Origin: Sinohyriopsis cumingii
Taxonomy: Eukaryota; Mollusca; Bivalvia; Unionida; Unionidae
NCBI GenBank assembly: GCA_028554795.2
Contig: CM068830.1
Location: 110,931,214-110,995,213 of the forward strand
Length of the DNA: 64,000 bases
Reading direction: 5' to 3'
Positions 1-64,000 of this stretch are shown here, piece by piece (position 1 is the stretch's first letter; every line of letters starts with the position of its first letter). A program made the translations under genes and the position numbers. The notes under the pieces were generated by a model that saw only the letters and a program-made list of their open reading frames with translations, did not search any database and was not told the DNA's origin.

Positions 1-128
1 GCCGCTGGATAATGCACCTTTACAGGTAATGATATGTGTTGTGCAATCTCCTTGATCATTTACCTGTACTGAAAATCAAACGCAAGGTGAAAATAGACTG
101 CTGCTAGTGCGTATACAATGGGCTGTGT

Positions 129-195
<67 letters not shown>

Positions 196-248
196 CTGCT
201 CGCTGGAAAATATATTTACAGGTAATGACCTTGACTCGTCATTGACTT
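1..248. other. left edge without a recognisable gene
   Basis: I see no gene here. A (TA)n tract fills about 131-192. Two similar segments, at about 4-33 and 208-237, both end in TTTACAGGTAATGA. GGGCTGTGTAAAA at about 120-132 is nearly inverted at 246-258, so the TA tract lies inside an imperfect palindrome. This may be the eroded left part of element C, but the capsid genes that follow HNH in element B are not recognisable. Confidence 0.5.
131..192. repeat. (TA)n microsatellite
   Basis: An uninterrupted TA dinucleotide run, seen directly. Confidence 0.95.
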
Positions 249-734
249 TTACACAGCCGCTGCAGAGTTATCTCCGTTATCTGCATCTACATAACGAAAT
301 GAAATCCAGCTATTAAATTTATATGAAAACGTTGATTTGCTTATCTCATCTGCAACACGTTTGACCGAATTCGACTGAATACCAAAATACTTGCCAGCCT
401 CGTGCATTGACATAAATACTTTTTCTTCACCTGTGTTTATGTTGAAAGATCTTACAATTCTGGGAATTTTTACAAATTTACTAGTACCTTCTGGTGCAGA
501 ATTTTCGCTCTGTGAGATGGCTTGTAGGTTAAATAAATTATTGTTAAATTTATTTTTATCTATATAATCGATCACAAAACCGTCTTCGATCACTCCATTA
601 AATACCTCAAATACGAAACAATAACAGTGATAACTTTTCTTCCCAGCGGTAAACATTAGATAGCCAGCATTAGTAGCAAAAGCAACTGGTTTTTTCAACC
701 TGCAATTTCTAATTTCACCATTACGTGACGCTTC

Positions 735-1190
<456 letters not shown>

Positions 1191-1219
1191 CTTATTTAAG
1201 TATTTGTCTTAAATATAAT

Positions 1220-4200
1220 ATGGAGGAGTTTGAGAGATTATCTGCAATCAAGCCCCGGAAAACTTCTAGATTTGATCTCGACAGACTAACCCCTGATTCG
1301 CGAAGGCAAACCCTGACTGATCTGTTTGATATTATCAGAGATGCCAAAGACGAATTTCGTAATGATGGGGCATCTCACGTGTGGTACACATTCAAAATTG
1401 TACCCAACATTGACGAAGTCAATGTCGACGAAGTCAAGGACGCTACAATGAACGATACACGATCGAAAACAATCATCTATTACCTCAATCAGAAATATCA
1501 TTTCAGAATAAAGTTTATTGTGCAGGCAGATTCCGGTACGTGGATTATCCGTGACAAACGGGATCCTGTCCTTGCTAATGGAAAAGCCGCTCTGTTGAGT
1601 AAAGATTCCAAACCAGGAATGCTGACTGGGATCGACAGACCATATTACGCTCGAGCGTATCCTGTAACAGCGGTCATTTATGGAATCTATCCGATAAAAA
1701 AAAACAACATTAATGATCTTACCCCGATGAGATTTTCAAAGCTGAATTGTGTAGCCGAGCGAGTAATAGAACATTTTAAAAATGTGAAGCGTGGAAACGG
1801 TTTAACTGATCTGCGACGTGAAAAAATAAACAAATGGGCTGAATTGGTTAAGGACACAGGAGCATCAATAAACGATGTCGCTGAGTTATCAAGTAAATTA
1901 AAATTTCCAATGATAGTAAAAACGTTAACGGGGGAGGTTTTATATGAGTCAGTAAATAAGAAAAATGGAGCGCCTATTGAAATTATTGACCATAACTCTC
2001 ACGCTTGGACCTCCGCGGTAACAATATTTCCACGAAATCGTGTTGTGAGATATTACTCGTCAAGTGGAATATTTGATGCTATCAGCCGAATAAGCAAAAA
2101 CGACCCTGTGTCAGTGTGGTTTTTTAAAGCTCCGAAGAAGGCGAGTATGATCAGTTTGCAAGACCTAACGGAGAATTATATCGTAAACAATCTCTTCACG
2201 AAGAAATGAGAAAACTCGCACAGAGATACTCAGAAAATACTGAGCAATTAGTAACTAATTGTTTTACAGTCACGTCAATTGCTGCCCATGCGGCTCGAGA
2301 AAGAAATTCATAGAGACCAACACACGCTGAGTTCCTTGAAGATGTCAAGGATAGTTGTATCGATTACGGACACGGCGGTTTGTGGAACACCAAGTATAAT
2401 ATCGGTGAGATGATTTCCGTGGACATGACCGCGTGTTATCCTGGAAGTTTTCTTGGGATGGGCAAGTGTGCTGAATATTTTGCGAGGTTTGGTCATCCTT
2501 GTCATGAGATGGTAAGAATATCGATTAATGGTCCATTACCTGATTTTGATCTGACAGGATTTGCTCGTGTAACGTCGTTTGAATTCACTATGATTCTTCA
2601 TCCGATTTGTTATATTTGGTTTGGCAGACATTTTTCGGAGAAACGTTTGGCACTAATAGTGTTCTTACGATATATGCTTGACAGTAAAATATTGATATCG
2701 TTGGCTGTCAGTGAAGCAATTATATCGTACCGAAAACAGACTTCGGTTTGGTTACCAACACCGGAACGTATCGGTCTCGAAGAATGTGCACGAGAATATC
2801 CGGACCTACCCGCGGATGTCATTGTTAATATTCTTAAGATTAAACTTAGCAACAGCGAGAAAACAGCAAAGGATCTCGGTAGAAGAATAATCGGTAAATT
2901 TACTCAAGGAGTTGCATATGATCATAAACGATATCACTCACGATTGATTATGAATGATGCTGAATTAGATTTTATAATTAATGATGCCGCTGCGTGAGAT
3001 ATATTTTGTAATCTGGAGGACGCTTACTTGTCTGACGGAACAAAGTTGGGCACAATTGTTAGTTACATCGAAGGAGAATCACCTCAGTAATCTTCGATGC
3101 TCGCTTTTGTTTCTATAAATTTACTATCGATGATAAACAGATTTCCTGACACTGCAGTTAGAGTTACAACGGATTCATTTGATATCGATAAAAATATTCA
3201 GAATTACTGGCTCGTTTCACAAGCAATGATGAATCATGGAGTTCGTGGAGAATAAAAAAGGAAATGTTACGTTGTTGTTGTGAATCCGCTGATGTTGCAG
3301 TTAAAGATAGATATTGTAAATCAGAATTATCAGAAATGTCGAATGCACCATCTGTGTACGATCCAGTATCCAGACACAAAACCGTTTATTTGAACGTGGC
3401 GGGAAGGTCTGGTAAGACGACTCGAGTGATTGAATTATTTCGTGGAAAATCGGATATGATTGTGCTAACACCAACATACAGACTTGCCAGGGAGATGAAA
3501 CAACGAGGAGTCAATTCTAGTACTTATCACAGCTTTTTCAAATACAGCGGTGGTGTGTGGACTTCAGATCGAATGGGGGAGAAATATATTCCAAAGGTTA
3601 TTATCTGGGATGAAATATGTACGGTACCGTTAGAAACATTAAAAACATTTCTCGATTGGTATTAACAAAAAATACAGCTGTGATAATGTGCGGCGATCAC
3701 GGTCAGCCACCTCCGTTTGTTGGACCATCTCCACACGATTGGCTGAAGAATTTTGTTGATTATTACGAAGTAGTGACTGATGATCATAGATCTTTCGATG
3801 CAGAACTAAAGGAATTTAAGAAATTAATCAGACTGCAACCGAATAAAATTCAGTGTGAAATTATGCGCGAGGTGATTTCAGAAACTTCTTTGAACGACTT
3901 TTGGAAAACGTGGAGACCAAACGATTGATAGTGGCAAGTAGAAAGATAGTCAGAGACACACTTCAACGGCAGTTATTTCAATTACACAAAGAGAAATTCC
4001 CAACACTGCCAGTGCCATTGTGTTATAGACCAGCTGATACGCGGTTACAGAATATCGACGTTGATATACCAGGACAGACCGAGAAACAGAATTTAGTATT
4101 AAATGATATTGTTACAGTTGATGCCAATGTTCTTGAAGATGCACTGCGCGCTGATAAATCCCCGTGGACGCTAGGATACGCAATGACGATACATTCATCT

Positions 4201-4648
4201 TAGGGACTAACCATCTCTGATACAGTTATTTGGATCGTTGATGATCGAATCGAGTGGTCAAACTTAGTTTACTTGGCTGTGTCCAGAGTCAGAAGAATAT
4301 CTCAACTGCGAAGGATTGTCTTGGAAGAGTCAATGGCTGATGAAATGAATAATGAAAACAACAGTGATATAATCGGAAAAAAATTAGCTGGTTACAAACA
4401 AAGTGACAAAATAAAATAACCGAGAATTTGACCTTAATGTTGAATTTATCATGACACTGAAGCAACAGCAGAATAATCACTGTGCAAGCTGTAATTGTGT
4501 AATGTTGTGGCAGTATTCGGATAAACATTCAAGACAATTTACCGTAGATAGAAAAGATAATCGTCTTGGTCATACACGAGAGAATGTGATGCTGACCTGT
4601 CTTGAGTGTAATCGAAGTCGTGGTACTGGCACCCTTGGTGCTAGTTAA
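1220..4648 (+). pseudogene. Rep-like polymerase/SF1 helicase/HNH polyprotein, element C copy, broken
   Basis: The reading is spread over at least six open pieces: 1,220-2,209, 2,380-2,997, 3,264-3,665, 3,617-3,928, 3,901-4,203 and 4,451-4,648. They follow the domain order of the intact protein at 36,142-39,612. The landmarks are MISVDMTACYP (motif-A-like), a Walker A region that reads AGRSGKTT instead of CGGSGKTT, WDEICTV (Walker B), CGDHGQPPPFV, and a C-terminal CxxC/CxxCN HNH-like end. Many stops and frameshifts make it non-functional. The 3' end overlaps the convergent integrase by 8 bp, as in B and D. Confidence 0.85.
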
Positions 4649-5601
4649 GCGATTTGGGCGGTAATTGTGTGTCCTCGGGAATTACTTGTAATTGTTCACG
4701 CGTAAACCCACGTTGAGGAGCAGTCGAATCCAGCCTGTAGATTGCTGGTCTGCCAGTAGATCTAGTTATGTTAGATATCTTATGTATAGTGATACTCCAG
4801 ATAGGATCAGTCGCTCTTATATTACCCTTTTCAAGTTCACCTGGTTCATATAAATATCTCACAGTGACATCACCCAGTATTGGTTGTGCTGAAAAATCAC
4901 GTCGTTGTGGTATATTTTTTGGTAATTGCGTTAATAGGTATCATGTTGGTTGTTCGAGTAATTTCATTATTTAATGCAGCTATCACGCTTGGTAATCTTG
5001 CAACACATTCGCGCGATCTTTTGTCTTGAATGAATTCCTTCGCGTATTGATATCCAAATAACCACTCAGCAAGTATTCGATTAAATCGTTCAACAATCGC
5101 CTGATAACGGTGAATTTCAGTATGTCCTCGTGTGATGGTAACGTTATGTTGTTTCATCAGTGATGATACTGCACCTTGAAATTCTCTGTCAGGGTCAACT
5201 TGTAATAGATGTGGCCATTGTAGACCACCTCGTTGATAAATTCGTTCAAACGCAGAAGCAACCTCAGATGCTGTTTTAGTAGCTAACGGTTCCGCATCTT
5301 TGTATCTACTTGCAACATCAACTACAGTTAACGCGTATTTGTGTGTGTTTTGACGTCTTCTGATTTTAATTGTATCATGTGACAGAAATAATATATAAGC
5401 TTGGTGAACTTCATTTGGCACACTAAGATTGAAATGTGCAAAGTGAATTTGTTTAGGCGGTGGTTGGTAAATTTGCCATATTGCCTGTTTGGATAACCAA
5501 TTTTTAGCAGTAACGCGTGTAACTTTTGGTGCCTCAGCGAGTTTACTAATTGCTGCACTACCCCTCCAATATCCTTTTGGGGAATAATATATCGACTACA
5601 T
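4641..5601 (-). pseudogene. rve-type integrase, element C copy, broken
   Basis: Open pieces at 4,641-4,862, 4,897-5,421 and 5,328-5,558 align with the intact integrases at 35,205-36,149 and 59,048-59,992. The first catalytic Asp of the DDE triad (HQAD in B) reads HQAY here. The second Asp (VDPDREF) and the Glu (QAIVERF) remain. The start ATG at 5,601 is followed at once by a TAG codon. It is a dead gene, convergent with Rep. Confidence 0.85.
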
Positions 5602-5606
5602 TATAA

Positions 5607-6187
5607 TTAATTACCAGCACCTAGCGCTAATTTACCTTTCATCGCGGCTTTTATTAACCAGCTAGCTAATTTTTCCTTGAGAGATTTATCAGTGATGGAA
5701 TTTAGCGAGTGAAATAATTTCACATCTGCGAGATGCCTATCTTGTATATTTTTACTTTTATGAGCTACATCATGAGCATGACACGCCTTATCAATAGCGT
5801 TTATCGGATACTCACCTGATTTTGGTTGATCCTGGTCATCAAGTCTGATATCAAGTCGGGTTCCAGGGCCGCAATAACTATATCCTGGGGGTGTTTTTCT
5901 CCTGGGTATTTAGCCCACGGAGTCCCGGGTAGTTTTGTTAATTTTGCTGCAATATCACCTCCGTGTTGCTTTTTTTTTTTTTTACTTGATTTTGACTTTG
6001 ACTTTGATTTTGGCTTTGACAATGGCTTTGGTGCTTCACCTGACTTGCCAATGGAAATAAATTTAAATTTCTTTGTACCGCATCGCTCACACTGGCCCGT
6101 GACCGCAGATTTGTTATTTTTTGTCGTAATGGTTGTTAGATAACTTGTCGGTGTCCGCGCCCTGCATTTCACACAATATAAATCCAT
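5607..6187 (-). pseudogene. Zinc-ribbon + phospholipase A2-like protein, element C copy, frameshifted
   Basis: The N-terminus has a zinc ribbon (YCVKC ... CERCGTKKFKF, like DUF5679). A Ser/Lys-rich linker follows, and then the start of a PLA2-like domain, all in one frame. This shows that the two domains form a single protein in this family. At about 5,880 the frame shifts; the PLA2 core (YCGPGTRLD and the ACHAHDVAHKS region with the His-Asp pair) continues in another frame down to the stop at 5,607-5,609. The PLA2 type is that of the parvovirus VP1 unique region, a capsid-borne lipase. It is divergent from the ATPase, with about 20 bp between the starts. Confidence 0.8.
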
Positions 6188-6208
6188 ATTCTTTTTATAT
6201 ATTTTCTA

Positions 6209-6871
6209 ATGGAAATCACTGATCTTTCTGCTACAAGGAAACGAGAAGCAGTTAAGCATCACGCAGCGCAAACAAATTATGTTCGCATGATTATTATAGG
6301 TCCATCTGGAAGTGGCAAGACGCAGTTGTTACTTAATTTAATAATGAAGTGGATGAAATGGGATAAATTATATCTGGTAGCACCATCTGTGGACGATCAG
6401 CGTTGTTATGATGTAATAAAAGATTATAATGAAAGCGCAAAATCATTAAGCGGAGATGATGTTGTTGAATTTATAACTGACATCAATGAAGCGCCAAGTA
6501 TCGATGATAGTGATGGGTCAGTTAACAATTTATTTGTTTACGATGATATTATGCTGGACAAACAATCAAACCCTGCCAAGATATTTTCCAGAGGTAGACA
6601 CAAAAACACAGATGTCATTTATGTAACCCAGCGGTATACACAGATTCCTAAAGTGATCAGGGATAACTGTAATATTCTTACTGTCTTTAACGGAGTTGAT
6701 ACTCATACGTTACGAAATATTCATCAGACCTGGTGTAGCGGCGATATGGACATAAATAAATTTAGAAATTTCTTTAGTCGTGCTAAAATAAACCCGCACG
6801 GATTTGTAACAATACATTTACATGATCCTCGAACACGGTATCGAATTGGGTTAGATAAAACTTTTAATTGA
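6209..6871 (+). CDS. FtsK/HerA A32-type DNA-packaging ATPase, element C
   Basis: 220 residues, intact. Walker A GPSGSGKT lies at about residues 31-38. The Walker B strand is LFVYDDIM, and a polar ITQ-like segment (VIYVTQRYTQIPK) carries the sensor Gln. The C-terminus has the HDPRTRYRIGLD segment. The size and motif spacing fit the genome-packaging ATPases of adenovirus-like, Maverick and virophage elements, which drive DNA into the capsid. It is the only clearly open large gene of element C. Its TGA stop overlaps the first base of the terminal AGCAGCAGG repeat. Family assignment is secure; present activity is unknown. Confidence 0.85.
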   Translation: MEITDLSATRKREAVKHHAAQTNYVRMIIIGPSGSGKTQLLLNLIMKWMKWDKLYLVAPSVDDQRCYDVIKDYNESAKSLSGDDVVEFITDINEAPSIDDSDGSVNNLFVYDDIMLDKQSNPAKIFSRGRHKNTDVIYVTQRYTQIPKVIRDNCNILTVFNGVDTHTLRNIHQTWCSGDMDINKFRNFFSRAKINPHGFVTIHLHDPRTRYRIGLDKTFN

Positions 6872-7008
6872 GCAGCAGGAAGGGCGACGTTCTCAACGCG
6901 TCACCGACGATCGCGTATTTTTGTAAACGATTTTTGCGATCCCTAGGAAGGCTTAATTTGCGAAAATACAAGTGAACAAATTAGAGCTTGTTCGCCCTCC
7001 CTGCTGCT
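6871..7008. repeat. Terminal module of element C with 17-bp inverted ends
   Basis: It begins AGCAGCAGGAAGGGCGA and ends TCGCCCTCCCTGCTGCT, an almost perfect inverted pair around about 100 bp of unrelated sequence. It matches in position and end sequence the modules at 33,713-33,965 and 48,899-49,152 of element B, so it marks the right end of C. Confidence 0.7.
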
Positions 7009-7399
7009 CCCTATGTCCAGGACTTGGATTAGTCTCCACTCCATGCACAGACAAAACAGGAAAAATAATACACATTTCACTGCCAGAGATAAACCACTGA
7101 TTTACTTTTTTGTCATTGATGTAGATTTCATAGATTTGTTTGGCTGAATGAAACATCCAATCCTGCACCTCCATTGCTCCAAACCCATACCCATTTTAAA
7201 ACTTAACAGATGGCGAACATTATATCAGTTACGTGTAGTGAGACCCGAAGCCGATTCTGCACGGATTTGTACATGTATCTGACCTTTCTTGTTCACACTT
7301 TCATTCCAAAAAGCGTCACTTTTTCAAACATTCATTTTATGTATAATAATAATGATAATAATAATAATAATAATAACAAAAACAACAACGAAGGCAATA

Positions 7400-7443
<44 letters not shown>

Positions 7444-7737
7444 GGCAATAATAATAATAGTAATAATATACAGGGTAGTAAAAATCATCAAAGCTATAAA
7501 TGTGTTTATAGAACTTATATGTCACCATAGTGCCTGAAAGGGCATGAATACCGGTTTTAGTCAAATGTACTTATGGATAGGCAGGGGAATAATATAGGTC
7601 CCAACTGATATTATGGTGTGGTAAACAAAGATTACCTAATGCGTGGGGAGCAGAAGACCTTGAATATTTAATTCTACCTATATTTGTAATATCCAGAAAT
7701 GTTTACGTTGATTAATACGTGAACAGTACGTTAAAGG

Positions 7738-7820
<83 letters not shown>

Positions 7821-8752
7821 TCAAAACTAGGGTTTCAGAGCCTATAACCTAATATTTTCTTGGCAAATTGGTAAATATTTGTAAAAGCGTTTATGCAAAA
7901 TGTTAGTGGTGCCTGAAAGACTTCGATTCTAGAAGGTTATTTTCATAGCAGCCAGCAAAAACCAATGAATTATTATTTGTAAATAAACTGGATGTCCCTT
8001 GCTTAAATTTTCACAGAAAGGAGAAGAGAAAAATATATATGTTGCAGGAAAACCCATTCAGTAATTGTGTGGAATCATCCGAAACAATTTCCATGTCTTT
8101 ATTACCTGCATCATCATATCGATCTACACGATTAAAATGTACTACATGCATGTTTGTATAATATGGAAAACAACAAAACTAAGTATTATTTGTCAGTTCA
8201 TATGACCTAAATGTGTCCTAGAATATTATAGTAGCTGAAGAGACGCATTTGTACCTTGATGTATAATAAAGGAAGGATAAATACTAAATAACGTCGCACT
8301 TTTCTTGAGTTAAAGACTTGTGCTGTACCTGTTTACCCTAGTAGCCGAGGAACAAAATGCGAATTAGAAAAGTGTCTGAGTGTACATGAATTTTATTTTA
8401 TTCGGCTGTGGATACAGAAACACCTGTCGCAATGGACATATGAATTCTATCTATCTATCTATCTATCAAAAGAGAGACAGACAGATATACATGAAGACAG
8501 AGTATATTTATGTTTATATCGTTGGCATCTTAATGTTTTCCATGCTTTGAATTGTTCATGTATGGTTCTAAGTGGATAGATTTATTCTGGGCCCAGAATC
8601 TAAGGATATGGATACCACATCGTTATATTATATTTTGATGACTACATATAATTTATATAAAAAAGTCGTTAATAAAGCATGTGTGTATTTGATGTTTTCT
8701 TTATTTGCTCAATGACGAACATTTGTGGTATTGTGTCCTTCTTCTATTGCAG
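7009..8752. other. non-coding stretch before the first visible receptor exon
   Basis: AT-rich sequence with no supported gene. It holds an AAT/AAC-rich simple repeat (about 7,343-7,470), a (TA)n(GT)n tract (7,741-7,820) and a short (ATCT)n run (about 8,445-8,466). It is probably intron of the receptor gene, since the first visible exon starts with a phase-1 acceptor. The upstream exons (signal peptide) were not found here. Confidence 0.6.
7741..7820. repeat. (TA)n(GT)n microsatellite
   Basis: A compound dinucleotide repeat seen directly. Confidence 0.95.
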
Positions 8753-9061
8753 TTGAGGTGACATCAGTCTTTCTATCGGTGTCCACTAACTTTGTATTTT
8801 ATGAAGGGTATCCAAAACTGCTGACCTGTACCAGCAGTCCATCAAGACCCATTGCTTCGATTACTTGGATGCTGGGTACAAGAAAGCTGACTAACAACAT
8901 CACCACTACTAATACTACTGATACTACCGGGCTGTATACAACGATCAGTCAGATTAACCTAACCGTGATGAAGAGTGACCAAAACCAGAGAATATCATGT
9001 GATGGGTTTATAGATAATCAGCTGCCTGTGTCTTCTAGCAAGCATCCTGTGACAGTTTGGT
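8753..9061 (+). CDS. Receptor exon 1: Ig domain 1
   Basis: The acceptor TTCTATTGCAG precedes it and the donor GTAAGG follows; phase 1-1. An Ig fold is seen: LLTCTSS (B-strand Cys), ITWML (Trp), and QRISCDGF (F-strand Cys). Several N-x-S/T sites are present. Exon number refers to visible exons only. Confidence 0.8.
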
Positions 9062-9603
9062 GTAAGGGGCTTTTTCACAACATATGCATATATCACACAC
9101 GGTGGAGATCATACATGTTTTAAACCATGTTTTTTTTTGTTTTTTTTTTTTTTTTGGGGGGGGGGGGACCAAAATGGATTTCAACTTTATCAAGGACAAA
9201 TATCCTGCTCAAACGCCGACTTTCAATTAAATCAAATGACATCCCTGTCCAACATAGACTTTGTATTTCCCGATCAATTTTATTAGGTTCATAACTTGAG
9301 ATTAAATGCTGGATTTATACTATAAAAGCTGAATAAATATGAAATGTGTGTAAAAAACAGGATAAATGTCATTTTGTCGTGTTTCCAAAGTGGCTTGTTC
9401 TTAGAGAAATAAGGTATATGTAATAAAAATAAGCAGAATAATAAGTGTGCACTTCATTGTATGATAATATTGTATTAGTTTTACATCTATTACAGTAACA
9501 CGTATAATATGTCTAAACAGCGTCACCCATTTTTAAAGCATTTTTCATCCTGCAAGCTAACTTTAAACAATAACTGTTGCTACCATTTCCATTTCTCTTT
9601 TAG
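9062..9603 (+). other. receptor intron
   Basis: 542 bp, AT-rich, with a T-run followed by a G-run near 9,130-9,166. I see no gene or regulatory element. Confidence 0.7.
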
Positions 9604-9894
9604 ACAAACCTAGCACACCAAATGTCACAATAGACGGGAATGTTCAGAATAGTTTCCCGTGGATTGAGAATACCACAGGGATACTCCAGTGTTATAGCAG
9701 TGACCATGGTAACCCGATCTCAAATGTAACATGGGTCAGTGACAAGGGTAATGCAGACAGATATGGAAAACTGGTGATTGCGGGACTTACTCCCAATGAC
9801 AATGGAAAGCATGTCTCCTGCAAGCTTGTAAACACATTCACTACTGACAAAGACCTGCAAATTGTGTCAGAACCTTTGACGCTGGACATTGAGT
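9604..9894 (+). CDS. Receptor exon 2: Ig domain 2
   Basis: The acceptor TCTCTTTTAG precedes it and the donor GTAAAT follows; phase 1-1. ILQCYSS (Cys), VTWVS (Trp) and NGKHVSCKLVN (D-x-G-x-x-x-C type F strand) define an Ig domain. Confidence 0.85.
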
Positions 9895-11103
9895 GTAAAT
9901 ATATTATCTTTCCCATCCACTTCAAAGAAAACAATACCAACGTTATAATTATATATCCCACGCATTAAATTGTCTACAAAATCAATAAAATTCTAATTGT
10001 GCTATTAATGATAACATTCAGTTATGAAATTATGTCAACGGTACTTTAAGAGTGACCGTATCTTACCTTTAGATAAAGCCTACTAGCAATTATAATGCAT
10101 TAAATAACATAATGTCTAGATGTTTGAACATTTTATGGTGAAATGTGATATATGTTACTCCTAGGATTGCGCTTTGAAAATCTGTAAATTTTGTTTCGCT
10201 TGTATACACCTTGAATTACACAAAAACAATTTTTCTGGCTGTGAAATGTAAAGTTCCTTAATAATTCTGTCTCAGTTATACTTCTTTCTGCATTTTCGTG
10301 ATAACTCATTTTGAGTTTGTCTGGCGACTACCTGGATTGCTGAAACTCTATTTTTGTTTAAGTGGCACATTCTTCAGCATCACAAAGACCTTCTTCGAAC
10401 AACTCTTATTCTTTTCAAGATCATAACGTCAAGTGATTTCGTATACTTTGTCTTACTTCTTTTTCAGATATTCCCAACAAGTATTCAAATAAATTAATAA
10501 TGTGTTGTAAGAAGCTTGTTACTAGAGATGCTGAAGAATTATTTTATGGGGCGGGAGGGGGAGGGGGTGGCAAACATTGTAGTGATCAGCTGTTACGTTT
10601 TACAGATGTAGGCCAAAAAATGTTTAGCGGCGAAATCCAGGGGCAAGTGCCACCAACCTCCCCTGCCTCTATCTGCAAGAACCCATGACTGGAATGCTAA
10701 TTTATCCATTCGAATATTAGAAAAAATGAATGTGTCTTGTGACGAAACTTACTAGCACCACTCTCTGGCCTTATCTTTTGTTGTTGGGATAGAGGAATAT
10801 TAATGCATTAAATGAATTAAAATTTGTCTCCGCCATATAAGAGGAACAGCATTTCAGACGTACGGAAACATAGTTTGAAACAAATGACACAACGACATGT
10901 TGTCTCCTTTGCACATGTATTATTTGCAGAGAGTTGAACAACGTATTATAAAAAAAAACAAAAAAAAAAAACATTTACTTATGGCCCATTTCTATCAAAC
11001 TTAAAGCATTCTTGTCAGGTTTATATGCAAATCTAGTGGCATAAAAGTGCTTCATTATCTTTATAGAAACTGAATTCTACTTGAATATTATTCTTTCTTG
11101 CAG
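9895..11103 (+). other. receptor intron
   Basis: 1.2 kb of AT-rich sequence with a G-rich tract near 10,550-10,570. No supported feature. Confidence 0.65.
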
Positions 11104-11358
11104 ACTATCCGATCATCCGGTATAACGTCACCAGTCCTATAGCTGTTAATGAGACCCAGTCATTATCTGTCATGTGTGAAGCCAGTGGGAACCCCACACC
11201 CAACGTCATGCGATGGAAGAATAGACAAGATGGCAATGTTCTGATGTTTGGTAACATCAGTAAGCAGGAGACTGGGACCTATTCATGTGAGGCCACAGCG
11301 ACGTCTAGGAAGTATGGTACACTAACAAGTCAGAAGCAACTTTATATAATTGTACAAT
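11104..11358 (+). CDS. Receptor exon 3: Ig domain 3
   Basis: The acceptor TTCTTGCAG precedes it and the donor GTGAGT follows; phase 1-1. The I-set-like features are SVMCEASGNPTP, MRWKN and ETGTYSCEATA, with the full Cys-Trp-YxC pattern. Confidence 0.9.
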
Positions 11359-13026
11359 GTGAGTTTGTATTATAAATTCCAACTTATCAGGTTTAAGCTA
11401 CGATAAGTTTAAACATATATTGCAGGAATTAATGTCAATTAAACCCTTTCCTGTAGTATTTGCTCTCATTGAAATAAGGCAAGTAATAAAATTACATCAA
11501 ATGAAGCCTTAATGTCTACAAATGTTTCATCACAAGCAGCATCATATTGAATTTGCTTTCACTTTCAAAGTTTTTTTCATTTTAGATTATCTACCGGAAT
11601 GTGTAGAAGTTCGGTTTAAGTTAGTCTCGAGACAAATGTGACATTTTTTTTTCCTGCTGTGGTTCGCTCTAATGCCACCATATTATCGTTTGTATTTTCT
11701 ACATATGCAAATAAAACTTCTATAATGACTCTTTCTCTGTACCTAAACTTTCATGATATCAAAGATGAAAATATATTTAATTTTGCATGTGGCAATTATT
11801 GACTTTTTTTTTTTATGCAGATCCTTTCAACATAAAATTTCACTGTAATGTGTATCTTCGTGCTGAAATCACCATAAAACGATAAAAGAAGTGTTAATAT
11901 GGGCAGTCTAGCTCTAGTTTATGTTACAAATTGTGTCAACATTCTAATTATGTTTGCGTTGGTTAATAATTCATACATTTAGAAGTTTTGATATTGTCGA
12001 TTGATAAAATGAATCTCTGTTAAGTAATGTTGGTTGTTGATATAAAAAAAAAAAAAAAGAAAGGAAGAAAGTAAACGGCATCTTAAAGTGAAAAAGATTT
12101 AAGACATTAAGACAGTGATCCTGTTAAACATAGAACATGCTCTGACATAGTGAAAAATCACAAATATACGGAAGTTTCAAAATGGAAATATTATGGCTAT
12201 TAATTAATTAATTTGGCGAAGGATCCATTTACTTACTGACAAATAAATTATATGTTTGGAGACTTAGTGTAACTTATAATAATAATAATAATAATAATCA
12301 AGACTTTATTTAGAGAAGGTAACTCAATTAGTTACAGAACTAATCTACCTTGAGGCCTTCTATCTGTCACGTACAATATATACAGTATATACAACATAAT
12401 GTGAAGAATCTGGCTTGACACTAGATATTTAAGTGATTTTAAAGATCAAAGCATCAAGCCCGAAACATATGCACAGGTATATGTGAACACATAGACATTT
12501 ACAAAATATAAAATATCATCCTGCATTGAAAAATTCAACCGTGAAAATGATGTAGAATTACAGAAAACCATTCAGGATTTATTTTACTAGAACTGTTCAA
12601 TTGTCTAAAGATTTCATCCATTTGAGACATTGATTGAGTAATACATTTTCATCAAATATACTTGAATCTACGTTTGATGCTGAACAGGAGATATGTCTAA
12701 GGAAGTGTATCATTCCTTACATTCTTAAATTGCCCTATTCAATTAAATAACTCGAGTGTGACACTATAATATTAATACGGGTGTGCGAATATGTAAATTG
12801 TTATAATTTAGGTACTATTATTGTACTTTTAGTTTGAATTTGGAGAAACACAATCTAATAACAGCAAATAACTATCTGAGAAGAGCAATATATGTGTTCA
12901 GTAACTTGCCAAAGCATTTAAATGATATGATTGTCTTGCAAGATTTGCAAAGGAAACCAAAAATGTGTATTTATTCACCAACCACGAATAAATGATACCA
13001 TTCAGTTATATGTCTTTAATTCACAG
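11359..13026 (+). other. receptor intron with a probable retroposon 3' end
   Basis: 1.7 kb. It contains A-rich and T-rich runs and a likely non-LTR retroposon tail (see 12,277-12,960). No other feature is seen. Confidence 0.6.
12277..12960 (-). repeat. probable non-LTR retroposon 3' end, reverse orientation
   Basis: An (AAT)n run at 12,277-12,298 is followed by CAAGACTTTATTTAGAGAAGG. In reverse complement this is a 3' end with an AATAAA-like signal and an (ATT)n tail, as in CR1/L2-like LINEs and their SINEs. The inner limit is a guess and no reverse-transcriptase reading is seen. Confidence 0.35.
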
Positions 13027-13326
13027 ATGCCCCTGACATTAAGGTAGTCGTACCTGATACTACTATGCAGAATAGGAATGCTATACTCGTTTGTGAGGCT
13101 CGTGGTGTCCCTGAAAAGAACACTTTCTACCCATGGGTACACATGTGGGGGAATGAAGTAATCAGGACTGGGCTACATGGTATAAGTAACGCGACTCACA
13201 CTACACTTCGTATAGAACGGCTGTCATTGGCAAATAAAGGAACATACATCTGCTCCGCCAGCAATGGTATCATAGGGAATAACGGCAAATACGAGCAAAC
13301 AGGGTCTGAGATCCTACGCATCACAG
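13027..13326 (+). CDS. Receptor exon 4: Ig domain 4
   Basis: The acceptor TTAATTCACAG precedes it and the donor GTATAA follows; phase 1-1. AILVCEARG, VHMWGN and NKGTYICSASN give the Ig signature. Confidence 0.85.
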
Positions 13327-16290
13327 GTATAATTGACGTTTTACATGCGAACAATACATTACATTCACACGTAGCTTGTGTTACAAACCGTTCAATCCTA
13401 TATTACCGTTAGCCAACCAAACTTTACTTACCACACTATGGAAATCTACTTTGAAAAGGATATGTCATACTGACATGTATCTCTGTTACATTACACAGAT
13501 GATCTTATAAGCTCTATGAATTGAATGGGTTGTACCGTTATATATAAGTTTGTACATGCCATTAGCAAAGGTTTCCATCTTCACTCATCTTATTTTTCAA
13601 GAATTCATGTTAGTAAGTTTAAATATATTCTGCTTGCTAAATTATGCAAAGGCGTCTGGTAAAAGGTTCTCAAAACATTATATAAGGTTTTCGCTATACA
13701 AATATAGTGGTAAAGATTATTCAAACACGACACGCTGAAAGAAAACTCCCCACCAAGAAGAAGAAAAAACAACACAAAAAAGCAACAACCAATAAGTTGT
13801 GATTATAGCTAAAAATAAAGGCTATAAAAAGGAAAAGGAGATATCAGCAATAAGTAAACAATGGTGTTACCAAAATAGAGAAAGAATAGCATTTAGTATA
13901 AAGAGGACCTTCATCAAACCTAAGAAAGAATGATATTTTATAATAAACAGAATCCCTTTATATTTAAAATCTAAGAAACAAACAATAGTTAAAAACTCCT
14001 TTTATCATTTATGTACTTTTGAAAACTAAACTTAAAGATATTAAAATTTTGCTCAGTTTTGAGTTCAGAAATGTCAGATATGAGAGTGTTTGCAGAGACT
14101 GAAAAGATGATTCCATTCAGATCAAGTATTAGATTTTGCATTTGATCTGTGCATTAAGTACAGATGGAAATATAATGACATAGTGATTGCCATACTGGTC
14201 TTGTTTAAGGTCTCTACATTGGTTTCTGATCCTGGTATGAATGATATAGTACTTGCGATCACAGAACAATAGTACGCAGGAACTGTATAGTTTAGCGAGG
14301 TTATATAGGTATGTTATGACCAGTTCAGGTAATGTAATCCATGTGAGAATAGAAGTGTTAAGGAAAGATGATTTTGGTTATTTCAAGTCAATCATTTAAT
14401 CTTCAGAAGGTATCCTGACGTTTCTCCCATCAAAAGGAAACAATTAATTTAAATAACTTCCTTAATCATTATAAATAATTTAATACAATGAGCTAGTGAG
14501 TTTGTGAGATTTGTTATTTTTTTTTCTTTCCTAGAGTGGGTACTAGCTTCATTCCTCATAAATATTTCGTGCGTGGGCACATCTGGTTAAAACTGTGACT
14601 GTAAGTGAAATCTCTCTAATCTTTTAGTTGTCACGTGAACTCAGTAATGTCATCTTTTAAATTGCGATCACTTGTAACATGCACGGTTTAATTTAGATGT
14701 CAGATAAAAATACTCAATTGCTTTGGACACAAATTTCACTTTGTCATGTACATCAGTCACATCATTATGTACTATGGTCATGCATACATATAAAAATATT
14801 TTAGTTCATTGAGTTGTAGAATTGCCATGCAAATTATCTTAAGGAAATTAGATTAGCTAGCTAAAGACCACATTTAATTCTAGTCTGTAATGTAATGGAA
14901 TCATTCTGGATGAATGTAACTGCTATCCAACCCGACAACACCCTACAAGTGCTCTATCACTACGACACCATAGGCTTTCGTGTTAGAAACATTCCATGTC
15001 CAGGCATACACAAAGGATGATTATGCTTTATTATCTGTAATATAAGCTAAAAGTTCGTAATTCGGTAAAAACACATTTTCAAGCAAACTATTATATTGTA
15101 CTCCTGTATTTGCAGTTGATTACAATAAGAAATATATTTGTAATTATTTTGTAATTATATTATTAATTATATATATACCTTGATTTCTTTCATAGCATTC
15201 AAGAATGAATGTGTAAGTAAATGAGAATTAATTACTAGGTCGCCATGCGAATGTGTCTGCTACGCACGAGTGCAAATAACACCGATTCAGCTGCATCAGT
15301 GTTTGGTGATGTGTGCTTAGTCGTCATGGAATATGGACTGGTGCGTGCAGGCAAGTTGATGGGTGACGTATACTAACGGACCTGGTTTAGAATCTTAAGT
15401 AGAGTACGAATTTAATATTCTCCAACCTGTATGATAGTATTAATTGTTTTATATATATATATAATTTCGGGCTAAGCAAGTTGCTATCCAGGAGGAGAAA
15501 AATATACAAAACAAATACTTAACATAAAAGTGACACAAACTTATATATATAATCTTGGGCTACGCAAGCTTCCCATCAAGCGTAATACATTTAAAGTAAT
15601 TTACAGTTCATCCATATCATTATTATGACTTAATTACAAATTCTACAAACCATAGGACTTTTTTATCATCAGTCTCAATCTCTGTTTCTGTCTGTCTGTC
15701 TCTAGTTTTCTTCGCTCGATCTTTCTGTATGTCACTTTATACTGCACATATCCAGAGAGACAAACATAGCACAAACAGAGAGAGAGAGATCGAGATCTGG
15801 ATCAATGAAGGTAAAACTGACAATCCATCTGAACATCCAAGTGAGATACAGACATTAAGGCATATAATCAGTTCCAAATGGTCTGCTGGAATAACCTTGT
15901 GTTATGATAAACCCCAAAACAAAAGGATCATATAGATTACGATGTGTCTATGCAACCTTGGGCTTCTCAGTGGCTTTGTGACTCAGTATGAATGATACTA
16001 CGGAATACCGTAACGGGAATGTCAGATAAAGTATATGCCTATCATAATAACACCTCGTTTTATTGTAGATGGCTTCATCAAAGTTGAAAAGAGCGGTACG
16101 TTACAGAACGTTGGGGATATTTTGATGAAACTGTGTGACGTGTTTTATTCATTTTTGAAAACTAAATTTATTTCTCGTTACTATCCTTCTTTATTAATGA
16201 CCAAAATATGGTCATTATGACTGGTTCTCACTGGCTTGTTTTATATATTTAAGAAAATGATAATCTATACATTCTTATTTATTTGTCCAG
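13327..16290 (+). other. receptor intron
   Basis: 3 kb. It holds two short copies of a motif like TATATATAATxTxGGGCTA(A/C)GCAAG near 15,460 and 15,545, and a short GA run near 15,780. Open frames here lack domains and good splice sites, so I call none coding. Confidence 0.55.
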
Positions 16291-16620
16291 GTGTGCCCAA
16301 TATTTTGCCTGGAAAGACTGCATTCACTGGAGAAATAGATCAGTCTACTAATATATCGATACCATTCTACAGTGATCCCGCCATAGAAAGCTTTCACATT
16401 CAAAAGGGAACCACAACTGTTGATAATTCAAGCCTTAAAAACATAAACCTCACTCGTAAAGCTATTAAATACGTGATGTATGGCAAAAGAGTTCAGTTGG
16501 AGGCTCAGATGGCACATATCGTCTTACAGAACTTATCACTGGGTGATTTTGGCAACTATACACTTGTGTTGAAAAATGCTATTGGCCAGATAGAGTTTAC
16601 ATTTCAGCTGATTCACTATG
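16291..16620 (+). CDS. Receptor exon 5: Ig-like domain without the Cys pair
   Basis: The acceptor TTATTTGTCCAG precedes it and the donor GTAAGA follows; phase 1-1. LQNLSLGDFGNYTLVLKN is an F-strand D-x-G-x-Y pattern, but the usual Cys after Tyr is Leu or Val, and no B-strand Cys is present (STNISIPFYS). It is therefore an Ig-like fold that would have to be stable without the disulphide. Confidence 0.75.
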
Positions 16621-18487
16621 GTAAGATGTATAAGAATTTTCTTATAAATTCACTGGTTAACTTTATAACATAAGATCTCCATTAATTAGTTAATTTGAAG
16701 TCAGGCTATAGGTCAGTGATAATAAACTTTTAGATAATTTGATAAAATCTGAATTTGTCTGACATAACCAGTATGCATCAATTGGTTTCTAAACCGACAT
16801 CCATATATTCAATGTCCCTATCAAGAGTTAAGCAATAAATGATTTGTGTTTTTGTCTTCACATGTCAGGAGTTAAGCAATAAGCAATTTGTGATTTTGTC
16901 TTCATAGCGGAACTGACACTTACATTTAATGGACATTTTAAACATTATTCCAACATGTTCATTTTGATTTGATCCATGGGAAATGTTAACAAGCGGGTTC
17001 AGAATTCCAATCCATACCTCCAAAGCACCATGCATTTAATAAAGTCATGACATGTCTTCAATCATCATACTTTACTCAGTAACTTGTTGGAAGAGGGTAT
17101 CTTATTATGTATTGAATTCTGTAATACATGATCATATGCTAAACGTGTGATTTACATCTCTATGGCCTTAAACTAAGTAACAGAAAAACTAAACCCAATA
17201 CGTTTAGTAACTCAACAAATAATTTATTTCTCTAGAACACAAAAGTACAAATTTCAAAGGAACTTACATTATTGTTAATTAAATCTTAAATAATCCTGAA
17301 GGTTCTATCAGAAGTCGAAAAGGAAAGGGTGTTTCATATGAATTCCAGTCTTGAATTTGCGGATGTACGAGAAGTCTTGAATGTGCTGATATACTAATAG
17401 TATATAATCCACAATGTCATTAAATGCATTCATAATAATCCCTAAGTACTGGTTTAGTCCAAAATGTCAACAAGCATATTTTACCTTCAATGAATAATTT
17501 AAATAAATAAATTATCTCAAGTTATACCCGGAAACAACTATAAATGATTCCACCACAGACTGACTTTAAGATGTGAATAAATAATTGTGTTGAAAACATC
17601 CTTATATAAAAAGCGAAGACACAATGCTATGACAAGGATGTGGGTCAAAAGGTCAAAAGGTAATTTCCAAAACATTCTTAGTTGTAAACAAGGTTAATGC
17701 TTTGACTTAAATTTTAGTAAACAACACAACTATCAAGTAGACCAGGACTTTTTTCCAAAGGAAAAACAAATTACCTGAACTCAAATTCACGTAAACAATT
17801 TCTTTTTACAAATGATCATTATCTTAAGATATAACCTACAATCATAGACAAAATTTAGCTATGTAATATGTTGTCTGCAAGTGACCCTGAAAATCTATAA
17901 CCATGGACACAAGTTTAAAGAAACAAGACAGGTAAGCATAAAACAAGTAAAGTACATAGTGATAGACAATAACTAAAGTTTAATTATTCATTACAAATCA
18001 AATTTAGATCTGATCTGTACATTCCACTCGGCCATACATAGGTTATTGAAACATATCTATATTTTCCTTTGTTTTAATTCCTCTGTTTATTTACATTTAG
18101 GGATTAGATCGCATATAAAATAGATCTTTAAACAGTAGTGTATATAACATATTTTGAAACAGACCATATTCTAATGAATATCTTTTCTTGCTGGTTTTCG
18201 CTAAATGTATTTCATTAATACAAGATACAGAAATATACCATAATCAAAGGCTGACCATGTTCAAAGCAGAATTGTAATGCATGTAATTGTCAGAAGCTAT
18301 ATTGGTCGTTTCAATATATGGTGTTTACCAGCAGCTATGAAAAACGTATGAACATTAAAAACGAAAAACATTGAAAAGGCCAGACATAGCTGTATTTCGA
18401 TTTTTCGCTGTTGACGCTGTGTCTGTAAACTTTACCCCTTTGGGAATCAGTGTTCTAGTGTAGCGTAGGAAGTTATTAATTGTAGTA

Positions 18488-18580
18488 GCAGCTGTGGTGG
18501 CCCAATGGATAGCGTTCCGGACTAGCGACCAAAAGTTTGATAGTTGGAACCCTACGGTCAGATCAACGTTTATTCGACAA
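18488..18580 (+). repeat. possible tRNA-derived SINE fragment
   Basis: GTGGTGGCCCAATGGATAGCG resembles an A box. About 35 bp further on, GATAGTTGGAACCC resembles a degenerate B box. The tRNA fold is not complete, so this is a weak call. Confidence 0.3.
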
Positions 18581-19033
18581 CCGTAGCGTGCCCTTCGAAA
18601 ACCCACCTTACTGCAATGCCTCCGCATTGAAAAGTCAGTTTTATTATATGTACCGTTAGACAACAGAATGCAACCAAAAATTAAACTCTACATATTGTGC
18701 CAATCACCTTCCGAAAAGTGCATTGCAAAATGTACGGGATCTTCGGACTACATTGTTTAAAGCTGAAAACGCAGTACTTCAAGTAAATAATTGTATCATT
18801 TTAAGAATGACGCTTACTGGTGTATAGGTAATTTATTGGCTGTAGTGTCGCGAGCAAGCCTAACAGTTTTATGCTTACTGGTGACTTTGTGAGCGATATC
18901 ACTTTTAAATGTTGCTCATGGCATTGACAGGCGCCAGACAGCAATATTTGGTACCAAAGGTTACTGAGGATATTTTATCATTTTATATTTCTACATACCA
19001 AGCATCTTTAATTACATAATATCATCTGCTCAA

Positions 19034-19470
19034 GGTGAGATTAGCCCAGAATACACTTTAATGCTAGAATCAGCCTAGCACACAGTCAACTTAAGCTGGG
19101 ATCAGCCGTGCACGGTCTAGAATACACTTTAATGCTGGGATCAGCCTACTTAAGTTGGGATCAGCCCAGAATACACTATAATGCTGGGATCAGCCTAGCA
19201 TATATTTACTTGAAGATGGGATCAGCTCACCAGAATACACTATTATTCTGAGATCAGCCTAGCATAGATCAGCTCACCATAATAAACTATTATTCTTAGA
19301 TCAGCTTAGCGCATAGCATACCTTAAGCGGATCAGCCCAGAATACACTCAAATGCTGCGATCAGCCTAGCACCGATTTTACTTGAACTGGGATTAGTTTA
19401 CACCGATTCTGATTGAACTGGGATCAGCCCAGAAAACAACGTAATGCTGGTATCAGCCTAGCACCTATTG
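19034..19470. repeat. degenerate minisatellite (GGGATCAGCC / CCAGAATACACT)
   Basis: About seven or eight imperfect units alternate AGAATACACTxTAATGCT with GGGATCAGCCTAGCAC and an ACTTAAGCT/ACTTGAACT spacer. Unit length varies around 50-65 bp. It sits about 240 bp before the FN3 exon. Confidence 0.8.
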
Positions 19471-19712
19471 GGAATCATAGTCTTGTACATTCAAATTCTA
19501 GCTCATATTTTAATTAAGTATTGATATTATTTTTGTTATTATGTTATTTCTGTATTATGTTAATGTTGTAGACTATGTGGATGTTGCTCATGTCAAAGCA
19601 TGCTCTCTATATTATGTTCTACAGTTTTGACACATCTAATAATTACCTGCGCTAATAAAATGATTTAAACTTGTTATGTATCCCATACAAATGAGATATT
19701 ATCTTTTAACAG

Positions 19713-20036
19713 GCCCTCCGCTTCCTCTTCATAGATTTTACTTCAACAAATTTATGGAGGACCAAATTGTGTTTAACTTTGATCCCGGTTTCAATGGAGG
19801 CCATGACCAGACATTTGCAATTGAGTACAAAGCTGCGTTTGGTCCTAATAGTACGTGGCAAAGTACAACTATAAAATACTTTCAAGAGAGAGAAAGTCAG
19901 TACAGGCTTCCTAATGGTACCTTCTCTGTAAACGTTCGCCAACCTCCTCCTGGGTTCTACCTTTATAGAATGTATTCATGGAACCTCAAGGGCAAAAGTG
20001 CTTTCTCAGACTGCATTCCGATCATAATAAATAGTG
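19713..20036 (+). CDS. Receptor exon 6: fibronectin type III-like domain
   Basis: The acceptor TCTTTTAACAG precedes it and the donor GTAAGA follows; phase 1-1. FN3-like features are the opening PP, FAIEYKAAFG (C strand), and YLYRMYSWNLKGKSAFSD (F-G strands with the conserved Tyr and N-x-x-G-x-S pattern). It is the membrane-proximal ectodomain module. Confidence 0.8.
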
Positions 20037-21550
20037 GTAAGATTGCAATGTGTGTGTTGGTTATTGCTGTGTTATACTCTGCACATAACTGTTCGCAAAA
20101 CTTATTAATACGTATGTGCTTGGATGAAGACCTATTAAAAGTATTACTAATCCTTTTTGGTGTATGCTGGGTGTGGTAGAATCTATGATAATTCAAATGG
20201 TGCACGAGATATATGTATAGTCTGATTCATTTTATATGCGAAATACTGATGGCTTCTTGCTCAAGATTTATATTTTAAAAAGCAAATAACGAATTCCAGC
20301 AAATATACCTTGTCCGATTTCTACACAACCAAACATAATTGGTCTGTCAAAAACGGTGTCAGATAATTTCATATAATTAAAACATGAAGAAAATATCTAG
20401 TTTTATTGGCTTCTAGTGGTATATAATTTTTTTACGAAGAGTTTTACTTCGTAAACTCTAAGTCAATCCGTTTCTCAATTCCGAGAGAGAGAGAGAGAGA
20501 AGAAAGGAAGGAAGCTCAAGTCATTTGATGTAGTGTCACTAGATGATGAAGACGTGACTACATTCTTGGGGAATTGAAGGTACTCGGATCGAGCTGTAAA
20601 GACAAAAGTCTATTTGAGCTTCTGACCAGCAAAACTGGTGTCGACCCGCGGCTGGGGTTTTTATACCAGTTTCTGAAGACAACGCCAAATATGGCGCGCT
20701 CCTAGCTCTTTGCCATGGCCAGAACCTCAAGTGAAGCTTCGTAGTCTCTTACAGGCTATCGTCTGGATCTATGTATGTCATTAGACAGATAATTCTACAA
20801 CGTCAGCGCGATTAGTAATAGCTTACGATTTTTCTAGGTTTCCGCAATGCGGTGCTTACATGTACTTTTTTTTTCTTTGTGTGCCGACTTTAGGATACAA
20901 GGGAAATGTATGTATAGACAGTTCGTACTTGATCATAAGAGCGCAATCTGTATTAAATAGTATATAATTGCAATACCGAAATAAATGGATTCAATCTCAA
21001 TATATTTTAGTAGAAGATTACTTTCAGTATGATTTATCAATTTACTTCTAATACAATTTAATCAAAACTTACTCTTAACACAATTTAGAGGAATTTTCAA
21101 TCTTGTTACTTGTACTGAAAAATTCTGTCCTAATAATTTATATAATACCTGGTGGATATTCTTTAAAAGTATATCATGTCATCCCTATTCCACTAATGCA
21201 AACAATACTAATGTAGGTAACTTGCACTTGCTTTTCACCATCGTATGTATGTATGTACGTATGTATGTGTGTGTGTGTGTGTGTGTGTGCTTGCGTGCGT
21301 GCGTGCGTATGTATGTATGTATGTATGTGTGTTTGTAGGACCGATTTAGAAGCAAATGATAATTTACCATTTCATTTAAAACGCATTTGTCCGCGCTTTC
21401 TTAAAAAGTGTGTACGAAAAGATATATGCCAGTATTTACCAATATAATCTTTGTGCTATTTGTTGTAAGATTCATTATTCTGTACGTCATTTGGTTCATG
21501 GTCCGATATAGACTATATTTAAGACATAACGTTTATTCTAAAAATCTTAG
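20037..21550 (+). other. receptor intron
   Basis: 1.5 kb with a short (GA)n run near 20,483 and a GTAT/GT/GTGC simple repeat (21,244-21,332). No gene supported. Confidence 0.65.
21244..21332. repeat. (GTAT)n(GT)n(GTGC)n microsatellite
   Basis: A compound simple repeat seen directly. Confidence 0.9.
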
Positions 21551-21697
21551 CAACTGGAGAAGACAAGTATAATGCGGATCATCAGCTTGCAGTGAATATT
21601 GGAAATGGCATTGGAACAAGTGTTTTAGTTGTCACTATTATCGCTTTGGTGATCTTCATCCTGAAGAACAGATCAAAACAAAAGAAATCACAGCTGG
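21551..21697 (+). CDS. Receptor exon 7: transmembrane segment
   Basis: The acceptor AAAATCTTAG precedes it and the donor GTACGT follows; phase 1-1. A short acidic stalk is followed by about 20 hydrophobic residues (GIGTSVLVVTIIALVIFIL) and a basic stop-transfer KNRSKQKK. This fixes type I topology, with the Ig domains outside. Confidence 0.85.
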
Positions 21698-22189
21698 GTA
21701 CGTTGTAACAAATTTAATAAAGTATGCTCCCTTTAAATATTCAATAGCAATAAATACGATATTATTTAGTGTCTTGAAGGCTTCGAAAGAAGTTTCAAAA
21801 TCAGTTTGAATCTACTCTGCCTCCTCATGTTGATTCATTGCTCTTCTTCCTCCAATTTATCGCATCCTAATTATACACAGTAGTTATACAATATTAGACA
21901 AGATTACTGTGCAGTAAGACCAGTAAATGATATTAAATTAAACAATGTGAATATTACTCTCCATATAATTATTAACAAGTGAGTCAAATACTCGGGATGT
22001 TCATTTATATTAGAATGCACTAGTTTAGATGTACAATAATATTTCGTTCGTCTTCTATCAAAACGGATAATTTTGTAACATGCCTTTGTAAAGTTTTACT
22101 TACGTAAATTAATTTTCTGGATACAACTGCGCAATGTGAAATATCGTCTTTTATGTGTATTCACAATAGCTTTTCTATTTAAATCACAG
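21698..22189 (+). other. receptor intron
   Basis: 492 bp, AT-rich; no feature seen. Confidence 0.65.
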
Positions 22190-22220
22190 ATATGCCGTCT
22201 GAAGAATCTGACGTTCCCAG
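22190..22220 (+). CDS. Receptor exon 8: short tail exon (31 nt, phase 1-2)
   Basis: The acceptor AAATCACAG precedes it and the donor GTAACA follows. It encodes about ten acidic/Ser-rich residues. It is the first short member of the short/long exon pairs of the tail. Confidence 0.6.
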
Positions 22221-23462
22221 GTAACATGGATTTCGTATTTGTAGAACAAAATATATATTCACCCAATCTTGCACCTAGAGTTAGGTAGAAGGATACCGAG
22301 ATATTTACACATGTTGTAAACCCGAATACGACAATGAATACACATTGAGAAGAATATCACATTTAGTGGATACAACGAATCAAAAATATGCTTTCTCAAT
22401 TAGTCATGTATTATGTTTAATTTTATTTTTTTGGTTCGTATAATACAATGACTTAATTACATCGTTTATAAAACGTTTTCTTCCGAATTTTCTGTGAATT
22501 AATGTTCTATTCAACAAATGGCACCGTTGGAGATATGAAGCATAATTTGTTTTTAATAAAGGTTCTACTCAATACCTGATGTGATAGTTTATCCTCGTAC
22601 ATGGGTACACTTAAAACAACAACTTTCTAGGTTACCGCTCCGGTGGTAAAATGGTTAGAGCGTCCGCCTCCGAAGCAGGAGGTCGTGGGTTCGAACCCCG
22701 GCCGAGTCATACCAAAGACTTACAAAATGGTACTAACAGCTGTCTCGCTTGGCGCTCAGCATTCAGAGGTCAGTGTTAGGACTAGCTGGCCTGGTGCCAG
22801 GATAATGTGACTGGGTGGGACATCATGCTACGTGTCTGCGGCATGATGCCCCAGTGCTAGACATCACTATTAACTGCCACACTGCAGACATCGTTGCGAT
22901 ATGACTGAAAAATTGTTAAAAGTTACGTTACAAATCCTAACCACACACACACACACACACACACACAAATACACACACCTTTCCAATCATACACTAGCAA
23001 AAGACAAGTCACATTTTCTTGTAATTCTTACAGTTTGATGATGGCGTCTGTATGGCAATGTACCACTGATTTGATATACAAATAGACATCATAACAAAAT
23101 GATACTGACAATGACAAAAGTATAGCTAAGATGTATGTACAGTTGGTTAGTGAGAATGAGAAAATCTCCTAAAAGGTTTATAGACATTTAACTCAAAAGT
23201 TTCTGAAATTCCATAATTCATAATGGTTCCTAAAAACATTATCTCGGACATTTATGTCCACATACATTTTGCTGACTATAACTTATTTGACATATTTACC
23301 GCAGTATTCATGTATATAGGCATTATGTACAATGAATTTGCACACAGTCTAGCTTCTATCTGATACGTCAGGAGCAAATAATGGACGCATTTATTTTTGA
23401 AAGTAATAGCTATGGAATTATTTGCTGAAAGGTTTGAGCATATGTACTTTTTTACATTTTAG
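22221..23462 (+). other. receptor intron with a SINE
   Basis: 1.2 kb. It contains a tRNA-derived SINE (22,631-22,941) and a (CA)n tail (22,942-22,967). Confidence 0.7.
22631..22941 (+). repeat. tRNA-derived SINE with conserved central domain
   Basis: The head is tRNA-like: an A box region TGGTTAGAGCG and a perfect B box GGTTCGAACC at 22,688-22,697. An unrelated body follows with TGTCTCGCTTGGCGCTCAGC and a CATGATGCCCCAG segment, and then a CA tail. I recall similar bodies in molluscan SINEs with a conserved central domain; the exact family needs a repeat-library search. Confidence 0.75.
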
Positions 23463-23575
23463 AGATGAAGTAGGAACAGGCCTGACTCCAACAGGAACAA
23501 ATACCGACATTTCTAATGTGTATGAGAGACTACAGAATGAAGGGCAGGTCGATAATCCCTATCTAGAATTACATA
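23463..23575 (+). CDS. Receptor exon 9: tail exon with ITAM-like motif (113 nt, phase 2-1)
   Basis: The acceptor TACATTTTAG precedes it and the donor GTACGT follows. It contains YERL, nine residues, then YLEL. This is YxxL-x9-YxxL, within the broad ITAM spacing of 6-12. Acidic residues around the tyrosines suit kinase recognition. Confidence 0.75.
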
Positions 23576-23955
23576 GTACGTCATTCTTCCACTGATGATC
23601 AGTATTCTGTATTAACCTTTTTCATTTAGATGTATTCACAAGTAGAAAAACAATGTGTCGAAATACTGTATTATATGTATTGTTAGTGTTCAATAACAAA
23701 GTCGATTCAACAACGAGAAGCAGCACATTTACCGTACAATCCTCATTTCTAACACATTTATTCTCTTCACTAACAAATTATCCTTACGTAGTAAAATCTC
23801 TAAAGGAAAACAGATTATCGGTTGAAATGAATTTAGACTTACATTTTTACTTTACGTAAATCCTGACAGTAAGTTTCTTTAAAAAAAAATCTAGATTGAC
23901 ATACCGGCACGATAAAATTCTATTAATAAATGTACTCTAGTTTGCACCGAAAAAA

Positions 23956-24032
<77 letters not shown>

Positions 24033-24076
24033 AGGTAAATTATATAAGTCATTACTGTATATCAACCTCTTTCCAG
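23576..24076 (+). other. receptor intron
   Basis: 501 bp ending in a long (TA)n tract (about 23,959-24,028), 30 nt before the acceptor region. No other feature. Confidence 0.7.
23959..24028. repeat. (TA)n microsatellite
   Basis: An uninterrupted TA run, seen directly. Confidence 0.95.
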
Positions 24077-24110
24077 GGATTTCTGCAGCAACGAGGGAAA
24101 TTGATTCAAG
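24077..24110 (+). CDS. Receptor exon 10: short tail exon (34 nt, phase 1-2)
   Basis: The acceptor CTCTTTCCAG precedes it and the donor GTAAGA follows. It is the second short member of the paired tail exons. Confidence 0.6.
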
Positions 24111-24171
24111 GTAAGATGATTTGATACAAAGGATGATTAAACGAATTTTAACAGGAAAACAAAAAAAGATT

Positions 24172-24221
<50 letters not shown>

Positions 24222-24835
24222 AAAATTATTATGAACATCGGCAAATTGTACTAGTGTACTATATTTGCAATCTATTTACGCCAGAAGTTGATTTTTATCA
24301 ATATTTGAATTAAGGACTAAAGGACTTCGATGACGGATAACTCAGTTTCTGGTGGGGTGTGAGCGTGCAGACCTCCCAACTTAAATTATTATTCCTACTA
24401 GTACTTCAGAGAAAGGCTGATATTAGAATGTGGTTGACATTTCATTTTGGAACAAAGTCAAATTGTCTAGACTTCAAAATTTAAAACAGGAGGTACATGA
24501 AAGGAAAGTTACACTGTGCATTTACAGATTTATCAATCTTTATTCCTAAACTATCATAATATTTATTCTTTTAATTTTCTTTTGGTTAGTTAATCTGACA
24601 TGTGATTAGAGAGGGGAAATTGTCCTTTATTACACCAATTTTAAATATATTAGGTAAAACTCATATAACTTTACTATGGTCACAGTGTATCAGATAAAAG
24701 TAATCGGGCTTTTAGATGTAATTAGCAATGGTATCAAGACAATTAAATGCTGCAAGAGAGGAAATTGTATATAAGCAGTCATGATTTCACTCTGTACTCA
24801 TTAATAACACCTTTTTAGTGTATTTAAAATTATAG
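24111..24835 (+). other. receptor intron
   Basis: 725 bp with a (GA)n tract at about 24,177-24,218. No gene supported. Confidence 0.65.
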
Positions 24836-24948
24836 GATTGAAGTTGAAAGACTTAGTCTTCATACTTCTAAGACCAGTTCCACTTCTAATGAGCAGGAAA
24901 GTCCAACAAGTAGCAAGTCTGAGGTTCATTCCTACTTAGAAGTTGCAG
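24836..24948 (+). CDS. Receptor exon 11: tail exon (113 nt, phase 2-1)
   Basis: The acceptor AAATTATAG precedes it and the donor GTGCGT follows. It has the same length and phases as exon 9. It is Ser/Thr-rich and ends with SYLEV, at the same place as NPYLEL in exon 9. Confidence 0.7.
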
Positions 24949-24977
24949 GTGCGTCCCATCTGTCTCCTCTCCACCCA

Positions 24978-25042
<65 letters not shown>

Positions 25043-25491
25043 CATATATATACTGGAGAAGAAAGATATTGTTTTTCAACTTATTATTACTAAATCGATA
25101 CCTACACTTGATACATTTGATATATTCTTGTGTGTAGCGCAATATATTTTGCATTTTTTGGTTATAGGTTTATTTATATTTCTCGACAGGAGCATGTTTA
25201 AAAAGCTCGAGTGATGCTAAAGTCAAAATCAATAGTCCTTCCGAAATCAATCAGCTTTATTCCATAGGTTTATTTCGTTCTCTAGAAAAAAGAACATTTA
25301 TTTGTTTATTTGCTTATAATAAACATTGTTAAGTTAACATGCACATTAAAAGCAATAGGTTTAAATTTGAAATATTTGGTGAATGTGCATTATTTATCTT
25401 TCTTCACCGAGACGTGCCTCAAAACTTAATTTTACAACTATATTTTAAACAAAAACACTGAGTCATTTATATCAAAAAATTGCCTTTTCAG
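24949..25491 (+). other. receptor intron
   Basis: 543 bp with a (TA)n tract at about 24,980-25,039. No gene supported. Confidence 0.65.
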
Positions 25492-25528
25492 AGCCCACAC
25501 CATGGATCATAGACGAAACCGCTAATAG
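25492..25528 (+). CDS. Receptor exon 12: short tail exon (37 nt, phase 1-2)
   Basis: The acceptor TGCCTTTTCAG precedes it and the donor GTCAGT follows. It is the third short member of the pairs and the last exon before element A. Confidence 0.6.
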
Positions 25529-25782
25529 GTCAGTACAATACAACTAAACAAATGTTCAAATCAACTTGTGAATTTTGTTATCCAGACCCATCTGAATGAC
25601 TGGAAACGAGTCATAATGCTGATGAAATAAGGCATTGAAAGAAGTTAACTCTCATTTTAACAACAACAACAACAACAACAACAACAACGATAATAATAAT
25701 AATAATAATAATCCAATTTTTTTATTCTTCTTACTTTTCTTTATTTGTTTGAATTACAATGCATACCATGCATTAATACAAA

Positions 25783-25788
25783 AACATT
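25783..25788. repeat. 6-bp target duplication, left (AACATT)
   Basis: Identical to 57,958-57,963; together they flank element A exactly. Confidence 0.9.
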
Positions 25789-26127
25789 AGTAGTAAATGG
25801 GGTCACCCTAGGGACAATGGGACTTAGCATTAAAAACACCCCTGGGTCACTCTAGGGACAATGGAAATTTAACATGGAGAAAAATCGTGGGTCACTCTAG
25901 GGACAATGGGAATTTAACATAGAGTTTGGGTCTGTCTAGGGACAAGGGAAATTAACATGGGAATAGAGTTTGGGTTTGTCTAGGGACAAGGGGAATTGAA
26001 TATGAGATTTTTTTTAAAAAATTTTTTTAAAATTTAAATTTAAATTTAAATTTAAAAAAGGGTAGGCAATTGAAAGGCTATCTCTTTTCGAGAAATATGG
26101 CTGGCCCTGAAAAGGGCCTTTGGGTTT
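25789..26127. repeat. Element A left terminal inverted repeat with five iterons
   Basis: About 339 bp, inverted at 57,632-57,957. The outer part contains five imperfect copies of a 40-45 bp unit built on GGGTCACTCTAGGGACAATGG. The middle is a palindromic AAATTTAAATTT tract. The inner end carries the histone-like stem-loop (26,103-26,118). Confidence 0.92.
26103..26118 (-). terminator. Histone-type 3' stem-loop, left TIR
   Basis: On the minus strand it reads GGCCCTTTTCAGGGCC: a 6-bp stem with a UUUC loop, the canonical replication-dependent histone mRNA element. The 5' flank is CCAAA and the 3' flank AGCCA. A purine block GAAAAGAGATA follows, where U7 snRNA would pair. It lies 21 nt after the stop of the 26,140-26,719 gene. 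Confidence 0.75.
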
Positions 26128-26139
26128 CTTCTTCTTCTT

Positions 26140-26719
26140 CTAACTCCTTAACTTCTTCCACCAAGTCCTCACTTTTTCCATTATTCCTTTCTTCTTCTTT
26201 TTCTCCTCTGGCATCCAGTCTGGATGGCCCAAGGCTCTAAACTTTTCCTGGACTTTGATCCAATTCTGATTTAGCCTATCAAAATCATTGTTTCTTTTTG
26301 TTTTCCTGATCTTTTCTTTCTTTATACCATCTCTCTTTAATCTTCTTTACCTCTACCTCCATCAATTTTCTCATCAACTCCTCTCCTTTCCTAAGTCTTT
26401 CCTGACCTCTCTCCACATAAGAGCACTCTGTCCCATGTGACATTTTTTCAAGAAAACACCTGACTTTCCTTGCATTGTCAAGTGCTTCCTTTAGGCTTCC
26501 CACTCTGACATAGGTGGGATTTATCATACCTCTCAATCTCTTTTCCTCCTCTTCTATCATTCCTGCTATCAGTTCTTTTGCTATGTTTAGACATTTAGCG
26601 TAGTCCAGGTACTCTGCTATCTTCCATTCTTTTTCTAGTCTCTCCACTACATAGATACCATCTATTATCCAGTTGTATATATGTACCAAATTGTTGAACA
26701 AGTCACTTGTAACCACCAT
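26140..26719 (-). pseudogene. Terminal small gene 1 of element A, frameshifted
   Basis: The first 144 codons (26,285-26,719) encode a helical, charged protein of no recognised family. In the A-rich stretch around 26,290 the frame changes, and a coherent Lys/Trp-rich reading continues to a TAG at 26,140-26,142. I take this as the original end, because the histone-like stem-loop then follows at 21 nt, as in the sister genes. The promoter box lies at 26,771-26,811. Function unknown. Confidence 0.6.
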
Positions 26720-26770
26720 CTTCGTTTTTTTATTATTCCGTAGAATGGTTCTAATGACGAACGTGGTGGG

Positions 26771-26811
26771 TTCTTATAGTGAAAGCGCGGACGTGATGGA
26801 AAACATCCCCC
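26771..26811 (-). promoter_or_regulatory. Shared promoter box, unit 1
   Basis: On the minus strand: GGGGATGTTTTCC, ATCACGTCCGCGC, TTTCACTATAAGAA. A CACGTCCGCGC core is followed by a TATA-like CTATAAGAA, about 50 nt before the start of gene 1. The same block occurs at 27,519-27,556 and 28,391-28,430. A second partial copy lies at 26,855-26,880. Confidence 0.65.
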
Positions 26812-27112
26812 TAAAAACGTAAAATTGATCTTACCTAGATCATGACCAAGCAACGCGCGGATGTGAAGGAAAACATCCCCCACTTTTCTCATTTCATATA
26901 ATCAAACCCAAACTATACTCTCCACATAAGCTAAGAAACAATAAAGAAACCCATAATCTACTATTCACACAAACTTCCTTGAACATTTACAAACAAAAAA
27001 CACACAAACACATACACTCTCACTATCAATAAAGAGTTAGTGTTTATATTCACACTACTCTACCTACACACATTGGCAAATTAATAGTTATTTCTTTTCT
27101 AGAGTTTTGGGT

Positions 27113-27128
27113 AGCCCTTAAAAGGGCT
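27113..27128 (-). terminator. Histone-type 3' stem-loop, unit 2
   Basis: The minus strand reads AGCCCTTTTAAGGGCT: a 6-bp stem and UUUA loop, with an A-rich 5' flank and 3' flank ACCCA. TCTAGAAAAGAAATA follows about 12 nt later. It lies 30 nt after the stop of the 27,159 gene. Confidence 0.7.
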
Positions 27129-27158
27129 GTTTTTTTTTAAAACTCCAGATGCACCTAT

Positions 27159-27482
27159 CTAATGGTTGCACCTTCCTGGCCTGGCGCCACACACGCATCT
27201 TCTTCCCCAGTCTCCTTTCACCTTTCTTCTGGGGAGAGCAGAGGGAGGATGATTCGCTTCAACACCCCAATCCTCTGTCTCGGGAATATTGTACGACATC
27301 CTCTCTTCTAGTTTCTTTTCCTCCTCTTCCCTCTGTCTTCTCTCCTCCTCTTCGTTCTTCATTCTTTCCTCTTCTACTATAGCCTCCGCGGCCAGTTCAT
27401 TTAACAGGCGCCTGACATATTCCAGATGTATCTGGAGTTCAAGAAGTTTGCTTATTCTGCTATTCATTCTTGTGTTGATCAA
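27159..27482 (-). CDS. Terminal small gene 2 of element A: Glu/Arg-rich coiled-coil protein
   Basis: 107 residues. Residues 40-65 are a charged EEERRQREEEEKK helix, likely a coiled coil. A Cys-containing basic tail (RRCVCGARPGRCNH) follows. No family is recognised. It has its own promoter box (27,519-27,556, with CTATAAATT as TATA) and its own histone-type stem-loop 30 nt after the stop, so it looks like an independent transcription unit. Function unknown. Confidence 0.6.
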   Translation of the reverse strand: MINTRMNSRISKLLELQIHLEYVRRLLNELAAEAIVEEERMKNEEEERRQREEEEKKLEERMSYNIPETEDWGVEANHPPSALPRRKVKGDWGRRCVCGARPGRCNH

Positions 27483-27518
27483 TCAACAAGGGTAGCTAGA
27501 CTGCCCAGCGAGTTTCAA

Positions 27519-27556
27519 TTTATAGTGAAAGCGCGGACGTGATGGAAAACATCCCC
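27519..27556 (-). promoter_or_regulatory. Shared promoter box, unit 2
   Basis: The same GGGGATGTTTTCC / CACGTCCGCGC / CTATAAATT arrangement as at 26,771-26,811, about 37 nt before the start of gene 2. Confidence 0.65.
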
Positions 27557-27926
27557 CTAAAAACATAAAATTGATCTTACCTAGATCATAACCAAAAAGC
27601 AACAACGCGCGGACCTAAAAGAAACACTCACTCACTTTTTATGCTACCCATCACTATTTTAAAATTTTTTTTATAAATCACTTCAATAGACTATCCACAT
27701 ACGCAAAGCAATCCAATCTAACTCCTAATCTACACCTCAAACACCAAAAAAAAAAGACATCATTTTAATCTACTATCCATACCAACCTACTTAACCACTT
27801 ACAAACACAAACACACAAACACATACCCTCATATTTTTTAAAAAAAGAGTTAGTGTTTATTTTCACACTACTCTACCTACACACATTGGCAAATCGATCG
27901 TTATTTCTTTTCTAGAGTATTGGGGT
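27557..27926. repeat. Duplicated intergenic cassette of element A
   Basis: The stretch from about 27,519 to 27,945 repeats, in order, that from 26,771 to 27,130: promoter box, ACCTAGATCAT, A/C-rich spacer, GAGTTAGTGTTTAT, ACACATTGGCAAAT, HDE-like block, stem-loop. The separate genes thus share duplicated control DNA. Confidence 0.7.
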
Positions 27927-27942
27927 AGCCCTGAAAAGGGCT
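27927..27942 (-). terminator. Histone-type 3' stem-loop, unit 3
   Basis: The minus strand reads AGCCCTTTTCAGGGCT, with 3' flank ACCCC and then TCTAGAAAAGAAATA. It lies 31 nt after the TAA at 27,974-27,976. Confidence 0.7.
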
Positions 27943-27973
27943 GTTTTTTTTTTGTTTGCTATGGCATTCTTTT

Positions 27974-28363
27974 TTAGTTTCTAAGAATGCGATGTCCTCT
28001 GAGGATAGACTTTCTGGCGATAGGTCTGCTTCTTCGGAAAGAGAAGAAGAACTCTTTGGTGTCGATACGACAATCGACAAAGCCTCTGTCAGCTTCAGGT
28101 TGCTGTTGTTGCTCTTGTTGCTGCTGTTGATGCTGTTGTTGCTGTCTCTGAAGTCTTTACTTCTCTGTCCATTCTTCTTTCTCCCTGTTCACTTCTTCTC
28201 TGAAGAACTCTTCTATCAGGTCTTCAGTGATTTTTAGCATTCTCACATTCTCTATTTCTTCTGGCTTCGGTATCAGACTGTGTCTGACCCTATGCAAATT
28301 CACGTAGGCTTCGTTGAGCTTAGCTAGTTTGGAGCACATCTTCGTAGGAGGATGAGTCGACAA
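27974..28363 (-). pseudogene. Terminal small gene 3 of element A, with in-frame stop
   Basis: The first 68 codons (28,157-28,363) give a helical, acidic protein. After an in-frame TAA (28,157-28,159) the same frame stays open through a Gln-rich tract to a TAA at 27,974-27,976, which has the normal 31-nt distance to the stem-loop. The annotation of the longer frame is therefore an inference from the 3' signal spacing. The Gln-rich stretch recalls the Gln-rich part of the 56,600-57,160 protein. No family recognised. Confidence 0.5.
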
Positions 28364-28390
28364 TGGATGGTTAGACTGGAAACAACCCGG

Positions 28391-28430
28391 TTCTTAAAGT
28401 CAAAGCGCAGACGTGAAGGAAAACATCCCC
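28391..28430 (-). promoter_or_regulatory. Shared promoter box, unit 3
   Basis: The minus strand carries GGGGATGTTTTCC, TTCACGTCTGCGC, TTTGACTTTAAGAA: the same order as units 1 and 2, with a weaker TATA-like part. Confidence 0.6.
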
Positions 28431-28769
28431 CACACGGTTTTTGAGTCGCAACGTTTAGTGAGTGTCATGAGAGGGATAGTAAGAAATGAAAGAGCATCAA
28501 TCCAACATTCTTATAGCTAAACAAAAGACAAAGGCATTTTTTTCAAAACACAACATTTTTTATTCAAAATCACTTAACACTAAACAACAACTCTAACATT
28601 TTTAACAATAATCCAACAATATAACATCAAACAATTTTTTCAAAACACAACATTTTTTATTCAAAAATCACTTAACACTAAACAACGACAACTCGAACAT
28701 TTTTTAACAATAATCCAACACTAAAAGTTTCTCCACTAGGTAAAGAGGGATAACAGTCTTCCATGGTTT
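28431..28769 (-). repeat. Capsid-unit 3' region: tandem about 95-bp repeat with poly(A) signals
   Basis: Two near-identical blocks (about 28,537-28,625 and 28,634-28,725) share TTTTTTCAAAACACAACATT and a CACTTAACACTAAACAAC segment. Each carries, on the minus strand, an AATAAA signal after the capsid gene stop. The capsid transcription unit thus appears to end by ordinary polyadenylation, unlike the small terminal genes. Confidence 0.65.
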
Positions 28770-30083
28770 CTAGTAATCTAGGATGACTTCTCTCAAACTG
28801 TTGATTTCTATGGTATTATCGAATTCTGCATACAGGATGACGTTCACCGTTTCATCAGGGTCTCGGTCTTTAAACTGAATTTCCATACGAATCTGGCCGG
28901 ATTTTATAGGGTGGAAATGTCCCTCGTCGCTGCCTTGGTCTGGAGTGAAATCAAAAGCCCACAAAGCGTAGCCTCCTGCATAATCCTCGTACCTAATACC
29001 GTGACTAGTATTGGTTCCTAACTGTCCGGTGGCTTCGTACAGGGACAAGTACGATCTCAAGTAATTCTTCTTGGTAAAGTCAGGTTCGAAAGGTCGGGTT
29101 CACAAGGTCTTGCCATCGCGACTGACTTCGATTTTGGACACGCCAAAGTGTTGAAAGTAGAAAGGATTTTTTTCGGCAGCTCCGTTGAAGGCTGTATTCT
29201 CGACGATACCAACGATCAAACGTTTGGGTAACTGTCCTTGGAACAGATGATCTTCGATCATGGATCGCTGTCCCTTGGGAATGGTGAAGGTTTTCACTTC
29301 CACGCGTCGTATGGGATACTTGGCAGTCGTTCTGCTCAACGTCTGAATGATGTCGTTTCCCACTTTAGGTAACACTTCCACACGGCGTACGTAGAGTCTG
29401 GCTTCTAGGATTTTGGTTTTGTAACCGTCACTATCAGCCAATAAATGGAAATCGGTACTGCTACGATTCAGTCTCAGGCGGACATCCACCCCGTTCAGCA
29501 AATACTTTTCTTGCAACCACATGTCCAAATGCAAACGATCCATCAGTTCTAAACTTGTGTCGGCTCCCGTGATTCTCTTTCTTCGTTCTACAAATCCATC
29601 ATTGTTGTCTTTCTTTTCATCAGTTTCCAATATTTCAAACTTGGTAGGTTCGTCAGCTTCCCATACCACACAGGCATTGAGATGAGTGTTCTTGGCATCT
29701 ATTCCGTACGTCAAGAGATTTTCCAAGTAGGCACGATAAGGGTAAGTATCCATGCTGCTACTGACCAGTTTGTTATTAAAGTACAAGTCCACTCTACTGA
29801 ACAAGGAATGCATGAAAGTGTTGACGGGAGCTACTGCTTCATCGTCTATAGCACCTACAGTCTTATCTAGAATTTTGACTTTCAGGTACAAGTAACTGCT
29901 ATTCAGATCGATGTAATCTTCGGGCTGTCCTTTGATTTCAAACTCGATGGGAGCGGAATCGGTCAGTGAGGAGACGGGGTGAAATTCCACCCACTGGGAT
30001 TCTTGCATCGTCATCATCGTGGGGGGCATGGCAAACAGGTCCAGTTCCGTCTTGGAACAAGCGCAAGATTCTCGGTGCATCAT
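28770..30083 (-). pseudogene. Maverick major capsid protein (double jelly-roll), one in-frame stop
   Basis: About 437 codons. The open N-terminal part (29,100-30,083, 327 aa) and C-terminal part (28,770-29,099) are in the same frame, separated by one TGA at 29,100-29,102. The protein matches the Maverick major capsid family known from animal genomes as F54H12.2-like: VEFHPVSSLTDSAPIEFEIKG near the start, FMHSLFSRVDLYFNN, and a C-terminal EYAGGYxLWAFDFTPD-like region followed by an INVILYAEFDN-type strand. It would form the hexon-like icosahedral shell. It lies at the downstream end of the capsid gene string. The in-frame stop may be mutation, readthrough or assembly error. Confidence 0.85.
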
Positions 30084-30102
30084 TTTTTTTTTGTCTCTTT
30101 TC

Positions 30103-30519
30103 TCAATAATCGAAAACGTCTAAGTCTCGAACGGTTCTTCTTTTCTTGGCCTTTCTCGCTTGAAGTCTGGTGAAAGGGTGTTTTCTTCGTCGTCTCTTTC
30201 TGTCTTGTCCTTGCTGAATGCCTGACTCGGTAGCGTGCAGGGCATTGATAGGTGTCTCTCGTTGGCCTAAAATGTCTTTGCCCGTTTGCAGCAAGACATT
30301 TTTGCCTGCCCTCATGAAGGCTTCTTTAGGGTTTTGTTTGTCGATGATGACATTTTGGAGAAATTCTTTGCCTTGCGTCAGTGCCGCATCTTTCAAGGCG
30401 TGCAATCCGCGTGTCACCATCGGTTTCAACACCGGGGCCACCGAACGAAAGGCCGATTTTAACATGTCTCCTAAGCCGTGTCCTCGCTGTCGAGCAACCC
30501 CTCGGTACACTGGATACAT
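30103..30519 (-). CDS. pX/pVI-like basic minor virion protein, element A
   Basis: 138 residues. The N-terminal PVYRG...GHGLGD motif is shared with the protein at 42,280-42,819 in element B. A helical middle and a highly basic C-terminus (RKRRRRK, KAKKRRT) suggest DNA condensation or capsid-lining in the manner of adenovirus core or minor proteins. It sits between the minor and major capsid genes, 19 bp from the capsid start. The function is inferred from position and composition. Confidence 0.65.
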   Translation of the reverse strand: MYPVYRGVARQRGHGLGDMLKSAFRSVAPVLKPMVTRGLHALKDAALTQGKEFLQNVIIDKQNPKEAFMRAGKNVLLQTGKDILGQRETPINALHATESGIQQGQDRKRRRRKHPFTRLQARKAKKRRTVRDLDVFDY

Positions 30520-30526
30520 GACTTAC

Positions 30527-31450
30527 TTACGAGTCGTGAGAGAACCGTTTTCGAAAATGGAGTTTCACCGTGACTTTTCCTTTGGTGAATGGAATATTTT
30601 GTCCCAGATCTCCTTTTATAGCAATGTTGACCGTGTCCAAATACGACTTACTGACAGGCAAATAGTGAGGATGGACAAATTCGCGGTGGACGTGGTAAGT
30701 GTTTCCACCTTCCTCGTCAGTGTTCGTGGCAGAATCCACTTTGAAAGGAATGACACGCAGTAACGGTACGGAGGTGTGTCCCACCACGTTGTACTCCACC
30801 ACATCGGAATACACGAACATCAAATTCAGTCCTTGGTTCAGTTCTACCGGGGTACGAAATAACTTGCTAAAAGACTCGTTGTCGTAAACGATGGGTAATT
30901 CGTTTTTCTTGAGCATGGCCTTTCTCATGTCCATGTCTCCGCCCAACATGTCAGACAATTCAGGACAAAATAAAATGGACATGATTTGACTTCGTTCAAA
31001 TTTCATCAAGAAGCGACGAGCTGCTTTGTGGTACTCCATGGTGACACTTTTGTTGACATGCTCCAAAGCTTTCAGAAACACGACATTAAACCTGGAGGCT
31101 ATGGTTCTGACCAAATATTGACCACTAAAATAATAGCCTGGGGGAATGAACAAGTGATAGGTGGTGTACTTTTGTGTACGGGTTTTCTTGTCATATTTGA
31201 CATTGCTATCCATCCACTGTTGCATTTGCTCGTCATGAACTTCCACATCAAAAACATTTTGATTGGGAAGGACATTGAGGACTTGGGTCGGGTGAATGAT
31301 TTCTACTAAAGCCACTTCCCAATGGGCTTTGTGATCTAACTGGATGGCCTGAGGTAATTTGGCCGTGTAACAGCACAACGTGTTCTTGGGAAACACCTCC
31401 ATGGAACTGTCACTGGGTAAAGTTAAGTAAAATTGGCTTTGGTGACTCAT
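30527..31450 (-). CDS. Maverick minor capsid (penton-like) protein
   Basis: 307 residues, intact. It begins with SQFYLTLPSDSSMEVFPKNT and continues with WEVALVEIIHP, the conserved opening of the Polinton minor capsid family, predicted to be a single jelly-roll penton at the five-fold vertices. A C-terminal part with KGKVTVKLHFRKRF completes the fold. The start overlaps the next upstream gene by 4 bp, so it is translated from a tightly packed string. Confidence in the family is high. Confidence 0.85.
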   Translation of the reverse strand: MSHQSQFYLTLPSDSSMEVFPKNTLCCYTAKLPQAIQLDHKAHWEVALVEIIHPTQVLNVLPNQNVFDVEVHDEQMQQWMDSNVKYDKKTRTQKYTTYHLFIPPGYYFSGQYLVRTIASRFNVVFLKALEHVNKSVTMEYHKAARRFLMKFERSQIMSILFCPELSDMLGGDMDMRKAMLKKNELPIVYDNESFSKLFRTPVELNQGLNLMFVYSDVVEYNVVGHTSVPLLRVIPFKVDSATNTDEEGGNTYHVHREFVHPHYLPVSKSYLDTVNIAIKGDLGQNIPFTKGKVTVKLHFRKRFSHDS

Positions 31451-31869
31451 AATTCCAGAGTTCTGTGGCTGTCCGAGGGGTTACTGTACGTCAGAGGCGT
31501 TTCTCTGTCTAAAATGGGGTTTTGGTTGTGGTTGAAGTGGTGACTGGCACTGGCACTGGACACATGGTTCCCGGGGTTTCCGTTCGAGGTGAATTTCAGG
31601 GAGGGATTAGGAAGCAGGTAACCGATGCAACTGCTCAGTAAAATGGTCCACAATTGGTTGTCTCCTTGTTGCAAACTCAAATTGGCGATGGCTGCCCCGA
31701 TGACACAATACACCACGAAGATTTGGCAGAAAAAGACGATTTGCTTTTTAGGCACACGTTCTCCACAACACACCCACAAGGGTTGTTTTTGTAAATCTTG
31801 CACAGAAGAACTAGGTGAAGGAGGAGTGGTCGACGTAGCTGCGTCTGTGTGAAAAGGCATGATGGTCAC
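31447..31869 (-). CDS. Small membrane protein of element A
   Basis: 140 residues. A Cys-containing juxtamembrane segment (LWVCCGERVPKKQIVFF) leads into one long hydrophobic helix (VVYCVIGAAIANL) and a second short one ending YLLPNPSLK. Proteins with this layout sit between the penton and integrase genes in other Mavericks. Topology and role (capsid envelope, entry or exit) are unknown. It overlaps both neighbours by 4 bp. Confidence 0.65.
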   Translation of the reverse strand: MTIMPFHTDAATSTTPPSPSSSVQDLQKQPLWVCCGERVPKKQIVFFCQIFVVYCVIGAAIANLSLQQGDNQLWTILLSSCIGYLLPNPSLKFTSNGNPGNHVSSASASHHFNHNQNPILDRETPLTYSNPSDSHRTLEL

Positions 31870-32975
31870 TTCTTTTTATAGTCGATGACTTGCGAAGCGT
31901 CGATCCAAGAATCAAAACTGGGTGGATATCCTTTCCAACGTACTTTGACTTCTTTGACACGTCGTTTGCCCACTTTACGGGTTCTGCGTTCGAGAATGCT
32001 TTCGATGTCGTACACGTCGTCTTCTTTTTTGGTGACACGTTGTAACTCGGGCAAATAAAACGTTCCTTTGAGCACTTCTCCGTTCATGTCTTCCAATTTA
32101 TAGACGGCAGGATGACGGCCATGCACTCGTCCAGTGACGCGAAACAATTCGGTCGTCCAGTTAGGTAAGTAACCTTTGTCGAAAGTGCGTTTGGTTTTGC
32201 CAATGCGCACCCAATCTCCTACGGTCAACTCTCCGCTTTTGTTGGGGACAGCCCTCGTCGGGGACGTACCAAACAGACGCTCAAACACCAACACTTCGTT
32301 GTCGGGAGTCACGTCTTGCGGGGCACGTCCGATGCTTCGATGGTAAGATTGGTTGTACGCTTGCACCAGGTGCGGTAAGATGTCGATGTACTTCAGAGTG
32401 TGGTGATGCGTAAAATATTTCCACATGCGTTCTTTCAAAGTGCCTTGAAAACGTTCCACGATGCTGGCTTTGGTTTCGGGATTCTCGGTGGTAAAAAAAT
32501 GAATGTCACGTTTCTTTAATTCTTTTTGGAAAGCTTGGTTCAGAAATTCGGTGCATTTGTCCGTTTGCCATCGAAGAGGGTGACGACCGCTTTGTTTCAA
32601 CACCCGTTGCAGGGCTCGCACTAACTCGCTGCTCGATTTGGAAGTCAAGGGCACGACCCAGGCAAATTTGGAAAAGACGTCGATGACACAAAATAAATAT
32701 TTGTAGCCACGATTGTAGCTGGCCAAATGAGAGACATCGGCTAAATCGGCTTGCCATTGATGATCGATGCCTTCCACTCGGGTGCGACTTCTGGCAAACT
32801 TGCGTCGAATGGGTTTGTGTAAAGTGTAGGTAGCTTGTTCTTGTAACCATCGTTGCACTTGAGGTAAACGGAGACTTTTCAGTCGCGTTTTAGCAGCACG
32901 ATACAATTTTTGAACTCTTGCGTAACCTGCAGGATTCGAGGGATCGTAGTAAATGCTGGCTAAGACTTTTTCCAT
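31866..32975 (-). CDS. Retroviral-type integrase with chromodomain, element A
   Basis: 369 residues, intact. An N-terminal helical zinc-binding-like region is replaced by a basic helix bundle. The rve core has D77 (QADLAD), D139 (QTDKCTEF) and E174 (SIVERF), with the exact D-35-E spacing. The usual Gly after TDK is Cys here. An SH3-like region (VGDWVRIGKTKR) follows, and then a C-terminal chromodomain (YDIESILERR ... KVRWKGYPPSFDSWI). It would join the element ends to target DNA and give the 6-bp duplication; the chromodomain may steer it to modified histones. Confidence 0.92.
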   Translation of the reverse strand: MEKVLASIYYDPSNPAGYARVQKLYRAAKTRLKSLRLPQVQRWLQEQATYTLHKPIRRKFARSRTRVEGIDHQWQADLADVSHLASYNRGYKYLFCVIDVFSKFAWVVPLTSKSSSELVRALQRVLKQSGRHPLRWQTDKCTEFLNQAFQKELKKRDIHFFTTENPETKASIVERFQGTLKERMWKYFTHHHTLKYIDILPHLVQAYNQSYHRSIGRAPQDVTPDNEVLVFERLFGTSPTRAVPNKSGELTVGDWVRIGKTKRTFDKGYLPNWTTELFRVTGRVHGRHPAVYKLEDMNGEVLKGTFYLPELQRVTKKEDDVYDIESILERRTRKVGKRRVKEVKVRWKGYPPSFDSWIDASQVIDYKKK

Positions 32976-32987
32976 TTTGTTGGTTTG

Positions 32988-33692
32988 TTAATAAGTCACC
33001 CACTCTTCGGTGATGCTACTTTGGGTGGGTCGAAAGGGTGGTTTGGAAATGGATTTACGTGTCCGATGGGCTACGGGAGTAGAAGTCGAAGGTAGTGGTG
33101 GAGGTGGAGGTGGCAATGGAATGGCTTTGGTTTTCTTTTCTTTTTTCACTTCTGGTTTCCCTTCTTTCTTTTTCACTTCTGTCGAAGGAGGAGTGGACAT
33201 CATCTTTTTAACCCAAGCTTTCATTTCTTCTCGTTGGGGTGTGGGGGACGGGGTCAACAAGGATGCTGCAATCTTACTCGAAATGGGAGCTGCTGACGGT
33301 GTTTGAAACACTTCTCGCATCTCTTCTTCCTCAGGCCTTCGTGGGGTAGCATCTCTGGTGACCCCAGGGGATGGTAGTAGTGGTGGTGGTGGTAATGATG
33401 ATGGTGCTGGACTTTTCATCAAGGTCTTAAAATCTTTCAAAGTGGGTAGAGCTGTTTCGTCTAAAGCTTTCTGGTGAAAGAGTTGCAGTCGTTGTAAGAG
33501 TTGACCGTACTTTTGCGATTTTTCTGTTTCGGACAAATCTTGGCGATCCATCAAGGACTGCAATTCGTGTTGTAACTGGGACATCTCGCTCAAATGGGGA
33601 TTGGGAGGTAAATGCGGGGTGCGTTGTTCTTGCCACCGATGGTATTCCATCCATCGTTTGTAAGGCACTAAAGCTAGTTTTCGTCCTTCCAT
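32988..33692 (-). CDS. Pro-rich protein of element A, unknown function
   Basis: 234 residues. The N-terminus KLALVPYKRW plus a helical region (LQHELQSLMDRQDLSE) recalls a gene often placed next to the integrase in Mavericks. The rest is Pro/Ser/Lys-rich and low complexity, ending in KPPFRPTQSSI. No enzymatic motif is seen. Element B is inserted 20 bp upstream of its start codon, so its transcription from the upstream capsid/ATPase cluster is now interrupted. Confidence 0.6.
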   Translation of the reverse strand: MEGRKLALVPYKRWMEYHRWQEQRTPHLPPNPHLSEMSQLQHELQSLMDRQDLSETEKSQKYGQLLQRLQLFHQKALDETALPTLKDFKTLMKSPAPSSLPPPPLLPSPGVTRDATPRRPEEEEMREVFQTPSAAPISSKIAASLLTPSPTPQREEMKAWVKKMMSTPPSTEVKKKEGKPEVKKEKKTKAIPLPPPPPPLPSTSTPVAHRTRKSISKPPFRPTQSSITEEWVTY

Positions 33693-33707
33693 GGGGTTGT
33701 CAGGGGT

Positions 33708-33712
33708 CGATT
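33708..33712. repeat. Target duplication of element B, left (CGATT)
   Basis: Repeated at 49,153-49,157. With one shared terminal T it can also be read as the 6-bp TCGATT. Confidence 0.8.
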
Positions 33713-34131
33713 AGCAGCAGAGGGGGCGAATCGGACAATTGGCTGAATCGTCATTTGGTTTAATTGATACTTTCTGCACTCAGCGGATCCAGCGTCGTCA
33801 GCGCCTGGTAAATAAAAACGACCACGTCCACGGGGGGCGGCAAATCGACAATTGTCCGGAACGTCATTTAGTTTAATATACTTTCTGCATTTTCGATCCA
33901 GCGTCGTCAGCGTCCGGTAAAAAAAGCGCGACGACGACGTGGTTGTCATTGCCCCCTCTGCTGCTAGGTGTTACAATGAAAATTATTTACAATTTAACCG
34001 AATATTTGGTCAAGTCCGATACGATATCGTGTCCGAGGATCATGTAAATTTATCGTTACAAATCCATGTGGGGTCGACTGAGCATGACTAAAAAAGTTTC
34101 GAAAAACATTAAAGTCCATGTCACCGCCGCA
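33713..34131. repeat. Element B left terminal inverted repeat
   Basis: It mirrors 48,733-49,152. The outer 253 bp (to 33,965) form a module flanked by inverted copies of AGCAGCAGAGGGGGC. Inside it are two imperfect direct repeats of about 85-90 bp, each with GACAATTG, TTTCTGCA and GATCCAGCGTCGTCAGCG. The inner about 138 bp are the 3' coding part of the ATPase gene. Confidence 0.9.
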
Positions 34132-34668
34132 TCATGTCTGCCAAATATTTCGTAGCGTGTGTGTATCAACGCCGTTGAACACAGCAAGAATATTACAGTT
34201 ATCTCTGATTACTTTTGGAATCTGAGTGTATCGTTGAGTGACATATATCACGTCAGTGTTTTTATGCCTGCCTCTGGAAAATATCCTAGCTGGGTTTTTT
34301 TGATTGTCTAACATAACATCATCGTACACGACTAGATTGTTAACGTTGCCATCAATATCATCAATACCTGGTGCATCACTGATATCTGTAATAAACTCAA
34401 TAACATTTTTTTCAGTGATCGCTGATGCATTCTCGTTAAAATCTTTCAACACCTCGTAGCATCGTTGATCATCCACGCTAGGGGCGATTAAATACAACTT
34501 ATCCCACTTCATCCATCTCATTATTAAATTAAGTAGTAATTGCGTCTTGCCGGATCCAGATGGTCCGATGATAATCATCCGGATCGAGTTTGGTAACGCT
34601 GCAACATGCTTAACTGGTTCTCTTGTTTTAGTCGCCGAAAAATCAATTATATTCATATCTCTATACAT
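33994..34668 (-). pseudogene. A32-type packaging ATPase, element B, one in-frame stop
   Basis: It is open from 34,668 to a TGA at 34,132-34,134, then stays in the same frame to the TAA at 33,994-33,996. Walker A is GPSGSGKT, Walker B LVVYDDVM, sensor region VIYVTQRYTQ. The last third lies in the terminal inverted repeat, and its mirror copy ends at the other side of the element. It is divergent from the zinc-ribbon/PLA2 gene with only about 5-17 bp between the start codons. The start may be Met1 or the second Met (34,656), which matches copy C better. Confidence 0.8.
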
Positions 34669-34673
34669 AAATT

Positions 34674-35197
34674 ATGGATCTATATTGTGTGAAGTGTAGA
34701 GTGCATACTGGCACAAATGATATGACCACCGTCACAACAAAAAATAATAGATCAGCACTTACTGGTAAGTGTGTACAATGCGGTATAAAGAAATTTAGAT
34801 TTATTTCTATTAGACCCGGGGATGTTTTAAAAAAAAGCGAGAAGGTGATATTGCAGCCAAGTTATCAAAACTCCCCGGAACACCGTGGGCAAAGTATCCA
34901 GGAAAAAAGCACCTCCCAGGATATAACTACTGTGGCCCCGGAACACGATTAGATATCAGACTCGATGATCAAAATCAGCCCAAACCCGGTGAGTATCCAA
35001 TAAACGCTATCGATAAGGCGTGTCATGCTCATGATGTTGCTTATAAAAGTAGCGATCTGCAACAGCGTCATATCGCGGATGTAAAATTAATTCACGCGTT
35101 AAATACCATTCCTGATAAATCATTCAAAGAAAAATTGGCTTCATGGTTGGTAAAATCGGCTATGAAAGGTAAATTAATGATGGGCGCTGGTAATTAA
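34674..35197 (+). CDS. Zinc-ribbon + phospholipase A2-like protein with a frame change at A8, element B
   Basis: The first frame encodes a zinc ribbon (YCVKC...CVQCGIKKFRF, DUF5679-like). At TTTTAAAAAAAAGCG (about 34,826-34,840) the coding sense passes to the -1 frame, where a parvovirus VP1-type PLA2 follows: calcium loop YCGPGTRLD, then the catalytic His-Asp in CHAHDVAYKS, stop at 35,195-35,197. Such PLA2 domains act on endosomal membranes during virion entry. Copy D has the same frame change at the same A8, while copy C has both domains in one frame. It is either a programmed -1 shift or a shared indel. Confidence 0.75.
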
Positions 35198-35204
35198 TAA
35201 CAAC

Positions 35205-36149
35205 ATGGAATCCATCTATTATTCTCCGAGAGGATACTGGAAAGGGAAGGCTGCAATTGATAAACTCGCAAGCGCTGCAAAAGTAACGAGGGCCACTGCG
35301 GCTAATTGGTTATCCAAACAGGCTATATGGCAAATTTATCTACCACCGCCTAAACAAATCAACTTCTCGCGCTTTGATGTCAGCGTACCTAATGAAGTTC
35401 ATCAGGCTGATATACTATTTCTGCCGCATGACAACGGTTACAAATACGCGCTAACCGTAGTTGATGTTGCGAGTCGATACAAACAAGCGGAACCGTTAAA
35501 AACAAAGTCGGCAACTGAAGTAGCCGATGCGTTTGAGCGGATTTATCGAAGAGGTCCTCTGCGCTGGCCAAATCTATTACAAGTTGATCCTGGTAGTGAA
35601 TTTCGCGGCGCTGTTCTATCAACGCTGAAACATCATAGCGTCGCGGTACCACGAGGTCGTACTGCGCTACATCGTGATCAGGCAATTGTTGAACGATTCA
35701 ATCGGACTCTTGCTGAACGGTTATTTGCATATCAATACGCAAAAGAATTCATCCAAGAAAAACGATCTCGTGAATGGGTCAAAAGGTTGCCAGGCGTAAT
35801 TGCAGCGTTAAATAACGAGATTACCCGAGCAATCAACATGAAGCCCAGCGACGCGATAAAAAAAAGGTATATACCCGGAAGATCAAAAATAAATAGCGTT
35901 TCCAAGCCGATTCTCGGCGATGTCACCGTGAGATATTTATATGAATCAGGAGAGCTTGAAGGCGGCAGAAAAAGAGCTACTGATCCTATTTGGAGTGTCA
36001 CCACGCACAGGATATCTACTATAACACGATCAACTGGTAGACCACCGATCTATAGACTGGATTCAACTGCCCCACAGCGGGGGTTTACACGCGAGCAACT
36101 ACAAGTGATACCTGACGATACTCAATTACCCCCGCGTGGTCTTAACTAG
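35205..36149 (+). CDS. rve-type integrase, element B
   Basis: 314 residues, intact. The N-terminus has a small helical domain (YWKGKAAIDKLASAAKV...WLSKQAIW), not an HHCC finger. The catalytic core has D69 (HQAD), D128 (QVDPGSEF) and E163 (AIVERF), with D-35-E spacing. A C-terminal SH3-like domain includes TVRYLYESGELE. It differs from the element A integrase by lacking a chromodomain. It follows the PLA2 gene by 7 bp and overlaps Rep tail to tail by 8 bp. Confidence 0.92.
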   Translation: MESIYYSPRGYWKGKAAIDKLASAAKVTRATAANWLSKQAIWQIYLPPPKQINFSRFDVSVPNEVHQADILFLPHDNGYKYALTVVDVASRYKQAEPLKTKSATEVADAFERIYRRGPLRWPNLLQVDPGSEFRGAVLSTLKHHSVAVPRGRTALHRDQAIVERFNRTLAERLFAYQYAKEFIQEKRSREWVKRLPGVIAALNNEITRAINMKPSDAIKKRYIPGRSKINSVSKPILGDVTVRYLYESGELEGGRKRATDPIWSVTTHRISTITRSTGRPPIYRLDSTAPQRGFTREQLQVIPDDTQLPPRGLN

Positions 36150-39100
36150 CGCCGTTGCGTCTATTGCACTCAAGACAGGTCAACCTCACATTGTTTTTGA
36201 CATGACCGATCCTGTCCACGGTAAATTGGCGAGCGTCTTTATCCGAATAACGCCAACTCATTACACAATTACAACTCGCGCAGTGATTATTCTGTTGTTG
36301 TCGTAGCGAGATTATTAATTCGGCATCAATATCAAGTTGCCGTTTATTTTTTTTATCCTGTTGTTTATAACCAGAGAGTTTTCTATTAATGACGCTTGCA
36401 TCGATGCTAACACTGCTGGTGACTCCGTCACCGGTGTCATCGTCAACAACAATTCTTGGAAGCTGATTCATCCTCCGTACTCTGGACACTGCAAGATAGA
36501 CTAGATTCGACCATTCGATGCGATTATCAACCATCCAAACAGTTGTATCCGTGATGGTTAATCCCTGCGAGGAATGTATTGTCGTTGCGTATCCTAGCGT
36601 CCACGGGGATTTATCAGCACGCAGCGCGTTTTCGACGACGCTGATATCAACGAGCACGATATCATTCAGCACGAGAACTTGTTTTTCTGTCCGTCCTGGA
36701 ATTTCAACTTCAATGTTCTGCCGCCGTGTATCCGCGGGTCTATAACACAACGGCACTGGGCGCGTTGGAAACTTTTCCTTATGCAACGTAAACAACTTTT
36801 GCTGAAGTGTGTCTCTGACTATCTTTCTACTTGCTATTATTAAATCGTTTGGTCTCCATGTTTCCCAGAATTCATTTAACGGCGTTTCCGGAATCACCTC
36901 GCGAATTATTTCACATTGAATTCTATCCGGCTGTAATCTGATTAATTTCTTAACCTCGCGCAGTTGTTCATCAAGTGCTCGGTAATCAGCATCGGTTTCT
37001 TCATAATAGTCCACAAAACCCTTTAACCAATCATGTGGACCCTCGCCGACAAATGGTGGTGGTTGGCCATGATCCCCGCACATTATCACTGCTGTATTCG
37101 CGCGCAGCAACCAATCAAGAAATGTTTGTAAAACATCTAACGAAACAGTACATATCTCATCCCAAATGATAACCTCAGGAATAAATTTTTCACCCATTCG
37201 ATCAGGAGTCCACGCACCGCCGCTGTATCGAAAAAAGCTGTGATAAGTAACGGCGTCAACATTTCGTTGTTTTATCTCTCGCGCTAGTCTATGGGTTGGT
37301 GTAAGCACGATCATACTTGCCCGCGTTCGAAATAATTCAATTGCCCGAGTCGTCTTTCCTGACCCGCCACAGCCGTTTAAATAAACCGTCTTGTATCTAC
37401 AAATTGGGTCGGATATCGGTGGTGCATTAGACCACTCTGACAATTTATCACCGCGTAAGTAATTGTTTTCAATTGTAACATCTGCTGACGGGGAATAATC
37501 GCGTCGTATTTCATTTTTAATTCTCCATGTACCCCAAATCTCATTCGGATTAGTAAGCACAGCCACGTTGCTTTTATACTTTACGTCCATGTACATTGAA
37601 TCAATCGCAACTCTAACTGCGGTGTCGGGAAATCTATTTAACATTGAAAATAAATTTATACAAGCATAACCCAGCATAGACGCCCTCAAATGTGGATATG
37701 CTGGGCTGTCTCCATCGCTGTAAGTAACAACTGTACCCAACCTTGTTCCATTGGACAAGAAAGCTGTTTTGCAGTTTACGTATCTATTTATCGCCACTGC
37801 GTCCTTGATTACGAAATCATATTCTGCGTCATCTATAATCAGCCGTGAGCAATATCGTTTGTAGTCGTGGTTTTTTCCACCTTGTGTGAACTTACCAATT
37901 ATTCTTCTACAGAGATCTTTTGCCTCTATGTTTCGTTGGTTGAATATCTTTTTGGACCATTCGATGATATATTCCTCGTCGGCATCAATCTGTTTTCTGG
38001 ATTCGTCAATTATGCTATCTAGACGCTCCGGTTCTGGTAACCAGACTTCAGTCTGCGCCCGGTATGATATAATCGCGTCACTGACAATCAACGAAACTAG
38101 CATTTTACAATCAATCATATACCGTAGCAGCGCTATTGGCAACCACGTTTTTTCAGTCATGTGTCTACCAATCCAAACATAACAACACGGATGGAGTCCT
38201 GCCGCGAATTCAAATGATACTATGCGAGCGAATCCGGTTAAATCAAAATCAGGCAGTGGTCCATTAATAGCAACACGAGTCATTTCATGTCTGGGGTGTC
38301 CAAATCGTTTGAAATACTCAGCGGCGGATCCATACCCGAGAAAGCTCGCTGGATAACATGCAACCATATCAACGGAAATCATACTATCGCGGTAGTATCT
38401 AGTGTTCCATAATCCACCGTGATAGTATTCCAAACAACTGGATTGTACATCCGGTAGAAATTCCTTGCGTGTTGGTCTCCACGCATTTTTCCTTGCTGCA
38501 ACATGAGCTACAACCGATGGAATTGTAAAACAATTTGTTAGTAGTTGTTCATGCTCTCCAAATTCCATGGCTAGTTTTTTCATCTTGCTATGTAATGCTT
38601 CAGTGCGGTATAATTCACCGTTTGGTCTTACAAACTGATCAAAGGTATCCGTATCGTTTTCAGCGCTGCGAAGTAACCACACTGATACAGGGTCGTCTTT
38701 ACACAAGTAGGCAATAGCATCAAATAGTTTCCTCTCCGCGAGAGAACCATCCTTGGAGAATTGTTCTCCCAGGAATTCTTCAGGCATATACTTTACTGTT
38801 CTATCCCGTGGAAATATTGTGATCGCGGATGTCCATGCGTGTTCGTTATGATCAATAATCTTGATTGGAGCCCCCTTTGATTTATACTTTGATTCGTATA
38901 ATACTTCCCCGGTTATCGTTGTAACGGTTATTGGAAATCTCAACGATGTTTCTAATCTCGCTATGTCGCTGATAGTAGCTCCTCGCTCTTTTACGGTTAG
39001 TTCCCACTGGTTTATTTTGCTACGCCGTAGATCAGTTAGTTTATTTCCTCGACATGCATTTGTAAAATGCTCTATTATTCGTTCTGCTACACAATTTATC

Positions 39101-39612
39101 CCCGTTGACTGTTTCATTGGTTTCAGTTTTACAATATCAGGTTTCTTATTTAACGGGTATATCCCATAAACAACTGCTGTTTCAGGATATGCTCGTTCAT
39201 AGTATGGTTTGTCAATTCCAGTTAACAGCCCCGGCTTGGAATCGTGGCTAACAATGACTGTTTTCTTGTCGCTGAGAACTGGTTCAAATTTATCACGTAT
39301 GATCCAATTACCTGATTCCACCCGGACAATGAATTTTACTCTGAAAAAATACTTTTTACTGCCAAGGTGTGATATTATCGTTACTGCGCGTTTGTCGTTC
39401 ATGGTAGCATCAACAACGCCATCAATTCGAAATGTTGACCAACTATGAGATGCACCATCACGCTTGAATTCATTGATACAATCACGGATTTTATTTAACA
39501 GGGTTCTATCGTTTATTAACGCTTTTGGTGCGTTCTTGAGGGTTCTATCGAGATTAAACCTAACATTCTTGTAACGCTTAATTGCTGATAATCTCTCGAA
39601 CTCCTCCTCCAT
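36142..39612 (-). CDS. Rep: polymerase-like + SF1 helicase + HNH fusion, element B
   Basis: 1,156 residues, intact. An N-terminal 350-400 residues of unknown fold contain NCVAERIIEHF and HNEHAW. A family-B-polymerase-like palm follows: SVDMVACYPASFL at about 413 resembles motif A, and RVAIDSMYMDV at about 664 resembles motif C with one of its two Asp. An SF1 helicase comes next: GCGGSGKTT at about 745, VIIWDEICTV at about 812, CGDHGQPPPF at about 845, and HSSQGLTI at about 1,010. The C-terminus is an HNH-like zinc unit (CASC ... DRI ... CLECN). The role is presumably genome replication. The start is at 39,612, as in copy D. The PolB assignment is tentative; the helicase is secure. Confidence 0.85.
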   Translation of the reverse strand: MEEEFERLSAIKRYKNVRFNLDRTLKNAPKALINDRTLLNKIRDCINEFKRDGASHSWSTFRIDGVVDATMNDKRAVTIISHLGSKKYFFRVKFIVRVESGNWIIRDKFEPVLSDKKTVIVSHDSKPGLLTGIDKPYYERAYPETAVVYGIYPLNKKPDIVKLKPMKQSTGINCVAERIIEHFTNACRGNKLTDLRRSKINQWELTVKERGATISDIARLETSLRFPITVTTITGEVLYESKYKSKGAPIKIIDHNEHAWTSAITIFPRDRTVKYMPEEFLGEQFSKDGSLAERKLFDAIAYLCKDDPVSVWLLRSAENDTDTFDQFVRPNGELYRTEALHSKMKKLAMEFGEHEQLLTNCFTIPSVVAHVAARKNAWRPTRKEFLPDVQSSCLEYYHGGLWNTRYYRDSMISVDMVACYPASFLGYGSAAEYFKRFGHPRHEMTRVAINGPLPDFDLTGFARIVSFEFAAGLHPCCYVWIGRHMTEKTWLPIALLRYMIDCKMLVSLIVSDAIISYRAQTEVWLPEPERLDSIIDESRKQIDADEEYIIEWSKKIFNQRNIEAKDLCRRIIGKFTQGGKNHDYKRYCSRLIIDDAEYDFVIKDAVAINRYVNCKTAFLSNGTRLGTVVTYSDGDSPAYPHLRASMLGYACINLFSMLNRFPDTAVRVAIDSMYMDVKYKSNVAVLTNPNEIWGTWRIKNEIRRDYSPSADVTIENNYLRGDKLSEWSNAPPISDPICRYKTVYLNGCGGSGKTTRAIELFRTRASMIVLTPTHRLAREIKQRNVDAVTYHSFFRYSGGAWTPDRMGEKFIPEVIIWDEICTVSLDVLQTFLDWLLRANTAVIMCGDHGQPPPFVGEGPHDWLKGFVDYYEETDADYRALDEQLREVKKLIRLQPDRIQCEIIREVIPETPLNEFWETWRPNDLIIASRKIVRDTLQQKLFTLHKEKFPTRPVPLCYRPADTRRQNIEVEIPGRTEKQVLVLNDIVLVDISVVENALRADKSPWTLGYATTIHSSQGLTITDTTVWMVDNRIEWSNLVYLAVSRVRRMNQLPRIVVDDDTGDGVTSSVSIDASVINRKLSGYKQQDKKNKRQLDIDAELIISLRQQQNNHCASCNCVMSWRYSDKDARQFTVDRIGHVKNNVRLTCLECNRRNGAS

Positions 39613-39651
39613 ATAATTAAAACAAGTATTTAAATGAAAGAATATAGTATA

Positions 39652-39975
39652 ATGAATCACTGCAAATGGTTGATGATTGGGTCGACAGCCCCGTGCAATA
39701 AATCATGCAGAGGTGAATTCTGCGGGTATCATTTACAAAGCGTTCGTAATGGTTCTCTTGGCCCCCTCCCGTGCTTGGTTTGCCACGTTGGTGTAAGAGG
39801 AAAATCACAGTTGTGTATCAGTTGCGGTGGAAAACGATACAGAGAGTTAAAACGTTATTATGACAAGCGAATTAAAAACACCGTCATTGACTCCAACAAC
39901 GATAGGATTATAAAAACTCCTCAAGACTACATTGAAAGGTTTATAATTAAACCAAGTAATGAATTAAACAAATAG
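39652..39975 (+). CDS. Cys-rich zinc-binding small protein, element B
   Basis: 107 residues from MNHCKW. The Cys/His ladder is CKW, PCNKSC, EFCGYH, PCLVC, GVRGKSQLC, SCGGKRYRELKRYYDKR: probably two or three zinc sites followed by a basic helix. It is conserved in copies C and D, always divergent from Rep with a gap of about 40 bp and 13 bp ahead of HNH. A regulator or accessory factor for replication is possible, but its function is unknown. Confidence 0.7.
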   Translation: MNHCKWLMIGSTAPCNKSCRGEFCGYHLQSVRNGSLGPLPCLVCHVGVRGKSQLCISCGGKRYRELKRYYDKRIKNTVIDSNNDRIIKTPQDYIERFIIKPSNELNK

Positions 39976-39988
39976 TATTATTACACAA

Positions 39989-40540
39989 ATGAACCAAGAC
40001 TTCAGACCTCACCCCGTGCTTGTTAATTACGAGGCATCTCGTGACGGCGTTGTTAGAAACCGTAGACTAAAAAAACCAGTTGGATGGAAAAACAATCTCG
40101 GGTATTTGATGTTTACTGCTGGAGGGGAAAAATATCTCTGTCACAGAATCATCTATGAATGTTTCCACGGATTGATCAAAGATAGTCTCGTTATTGATCA
40201 CATTGATTCTAATTATCAAAATAACAGACTGTGTAATCTGCAAGCTATCTCTCAGAGTGAAAATAGTAAAAAAGGCCAAACTGGTAAGTGCTCAAAAAAA
40301 GCAAGGGGTGTCAAATCGTTTGATACATCAACGCACGAGGAAAAAATATTTCAGTCAATGAATGAGGCAGGAAAATATTTCGACATTTGTAGCGCCTCAG
40401 TACGAAAAGTAGCAGAACGAGTATATCAAACAGCGATCTCAAAAAAGACCGGACACAGAATTCGATTTTCATATATAACATCAGGTGAAATAAATCCTCC
40501 AATTATATCAGCGAGTGACGAAGTCACCATGACAGTGTGA
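39989..40540 (+). CDS. HNH homing-type endonuclease, element B
   Basis: 183 residues, intact. The HNH core is HRIIYECFHG ... VIDHIDSNYQNNRLCNLQAISQSEN (His, Asp-His, Asn). A C-terminal NUMOD-like helix-turn-helix segment (SMNEAGKYFDICSASVRKVAE) follows. This matches phage and mobile-intron HNH nucleases that cut DNA at specific sites. In this element it could nick or recombine DNA, or be a hitch-hiker; the conserved place next to the Zn gene in three copies argues that it is a stable part of the element. Confidence 0.85.
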   Translation: MNQDFRPHPVLVNYEASRDGVVRNRRLKKPVGWKNNLGYLMFTAGGEKYLCHRIIYECFHGLIKDSLVIDHIDSNYQNNRLCNLQAISQSENSKKGQTGKCSKKARGVKSFDTSTHEEKIFQSMNEAGKYFDICSASVRKVAERVYQTAISKKTGHRIRFSYITSGEINPPIISASDEVTMTV

Positions 40541-40703
40541 ACGTTACAATTAATTGTCTGTTTCAAAGAAAACGAATTATCTTTACAGTTTCATCGAAGT
40601 ATTCAGTGTTGTTTAACGTTTTTTAAGTAAATGAATAACACACCTCGGGATTGATACGCAGAGTTCATTTTGTAAAAAAATTTTTTATATTAAAAATAGG
40701 AAT

Positions 40704-41053
40704 ATGAATATCGAAGACATCAATAATATATTAACCGAGATTTCAAAATTGAAAAATCAAGGAATTAAATTATCTGATAGTCTCAACAGCGAAAGAATAT
40801 TATCCGATTATGAAATTATTAACGAACAATCGAAACGGGGGCGTTTTACCCTGGCCCGCGAGTATTCTTTTATAAAACGATTAATGAGAACCTGTACCGC
40901 AATGACGTAAATGCATTCATTGGGTTATTCACTGCCGTTGAAACAATACGAAAAAAACTCGGACGTGTTTATGAACGACGCCGGGAGATTTCTAGTAAGA
41001 TTAAAAACATTAGAAAGATTATAGACGAAACCCCCGTGGAGCCCCCACCGTAA
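40704..41053 (+). pseudogene. Small helical protein, element B, frameshifted
   Basis: The first frame (40,704 to about 40,850) encodes MNIEDINNILTEISKL and similar helical sequence. A coherent charged helical reading then continues in another frame (AVETIRKKLGRVYERRRE region) to a TAA at 41,051-41,053. The switch lies near the GGGGGCG stretch at about 40,839-40,845. Function unknown. Confidence 0.5.
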
Positions 41054-41236
41054 CGGAAGTGGCACATTGAATGTATACATATTTTTTTTTTCCCCGATAG
41101 GTCATACTACCTTGCAGAGAAATATAGTCCATCGTTCATTTTGTAATACTGAAATAGTAAGACAATTGCGTTTCATGGCATTCGGGTATATTCCTGCCAC
41201 ACTCGGCGGGAAATTAAAAAAATTTTATTTATAATA

Positions 41237-42225
41237 ATGGTAGGTGAATCACTTACTACTCGGCTAGCCAGAGAGCGGCTAGCAGCGCTTAAAAAGTTCA
41301 TACCGTTACGAGACAGGGTCCGAAAACAACTTCAAACGCGGCAGCAACTACAAACTGATTTTACTGTTGGAAGTGAACAACTCTTTGCTCCGATAACGAG
41401 TGCAACCAGAGATGTGAAAACAGCGATATACGGGGATATCCCCGACGAAGAAAGAAAGAAAAAGGCGCCACTGCTTGGCGTACTTGAAAAGATAGCAGCA
41501 GAGACCGAACAAACAAAAAGGTCTTTAGAAACACTTCCTGCGGAAATAGCGGTTGCTACAACACACCAGCGGCGAAGACCACCACCACTCGCTATAACGG
41601 ACCCACAAGAACCTTATGTTACAATGGCCGATGAAGAAGAACCAGGTGCTACTGCAAGGGCACCAGAAGAAAGAAATACCACAAGAACAAGAAGAGATAA
41701 AGGAGAGAATACCCTCTAAAATATTTACAAAGTCCGCAATAGATCAAATTAGAGCCCTCGACAGCGAGGAAGAATTGATCGATTTTACTGTTGTAAATTT
41801 TGATAAGGATTTATGAGGGGGGGTATATCAAAGAAGGTTACGAAAAGTATATAAGGTCGATGGATAATTGGGCAAGAATGGTGTATTTAGCAAATAAATA
41901 TAAAAATACATTACACGGTGATGCTAATTATACAACATTCCTCAAGAAAGTAAAAAATAAAAAACCAAAGCACGGAAAAGGATACTCCGTTGGTAAAAAA
42001 TCCTACGGGTTTTCAAACGCTAGCGTTTCATGTCCTGGTAATATTCTCAGTGATATATCACGGCTGGAAGTACTCATAGGCGGAAAACGAGCCGGAAATA
42101 ATTCCAGTGAAATTATTAATGAAACCACTGATATTTGCAGGCGTTTATTTGCAGGCGGTATCATGGACATTAATGTATATCGAACGCTCATAGACGAACT
42201 CGTGGACGGTTATCACAGCGATTGA
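41237..42225 (+). pseudogene. Unknown virion-associated-type protein, element B, two frame changes
   Basis: Three consecutive open pieces (41,237-41,719, then the reading ending 41,816, then 41,8xx-42,225) give one continuous sense. The second junction is a G7 run at 41,817-41,823. The N-terminal third is a basic helical region and the middle Glu/Pro-rich. The C-terminal third has KKPKHGKGYSVGKKSYGF and a compact helical end. No family recognised. It precedes the pX-like and capsid genes, so a structural role is plausible. An AATTAAAAA box lies 25 nt before the ATG. Confidence 0.5.
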
Positions 42226-42248
42226 TCAATCACTGGTGATCAATCACT

Positions 42249-42279
42249 AATTGAAAACACTGGTGTTTTTATAATAAAG
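42249..42279 (+). promoter_or_regulatory. AATTGAAAACA box before the pX-like gene
   Basis: AATTGAAAACACT begins 31 nt before the ATG, followed by TTATAATAAAG directly at the start codon. The same arrangement precedes the capsid (42,850) and penton-like (47,372) genes. Confidence 0.6.
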
Positions 42280-42819
42280 ATGATCATACACTACAACCAT
42301 GATAAACCAGTCAGCGTCTACGTGGTAAACTCACGATTGCCTGTATACCGCGCGTGGTACGGAGACGGTCTCGGTGATACCATTGCGGGGTTATTTACAA
42401 GAATGGCTCCAAAAGTGGCGCCGTTAGCTAAACAATTATCTATGAAAGCCATTGATGTTATTCGTGATAAGGGAATCAGCGCTATTGGAGATGTTGCCGG
42501 AAAGGCGTTTTCTGCAGCAAAGGACAAACTAATGTCGTTGGTGAGAAGAAAAAAACAAACGCCGCTGCGTTCTACAACAGTGATGCCTGCAAATGTCAGC
42601 AGGGTAATAAATAACGCGGTGAAAAAAAAACTAGCGTCAATGACCGAGTCGCTGGCGACTCAATCGCCAGCGACTCAATCGCTGGCGACTCCGATGACTC
42701 TGTCGATGGCTTCGCCATTGTTGGCAACGACCCCGTCGTCGTCCACTGATGCAACAACCAACGCGATCATGAACGCGATAGCGGGAAGTGGTCTTAAACC
42801 AAAACGGAAACGACGTTGA
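42280..42819 (+). CDS. pX/pVI-like minor virion protein, element B
   Basis: 179 residues. LPVYRAWYGDGLGD at about 20-33 parallels PVYRG...GLGD of the element A protein at 30,103-30,519. An amphipathic alanine-rich helix region follows, then a basic RRKKQ patch, a Thr/Ser/Ala low-complexity stretch with a repeated LATQSPATQS unit, and a basic end KPKRKRR. Adenovirus-like minor or core proteins have this composition. Its place just upstream of the capsid gene supports a virion role; the exact function is inferred. Confidence 0.65.
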   Translation: MIIHYNHDKPVSVYVVNSRLPVYRAWYGDGLGDTIAGLFTRMAPKVAPLAKQLSMKAIDVIRDKGISAIGDVAGKAFSAAKDKLMSLVRRKKQTPLRSTTVMPANVSRVINNAVKKKLASMTESLATQSPATQSLATPMTLSMASPLLATTPSSSTDATTNAIMNAIAGSGLKPKRKRR

Positions 42820-42849
42820 AAATCGTAGATTTTCACTCAAGGAGTTTGC

Positions 42850-42879
42850 AATTGAAAACACTCACATGATAATAATAAA
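42850..42879 (+). promoter_or_regulatory. AATTGAAAACA box before the capsid gene
   Basis: AATTGAAAACACT begins 30 nt before the ATG and AATAATAAA adjoins the start codon. Confidence 0.6.
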
Positions 42880-44306
42880 ATGTTTGCGCGAACCGCTGAT
42901 CCCGCGTTTGATAAGGATGCCCCAGTGCGCAAGGATGATTCTGTCCGTGATTATCAATTTTATTCCTATCAACCACCACAAGCCGACCTACGATCGCGAA
43001 TTGAACTTCAAGTCCAAGATACCAGTAAATACTTTTTGCCGTGTGAAGCGTTTATCGAAATCGAGGGAGAGCTCGTAACAAATGCTGCCGCTAATACACC
43101 ATATGACAACAACCAGACTATCCGAGTTGGTTTCGTTAACAACGGTATCATGGCGTTATTTGAGAGTGCTAGATATCTCATTGACGGGCGAGAAATTGAA
43201 TCAATAGAACGCGAGGTTGATGTTGCAACAACGATAATTGGGTTAGCAAGATATTCCGATGATTATACAAGATCGGCCGGTCCGTCTATGATGTTCGCTA
43301 AGGATACCACTAATAACGCTGACCACCTTCAGTACATTAACGTGCTGACGGGAAGAGATACCGCAATTGACCCACAGGCTGAGGCGACTAATCCAGACCG
43401 CAGGGCAAGACCAGGCGCTGATTTTACTATTATAAAAAGTGATAACGCTGATTTTAATCTAGGATTTGCAACACGAGTAGCAACATTGCAAGGACAACGC
43501 CGACAGTTTTCATGCGCGATTCCACTCCATCACATATTCGGATTCTGTAGAAATGTCAGAAAAGTTATCTATGGAGCCAAACACCCAATCGCATTAACGC
43601 GAAGGGGCGATGATAACAATGCAATATGGCGTGCTGATGGCGTCGCTAACGGTAAAGTCGTTTTAACTAAAATAGCATTGTGGATGCCGGTGTTGACTGC
43701 ATCAGTTACCACGGAAGCACGATTGTTATCATTTATGGAACGGGGGGGAAATCGTTGTTGAGTTGGCTAGCGGTAACAACTGATGCTAAAGAGGGTAATG
43801 TCGCTGACACATTTACATGGCACTTGGCATCAAAACAAGGTGTTTCAGCCCCACGTCATATATTTATAGCGCTACAGGATAGGGATCGATTGGGTAATCA
43901 AGAACGCAGCCATATGATATTTGATCGATTAGGAGTCAGGGAGGTTTCGCTGAGAATAAACGGACAACAGGAACCATCTGAGGATATACAGCTTGATTAC
44001 GAAACTAACCATGTCGCACGTGTGTATCATCGATTGCTGTCATATATGGGTCGTGATCAAAACGTCGACACCGGGTTGCAAATATCACAACTTGATTTTA
44101 AAAAATTCTATCCGATTTATTACTTTTCGTTGGAACATCTTGATTTAATGAGACAATCCGTCGTTGATATACACTTCCGAGCTCGTATAGCCCCGGGTGG
44201 TGTTAATTATAGAGCGGTTGCTGTCATTCTCAGCGATAAATCAATGCTGTTGGAAGGTGTTGGTGGACGAATGAGAATCGTTGATGCACCAGTGGAAAAT
44301 CTGTAA
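42880..44306 (+). pseudogene. Double jelly-roll major capsid protein, element B, frame change at G7
   Basis: The first part (42,880 to about 43,745, opening MFARTADPAFDKDAPVRKDD) and the second part (about 43,757-44,306) are in different frames. The switch is at a run of seven G (43,742-43,748). The total is about 475 residues, right for a double jelly-roll capsid protein of the Polinton-like virus type, with the typical YLPCEAFIEIEGEL-like strand near residue 50 and QFSCAIPLHHIFGF near the middle. It is unrelated by eye to the element A capsid at sequence level. The homopolymer site makes an assembly error possible. Confidence 0.75.
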
Positions 44307-44328
44307 TTAAAAACATAAATGTTTTAGA

Positions 44329-44820
44329 ATAAAAACGTCGTATAGTGTTGTCGGTGTTACGCTGACTGATGGTCAAGTCAAGAAATTACGATCAAAGTCC
44401 GCTAAACAATGCGGAACCACAATAACGTTAAAGCCATCACAGATGACTGGTGGTAATCATAAAATATCATTGACGACACGTCAAATAAAACATTTCAACG
44501 ATGCAATGAGGAATAAAAAGGGTGTTCAAATAACTTTCTCAGCCGCAGCAATTAAAAACATGGAAAAGACCGGTGGGATATTACCGCTGTTAGCTGCGAT
44601 TCCAGCGTTGATTGCTGCGGCGGCCCCAGCGGTGGCTAAGGCGGCAGCGTTAGGAGCCGTTGGTACCGCGGCGGGAATGGCATTGAAGAAGGCAACCGGG
44701 AGAGGCTATAAAAAAAAGAAACGAGGACGATCCGTAGCCGGAAAGGGTCTAAGACTACCGGGAACCCCGTATTCATGGTATTCGGGAAAGGGTCTAAGAC
44801 TACCGGGAACCGTTTATTAA
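44329..44820 (+). CDS. Hydrophobic/basic minor virion protein, element B
   Basis: From the first ATG (44,443) it encodes 125 residues, but coherent in-frame sequence starts at an ATA at 44,329-44,331, so the N-terminus is uncertain. TGGILPLLAAIPALIAAAAPAVAKAAALG is an Ala/Pro-rich membrane-active-like helix. It is followed by a Lys/Arg patch and two copies of GKGLRLPGT. The protein resembles adenovirus pVI/pX-type peptides with a lytic helix and processing sites, and it directly precedes the protease gene. Function inferred. Confidence 0.55.
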   Translation: MKTSYSVVGVTLTDGQVKKLRSKSAKQCGTTITLKPSQMTGGNHKISLTTRQIKHFNDAMRNKKGVQITFSAAAIKNMEKTGGILPLLAAIPALIAAAAPAVAKAAALGAVGTAAGMALKKATGRGYKKKKRGRSVAGKGLRLPGTPYSWYSGKGLRLPGTVY

Positions 44821-44831
44821 CGCAAGAGTCT

Positions 44832-45257
44832 ATGGTTCCGTTATCCAATTTTGATTTAATAGATGCCGCCGACGCGTTAGCGATAAAAAACTTCAGAGGT
44901 GTTTTTATGAGGGATCAATTACCGACAAAACCAAGGAATATTGAAACCGGTATAATTAACCTCGATAAATCCTCCGGAGCGGGAACTCATTGGGTTGCAT
45001 ACGCAATTGATCCGCGTGCGATCGTCTATTTTGATTCATACGGGTTAGCCCCGCCGAACGAGTTCATGCGGTATATCCGGGGGTGTTCAACCCCGGTTTT
45101 TTATTCCACGCTGCCAACACAGCAATTAAGTGACCCACCGATATGTGGCCGTGAGGTATTAAACGTACTCGCGGAGATTTCATCATCGCGGAAACCACCT
45201 CATGTGGTTGTAAACGAATACACTAGTGGGAAATTTAGAGACAATTACATTAGATAA
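44832..45257 (+). CDS. Adenain-type cysteine protease, element B
   Basis: 141 residues from MVPLSNFDL. The catalytic layout of the adenovirus protease family is visible: His in GAGTHWVAYA, Asp in IVYFDSYG, and Cys in PPICGREVL, with a Gln a few residues before it. Such enzymes mature capsid proteins. The length is short compared with adenain but normal for Mavericks and virophages. It ends two bases before the fibre-like gene start. No such gene is found in element A. Confidence 0.85.
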   Translation: MVPLSNFDLIDAADALAIKNFRGVFMRDQLPTKPRNIETGIINLDKSSGAGTHWVAYAIDPRAIVYFDSYGLAPPNEFMRYIRGCSTPVFYSTLPTQQLSDPPICGREVLNVLAEISSSRKPPHVVVNEYTSGKFRDNYIR

Positions 45258-45259
45258 CA

Positions 45260-46906
45260 ATGATTGATATCTGGGGACGACCTATTTCGGCGCTGAAAGA
45301 ACCCACAACGTCCGCCACCGATGACATAAAAAAACTAATCGAGGATGAAATCGCTGATACGTTAAATCTAACCAGTGTTGACCCGGGCGAAATAGTTGTA
45401 TTTCAAGACCGCCAGGGTAAATTGAAATCCAGTAATGTGTCACTCGACGACATTTTAACACGACAGCGTGATACTGCCGAGAACACTATCGCGTTGTATA
45501 CCAGCGACGGACGACTCAAACCGGGTGAACATCTATCGATGATAACGGATAGGGTAACATTAATCCAAAACGGCCTTAGAAGGTTAGATAGATTGGTGAC
45601 CGAACTTGACACGCAGGTGAATAAATTCGCCGAGGTGGAAAAATCTGTCACAGATATGCAATTCACCACCACGAACTTCTTTGGGGCTACGCCGGTGACA
45701 AAACCGAATATTGCAACAATAAAATTGGCAATCGACGCGGCAGAGGATTTGCGAACCGAGTACAATACTCAAGTAACCCGGTTTAATGCGTTACAAAAAA
45801 ATAGTAACACACTCACCGGCATCATGAATAAATTCTTTGGAACCCCATCTTCTCCTGTTATGACCCTCGCCGAGATTAAAGCGGCTATCGACAACCAAAA
45901 ACCCAGTAATGACGCCGTTGTTAAGTTTTTTGGAGCCTCACTTGCGGTTGATATGACCCTCACTAGGATTAAAGCGGCAACTGATTATCAAAAGACATTT
46001 AAGGTCAGCGAGCTCGTATCCACGTTTTTTAAGGATACTAAACGTACCGATATAAATGCTACAATAGACCCGGGGTTAGTCAGAAATAGATATAATGACA
46101 TCAACGAGCATATTGATTATCAAACGCGCCTTAAGGTCAATGAGCTTATACCGGCTTTCTTTGGAGACCCACCTGTGGCCAACCCAACCCTCGCTGGAAT
46201 TAAAAAATTCATGGATAAACAAAAAAACCCTAGCGACGTCGTTGATAAATTCTTCGAGAATATCAATATAGCCAACGATATAGCCGAGAGACTTCTTGAC
46301 ATCATCCTGTATATACACGGCCAACAGAGCCTTGAGGTCAATGAGCATATTCGTTATCAAAAGCGCGCTAGGGTCAATGAGCTTAACACAGAGTTTTTTG
46401 GATCCCCCCCCCCGGGTATAACTAAACCGACCCTCTCCGAGATTAAAGCATTTATGGGTAAACAAAAAACCCCTAGCGACGTCGTTGATAAATTCTTTGG
46501 AAACACAACCCTCGCTGGAATTAAAACGTTTTCTGACATCAACCAACGGCTCTCATACTTAAAACTTGCACATAGACTCCCCGAACATATTAAAGATATC
46601 GTCTATGTTGTTGACAGTGGTGTTCTAGATTGGATAAGGGGCGCTAATATTAATATTACCATAAATACCAATGGGATCGCAGGTATCTACAGACTATCGT
46701 GGACTGCTAGGGAACAATTTAATATACTTGGAGTGGGAAGAGAGTTTACCACCTCCGCCGCGATATTAATATTTGCCTATGCACCTTACATACACGTTAT
46801 TACGTTCGTAGCGGTTAGAGATATCGTAATTAGAGCAAAGATCGCATGGTGTTTAGAATTCGTATCGCATCTTAGAAGAGAGGAGCTCGAATCAGGTTTT
46901 GATTAA
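45260..46906 (+). CDS. Repeat-rich fibre/spike-like protein, element B
   Basis: 548 residues, intact. The N-terminal 100 residues are conserved-looking. The middle (about 130-420) consists of about seven imperfect repeats built on FFGxPxxxxPTLAxIKxxxDxQK and VVDKFFG. The C-terminus (about 430-548) is a beta-rich non-repeated domain with INITINTNGIAGIYRLSW. A repeated shaft plus terminal head is the plan of viral fibres or spikes. I infer a host-attachment role from layout only. Confidence 0.6.
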   Translation: MIDIWGRPISALKEPTTSATDDIKKLIEDEIADTLNLTSVDPGEIVVFQDRQGKLKSSNVSLDDILTRQRDTAENTIALYTSDGRLKPGEHLSMITDRVTLIQNGLRRLDRLVTELDTQVNKFAEVEKSVTDMQFTTTNFFGATPVTKPNIATIKLAIDAAEDLRTEYNTQVTRFNALQKNSNTLTGIMNKFFGTPSSPVMTLAEIKAAIDNQKPSNDAVVKFFGASLAVDMTLTRIKAATDYQKTFKVSELVSTFFKDTKRTDINATIDPGLVRNRYNDINEHIDYQTRLKVNELIPAFFGDPPVANPTLAGIKKFMDKQKNPSDVVDKFFENINIANDIAERLLDIILYIHGQQSLEVNEHIRYQKRARVNELNTEFFGSPPPGITKPTLSEIKAFMGKQKTPSDVVDKFFGNTTLAGIKTFSDINQRLSYLKLAHRLPEHIKDIVYVVDSGVLDWIRGANINITINTNGIAGIYRLSWTAREQFNILGVGREFTTSAAILIFAYAPYIHVITFVAVRDIVIRAKIAWCLEFVSHLRREELESGFD

Positions 46907-46913
46907 TTTAACA

Positions 46914-47582
46914 ATGACATATTTGATAATGAATTCCCCGTCGCACTACCGATACGATACTGTGCGGGTATACGCCGCGGATCTAAAAACACGCTTGCAA
47001 CAATACGATAGAAAAATAAAAAAATACCATCGAAGGGTAACCGCGATTGACGTCACCGTGTATTCGGTGTCCGGTGTGATGGCCTGAGCCGGCATTATAC
47101 TATCGTCGGTTACAATGATTGCTCCGATTGCAATTCCAATTGCGATTTCCGCGGCGACAACAGTTGCCGGGGTTGCAACCGCGATTACTAAAAAACTATC
47201 ATCGTGTTCTCAGAAAAAATTCCGTGATTATACAATAAAACATCAAATAGTATTTAACGCGTACTCGAAATTATCCGAGCTGATCTCAAACGCGATTGAT
47301 GACTCGCATATATCCGACGTTGAATTCTCCACGATGACGCAATTGTATAACTCCGCAGTGTCAAAATTAGAAATTGAAAACAAAATACCTGATAACAATA
47401 ATGTCGCTGAACCCCGAAGGGTTTCAATTACTTCAACGGATCGCGGAGAACACCACTCCGGTACAAACAAGTATGATATCGATAACATCAACGAAACCAG
47501 AATTCAGTGTGAACTTCCCATCATCGGTTCCAGTGAAGGAAATATCCCTGGCAAAATTGCGAATATATCACAGTTGGCCTAA
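46914..47582 (+). pseudogene. Membrane-active protein with one in-frame stop, element B
   Basis: The two open parts (to 47,087 and from 47,088) are in the same frame, split by a TGA at 47,085-47,087. The N-terminus is basic (KTRLQQYDRKIKKYHRR). A long hydrophobic region (MIAPIAIPIAISAATTVAGVA) follows, then a helical domain with SKLSELISNAIDDSHISDVEF. It may be a capsid-associated membrane-interacting protein. The 3' end overlaps the start of the penton-like gene, whose promoter-like box lies within it. Confidence 0.55.
47372..47400 (+). promoter_or_regulatory. AATTGAAAACA box before the penton-like gene
   Basis: AATTGAAAACAAA begins 29 nt before the ATG at 47,401 and AACAATA adjoins it. It lies inside the coding part of the preceding gene, so the match is not simply intergenic AT-richness. 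Confidence 0.55.
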
Positions 47583-48719
47583 TATCCGAGCGGATGCATT
47601 TAACGGACAACAATCTAACAACTCGCTGGTTTTTGCATGGACAAATAAACCCGATAGGACCCCAGACTGGAAAACTGTTTCAATACCAACTGGTCATACC
47701 AAATAGAACAAATCAATAAAGAATTTCAACGCAGGATAAAATCGATTACCACAAAGGAATCAAAAATAGCTATTACGGTTCATGAACCGACGTTATCGTC
47801 GACGATTGAAATAAGCACACCGGGGTATATGGTTGATATTTATAACAGTTCAATAAGAACCATACTAGGATGGCCTGAGAATCCACCTCATGGAATCACC
47901 GCAGACTTGCACACGAATGCGCAATCGTATCATGAGATTAACCCCGGGTATCGAGATGATTTGTCTATTATAAAAAACACGTTATTACCCAGTAGGTTTA
48001 TATTTCAAGACAGGAATACCATGGAATGGTATTTTCCGTATAAGGAAACTCCTGAATCGTCCGCCACGGTCACAGTTAATTTAAATGATATCACTGGTGC
48101 TTTTACCGAGATTAATCGTAATTACCAATCACAACTAGAACAGCTACGGAAAACAAAAACACGAAAACACGTTGAGGTGTTAAATCAACTTATATCAGAC
48201 ATGGAATATATCAATGAACGAATCGTTAAAACAATATCTGCTAACAGCGATGATAATAAACAAAAATTCCTAACCGAGTATAATATCACAGAAGCCGATT
48301 TACCCGATGTCAAGTTTCCAAAATACAACGCGCCAGAACTAAGAAAATCTCTTAATGATTTTCTCGGCCCATCAACTATCCTCAGACACGATAACGGAGA
48401 GGGTGGTAGGCATATTGCTCCATACAACGTAAATATTACATCGGTAATAGCAATCAATCTAGTGTGTGATGTTATCGAAGGGAGTTATCAGGTGAATACC
48501 AAGCAATCAAATCAGGCTGAACAGGGGTATATCCTTTATTCATTTTAACCAACAGCCCCTCCGGGATTTTTAATTATTGAGAGTCCGATTAATCCGGTCT
48601 ATATGCGATGCCATAATCGGTTTTTAACGAGAATTAATTTCAGACTTACCGATCAGTCAAATAACCTAATTGATCTACAAGAGGAGGAGTTAGTGATCAC
48701 TCTGTTTGTAAGATCATGA
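47401..48719 (+). pseudogene. Penton-like minor capsid protein, element B, one frame change and one in-frame stop
   Basis: The open N-terminus (to 47,706; VNFPSSVPVKEISLAKLRIYHSW) has the opening typical of Polinton-like minor capsid proteins. The sense passes to another frame near 47,690 and runs through 47,829-48,548. An in-frame TAA stands at 48,546-48,548, after which the same frame is open to a TGA at 48,717-48,719. That stop overlaps AGCAGCAGGAGGGG, the motif that also overlaps the ATPase stop in element C. The C-terminal part has a strand-rich end LVITLFVRS. Confidence 0.6.
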
Positions 48720-48732
48720 GCAGCAGGAGGGG

Positions 48733-49152
48733 TGCGGCGGTGACATGGACTTTAATGTTTTTCGAAACTTTTTTAGTCATGCTCAGTCGACCCCACATGG
48801 ATTTGTAACGATAAATTTACATGATCCTCGGACACGATATCGTATCGGACTTGACCAAATATTCGGTTAAATTGTAAATAATTTCCATTGTAACTCCTAG
48901 CAGCAGAGGGGGCAATGACAACCACGTATTCGTCGCGCTTTTTTTACCGGACACTGACGACGCTGGATCGAAAATGCAGAAAGTATATTAAACTAAATGA
49001 CGTTCCGGACAATTGTCCATTTGCCGCCCCCCGTGGACGTCGTCGTTTTTCTTTTACCAGGCGCTGACGACGCTGGATCCGCTGAGTGCAGAAAGTATCA
49101 ATTAAACCAAATGACGATTCAGCCAATTGTCCGATTCGCCCCCTCTGCTGCT
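48733..49152. repeat. Element B right terminal inverted repeat
   Basis: The inverse of 33,713-34,131. It starts inside a copy of the ATPase 3' coding end (stop TAA at 48,868-48,870) and ends with GCCCCCTCTGCTGCT. It includes the inner inverted 15-mer at 48,899-48,913. Confidence 0.9.
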
Positions 49153-49157
49153 CGATT
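49153..49157. repeat. Target duplication of element B, right (CGATT)
   Basis: Matches 33,708-33,712. Confidence 0.8.
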
Positions 49158-49186
49158 CTGAGATCTTGGGACTTCCAAGGGCCTTT

Positions 49187-49573
49187 TTATCTTGCTCCCA
49201 CCAGTCCTCCCAACATGGTTCCCAAGACTCCTTTCAGTAAGGGGCCTAACAAGAGAGGCAAAATGCCTCCACGTTGGACCAACATCTTCTTTTTTTGACG
49301 AATGGGAATTTTCTTTTGAACCATTTGGCGAAGAACGTGACGATGTTTGCCTAAGCATTGTTTCTGGTGTTTGGACAAAGGGATCGTGCCTTTCAAAACG
49401 TTCAAACAACATTCGCACACGGTATCGATGACCTCTTTGGAGGCTGTTTGAATGAGTTTTTTTCGTAGGGGTGGAGAAGCTTTGGACAGGACAGATAACA
49501 TGTCCCCATGTTTGGCTAAACGTGGTGGCAGTCCTTTCCTTTTCTTTCCTTGGGGTTTTCTGGAGGGTGACAT
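49187..49573 (-). CDS. Conserved Maverick protein (helical, ends in a GG hydrophobic tail)
   Basis: 128 residues from MSPSRK (49,573); an upstream Met at 49,654 would overlap the preceding gene. The helical middle reads ASPPLRKKLIQTASKEVIDTVCECCLNVLKG. A basic run and LVQRGGILPLLLGPLLKGVLGTMLGG follow as a hydrophobic tail. Proteins like this are common in animal Mavericks next to the capsid genes; the function is not known. It lies between the Lys/Pro-rich protein gene and the B insertion point. Confidence 0.65.
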   Translation of the reverse strand: MSPSRKPQGKKRKGLPPRLAKHGDMLSVLSKASPPLRKKLIQTASKEVIDTVCECCLNVLKGTIPLSKHQKQCLGKHRHVLRQMVQKKIPIRQKKKMLVQRGGILPLLLGPLLKGVLGTMLGGLVGAR

Positions 49574-49632
49574 CTTTGAGTCTTCAGGAGCACCAAAAAA
49601 ACACTGATACCCTACTCGGTCACAGGCCTTTT

Positions 49633-50586
49633 TTATACTGGAATGCGTCGCCACTGATTGTCTTCACATCGTATCAGTTTGAGGACAGGCATAACACGTC
49701 GTGCAGTGGTACGCAACGGACTAAATCGAGCCAGTTCTTGCTTGGACAAATCCAGTAAACTTTGTAACATGCCCGATCTTTCATGGACTTTGATTTTGGG
49801 AGAAGGTACTTTGTGAGCAGCAGCCACTGCCACTAAATTGGAGGGTCCTGCCACTGGGGAAGTTCTTTTGGGGGTCATCAACGGAGAAGTTCTTGGCGTG
49901 ATCAACGTCTCCAAGTACTCTTCAGTTCCTGGTGTCATCAACGGAGAAGTGGACAAACGTGAGGATGCCGGAGACGCAGTGACTGCCGTGGCAGATCGTG
50001 GTTTGCGAGTGTAAGGTTGCGTCCTGGCCGAAGTGCCTCTCTTGCGACTAGTTTTCTTCTGTGGACTTTTCTTTTTCTGGGGACTTTTTCCCTGTTTCTT
50101 TTTCTGGGGGCTTCTTTTCTTTTTCCGGGGTGGTGGTGTCTGGTCAGAGGAGGGTCCTGCCACTGGAGAAGTTCTCCTTGGGGACCTGGTCTTTTTCTTC
50201 TTGGGGCTTCGTTGGACTTTTGTCTTGGGGATAACTTTGGGGGCATTAGGATCCCATCTTAAGAGAGAGCGAATGATGACCCCTCCTAGAGTACCGCTCC
50301 CTCCAGGTTTCAAAATGATTTGTTTTTTGGTTTGAGTGTCGATGCCGGGATCAGCCAGTTGGACCAAAGCGACTTTGTTTCGATCGAAAAAGCGTTTGGT
50401 TTGATGAGGAATCTGAATGATTCCTTGGAGTAGATGACGTGCCGTCACCGTGAACCATCGTAAGACTTCTTTGAGACTAGCTTCTAAGACACGAGCTCGT
50501 GTTTGTGGATCTTTTTCTCGACTGATGCCATACAAGGCACGAATCAATTTGACGGGAAGATGCGACTGAAGGGACGTCATGTTCAC
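49633..50586 (-). CDS. Lys/Ser/Pro-rich basic protein of element A
   Basis: 317 residues. The N-terminal 110 residues (LIRALYGISREKDPQTRARVLEAS ... KQIILKPGGSGTLGGVIIRSLL) parallel the helical plus GG-tail plan of its downstream neighbour. A long basic low-complexity insert (SPQKKK, RTSPVAGPS repeated) and a short ordered C-terminus follow. It looks like a histone- or core-like DNA-binding virion protein; the function is inferred. Proline-directed SP sites are abundant. Confidence 0.6.
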   Translation of the reverse strand: MNMTSLQSHLPVKLIRALYGISREKDPQTRARVLEASLKEVLRWFTVTARHLLQGIIQIPHQTKRFFDRNKVALVQLADPGIDTQTKKQIILKPGGSGTLGGVIIRSLLRWDPNAPKVIPKTKVQRSPKKKKTRSPRRTSPVAGPSSDQTPPPRKKKRSPQKKKQGKSPQKKKSPQKKTSRKRGTSARTQPYTRKPRSATAVTASPASSRLSTSPLMTPGTEEYLETLITPRTSPLMTPKRTSPVAGPSNLVAVAAAHKVPSPKIKVHERSGMLQSLLDLSKQELARFSPLRTTARRVMPVLKLIRCEDNQWRRIPV

Positions 50587-50620
50587 ACTGTGTGAGACAG
50601 ACGAAAAGGATCTGAGGTTT

Positions 50621-51376
50621 TTATAGATTTTTTGATGGGGAGTGAAATGAAGTCGAGGACGGAGACGTGTACAGGACAGGCCCTCCGTCTTGGCACCAGT
50701 GGTGAAACAAGTGGGTACGAAATCGCAAATCCTCGGGAGTCGTAGGTTTCAAATCGACGAGTAAATAGGCGTGTGGCGTTTGAGTGGCATCGTCGTACGC
50801 CTGAGTCAGCCAAGGCGTTCCTAACTGTTTGGCTAAGACTTGCACTTGCGATTTATCTCGAGGGCTTTTAAACAAGACCACGTAATGCGCATTGAGACTG
50901 ATGGTGCGATGGGCTTTACTTTGTTGAAACAAATTTTGGGTGATGTAAACGACACTGGCATTACGGTGATGCCCTTTGCGCGTAAGCCACAGTTTAATTT
51001 CTTCTTCGTCTTCTCCTAACATGTCGTCGAAAATGACCAAATGGGTTTGACGGGAGTCAGAGACGATACCGTCGTCTTCTTTAGGAATGCCTTCCACAAA
51101 CACGATGGAATCGCCTTGACTTTCTCGCAAGAGGCTGTACGCCGATTGCCACTCTTTGTAACACCACACGATCCGTTGAGGTGGCCGATCGATCAAATGA
51201 TGTTTATGTTCGATCAAACGTTTGACGAATTCGGTTTTGCCTGAACCGCTAGGTCCAGCAATGAGCATGTTAAAGGGATGGCAAAGATACAAAGCCTCCC
51301 AACTGGCACGATCTAAGTGTTCGTGGATGACTTTGACAGTAGAGGAAGAGGGAGCAGAGACAGCAGAGGTAGCCAT
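50621..51376 (-). CDS. FtsK/A32-type packaging ATPase, element A
   Basis: 251 residues from MATSAV (51,376). Walker A GPSGSGKTE follows FNMLIA. Walker B is HLVIFDDML. The ITQ-type sensor VVYITQNLFQQSK and an Arg-rich region complete the HerA/A32 plan. It would drive DNA into the capsid. It belongs to the minus-strand morphogenesis string. It is only distantly similar to the ATPases of elements B and C, in line with two separate virus lineages. Confidence 0.88.
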   Translation of the reverse strand: MATSAVSAPSSSTVKVIHEHLDRASWEALYLCHPFNMLIAGPSGSGKTEFVKRLIEHKHHLIDRPPQRIVWCYKEWQSAYSLLRESQGDSIVFVEGIPKEDDGIVSDSRQTHLVIFDDMLGEDEEEIKLWLTRKGHHRNASVVYITQNLFQQSKAHRTISLNAHYVVLFKSPRDKSQVQVLAKQLGTPWLTQAYDDATQTPHAYLLVDLKPTTPEDLRFRTHLFHHWCQDGGPVLYTSPSSTSFHSPSKNL

Positions 51377-51444
51377 TGTGTGAGAAATGTCACTTGTGAC
51401 ACGAAAACAAACAAGACAAGAGTTTATATACTTTTTCAGAACAC

Positions 51445-51450
51445 GTTTAT
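51445..51450 (-). promoter_or_regulatory. Poly(A) signal for the PolB unit
   Basis: AATAAA on the minus strand, just after the stop of the 51,459 gene and before the ATPase start at 51,376. It separates the PolB unit from the morphogenesis unit. Confidence 0.5.
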
Positions 51451-51458
51451 TGAATGTT

Positions 51459-51827
51459 TCAAACATGAATACGAAAGACAAAAATACATAAAAGCCAAAG
51501 GCTTAAGTACAAGAATAAAAGGCACATAATAACCATGAACGTGGAATAAACACAAGTGTCTGTACAACATGATTTGGGTAAAGTTCTAACCAGTTCTATA
51601 GTAGGGGGTAAGGTCACACAAGTGTCCTCCCGAAAGGGTCTTTCAGGCCTGTCCACGACAGTCCCGTCCTGGGTGACGGGTTCTTCTGGCACCGTCACTA
51701 ACACGGGTTGAAAAGTAACTTTTTTCCGTGAATAACTCTCGTGCAAACTGGGCCACCTCTTGGGTCCAAGCCAAACCAATCTGGTTTCTTCTTCGTCAAC
51801 GACATGGTAAGTTACTTCAATGAACAA
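51459..51827 (-). CDS. Small tail-anchored-type membrane protein, element A
   Basis: 122 residues. A hydrophilic N-terminus (YHVVDEEETRLVWLGPKRWPS) is followed by a Pro/Thr-rich region and one C-terminal hydrophobic helix (FMVIMCLLFLYLSLWLLCIFVF). It starts 4 bp after the PolB stop. Topology and function are unknown. Confidence 0.55.
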   Translation of the reverse strand: MFIEVTYHVVDEEETRLVWLGPKRWPSLHESYSRKKVTFQPVLVTVPEEPVTQDGTVVDRPERPFREDTCVTLPPTIELVRTLPKSCCTDTCVYSTFMVIMCLLFLYLSLWLLCIFVFRIHV

Positions 51828-51831
51828 TGAA

Positions 51832-54800
51832 CTATCGATCTTGCCTAGGGTTCCTTTTTATATACAGACCAATACCGACGTGACCGTACGGCAACGTAAA
51901 GTGATTGGGAAGTCGCACTCGCTTCTGGTACACGATTTGATAGACTTTTTCCAAGGGTCGACTGACAATGTGGTGAGTGGGTAAACGTACAATCTTGTTC
52001 GGTTGATAGGTGGTCACTTTAAAGTTTCCATCCTCTCCCGATTGCAAGGCTTCTTTCAATACCCCAAAGTTGACCACTCGACTGGTACGATGATTCAGAG
52101 TCAGTCCTTTCACTTTGCACGTCGTGTGCACTTCTCCTTGTTTGTCCCGGTATTCGTAGCCGTAATTTTTGGGGCCGCCACTGACGAAACTTAGAATCTT
52201 GTCGTCGGGATGCTCGTCTGTCCAGGCTCCTAAACGGTCTCCTTCGATGTCAGGGTGATGTTGAATTAGGTGATGGATGTAAATGCAACTGTCCGTGTCA
52301 AAGTACAGGACGCGTTCTTCTAACAGTTCTAAAGCTTCGTACAATTTTAAGCGAGCATGAGCTGTCACGTAAGCCGCAATGATGACATTTCCAAAAGGGT
52401 CTTCTTGTACAAAGTCCAGATCTTCTTCGTAACTGACCAAGATCAAATCCTCTCGAACGACGTCCACGTGTTTCATGTATTTGGTTTTGTCGTGAATCAT
52501 CTGGAAGTAGCGGGAAGGTTCTGTCAAATATTCCGTCTTGGGTAAACACGGTCGTTGTGCCATTTTACCCCACAAGCAATTTAACATCACTTTGGCAAAC
52601 GATCGCCTGCCTTCGTTTTTTTCGATGTGGTCTAAAGAGATGCCTTCTTGTTCGTAGTATTTCTCTTTGAATTGTATTTGGTCTTCGGGAGTGTGACACC
52701 AGGAAGGATAGCCGCTGGCTTCTTGTTTCAGTTTCAAAAAGGCATCCACGTAGTCGGCGAAAATGCCTTTCTGAGTAGGGTCACCCTTGTGGTACTGTTG
52801 TGTCTTGGGAAAGTGGCAAATTTCGTACACTTCTAACAGTTGGTATCCCATGTCCAGAGCTTTGAACAATTCCACGCTGGCCCAGGTTCCCGTCACGGCA
52901 CGTTCTTCCTGGCTGTGATGGTAAGGTTGGTCCTGGTTGCACGTTTCGGCACAAGTACGGCACAAGGGAAACATCAGTTTGCCTTGACAATGGTGAGGTA
53001 AGACGGGATGGTATAGGTTCGTGGGAGGCAAAACTTTACACTTGATCAAGCCTTCGTATTGTCGAATGTTTTTCAGGTCGATGTGTTCCGTCAGCAATCG
53101 CGGGTGCCCTACAGGAAAGGGACAATATTTGCACACGTAGGGATACAGCGAACACACATCCAAGTATTTGATTTCTTCTCCTTTCTCTTCGTCGGCTTGG
53201 TACAGCAAACAGGTGGCATTGGTCCTTCCTCCGTACAAACTATCCCTCGGGTTCAACCGGTCCATGAACTGGTAACTTTCCACGAGGCCTTTAAACTCGG
53301 GATCGGTTTTCATACGGTGATCGTACTCGTGTTCCCACATTTCCACCACTTGGTATCCTTGCTGTTCTAACTTTAGGCGCCGCTGACAAGTGGCCTGGTA
53401 CAAGTCTTCCATGGTTCGTTGTAAAAACTGATTTTTAGTGCTACGGTCAGGGTAACAGACGGGACATCCGTGAAATAAGCAGCCGTTAAACTCGTACACG
53501 ATCTTGGGGTTTTCTAAGTCCCAGCCATCGACCGAATACGTTCCGATGGTCTTTTCACCCCCTCCGTTGCGGGCATGCTGAATCCATTTGTCTTCCTTGT
53601 CGCACAAGTAATGTAACCAGCGTAGGGCTTTGACCGAGTATTGACCTTGACATAGTGGGTCGTTTGAGGGCTGATGACAGCTACGGTGTTTTCAGGCATG
53701 AATCGTTGTCGATACACTAAGGAACACGCTTTGGCAATGGTGCAAGCTTCTTTCAAAGGATCGACCCCTCCGTGTTCCATGAACAGTTCTCGAAATTTTC
53801 CACAGCAACGTCGTAAAATGTCCACGTCGGAACGACAGTACTTTAGCATTTCTTCCTGAAAGTCGAAAGGGTCCGAGGCGTGACCTGGTACCAAGCGTAG
53901 AAAGCTTCTCTTTGTTCGGTACGCATGTTGTCGGGGTCGTAATAGTGAGCCTCATGTAAATGGGGTAGAACGGCGTGTTGTATGGCTTCCGTATTGAAAA
54001 AGTGTGGAAAGTACCCTTTAGCCATTTCTGTCATTCCAAACGTTTTAGGCATTCGGCTCAAAGGCATGGCCAAGTAGTTCATCGAATCTTTAAACTGTAC
54101 TTGTCCCACTTGCATGAACATGATTTTGGCTCCGTTCAAAGTCACTTTAGGACGTTCGGTGCCTTGTTCCGTATAGTATCTCAAAAGAAACTGTCCATCG
54201 TATCCGGAGAAATTGTGAGCCATCACCGTGGCATGACGATGACAATCTCCGTAACGTTCGATGTCCTCTTGGCTCCACGTCTTGTCGATGGGATCTAAGA
54301 CCCATTGGGCAAAATCGGCTAACGTGTTCGGTCCCCGAAAGATTTTTTCACGTCCTCCAGGAATCTTGCTGCAGTGAGGGCAATGACGGAAGATAGGTTC
54401 TTGAATGCACTTCTCGCACGCTCGATGAGCCACGCAGAAATTAGGAATGTGAATGCCGGTCTCTTGCATGCATTCGAAATCGAAAAAGATGAAATTGCCT
54501 TTCTTCTTGTGACCGTCCTCTTTCTCTGGTGGGGTTGGCATTTTTGCACGTAGCATTCGTGTTCCAAGTCCACGATGTGGTGACAAATGTGACATTTTTT
54601 CTATCCTCGACATACGTGTGCCTTGGTACTATTGGTACGTATGCCTTGTCCACAGGCAGGGCACATTCTCAGCAGTTGACAAGCACATTTCTTCTGTGAA
54701 CCTTGTGTTTTCAAATGTTGTTGGTAACAGGTAGGACTGACACACGTGCGCAGACAAGTTGAACAAGGCACTGGTTCTTCGCTCAGACAGGGTGGAGAGG

Positions 54801-55703
54801 CTAAACATCCTGGGCATTTCCATCCACAATGTTTGTGTTGTTCTCGATTATTATAACCATAGTCACATTTCTCACAATAATAAACATATCCCAGGAATCC
54901 GGTGATAGTGGTAATGGTATCGAAATGTCCATCGTGATGATAGACATGAATGTATTTTCCGTCCTTAAAATCTTGGCCTCGAAACAACAGAGGCCCGTAT
55001 AGTTCTTGTTGGCATAGGTTCGTCCCACCACGATGGCACGGGCTAAGCACATTTGGTCATGAGGGTTGTTAATTCGGACGAGACTTGTTTTGGTGTTGCG
55101 AAGGTCGTCCACCAATAAGACCTTTTTGCGTCCTGTCCCTTGAGGAAGAGAGACGTGAGCCATTTTCAGTGTGGCTTTACCATCGGCGATGTCAAACTGG
55201 TCATTAGATTGTTGTACGTGTTGAATCTTGTCCATGATTTTGGAAGGGGTTAGTTCTGCGGGTCTGCTAAACACGATCCAAACAAGGGATTTCAAACCGT
55301 CGTGATCTATGGATAGTGTCAAGCGATCGTCTTCTTTGGGTTGACATTGTCGCTTGAGTGCGGTGAGCAAAGAATCCCACATCTCGGTGATAAACCCTTC
55401 TGCTTTCTCCAATGGTACGTCGGCCTTGAAATCTTTAAACTTCACCGTGTAGGTGTAAGCCGTGGTTCTAAATTTTCTAGAGGAGCGCTTTTCCGTCTCT
55501 CGAATGGAATAGTATTTTTCAGGGTTGACTAAGGGTGACGAACTTGGTTTAGAGGTTTCAAATTCTGGTTCACTCATGTCCTCTTCAAAATCACTGGCAT
55601 GAATTTGTGCCAAGATTTCAGCTCTGGTACGAGGCGATAGATCACGTTTCTGCCTCTTACTTTCTTCTTCTTCTTTCTTCTCGAATGAATGGGATCGTTT
55701 CAT
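51832..55703 (-). pseudogene. Protein-primed-type DNA polymerase B, element A, broken by several frame changes
   Basis: In N to C order: a Lys/Glu-rich start (55,703); INNPHDQMCLARAIVV; a Cys-rich zinc region (about 54,600-54,880); exonuclease motifs FFDFECMQ, AHNFSGYDG and YCRSDVDIL; then palm motifs LDVCSLYPY (A), KVMLNCLWGKM (B) and YFDTDSCIY (C). All catalytic motifs are intact. The frame changes near 54,960, 54,530, 53,888 and 53,640, and an in-frame TAG stands at 54,601-54,603. The C-terminal 591 codons (51,832-53,607) are open. It would replicate the element. Confidence 0.92.
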
Positions 55704-55837
55704 CTTGAGTGCAAAACGTCAAATGACTCAAGTGTAAACAGCATAAACTAATTTATAGTCATGGCAGACCAGCGTATATAAAAGGGTGCGTGTCTTGTCC
55801 TTTCACTATTCATTTCACTCTCAAGCCGAGCACAACG
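55704..55837. promoter_or_regulatory. Divergent promoter between PolB and the zinc-knuckle gene
   Basis: On the plus strand a strong TATA box (GTATATAAAAGGG, about 55,774-55,786) lies about 60 nt before the ATG at 55,838, with a pyrimidine/initiator-like TTTCACTATTC about 25 nt after it. On the minus strand CTATAAATTAG (about 55,749-55,759) serves PolB. Confidence 0.65.
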
Positions 55838-56308
55838 ATGGAAGAGACTACCCAGATGGAACGTTTCATCAGAGCTTTGCGAGGGGTCATTAGAAAATTT
55901 TCTTCAGACCAGCCGACGGACTGCTCTCCTTCCTTTCGAGATAAAAGTGAAGATACTTGCTATATCTGTCAGAAGAAAGGGCATTGGTCTTCAGAGTGTC
56001 CAGACCGTCAAAAAAGAAAGAAAACAGGGGCTAAAAAAGACAAAAGTAAAGATACCTGTTATTATTGTAAAGAAAAAGGACATTGGTCTCCAGATTGCCC
56101 AAAAAAGAAACAAGAGGAATCAGAAGAAGAGAGGGATTCTTCAGAGGAAGAGAGGGATTCTTCAGAGGAAGAGAGGGATTCTTCTGAGGAAGAAAGAAGA
56201 CAGGTGAAGAAAAAGAAACAGGAGAAAAAAAGAAGAAGGGAAGAAAGCGAGGAGGAAGAAAAGGAAAAGAGTGTGACGGTGAAAAAGTTCCAAAGACAGA
56301 GAGACTAA
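55838..56308 (+). CDS. Two-CCHC zinc-knuckle protein, element A
   Basis: 156 residues from MEETTQ. Two retroviral Gag-type CCHC knuckles (CYICQKKGHWSSEC and CYYCKEKGHWSPDC) are spaced by a Lys-rich linker. Three near-identical RDSSEEE repeats and a charged Lys/Glu tail follow. The knuckles bind single-stranded RNA or DNA; the SSEEE repeats look like casein kinase II targets. It is one of two plus-strand genes of element A, divergent from PolB. A nucleic-acid chaperone role is inferred. Confidence 0.75.
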   Translation: MEETTQMERFIRALRGVIRKFSSDQPTDCSPSFRDKSEDTCYICQKKGHWSSECPDRQKRKKTGAKKDKSKDTCYYCKEKGHWSPDCPKKKQEESEEERDSSEEERDSSEEERDSSEEERRQVKKKKQEKKRRREESEEEEKEKSVTVKKFQRQRD

Positions 56309-56599
56309 ACAAGGAAACAGAAGAAGTCAATGAACTTTTAATTAAAGTGTTGTGAATTGTGAATTGGATTGTAACTATGGATAAAAGAATACATTAATGA
56401 TACAAGGTAAGTGTCTTTGAGTTGTGATTTTAAAATAAGAAGCTACACTCACGCACTCACACACAGACACGTACTATAAGGGTAAAATGGGTGGGGTTTT
56501 TTTTTGTTTGAGTTATTGGCAAATTGAAATTGTATTTCTTTTCGAGAAATGTGGGTGGCCCTGAAAAGGGCCTTTTTTCTTTATGGTGCAGGAGTGAGT
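56309..56599. other. intergenic stretch with the unit-4 stem-loop
   Basis: It lies between convergent genes. It has the sequence ATTGGCAAATTGAAATTGTATTTC and the histone-type stem-loop for the minus-strand gene. No clear poly(A) signal for the plus gene. Confidence 0.6.
56557..56572 (-). terminator. Histone-type 3' stem-loop, unit 4
   Basis: The minus strand reads GGCCCTTTTCAGGGCC, with 5' AAAAAA and 3' ACCCAC, then CGAAAAGAAATAC. This is a near-textbook histone 3' end, 27 nt after the stop of the 56,600 gene. Confidence 0.8.
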
Positions 56600-57160
56600 T
56601 TAACCAATCAACTTTAACTGCCTTAAGCCTTTGCCACGGCCAAGGCCTACTTCTGATGATTGGGTTGAAATCACTAAGGGTGGTACGATAGGCTTAGTCA
56701 CAGGGTTGGCGTGTTTAGCTCGGGAAGGTCGTATTCTCTTCGGTCGTGATAAAGAAGTCTGATACATTTGTTTCAGACTTCTTAACTCCGCTAAAATGTC
56801 CAACAGTACCGTAGCCGTTTGATTTTCACCCTCTTGTTTCTTTGCTGCTACTTCTTCTTGCTGTTGTTGCTGTTGTTTTTTTCTTACCTCTTCTTGTTGC
56901 TGTTGCTGTTGCTGTAGGAGAAAAGCTTGTTCCGCTTCCTTTTGTCGTTGCATAAATTTCTCCAATTCTTCTTTCTGTCTCTGTCTAAAATTCTCCACTT
57001 GCGGTAATGAAGAATGAGACGAAGGTTCCGGAACAAATTCTTGTGAGGTAAGAAAATCCACAAAATCCCAATGTACCTCTTCTGAAAGTAAGTCCGGGTT
57101 CCCTTGGGCGGTCTCCCCTGCTGGTGCACCCCAATGGATCGTTTTCTGAATTTCCGTCAT
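56600..57160 (-). CDS. Gln-rich coiled-coil protein with histone-type mRNA end, element A
   Basis: 186 residues. An acidic N-terminus is followed by a long helix with two polyglutamine blocks and EEVRKK/EEVAAKK units, then a leucine-rich helix (TATVLLDILAELRSLKQMY) and a basic C-terminus. It is probably oligomeric through the coiled coil. TATA-like CTATATAG lies at 57,208-57,215 on its strand, and the histone-type stem-loop comes 27 nt after its stop. No known family; a replication-phase regulator is a guess. Confidence 0.65.
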   Translation of the reverse strand: MTEIQKTIHWGAPAGETAQGNPDLLSEEVHWDFVDFLTSQEFVPEPSSHSSLPQVENFRQRQKEELEKFMQRQKEAEQAFLLQQQQQQQEEVRKKQQQQQQEEVAAKKQEGENQTATVLLDILAELRSLKQMYQTSLSRPKRIRPSRAKHANPVTKPIVPPLVISTQSSEVGLGRGKGLRQLKLIG

Positions 57161-57207
57161 GTTGAATCACTGTCGCATAGATTGACTGCACACAAGCGCT
57201 AGCGAAT

Positions 57208-57215
57208 CTATATAG
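57208..57215 (-). promoter_or_regulatory. TATA box of the 56,600-57,160 gene
   Basis: CTATATAG about 48 nt before the start codon on the minus strand. Confidence 0.5.
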
Positions 57216-57326
57216 ACCAACTGACGTTACAGACTGCTCTCTTCGGATTGGATGCGGGCTGACTGAATTTTGTAACGCGTGTTTGGATTGGTGAATGAAC
57301 TCAATCCGTTTCAATCCTACCTCTAC

Positions 57327-57337
57327 CTATAAATAAA
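57327..57337 (+). promoter_or_regulatory. TATA box of the 57,380-57,616 gene
   Basis: CTATAAATAAA about 43 nt before the ATG; a CAGTGCATTGATTC initiator-like stretch follows. Confidence 0.6.
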
Positions 57338-57379
57338 CGCAGTTCAGTGCATTGATTCACTTGTTCTCGTCGCTTCAAG

Positions 57380-57616
57380 ATGTGGACCGATGTGCAATCT
57401 TCTACGCTTGTGTCTTCCATGATGTTTAGGACGGACATGCTCATGTATGTCAGGTCCAAGTGGACTGTTGTTGATAGGACAGATACTAGTCAATGGATGA
57501 GGAGAGTTTACATAGAAAGACAAGGATGTCTCAAGAGGGTACTTGTGTATGGACCGGCAGTTAGAAGGAGTTTAAGAAGAAGAAGAAGAAGATGTGACAG
57601 ATGCCATCTATGTTAA
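57380..57616 (+). CDS. Terminal small gene 5 of element A: Arg-rich protein
   Basis: 78 residues, ending RRSLRRRRRRCDRCHLC: an arginine cluster followed by CxxCxxxC-like cysteines. It has its own TATA box, and the stem-loop of the right TIR lies 24 nt after its stop, the mirror image of gene 1 at the other end. An RNA- or DNA-binding role is suggested by composition only. No family recognised. Confidence 0.6.
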   Translation: MWTDVQSSTLVSSMMFRTDMLMYVRSKWTVVDRTDTSQWMRRVYIERQGCLKRVLVYGPAVRRSLRRRRRRCDRCHLC

Positions 57617-57631
57617 TATTAATATTAACAT

Positions 57632-57957
57632 AAACCCAAAGGCCCTTTTCAGGGCCAGCCATATTTCTCGAAAAGAGATAGCCTTTCAATTGCCTACCCC
57701 TTTTTAAATTTAAATTTAAAAATTTTTTTAAAAAAAAAATCCCATATTCAATTCCCCTTGTCCCTAGACAAACCCAAACTCTATTCCCATGTTAATTTCC
57801 CTTGTCCCTAGACAGACCCAATCTCTATGTTAAATTCCCATTGTCCCTAGAGTGACCCACGATTTTTCTCCATGTTAAATTTCCATTGTCCCTAGAGTGA
57901 CCCAGGGTGTTTTTAATGCTAAGTCCCATTGTCCCTAGGGTGACCCCATTTACTACT
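57632..57957. repeat. Element A right terminal inverted repeat with five iterons
   Basis: The inverse of 25,789-26,127, with the same five CTAGGGACAA iterons and AT palindrome, about 13 bp shorter in the AAATTT tract. Confidence 0.92.
57641..57656 (+). terminator. Histone-type 3' stem-loop, right TIR
   Basis: GGCCCTTTTCAGGGCC with 5' flank CCAAA and 3' flank AGCCA, then CTCGAAAAGAGATAG. Confidence 0.75.
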
Positions 57958-57963
57958 AACATT
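57958..57963. repeat. 6-bp target duplication, right (AACATT)
   Basis: Matches 25,783-25,788. Confidence 0.9.
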
Positions 57964-58041
57964 TATCTGTATCTGTGTATTTGTAAAATGAAAGAAATGA
58001 GAAGAAAAAAAGGAAACTATTTTTTTCGATATTTCTTTCAG

Positions 58042-58112
58042 ATCACCTGATACGTATATGCTTGATAATTTTCATTCTGAAAATGACCATGACTATGAAG
58101 AAAACGCTGAAG
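58042..58112 (+). CDS. Receptor exon 13: tail exon beyond element A (71 nt, phase 2-1)
   Basis: The acceptor TATTTCTTTCAG precedes it and the donor GTAAAT follows. It continues the frame left by exon 12 and carries TYMLD and DYEEN, two more acidic tyrosine motifs. Its presence right after the element shows that element A sits in an intron. Confidence 0.7.
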
Positions 58113-58239
58113 GTAAATAATTATATTATGTGCACTACCTTGACTTGTTTCCATGTGTCAAAGAATCACCCCAAAATTAATGACGGTGCAACTACAAAAC
58201 GGTTTTCCAATGTTTCGAGCTCAACAAGCTCTTCATCAG

Positions 58240-58264
58240 TGATAGAAACAATGTACATCTACTA
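58240..58264 (+). CDS. Possible last receptor exon
   Basis: The acceptor CTTCATCAG gives phase 1 and a short end VIETMYIY followed by TAA. An alternative acceptor at 58,163 would stop after about five residues. Either is possible, so the true 3' end is uncertain. Confidence 0.3.
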
Positions 58265-58356
58265 AAGACAAATTCCAAGATAAATCCTAGACTACTGCAT
58301 GTTTAAATGACGGGAAATATACAAAGGATAATACGGGAAGGAAAGAAAGAATTAAA

Positions 58357-58496
58357 TTGAGTAACAATTGCGTCTTGCCGGATCCAGATGGTCCGATGAT
58401 AATCATCCGGATCGAGTTTGGTAACGCTGCAACATGCTTAACTGGTTCTCTTGTTTTAGTCGCCGAAAAATCAATTATATTCATATCTCTATACAT
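58357..58496 (-). pseudogene. A32-type ATPase 5' fragment, element D
   Basis: Only the N-terminal part up to and just past the Walker A (GPSGSGKTQLLLNL) is present. Unrelated sequence follows at the truncation point. Confidence 0.85.
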
Positions 58497-58501
58497 AAAT
58501 T

Positions 58502-59025
58502 ATGGATCTATATTGTGTGAAGTGTAGAGTACGTACTGGCACAAATGATATGACAACCGTTACGACAAGAAATAACAGATCGGCCCTTACTGGCAAGTGT
58601 GTACAATGCGGTACAAAGAAATTTAGATTTATTTCTATTAGACCCGGAGATGTTTTAAAAAAAAGCGAGGAGGTGACATCGCAGCCAAATTGGCAAAACT
58701 CCCCGGAACACCGTGGGCAAAGTATCCAGGAGAAAAACACCTCCCAGGATATAACTACTGTGGCCCCGGAACACGATTAGATATTAGACTCGATGATCAA
58801 AATCAGCCCAAACCCGGTGAGTATCCAATAAACGCTATCGATAAGGCGTGTCATGCTCATGATGTTGCTTACAAAAGTAGCGATCTGCAACAGCCTCATA
58901 TCGCGGATGTAAAATTAATTCACGCATTAAATGCTATTCCTGATAAATCCGTCAAAGAAAAATTGGCCTCATGGTTGGTAAAATCGGCTATGAAAGGTAA
59001 ATTAATGATTGGCGCTGGTAATTAA
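58502..59025 (+). CDS. Zinc-ribbon + PLA2-like protein with a frame change at A8, element D
   Basis: The zinc ribbon frame runs from 58,502 (YCVKC...CVQCGTKKFRF). The PLA2 frame (YCGPGTRLD, HDVAYKSSD) ends at 59,025. The change falls at TTTTAAAAAAAAGCG near 58,650-58,667, exactly as in element B. In the first frame the boundary has the form of an A-AAA-AAA heptamer, and the second domain lies in the -1 frame. The ribbon may bind zinc; the PLA2 has its calcium loop and His-Asp pair intact. Confidence 0.75.
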
Positions 59026-59047
59026 TAACAATCATCCAAGAAAAACG

Positions 59048-59992
59048 ATGGATTCCATCTATTATTCTCCGAGAGGATACTGGAAGGGGAAGGCCGCAAT
59101 TGGTAAGCTTGCAAGCGCTGCAAAGGTAACAAAGACCACTGCGGTTAATTGGTTATCCAAACAGGCTATATGGCAAATTTATCTACCACCGCCTAAACAA
59201 ATCAACTTCTCTCGCTTTGATGTCGGCGTGCCTAATGAAGTTCATCAGGCTGATATACTATTTCTGCCGCATGACAACGGTTACAAATACGCGCTAACCG
59301 TAGTTGATGTTGCGAGTCGATACAAACAAGCGGAACCGTTGAAAACAAAGTCAGCAACTGAAGTAGCCGATGCGTTTGAGCGGATTTATCGAAGAGGCCC
59401 TCTGCGCTGGCCAAATCTATTACAAGTTGATCCCGGTAGTGAATTTCGCGGTGCTGTTTTATCAACGCTGAAACATCATAGCGTCGCGATACGACGAGGT
59501 CATACTGCGCTACATCGTGATCAGGCAATTGTTGAACGATTCAATCGGACTCTCGCTGAACGGTTATTTGGATATCAATACGCGAAGGAATTCATCCAAG
59601 AAAAACGATCTCGTGAATGGGTTAAAAGGTTGCCAGGTGTAATTGCAGCGTTAAATAACGAGATTACCCGAGCAATCAACATGAAGCCCAGCGACGCGAT
59701 TAAATACGAGTATATACCCGGAAAATCAAAAATAAATAGCGTTTTCAAGCCGATTCTCGGCAATGTCACCGTGAGATATCTGTATGAACCAGGAGAGCTT
59801 GAAGGCGGTAAAAAAAGAGCTACTGATCCTATTTGGAGTGTTACCACACATAACATATCAACGATAACACGATCAACTGGTAGACCACCGATCTATAGAC
59901 TGGATTCAACTGCTCCTCAGCGCGGATTTACACGCGAGCAACTACAAGTGATACCTAACGATACTCAATTACCCCCGCGTGGTCTTAACTAG
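59048..59992 (+). CDS. rve-type integrase, element D
   Basis: 314 residues from MDSIYY, intact. The triad residues match copy B: HQAD, QVDPGSEF, AIVERF. It overlaps Rep tail to tail by 8 bp. It starts 22 bp after the PLA2 stop, a longer gap than in copy B. Confidence 0.9.
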   Translation: MDSIYYSPRGYWKGKAAIGKLASAAKVTKTTAVNWLSKQAIWQIYLPPPKQINFSRFDVGVPNEVHQADILFLPHDNGYKYALTVVDVASRYKQAEPLKTKSATEVADAFERIYRRGPLRWPNLLQVDPGSEFRGAVLSTLKHHSVAIRRGHTALHRDQAIVERFNRTLAERLFGYQYAKEFIQEKRSREWVKRLPGVIAALNNEITRAINMKPSDAIKYEYIPGKSKINSVFKPILGNVTVRYLYEPGELEGGKKRATDPIWSVTTHNISTITRSTGRPPIYRLDSTAPQRGFTREQLQVIPNDTQLPPRGLN

Positions 59993-62900
59993 CGCCGTTG
60001 CGTCTATTACACTCAAGACAGGTCAACCTCACATTGTTTTTGACATGACCGAGACTGTTATCGATCCTATCCACGGTAAATTGGCGAGTGTCTTTATCCG
60101 AATAACGCCAACTCATTATACAATTGCAACTCGCGCAGTGATTATTCTGTTGTTGTCGTAGCGAGATTATTAATTCGGCATCAATATCAAAACGCCGCTG
60201 TTTTTTTTTATCCTGTTGGCGGTAACCCGAGAGTTTTCTATCAATGACGCTTGCATCGATGGTGACTTTGTCGCCGGCTTCGTCAGTGACTCCGTCACCG
60301 GCTCCGTCAATAACAATTCTTCGAAGCTGATTTATCCTTCGTACTCTGGACACTGCAAGATAGACTAGATTCGACCATTCGATGCGATTATCAACTATCC
60401 AAACAATTGTGTCCGTGATGGTTAGTCCCTGCGAGGAATGTATTGTTGTTGCGTATCCTAGCGTCCACGGGGATTTATCAGCACGTAGCGCGTCCTCGAC
60501 GACGCTGATATCAACGAGCACGATATCATTCAGCACGAGAATTTGTTTTTTTGTCCCCGACGCTGTCGGGGCTGGAATTTCAACTTCAATGTTCTGCCGC
60601 CGTGTGTCCGTGGGTCTATAACATAACGGCACTGGACGCGTTGGAAACTTTTCCTTATGCAACGTAAACAACTTCCGCTGAAGTGTGTCTCTGACTATCT
60701 TTCTACTCGCTACAATCAAATCGTTTGGTCTCCATGTTTCCCAGAATTCATTTAACGGCGTTTCCGGAATCACCTCGCGAATTATTTCACATTGAATTCT
60801 ATCCGGCTGTAATCTGATTAATTTCTTAACCTCGCGCAGTTGTTCATCAAGTGCTCGGTAATCAGTATCGGTTTCTTCATAATAGTCCACAAAACCCTTT
60901 AACCAATCATGTGGACCCTCGCCGACAAATGGTGGTGGTTGGCCATGGTCCCCACACATGATCACCGCTGTATTCGCGCGCAACAACCACTCAAGAAACA
61001 TTTGTAAAGTATCTAACGAAACAGTACATATCTCATCCCAGATGATAATGTCGGGAATAAATTTTTCACCCATTCGATCAGGAGTCCACTCACCGCCGCT
61101 GTATCGAAAAAAGCTGTGATAAGTAACGGCGTCAACATTTCGTTGTTTTATCTCTCGCGCTAGTCTATGGGTCGGTGTAAGCACGATTATACTTGCCCGC
61201 GTTCGAAATAATTCAATTGCCCGAGTCGTCTTTCCTGACCCGCCACAGCCGCTTAAATAAACCGTCTTGTGTCTACAAATTGGATCAGAACACGATGGTG
61301 CATTAGACCATTCTGACAATTTATCACCGCGTAAGTAGTTGTTCTCAACGGTGACATCTGCTGACGGGGAATAATCGCGTCGTATTTCATTTTTAATTCT
61401 CCATGTACCCCAACTCTCGTCCGGACTAGTAAACTCGGCTATGTTTCCCTTATACGCTACGTCAATATAAAACGAATCAACGGCTACTCTAACCGCGGTA
61501 TCGGGGAATCTATTTATCATCGAGAATAAATTGATAGCGGCATAACCCAGCATAGACGCCCTCAAATGTGGATACGCCGGGCTGTCTCCATCGCTGTAGG
61601 TAACAACTGTACCCAACCTCGTTCCATTGGACAAGAAAGCTGTTTTGCAGTTCACGTATCTATTTTTTGCCACTGCGTCCTTGATTACGAAATCATATTC
61701 TGCGTCATCTATAATCAGCCGTGAGCAATATCGTTTGTAGTCGTGGTTTTTTCCACCTTGTGTGAACTTACCAATTATTCTTCTACCGAGATCTTTTGCC
61801 TCGCGGTTTCGTTGGTTAAATATCCTCCTGGACCATTCGATGATATATTCCTCGTCGGCATCGATGTGTTTTCTGGATTCGTCAATTATGCTATCTAGAC
61901 GCTCCGGTTCTGGTAACCAGACTTCAGTCTGCGCTCGGTATGATATAATCGCGTCACTGACAATCAACGAAACTAGCATGCTACAATCAATCATATACCG
62001 TAGCAGCGCTATTGGCAGCCACTTCTTTTCAGCCATGTGTCTACCGATCCAAATATAGCAACAGCGATGGAGTCCTGCCGCGAATTCAAATGATACTATG
62101 CGAGCGAATCCGGTTAAATCAAAATCAGGCAGTGGTCCATTAATAGCAACACGAGTCATTTCATGTCTGGGGTGTCCAAATCGTTTGAAATACTCAGCGG
62201 CGGATCCATACCCGAGAAAACTCGCTGGATAACAGGCAACCATATCAACGGAAATCATAGCGTCGCGGTTGTATTCAGTGTTCCATAGTCCACCGTGATA
62301 GTATTCCAAACAACTGGATTGTACATCCGGTAGAAATTCCCTGCGCGTTGGTCTCCACGCATTTTTCCTTGCTGCAACATGAGCTACAACCGATGGAATC
62401 GTAAAACAATTTGTTAGCAGTTGTTCATCATGCTCCTCAAATTCTATGGCGGTTTTTTTCATCCTGTTGTGAAATGCTTCAGTGCGATATAATTCGCCGT
62501 TTGGTCTTACAAACTGATCAAAGGTATCCGCATCGTTTTCAGCGCTGCGAAGTAACCACACTGATACAGGGTCATTTTTACACAAGCAAGCAATAGCATC
62601 AAATAGTTTCCTCTCCGCGAGAAAACCATCCCGGGAGAATTCTTCTCCCAAAAATTCCCCCGGGATATACTTTACTGTTCTATCCCGTGGAAATATTGTG
62701 ATCGCGGGCGTCCATGCGTGTTCGTTATGATCAATAATTTTGATTGGGGTTCCCTTTGATTTATACTTTGATTCGTGTAATACTTCACCGGTTATCGTTG
62801 TAACGGTTATTGGAAATCTCAACGACGTTTCTAATCTCGTTATGTCGCTGATGGTTGCTCCACGCTCTTTTACGGTTAGTTCCCACTGGTTGATTTTGCT

Positions 62901-63488
62901 ACGTCGTAAATCAGTCAATTTGTTTCCTCGACATGCATTTGTAAAATGCTCTATTATTCGTTCTGCTACACAATTTATCCCAGTTGACTGTTTCATCGGT
63001 TTCAGTTTTCCGATATCAGGTTTCTTATTTAACGGGTATATTCCATAAACAACTGCTGTTTCAGGATACGCTCGTTCATAGTATGGTCTGTCAATTCCGG
63101 TTAACAACCCCGGCTTGGAGTCGCGGCTGACAGTGACTGTTTTCATGTCGCTGAGAACTGGTTCAAATTTATCACGTATGATCCAATCACCTGATTCCAC
63201 CCGGACAATGAATTTTACTCTGAAGAAATACCTTTTACCGTCAAGTTGTGATATTATCGTTGCTGCGCGGTTGTCGTTCATGATAGCATCAACAACACCA
63301 TCAATTCGAAATGTTGACCAACTATGAGATGCACCATCACGCTTGAATTCATTGATACAATCGCGTATTTTACTCAACAGGGTTCTATCGTTTATTAACG
63401 CTTTTGGTGTGTCCTTGAGGACTCTATCGAGATTGAATTTAATATTTTTCCAGGGCTTAATTGCTGCCAATCTCTCGAACTCATCCAT
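59985..63488 (-). CDS. Rep: polymerase-like + SF1 helicase + HNH fusion, element D
   Basis: 1,167 residues, intact, with the same domains as 36,142-39,612: VDMVACYP, RVAVDSFYIDV, CGGSGKTT, IIIWDEICTV, CGDHGQPPPF, HSSQGLTI, and a CASC/DRID/CLECN end. Compared with B it has a few-residue insertion near PAPTASGT, and other small differences before the HNH. Two intact copies in one window argue that the long fusion is real and was functional recently. Confidence 0.88.
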   Translation of the reverse strand: MDEFERLAAIKPWKNIKFNLDRVLKDTPKALINDRTLLSKIRDCINEFKRDGASHSWSTFRIDGVVDAIMNDNRAATIISQLDGKRYFFRVKFIVRVESGDWIIRDKFEPVLSDMKTVTVSRDSKPGLLTGIDRPYYERAYPETAVVYGIYPLNKKPDIGKLKPMKQSTGINCVAERIIEHFTNACRGNKLTDLRRSKINQWELTVKERGATISDITRLETSLRFPITVTTITGEVLHESKYKSKGTPIKIIDHNEHAWTPAITIFPRDRTVKYIPGEFLGEEFSRDGFLAERKLFDAIACLCKNDPVSVWLLRSAENDADTFDQFVRPNGELYRTEAFHNRMKKTAIEFEEHDEQLLTNCFTIPSVVAHVAARKNAWRPTRREFLPDVQSSCLEYYHGGLWNTEYNRDAMISVDMVACYPASFLGYGSAAEYFKRFGHPRHEMTRVAINGPLPDFDLTGFARIVSFEFAAGLHRCCYIWIGRHMAEKKWLPIALLRYMIDCSMLVSLIVSDAIISYRAQTEVWLPEPERLDSIIDESRKHIDADEEYIIEWSRRIFNQRNREAKDLGRRIIGKFTQGGKNHDYKRYCSRLIIDDAEYDFVIKDAVAKNRYVNCKTAFLSNGTRLGTVVTYSDGDSPAYPHLRASMLGYAAINLFSMINRFPDTAVRVAVDSFYIDVAYKGNIAEFTSPDESWGTWRIKNEIRRDYSPSADVTVENNYLRGDKLSEWSNAPSCSDPICRHKTVYLSGCGGSGKTTRAIELFRTRASIIVLTPTHRLAREIKQRNVDAVTYHSFFRYSGGEWTPDRMGEKFIPDIIIWDEICTVSLDTLQMFLEWLLRANTAVIMCGDHGQPPPFVGEGPHDWLKGFVDYYEETDTDYRALDEQLREVKKLIRLQPDRIQCEIIREVIPETPLNEFWETWRPNDLIVASRKIVRDTLQRKLFTLHKEKFPTRPVPLCYRPTDTRRQNIEVEIPAPTASGTKKQILVLNDIVLVDISVVEDALRADKSPWTLGYATTIHSSQGLTITDTIVWIVDNRIEWSNLVYLAVSRVRRINQLRRIVIDGAGDGVTDEAGDKVTIDASVIDRKLSGYRQQDKKKQRRFDIDAELIISLRQQQNNHCASCNCIMSWRYSDKDTRQFTVDRIDNSLGHVKNNVRLTCLECNRRNGAS

Positions 63489-63527
63489 ATAATTAAAACA
63501 AGTATTTAAATGAAAGAATATAGTATA

Positions 63528-63851
63528 ATGAATCACTGCAAATGGTTGATGATTGGGTCGATAACCCCGTGCAATAAATCATGTAGAGGTGAATTCTGCG
63601 GATATCATTTACAAAGCGTTCGTAATGGTTCTCTTGGCCCCCTCCCGTGCTTGGTTTGTCACGTCGGTGTAAGAGGAAAATCGCAGTTGTGTATTAATTG
63701 TGGCGGAAAGCGATACAGGGAACTAAAACGTTATTACGACAAGCGAATTAAAAACGCCGTCATTGACCCCACCGCCGACTTCGTTATCAAAACCCCTCAA
63801 GACTACGTTGAAAGATTCATAATTAAACCAAATAATAAATTAGACAAGTAG
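63528..63851 (+). CDS. Cys-rich zinc-binding small protein, element D
   Basis: 107 residues from MNHCKW, with the same cysteine ladder as the copy at 39,652. It is divergent from Rep with a 39-bp gap and followed by HNH after 13 bp. Function unknown. Confidence 0.7.
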   Translation: MNHCKWLMIGSITPCNKSCRGEFCGYHLQSVRNGSLGPLPCLVCHVGVRGKSQLCINCGGKRYRELKRYYDKRIKNAVIDPTADFVIKTPQDYVERFIIKPNNKLDK

Positions 63852-63864
63852 TATTATTATACAA

Positions 63865-64000
63865 ATGGACCAAGAATTTCAGCCGCATCCTGTGCTCGTC
63901 AATTACGAGGCATCTCGCGACGGCATTGTTAGAAATCGTAGACTGAAGAAGCCGGTTGGATGGAAAAACAATCACGGGTATTTAATGTTTGGTGCCGGAA
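63865..64000 (+). CDS. HNH endonuclease, element D, cut by the window end
   Basis: The first about 45 codons (MDQEFQPHPVLVNYEASRDG...) match the N-terminus of the 39,989 gene. The HNH core lies beyond the window. Confidence 0.8.
   Translation, partial: MDQEFQPHPVLVNYEASRDGIVRNRRLKKPVGWKNNHGYLMFGAG

Follow-up and report, generated by a model that had tools for sequence, protein, structure and literature searches.

Introduction

According to a 2007 paper (PMC1924863), histone genes are the only genes known whose mRNAs finish in a hairpin and carry no poly(A) tail. The 3′ ends analysed here share with the replication-dependent histone mRNA 3′ end (Rfam family Histone3, RF00032; SLBP/U7) a six-bp stem, a four-nt U-rich loop, an A-rich 5′ flank, an HDE-like block at 13–14 nt, a stop codon close by, and the absence of a near poly(A) signal. 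They differ in that the gene products are not histones by Pfam, and in that the genes belong to a mobile, virus-like element of which many copies are dispersed. Like described Polinton/Maverick elements, this element combines TIRs and a 6-bp target-site duplication (TSD) with PolB, an rve integrase with a chromodomain, an A32-like ATPase, and a putative capsid-like protein. In contrast, its terminal genes have 3′ ends of histone type and, in three cases, an upstream element like that of histone genes. In the literature searched, we found nothing on histone-type 3′ ends on Maverick terminal genes. If a virus-like element copies the control signals at both ends of histone genes, it would break the rule that such mRNAs belong to histone genes alone, and would show that S phase of the host can be followed in a new way.

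Results and discussion

The window, which is the whole 64-kb stretch of DNA analysed, contains an outer Maverick/Polinton at 25789..57957 that is interrupted by a nested element. Its termini read AGTAGT...ACTACT and are flanked by the 6-bp TSD AACATT (25783-25788 and 57958-57963). The 340-nt stretches compared from the left TIR (25789..26128) and right TIR (57618..57957) are identical in 321 of 353 aligned columns. Together with the TIRs and TSD, the features by which the element was assigned to Mavericks are an rve-core integrase with a chromodomain (31866..32975, minus strand), an A32-like packaging ATPase (Pox_A32; 50621..51481, minus strand), and a family B DNA polymerase (DNA_pol_B_2; 51832..54613, minus strand), which is fragmented in the window copy. 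A further protein, labelled capsid-like by inference (29100..30083, minus strand), has 511 homologues, some of them named from animal genomes, and no Pfam match. The five outermost genes are g1 (26285..26719, minus strand, a 144-aa ORF), g2 (27159..27467, minus strand, 102 aa), g3 (28157..28339, minus strand, 60 aa), p56600 (56600..57160, minus strand, 186 aa), and p57380 (57380..57616, plus strand, 78 aa, with an arginine-rich end). None of the five matches Pfam at E 0.01, and so none is a histone by Pfam. The predicted structure of p56600 is one long helix with low-confidence tails.

Each of these five genes is followed on its coding strand by a hairpin with a perfect 6-bp stem and 4-nt loop, at the positions that the earlier note had given. 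The stem-loops after g1 (26103..26118, minus strand) and p57380 (57641..57656, plus strand) both read GGCCCT-TTTC-AGGGCC and score 35.6 bits with RF00032, and the stem-loop after p56600 (56557..56572, minus strand), which lies outside the TIR, has the same stem and loop and scores 41.2 bits. Those after g2 (27113..27128, minus strand; AGCCCT-TTTA-AGGGCT) and g3 (27927..27942, minus strand; AGCCCT-TTTC-AGGGCT) score 30.3 bits (E 1.2e-4) and 29.3 bits (E 2.7e-4). Thus, the model scores all five hairpins and places three of them over its gathering score of 34 bits, the two weaker ones having come from an E-value search. A relaxed hairpin pattern finds exactly these five in the window, while a second-order Markov null of the element arms gave a mean of 0.09 relaxed matches and 0 strict matches over 300 runs. 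The five sites are not five independent events, because the hairpins at 26,103 and 57,641 are identical, each marking the inner edge of one TIR arm, and an 85% direct repeat contains the pair at 27,113 and 27,927. Past each stem is an HDE-like element, with the sequence GAAAAGAGATA for g1 (26079..26089, minus strand) and p57380 (57670..57680, plus strand), and GAAAAGAAATA for g2 (27089..27099), g3 (27902..27912), and p56600 (56533..56543), all three on the minus strand. The element, with its GAAAAG, begins 13 nt past the stem in each case except g3, where the distance is 14 nt.

For three genes the stop-to-hairpin distances proposed earlier can be read off as they stand (30, 27, and 24 nt), but not for g1 and g3, the frames of which are disrupted ahead of the hairpin in the window copy. 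For g1, the proposed 21 nt exists only in another frame, while the open frame ends 166 nt ahead of the hairpin; for g3, the proposed 31 nt corresponds to a later stop in the same frame, which has an earlier in-frame stop 214 nt ahead of the hairpin. Neither AATAAA nor ATTAAA occurs within 260 nt past the stops of the five hairpin-bearing ORFs. The capsid and PolB units had been said to carry AATAAA instead, which is correct for the capsid-like gene, with AATAAA 108 and 205 nt past it, but not for PolB itself; the ORF downstream of PolB has AATAAA at 7 nt.

We compared these 3′ ends with those of one host histone unit (L103), which spans 8.3 kb with the gene order H3-H4-H2B-H2A-H1 and contains five hairpins. 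Four genes of this unit have a GGCCCT/AGGGCC stem and the fifth, H1, has GGTCCT/AGGACC; the loops are TTTT, TTTC, or TTTA, and the stem begins 27–38 nt past the stop. The host hairpins have Rfam scores of 35.0–39.4, which lie within the span of the Maverick scores. GAAAAG is found 13 or 14 nt past the stem at all five Maverick ends and at all five host ends, and hence the downstream block described previously as HDE-like has both the core and the spacing of this host unit. In a joint alignment of host and Maverick hairpins, pairing holds in 60 of 60 cells, and changes on both sides occur in two of the six pairs; of 500 shuffles, none reached the covariation score and 22 reached the number of both-side pairs. 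Genome-wide searches with the Rfam U7 model (RF00066), which returned no match, and with the SLBP domain (PF15247), for which 14 candidates were scored and none passed, are uninformative because their controls were blank too; the SLBP gene may be split by introns.

Because all the hairpins are palindromic and two lie in TIRs, they could in principle be DNA-level features, such as a replication origin, a packaging signal, or a transposase site, with a likeness to histone signals that arose by chance or constraint. We regard this explanation as barely credible. Three hairpins lie outside the TIRs, the hairpins occupy the coding strand 18–36 nt past stop codons in the gene ends counted, their flanks, loop, HDE, and spacing match those of host histone genes, and their covariance scores are in the range found for histone signals of the host.

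The same arrangement recurs throughout the 2.9-billion-base genome. All 75 of the Histone3 matches listed are in Maverick-family copies, 74 identified by protein and one by TIR similarity only, and no core histone was seen near them; H2A, H2B, H3, and H4 matched at 0 of 77 loci (H1 was not among the queries). We collected 78 gene ends at which a protein match reaches the stop, 75 from loci selected by hairpin and three from the window. In these, the stem begins 18–36 nt past the stop, six Watson-Crick pairs are present in 65 of 78, and an HDE-like block is present in 75 of 78. Among 20 near-identical copies chosen by protein, the hairpin with ACCCA is found in 19 and six Watson-Crick pairs in 16. 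In two sets of copies with loci not selected by the hairpin compared (n=13 and 11), the stem-loop is 0.95/0.93 identical and the HDE 0.92/0.90; the coding end reaches 0.77/0.80 and the interval from stop to stem 0.79/0.70. Identity past the HDE is also rather high in places (0.86 beyond 80 nt for p56600 and 0.89 at 41–80 nt for g2), and therefore shared ancestry may account for part of the conservation.

The earlier note had looked to related elements for retention of the stem-loop with covariation, and both are seen in diverged copies with 39–100% protein identity, where compensated pairs occur in two stem types. This persistence bears on whether the signals are functionless relics that arrived with captured pieces of histone genes. 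The disrupted frames in the window copy and the stem-breaking changes in some copies fit that account, but the stem-loop, flank, and HDE are among the best-conserved parts of the 3′ region across these diverged copies, and the two stem types persist with compensated pairs, making decay a very improbable explanation. The form of the stem, loop class, HDE core, and spacing shared with one host unit, along with retention in many diverged copies, strongly support the identification of these sequences as histone-type 3′ ends. Mavericks in general may not share the trait, as RF00032 was unmatched in three Maverick-like contigs, which are fragments, from two bacterial MAGs.

The likeness to histone genes extends upstream of the three left genes. 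A 24-nt element ahead of g1 (26784..26807, minus strand) and g2 (27530..27553, minus strand) is identical at 24 of 24 nt to a sequence preceding host H2B, and the one preceding host H1 differs by a single letter. It recurs with 3 mismatches in a second copy at g1 (26854..26877, minus strand) and with 2 mismatches at g3 (28404..28427, minus strand). All 11 other g1/g2 copies that extend far enough upstream also have it, with up to 3 mismatches. The core, ACGTCCGC, which host H2B and H1 share with Maverick g1 and g2 in their upstream regions, resembles an HINFP-type histone promoter motif; a literature search found nothing on the motif. A 23-nt core of the element occurs at 6,443 exact places in the genome. 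Among 19 sampled places, a hairpin plus AAAAG lies within ~1 kb at 15 (shuffle mean 0.41, maximum 3), with 5 of 19 element-chosen stretches passing an equally loose hairpin test on the opposite strand, and 18 of 19 have g1/g2 similarity or a histone-type hairpin.

This abundance, the features of the sampled places, and the identity of the H2B element with the g1/g2 form would also be expected if Maverick DNA had donated the upstream and 3′ signals to the host histone array. Transfer in that direction appears improbable: the hairpin and HDE are general in animal histone genes, according to the 2007 paper (PMC1924863), and by local alignment the upstream match between host and Maverick is limited to 24 nt. 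Moreover, host H4 has a different, related upstream stretch that is present at g2 as well, as an identical 21-nt sequence, TTTCTTTTAGGTCCGCGCGTT (27604..27624, minus strand).

The right genes lack the upstream element (0 of 39 for p56600 and 0 of 43 for p57380), and these two genes therefore have only the 3′ end in common with host histone genes. The absence of the element there would fit another role for the hairpin, as nothing more than a compact signal that ends transcripts within ~50 nt of the stop, just before the TIR or a convergent gene, with no part in the cell cycle. Two hairpins are indeed at inner TIR edges, and p56600 ends toward a convergent CCHC gene. We consider this role possible but doubtful, given that g1–g3 do have the histone upstream element, that inner genes have AATAAA instead, and that the hairpin itself is required to couple histone mRNA to replication in animals, as stated in another paper (PMC2781718).

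Instead, we think it highly probable that the Maverick lineage acquired the control signals of histone genes. Host histone genes are the probable source of these signals, which duplication would then have spread over the terminal genes. The hairpins would be bound by SLBP and the HDE-like elements would pair with U7, likely directing cleavage as in histone mRNAs, so that messages of the five genes are predicted to lack poly(A) tails and to be switched on during DNA copying. The proposed link to S phase gains support from the histone-gene upstream element on g1–g3, which makes it likely that transcription of these three genes is tied to S phase. Proteins of the terminal genes would then be made while the host replicates its DNA, with the capsid and polymerase units relying on ordinary polyadenylation signals.

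A broader form of this model, to which we give an even chance, is a counterfeit histone regulon in which thousands of cassettes, each combining a histone promoter element and a histone 3′ end with a small viral gene, undergo transcription and processing together with host histone genes in S phase, without poly(A) tails and perhaps in histone locus bodies. If true, no other virus-like element is known to produce its mRNAs in the manner of histone mRNAs. Such a regulon would confine the action of the element to cells able to replicate its DNA, and host and element may compete for SLBP and U7. These transcripts would be missed in poly(A)-selected RNA data, and the timing of Maverick gene expression would become testable. 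If expressed, the cassettes might provide more of the SLBP/U7 substrates than histone genes do, since the upstream core occurs at 6,443 places in the genome compared with 662 first-look histone candidates.

Histone-type hairpins follow the outermost genes of a Maverick

The outer element (25,789-57,957) is a Maverick. It is flanked by the target-site duplication AACATT, has terminal inverted repeat (TIR) arms that agree at 321 of the 353 columns of their alignment, and encodes an rve integrase with a chromodomain (rve+Chromo), an A32-like ATPase, and a family B polymerase (PolB). Its capsid-like protein has 511 relatives, and the named ones among the 120 listed include proteins from oyster, periwinkle, sea cucumber, and whitefly.

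A pattern check of the window found all five claimed histone-type hairpins where the earlier note had placed them. They sit 3' of the outermost genes, three on the left (g1, g2, and g3) and two on the right (p56600 and p57380). The Rfam covariance model for the histone 3' stem-loop (RF00032, Histone3) scores all five, with three passing the curated cut-off of 34 bits, and with the g2 and g3 hairpins, at 30.3 and 29.3 bits, falling under it but reaching significance for a search of the window (E 1.2e-4 and 2.7e-4). When the element arms were modelled by a second-order Markov null, 300 runs gave no strict sites and a mean of 0.09 relaxed sites, compared with the 5 observed, and on these nulls and the Rfam E-values we reject a chance origin of the hairpins. 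GAAAAGA, which contains the core of the downstream U7-pairing-type element (HDE), occurs 27 times in 128,000 positions (both strands of the window), so that its chance occurrence at one of two fixed spacings is ~0.0004 per site.

The stop-to-stem distances given previously hold for g2 (30 nt), p56600 (27 nt), and p57380 (24 nt), but those for g1 (21 nt) and g3 (31 nt) are true only past a frame disruption in the window copy. Among loci L003-L032, five other copies have a g1 match: the stop lies 18-21 nt before the hairpin in L006, L017, and L019, and the frame does not reach a stop before the hairpin in L010 and L021. Neither AATAAA nor ATTAAA occurs within 260 nt past the stops of the five terminal ORFs. 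AATAAA had been assigned to the capsid and PolB units; it follows the capsid-like gene and, in the PolB unit, an ORF that lies downstream of PolB rather than PolB itself. For the CCHC gene, the signal is ATTAAA, 32 nt past the stop. The five hairpin sites trace to about three lines, a TIR type, a p56600 type, and a g2/g3 type.

The Maverick signal matches the host's histone 3' ends

The host histone matches listed, with 150 scored of 662 candidates in the 2.9-Gb genome, fall mostly in ~8.3-kb tandem units. These histone genes, together with the Maverick's relatives, point to an animal host. The unit that we fetched as L103 contains H3, H4, H2B, H2A, and an H1-like ORF with one hairpin each. 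Four of these genes share the stem GGCCCT/AGGGCC, and H1 has GGTCCT/AGGACC. All ten ends, five from this host unit and five from the Maverick, have GAAAAG 13 or 14 nt past the stem. Scores are 35.0-39.4 bits for the host hairpins, 29.3-41.2 bits for the Maverick hairpins in the window, and 45.6 bits for the best copy elsewhere. In a joint alignment of host and Maverick hairpins, standard pairs fill 60 of 60 pair cells, with both-side changes at pairs 1 and 3. Of 500 shuffles of this alignment, none matched the observed covariation score or percentage paired, 22 matched it in both-side pairs, and all 500 matched it in further pair types. The strongest single result is this correspondence, by which the Maverick carries the host's own version of the histone 3' signal.

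In animals, the hairpin is bound by SLBP, the HDE is paired by the U7 snRNP, and histone mRNA is cut a few nucleotides past the hairpin with no polyadenylation (PMC1924863, PMC9756948). Because the Maverick ends hold what that machinery reads, in the host's own form, we infer that the five Maverick mRNA ends are probably processed by host SLBP/U7. On this reading, the 5' end of the host U7 snRNA would contain a stretch complementary to CTAGAAAAGA. Genome searches recovered neither U7 nor SLBP, an outcome that does not speak for their absence. Among the papers listed by literature searches, which covered few subscription titles, we found no report of Mavericks or Polintons with histone stem-loops, of viruses with SLBP or histone stem-loops bearing on such a Maverick system, or of histone locus bodies tied to transposable elements or viruses in such a system.

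The hairpins recur in related Mavericks across the genome

A genome search with RF00032 scored 75 places among 589,472 first-look candidates, and all 75 were fetched, as 77 loci that include two duplicates (L039/L081 and L046/L082). Maverick proteins of the outer-element family lie near 74 of the 75 places, and the remaining place has TIR similarity only. A core histone match at none of the 77 loci rules out that host histone genes were mistaken for Mavericks. The lack of histone loci among the scored places does not mean that the host lacks them, because scoring covered 75 of the 589,472 candidates and host hairpins score under 69 of the 75.

We compared 78 gene ends (45 p56600, 18 g2, and 15 p57380), 75 of them from hairpin-selected loci and three from the window. 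Six Watson-Crick pairs are present in 65, the loop TTTC in 73, and an HDE-like block in 75. For hairpins that had not been used for locus choice (n=13 and 11), identity is above that of the coding end and the stop-to-stem stretch, and it is also high in some stretches further downstream (0.86 and 0.89). Among 20 minus-strand p56600 copies chosen by protein from 150 listed, 19 have the hairpin with ACCCA and 16 have six Watson-Crick pairs, a sample that says little about selection because the 150 listed copies are 98-100% identical in protein. This identity among the 150 scored copies (of 34,990 candidates) suggests that the p56600 family has likely expanded recently, besides older copies. Fifteen p56600 copies among the matches listed lie on one strand in ~16.7-kb steps, with one step missing, on contig C2 (61617416-61868393), a spacing like that of a Maverick-derived unit repeated in tandem.

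A histone-type element precedes the left-hand genes

The 24-nt element GATGTTTTCCATCACGTCCGCGCT lies 5' of g1-g3, exact before g1 and g2 and with two mismatches before g3; an extra copy before g1 has three mismatches. Host H2B has the identical 24 nt in its upstream region, and H1 has a version that differs at one position. The g2 and host H4 upstream regions have 21 nt in common. In histone unit L103, GTCCGCG occurs three times, 5' of H4, H2B, and H1. From this match with host histone genes, g1-g3 are probably also transcribed in S phase. The core of the element may resemble the HINFP motif, for which a literature search listed no useful paper.

Every other g1/g2 copy with a long enough upstream stretch (11 of 11) has the element with up to three mismatches. 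The identity of the element is 0.958 vs 0.80-0.87 in its surroundings (n=8). With up to five mismatches, it is found in none of 39 p56600 and none of 43 p57380 copies, and comparison of the p56600 and p57380 promoters with host histone promoters gave no match above shuffles.

Exact matches to the 23-nt core number 6,443 in the genome, compared with none for a reversed control. We fetched 20 of those listed, on one contig, and dropped one that was too short. A histone-type hairpin with AAAAG downstream is present in 15 of the remaining 19 (shuffle mean 0.41, maximum 3). Applied to the opposite strand, this loose hairpin test is positive for 5 of the 19. Six hairpin cassettes (L104, L106, L107, L109, L119, and L122) have no similarity to g1 or g2, so further genes seem to be flanked by the same histone-type signals. 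In these six loci the hairpin lies at ~470-507 nt of the fetched stretch.

Terminal gene products and neighbouring elements

A Pfam scan of the terminal genes gave no family match. Weak NCBIfam matches of p56600 (E 8.9e-4 and 0.012) and g2 (E 0.057), all far under cut-off, were set aside as coiled-coil noise. For p56600 there are 20 protein relatives and no match among solved structures, and its AlphaFold model is a single long helix of low confidence (mean pLDDT 69). A protein search with the g1 ORF returned no homologue.

Searches of viral contigs with the integrase, PolB, and the capsid-like and p56600 alignments gave no confirmed relative, and a hairpin pattern gave two contigs, neither with an Rfam match at the gathering score. 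Against genome contigs, the capsid-like alignment matched three loci (L033, L034, and L035) in two bacterial MAGs, the contigs concerned being probably animal contamination. The MAGs are labelled as an endosymbiont of Escarpia laminata and Breoghania, and the capsid-like proteins are 34-44% identical. These three Maverick-like contigs contain no Histone3 match.

Two further elements lie in the window, and the histone-form hairpin is absent from the nested element and from the part of the third element that the window contains. The nested element (33713-49152), lying within the outer Maverick, belongs to a different, Maverick- or adintovirus-like family, with TIRs of ~420-440 bp at 33,713-34,131 and 48,733-49,152. 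It encodes an rve integrase and a 1172-aa protein with helicase matches, and it also shows matches to a double jelly roll and, at a weak level, to an adenovirus protease. The third element, present in part (58351-64000), is 98% identical to the nested element over 150 nt and has a phospholipase A2-like domain at 58690-59025.
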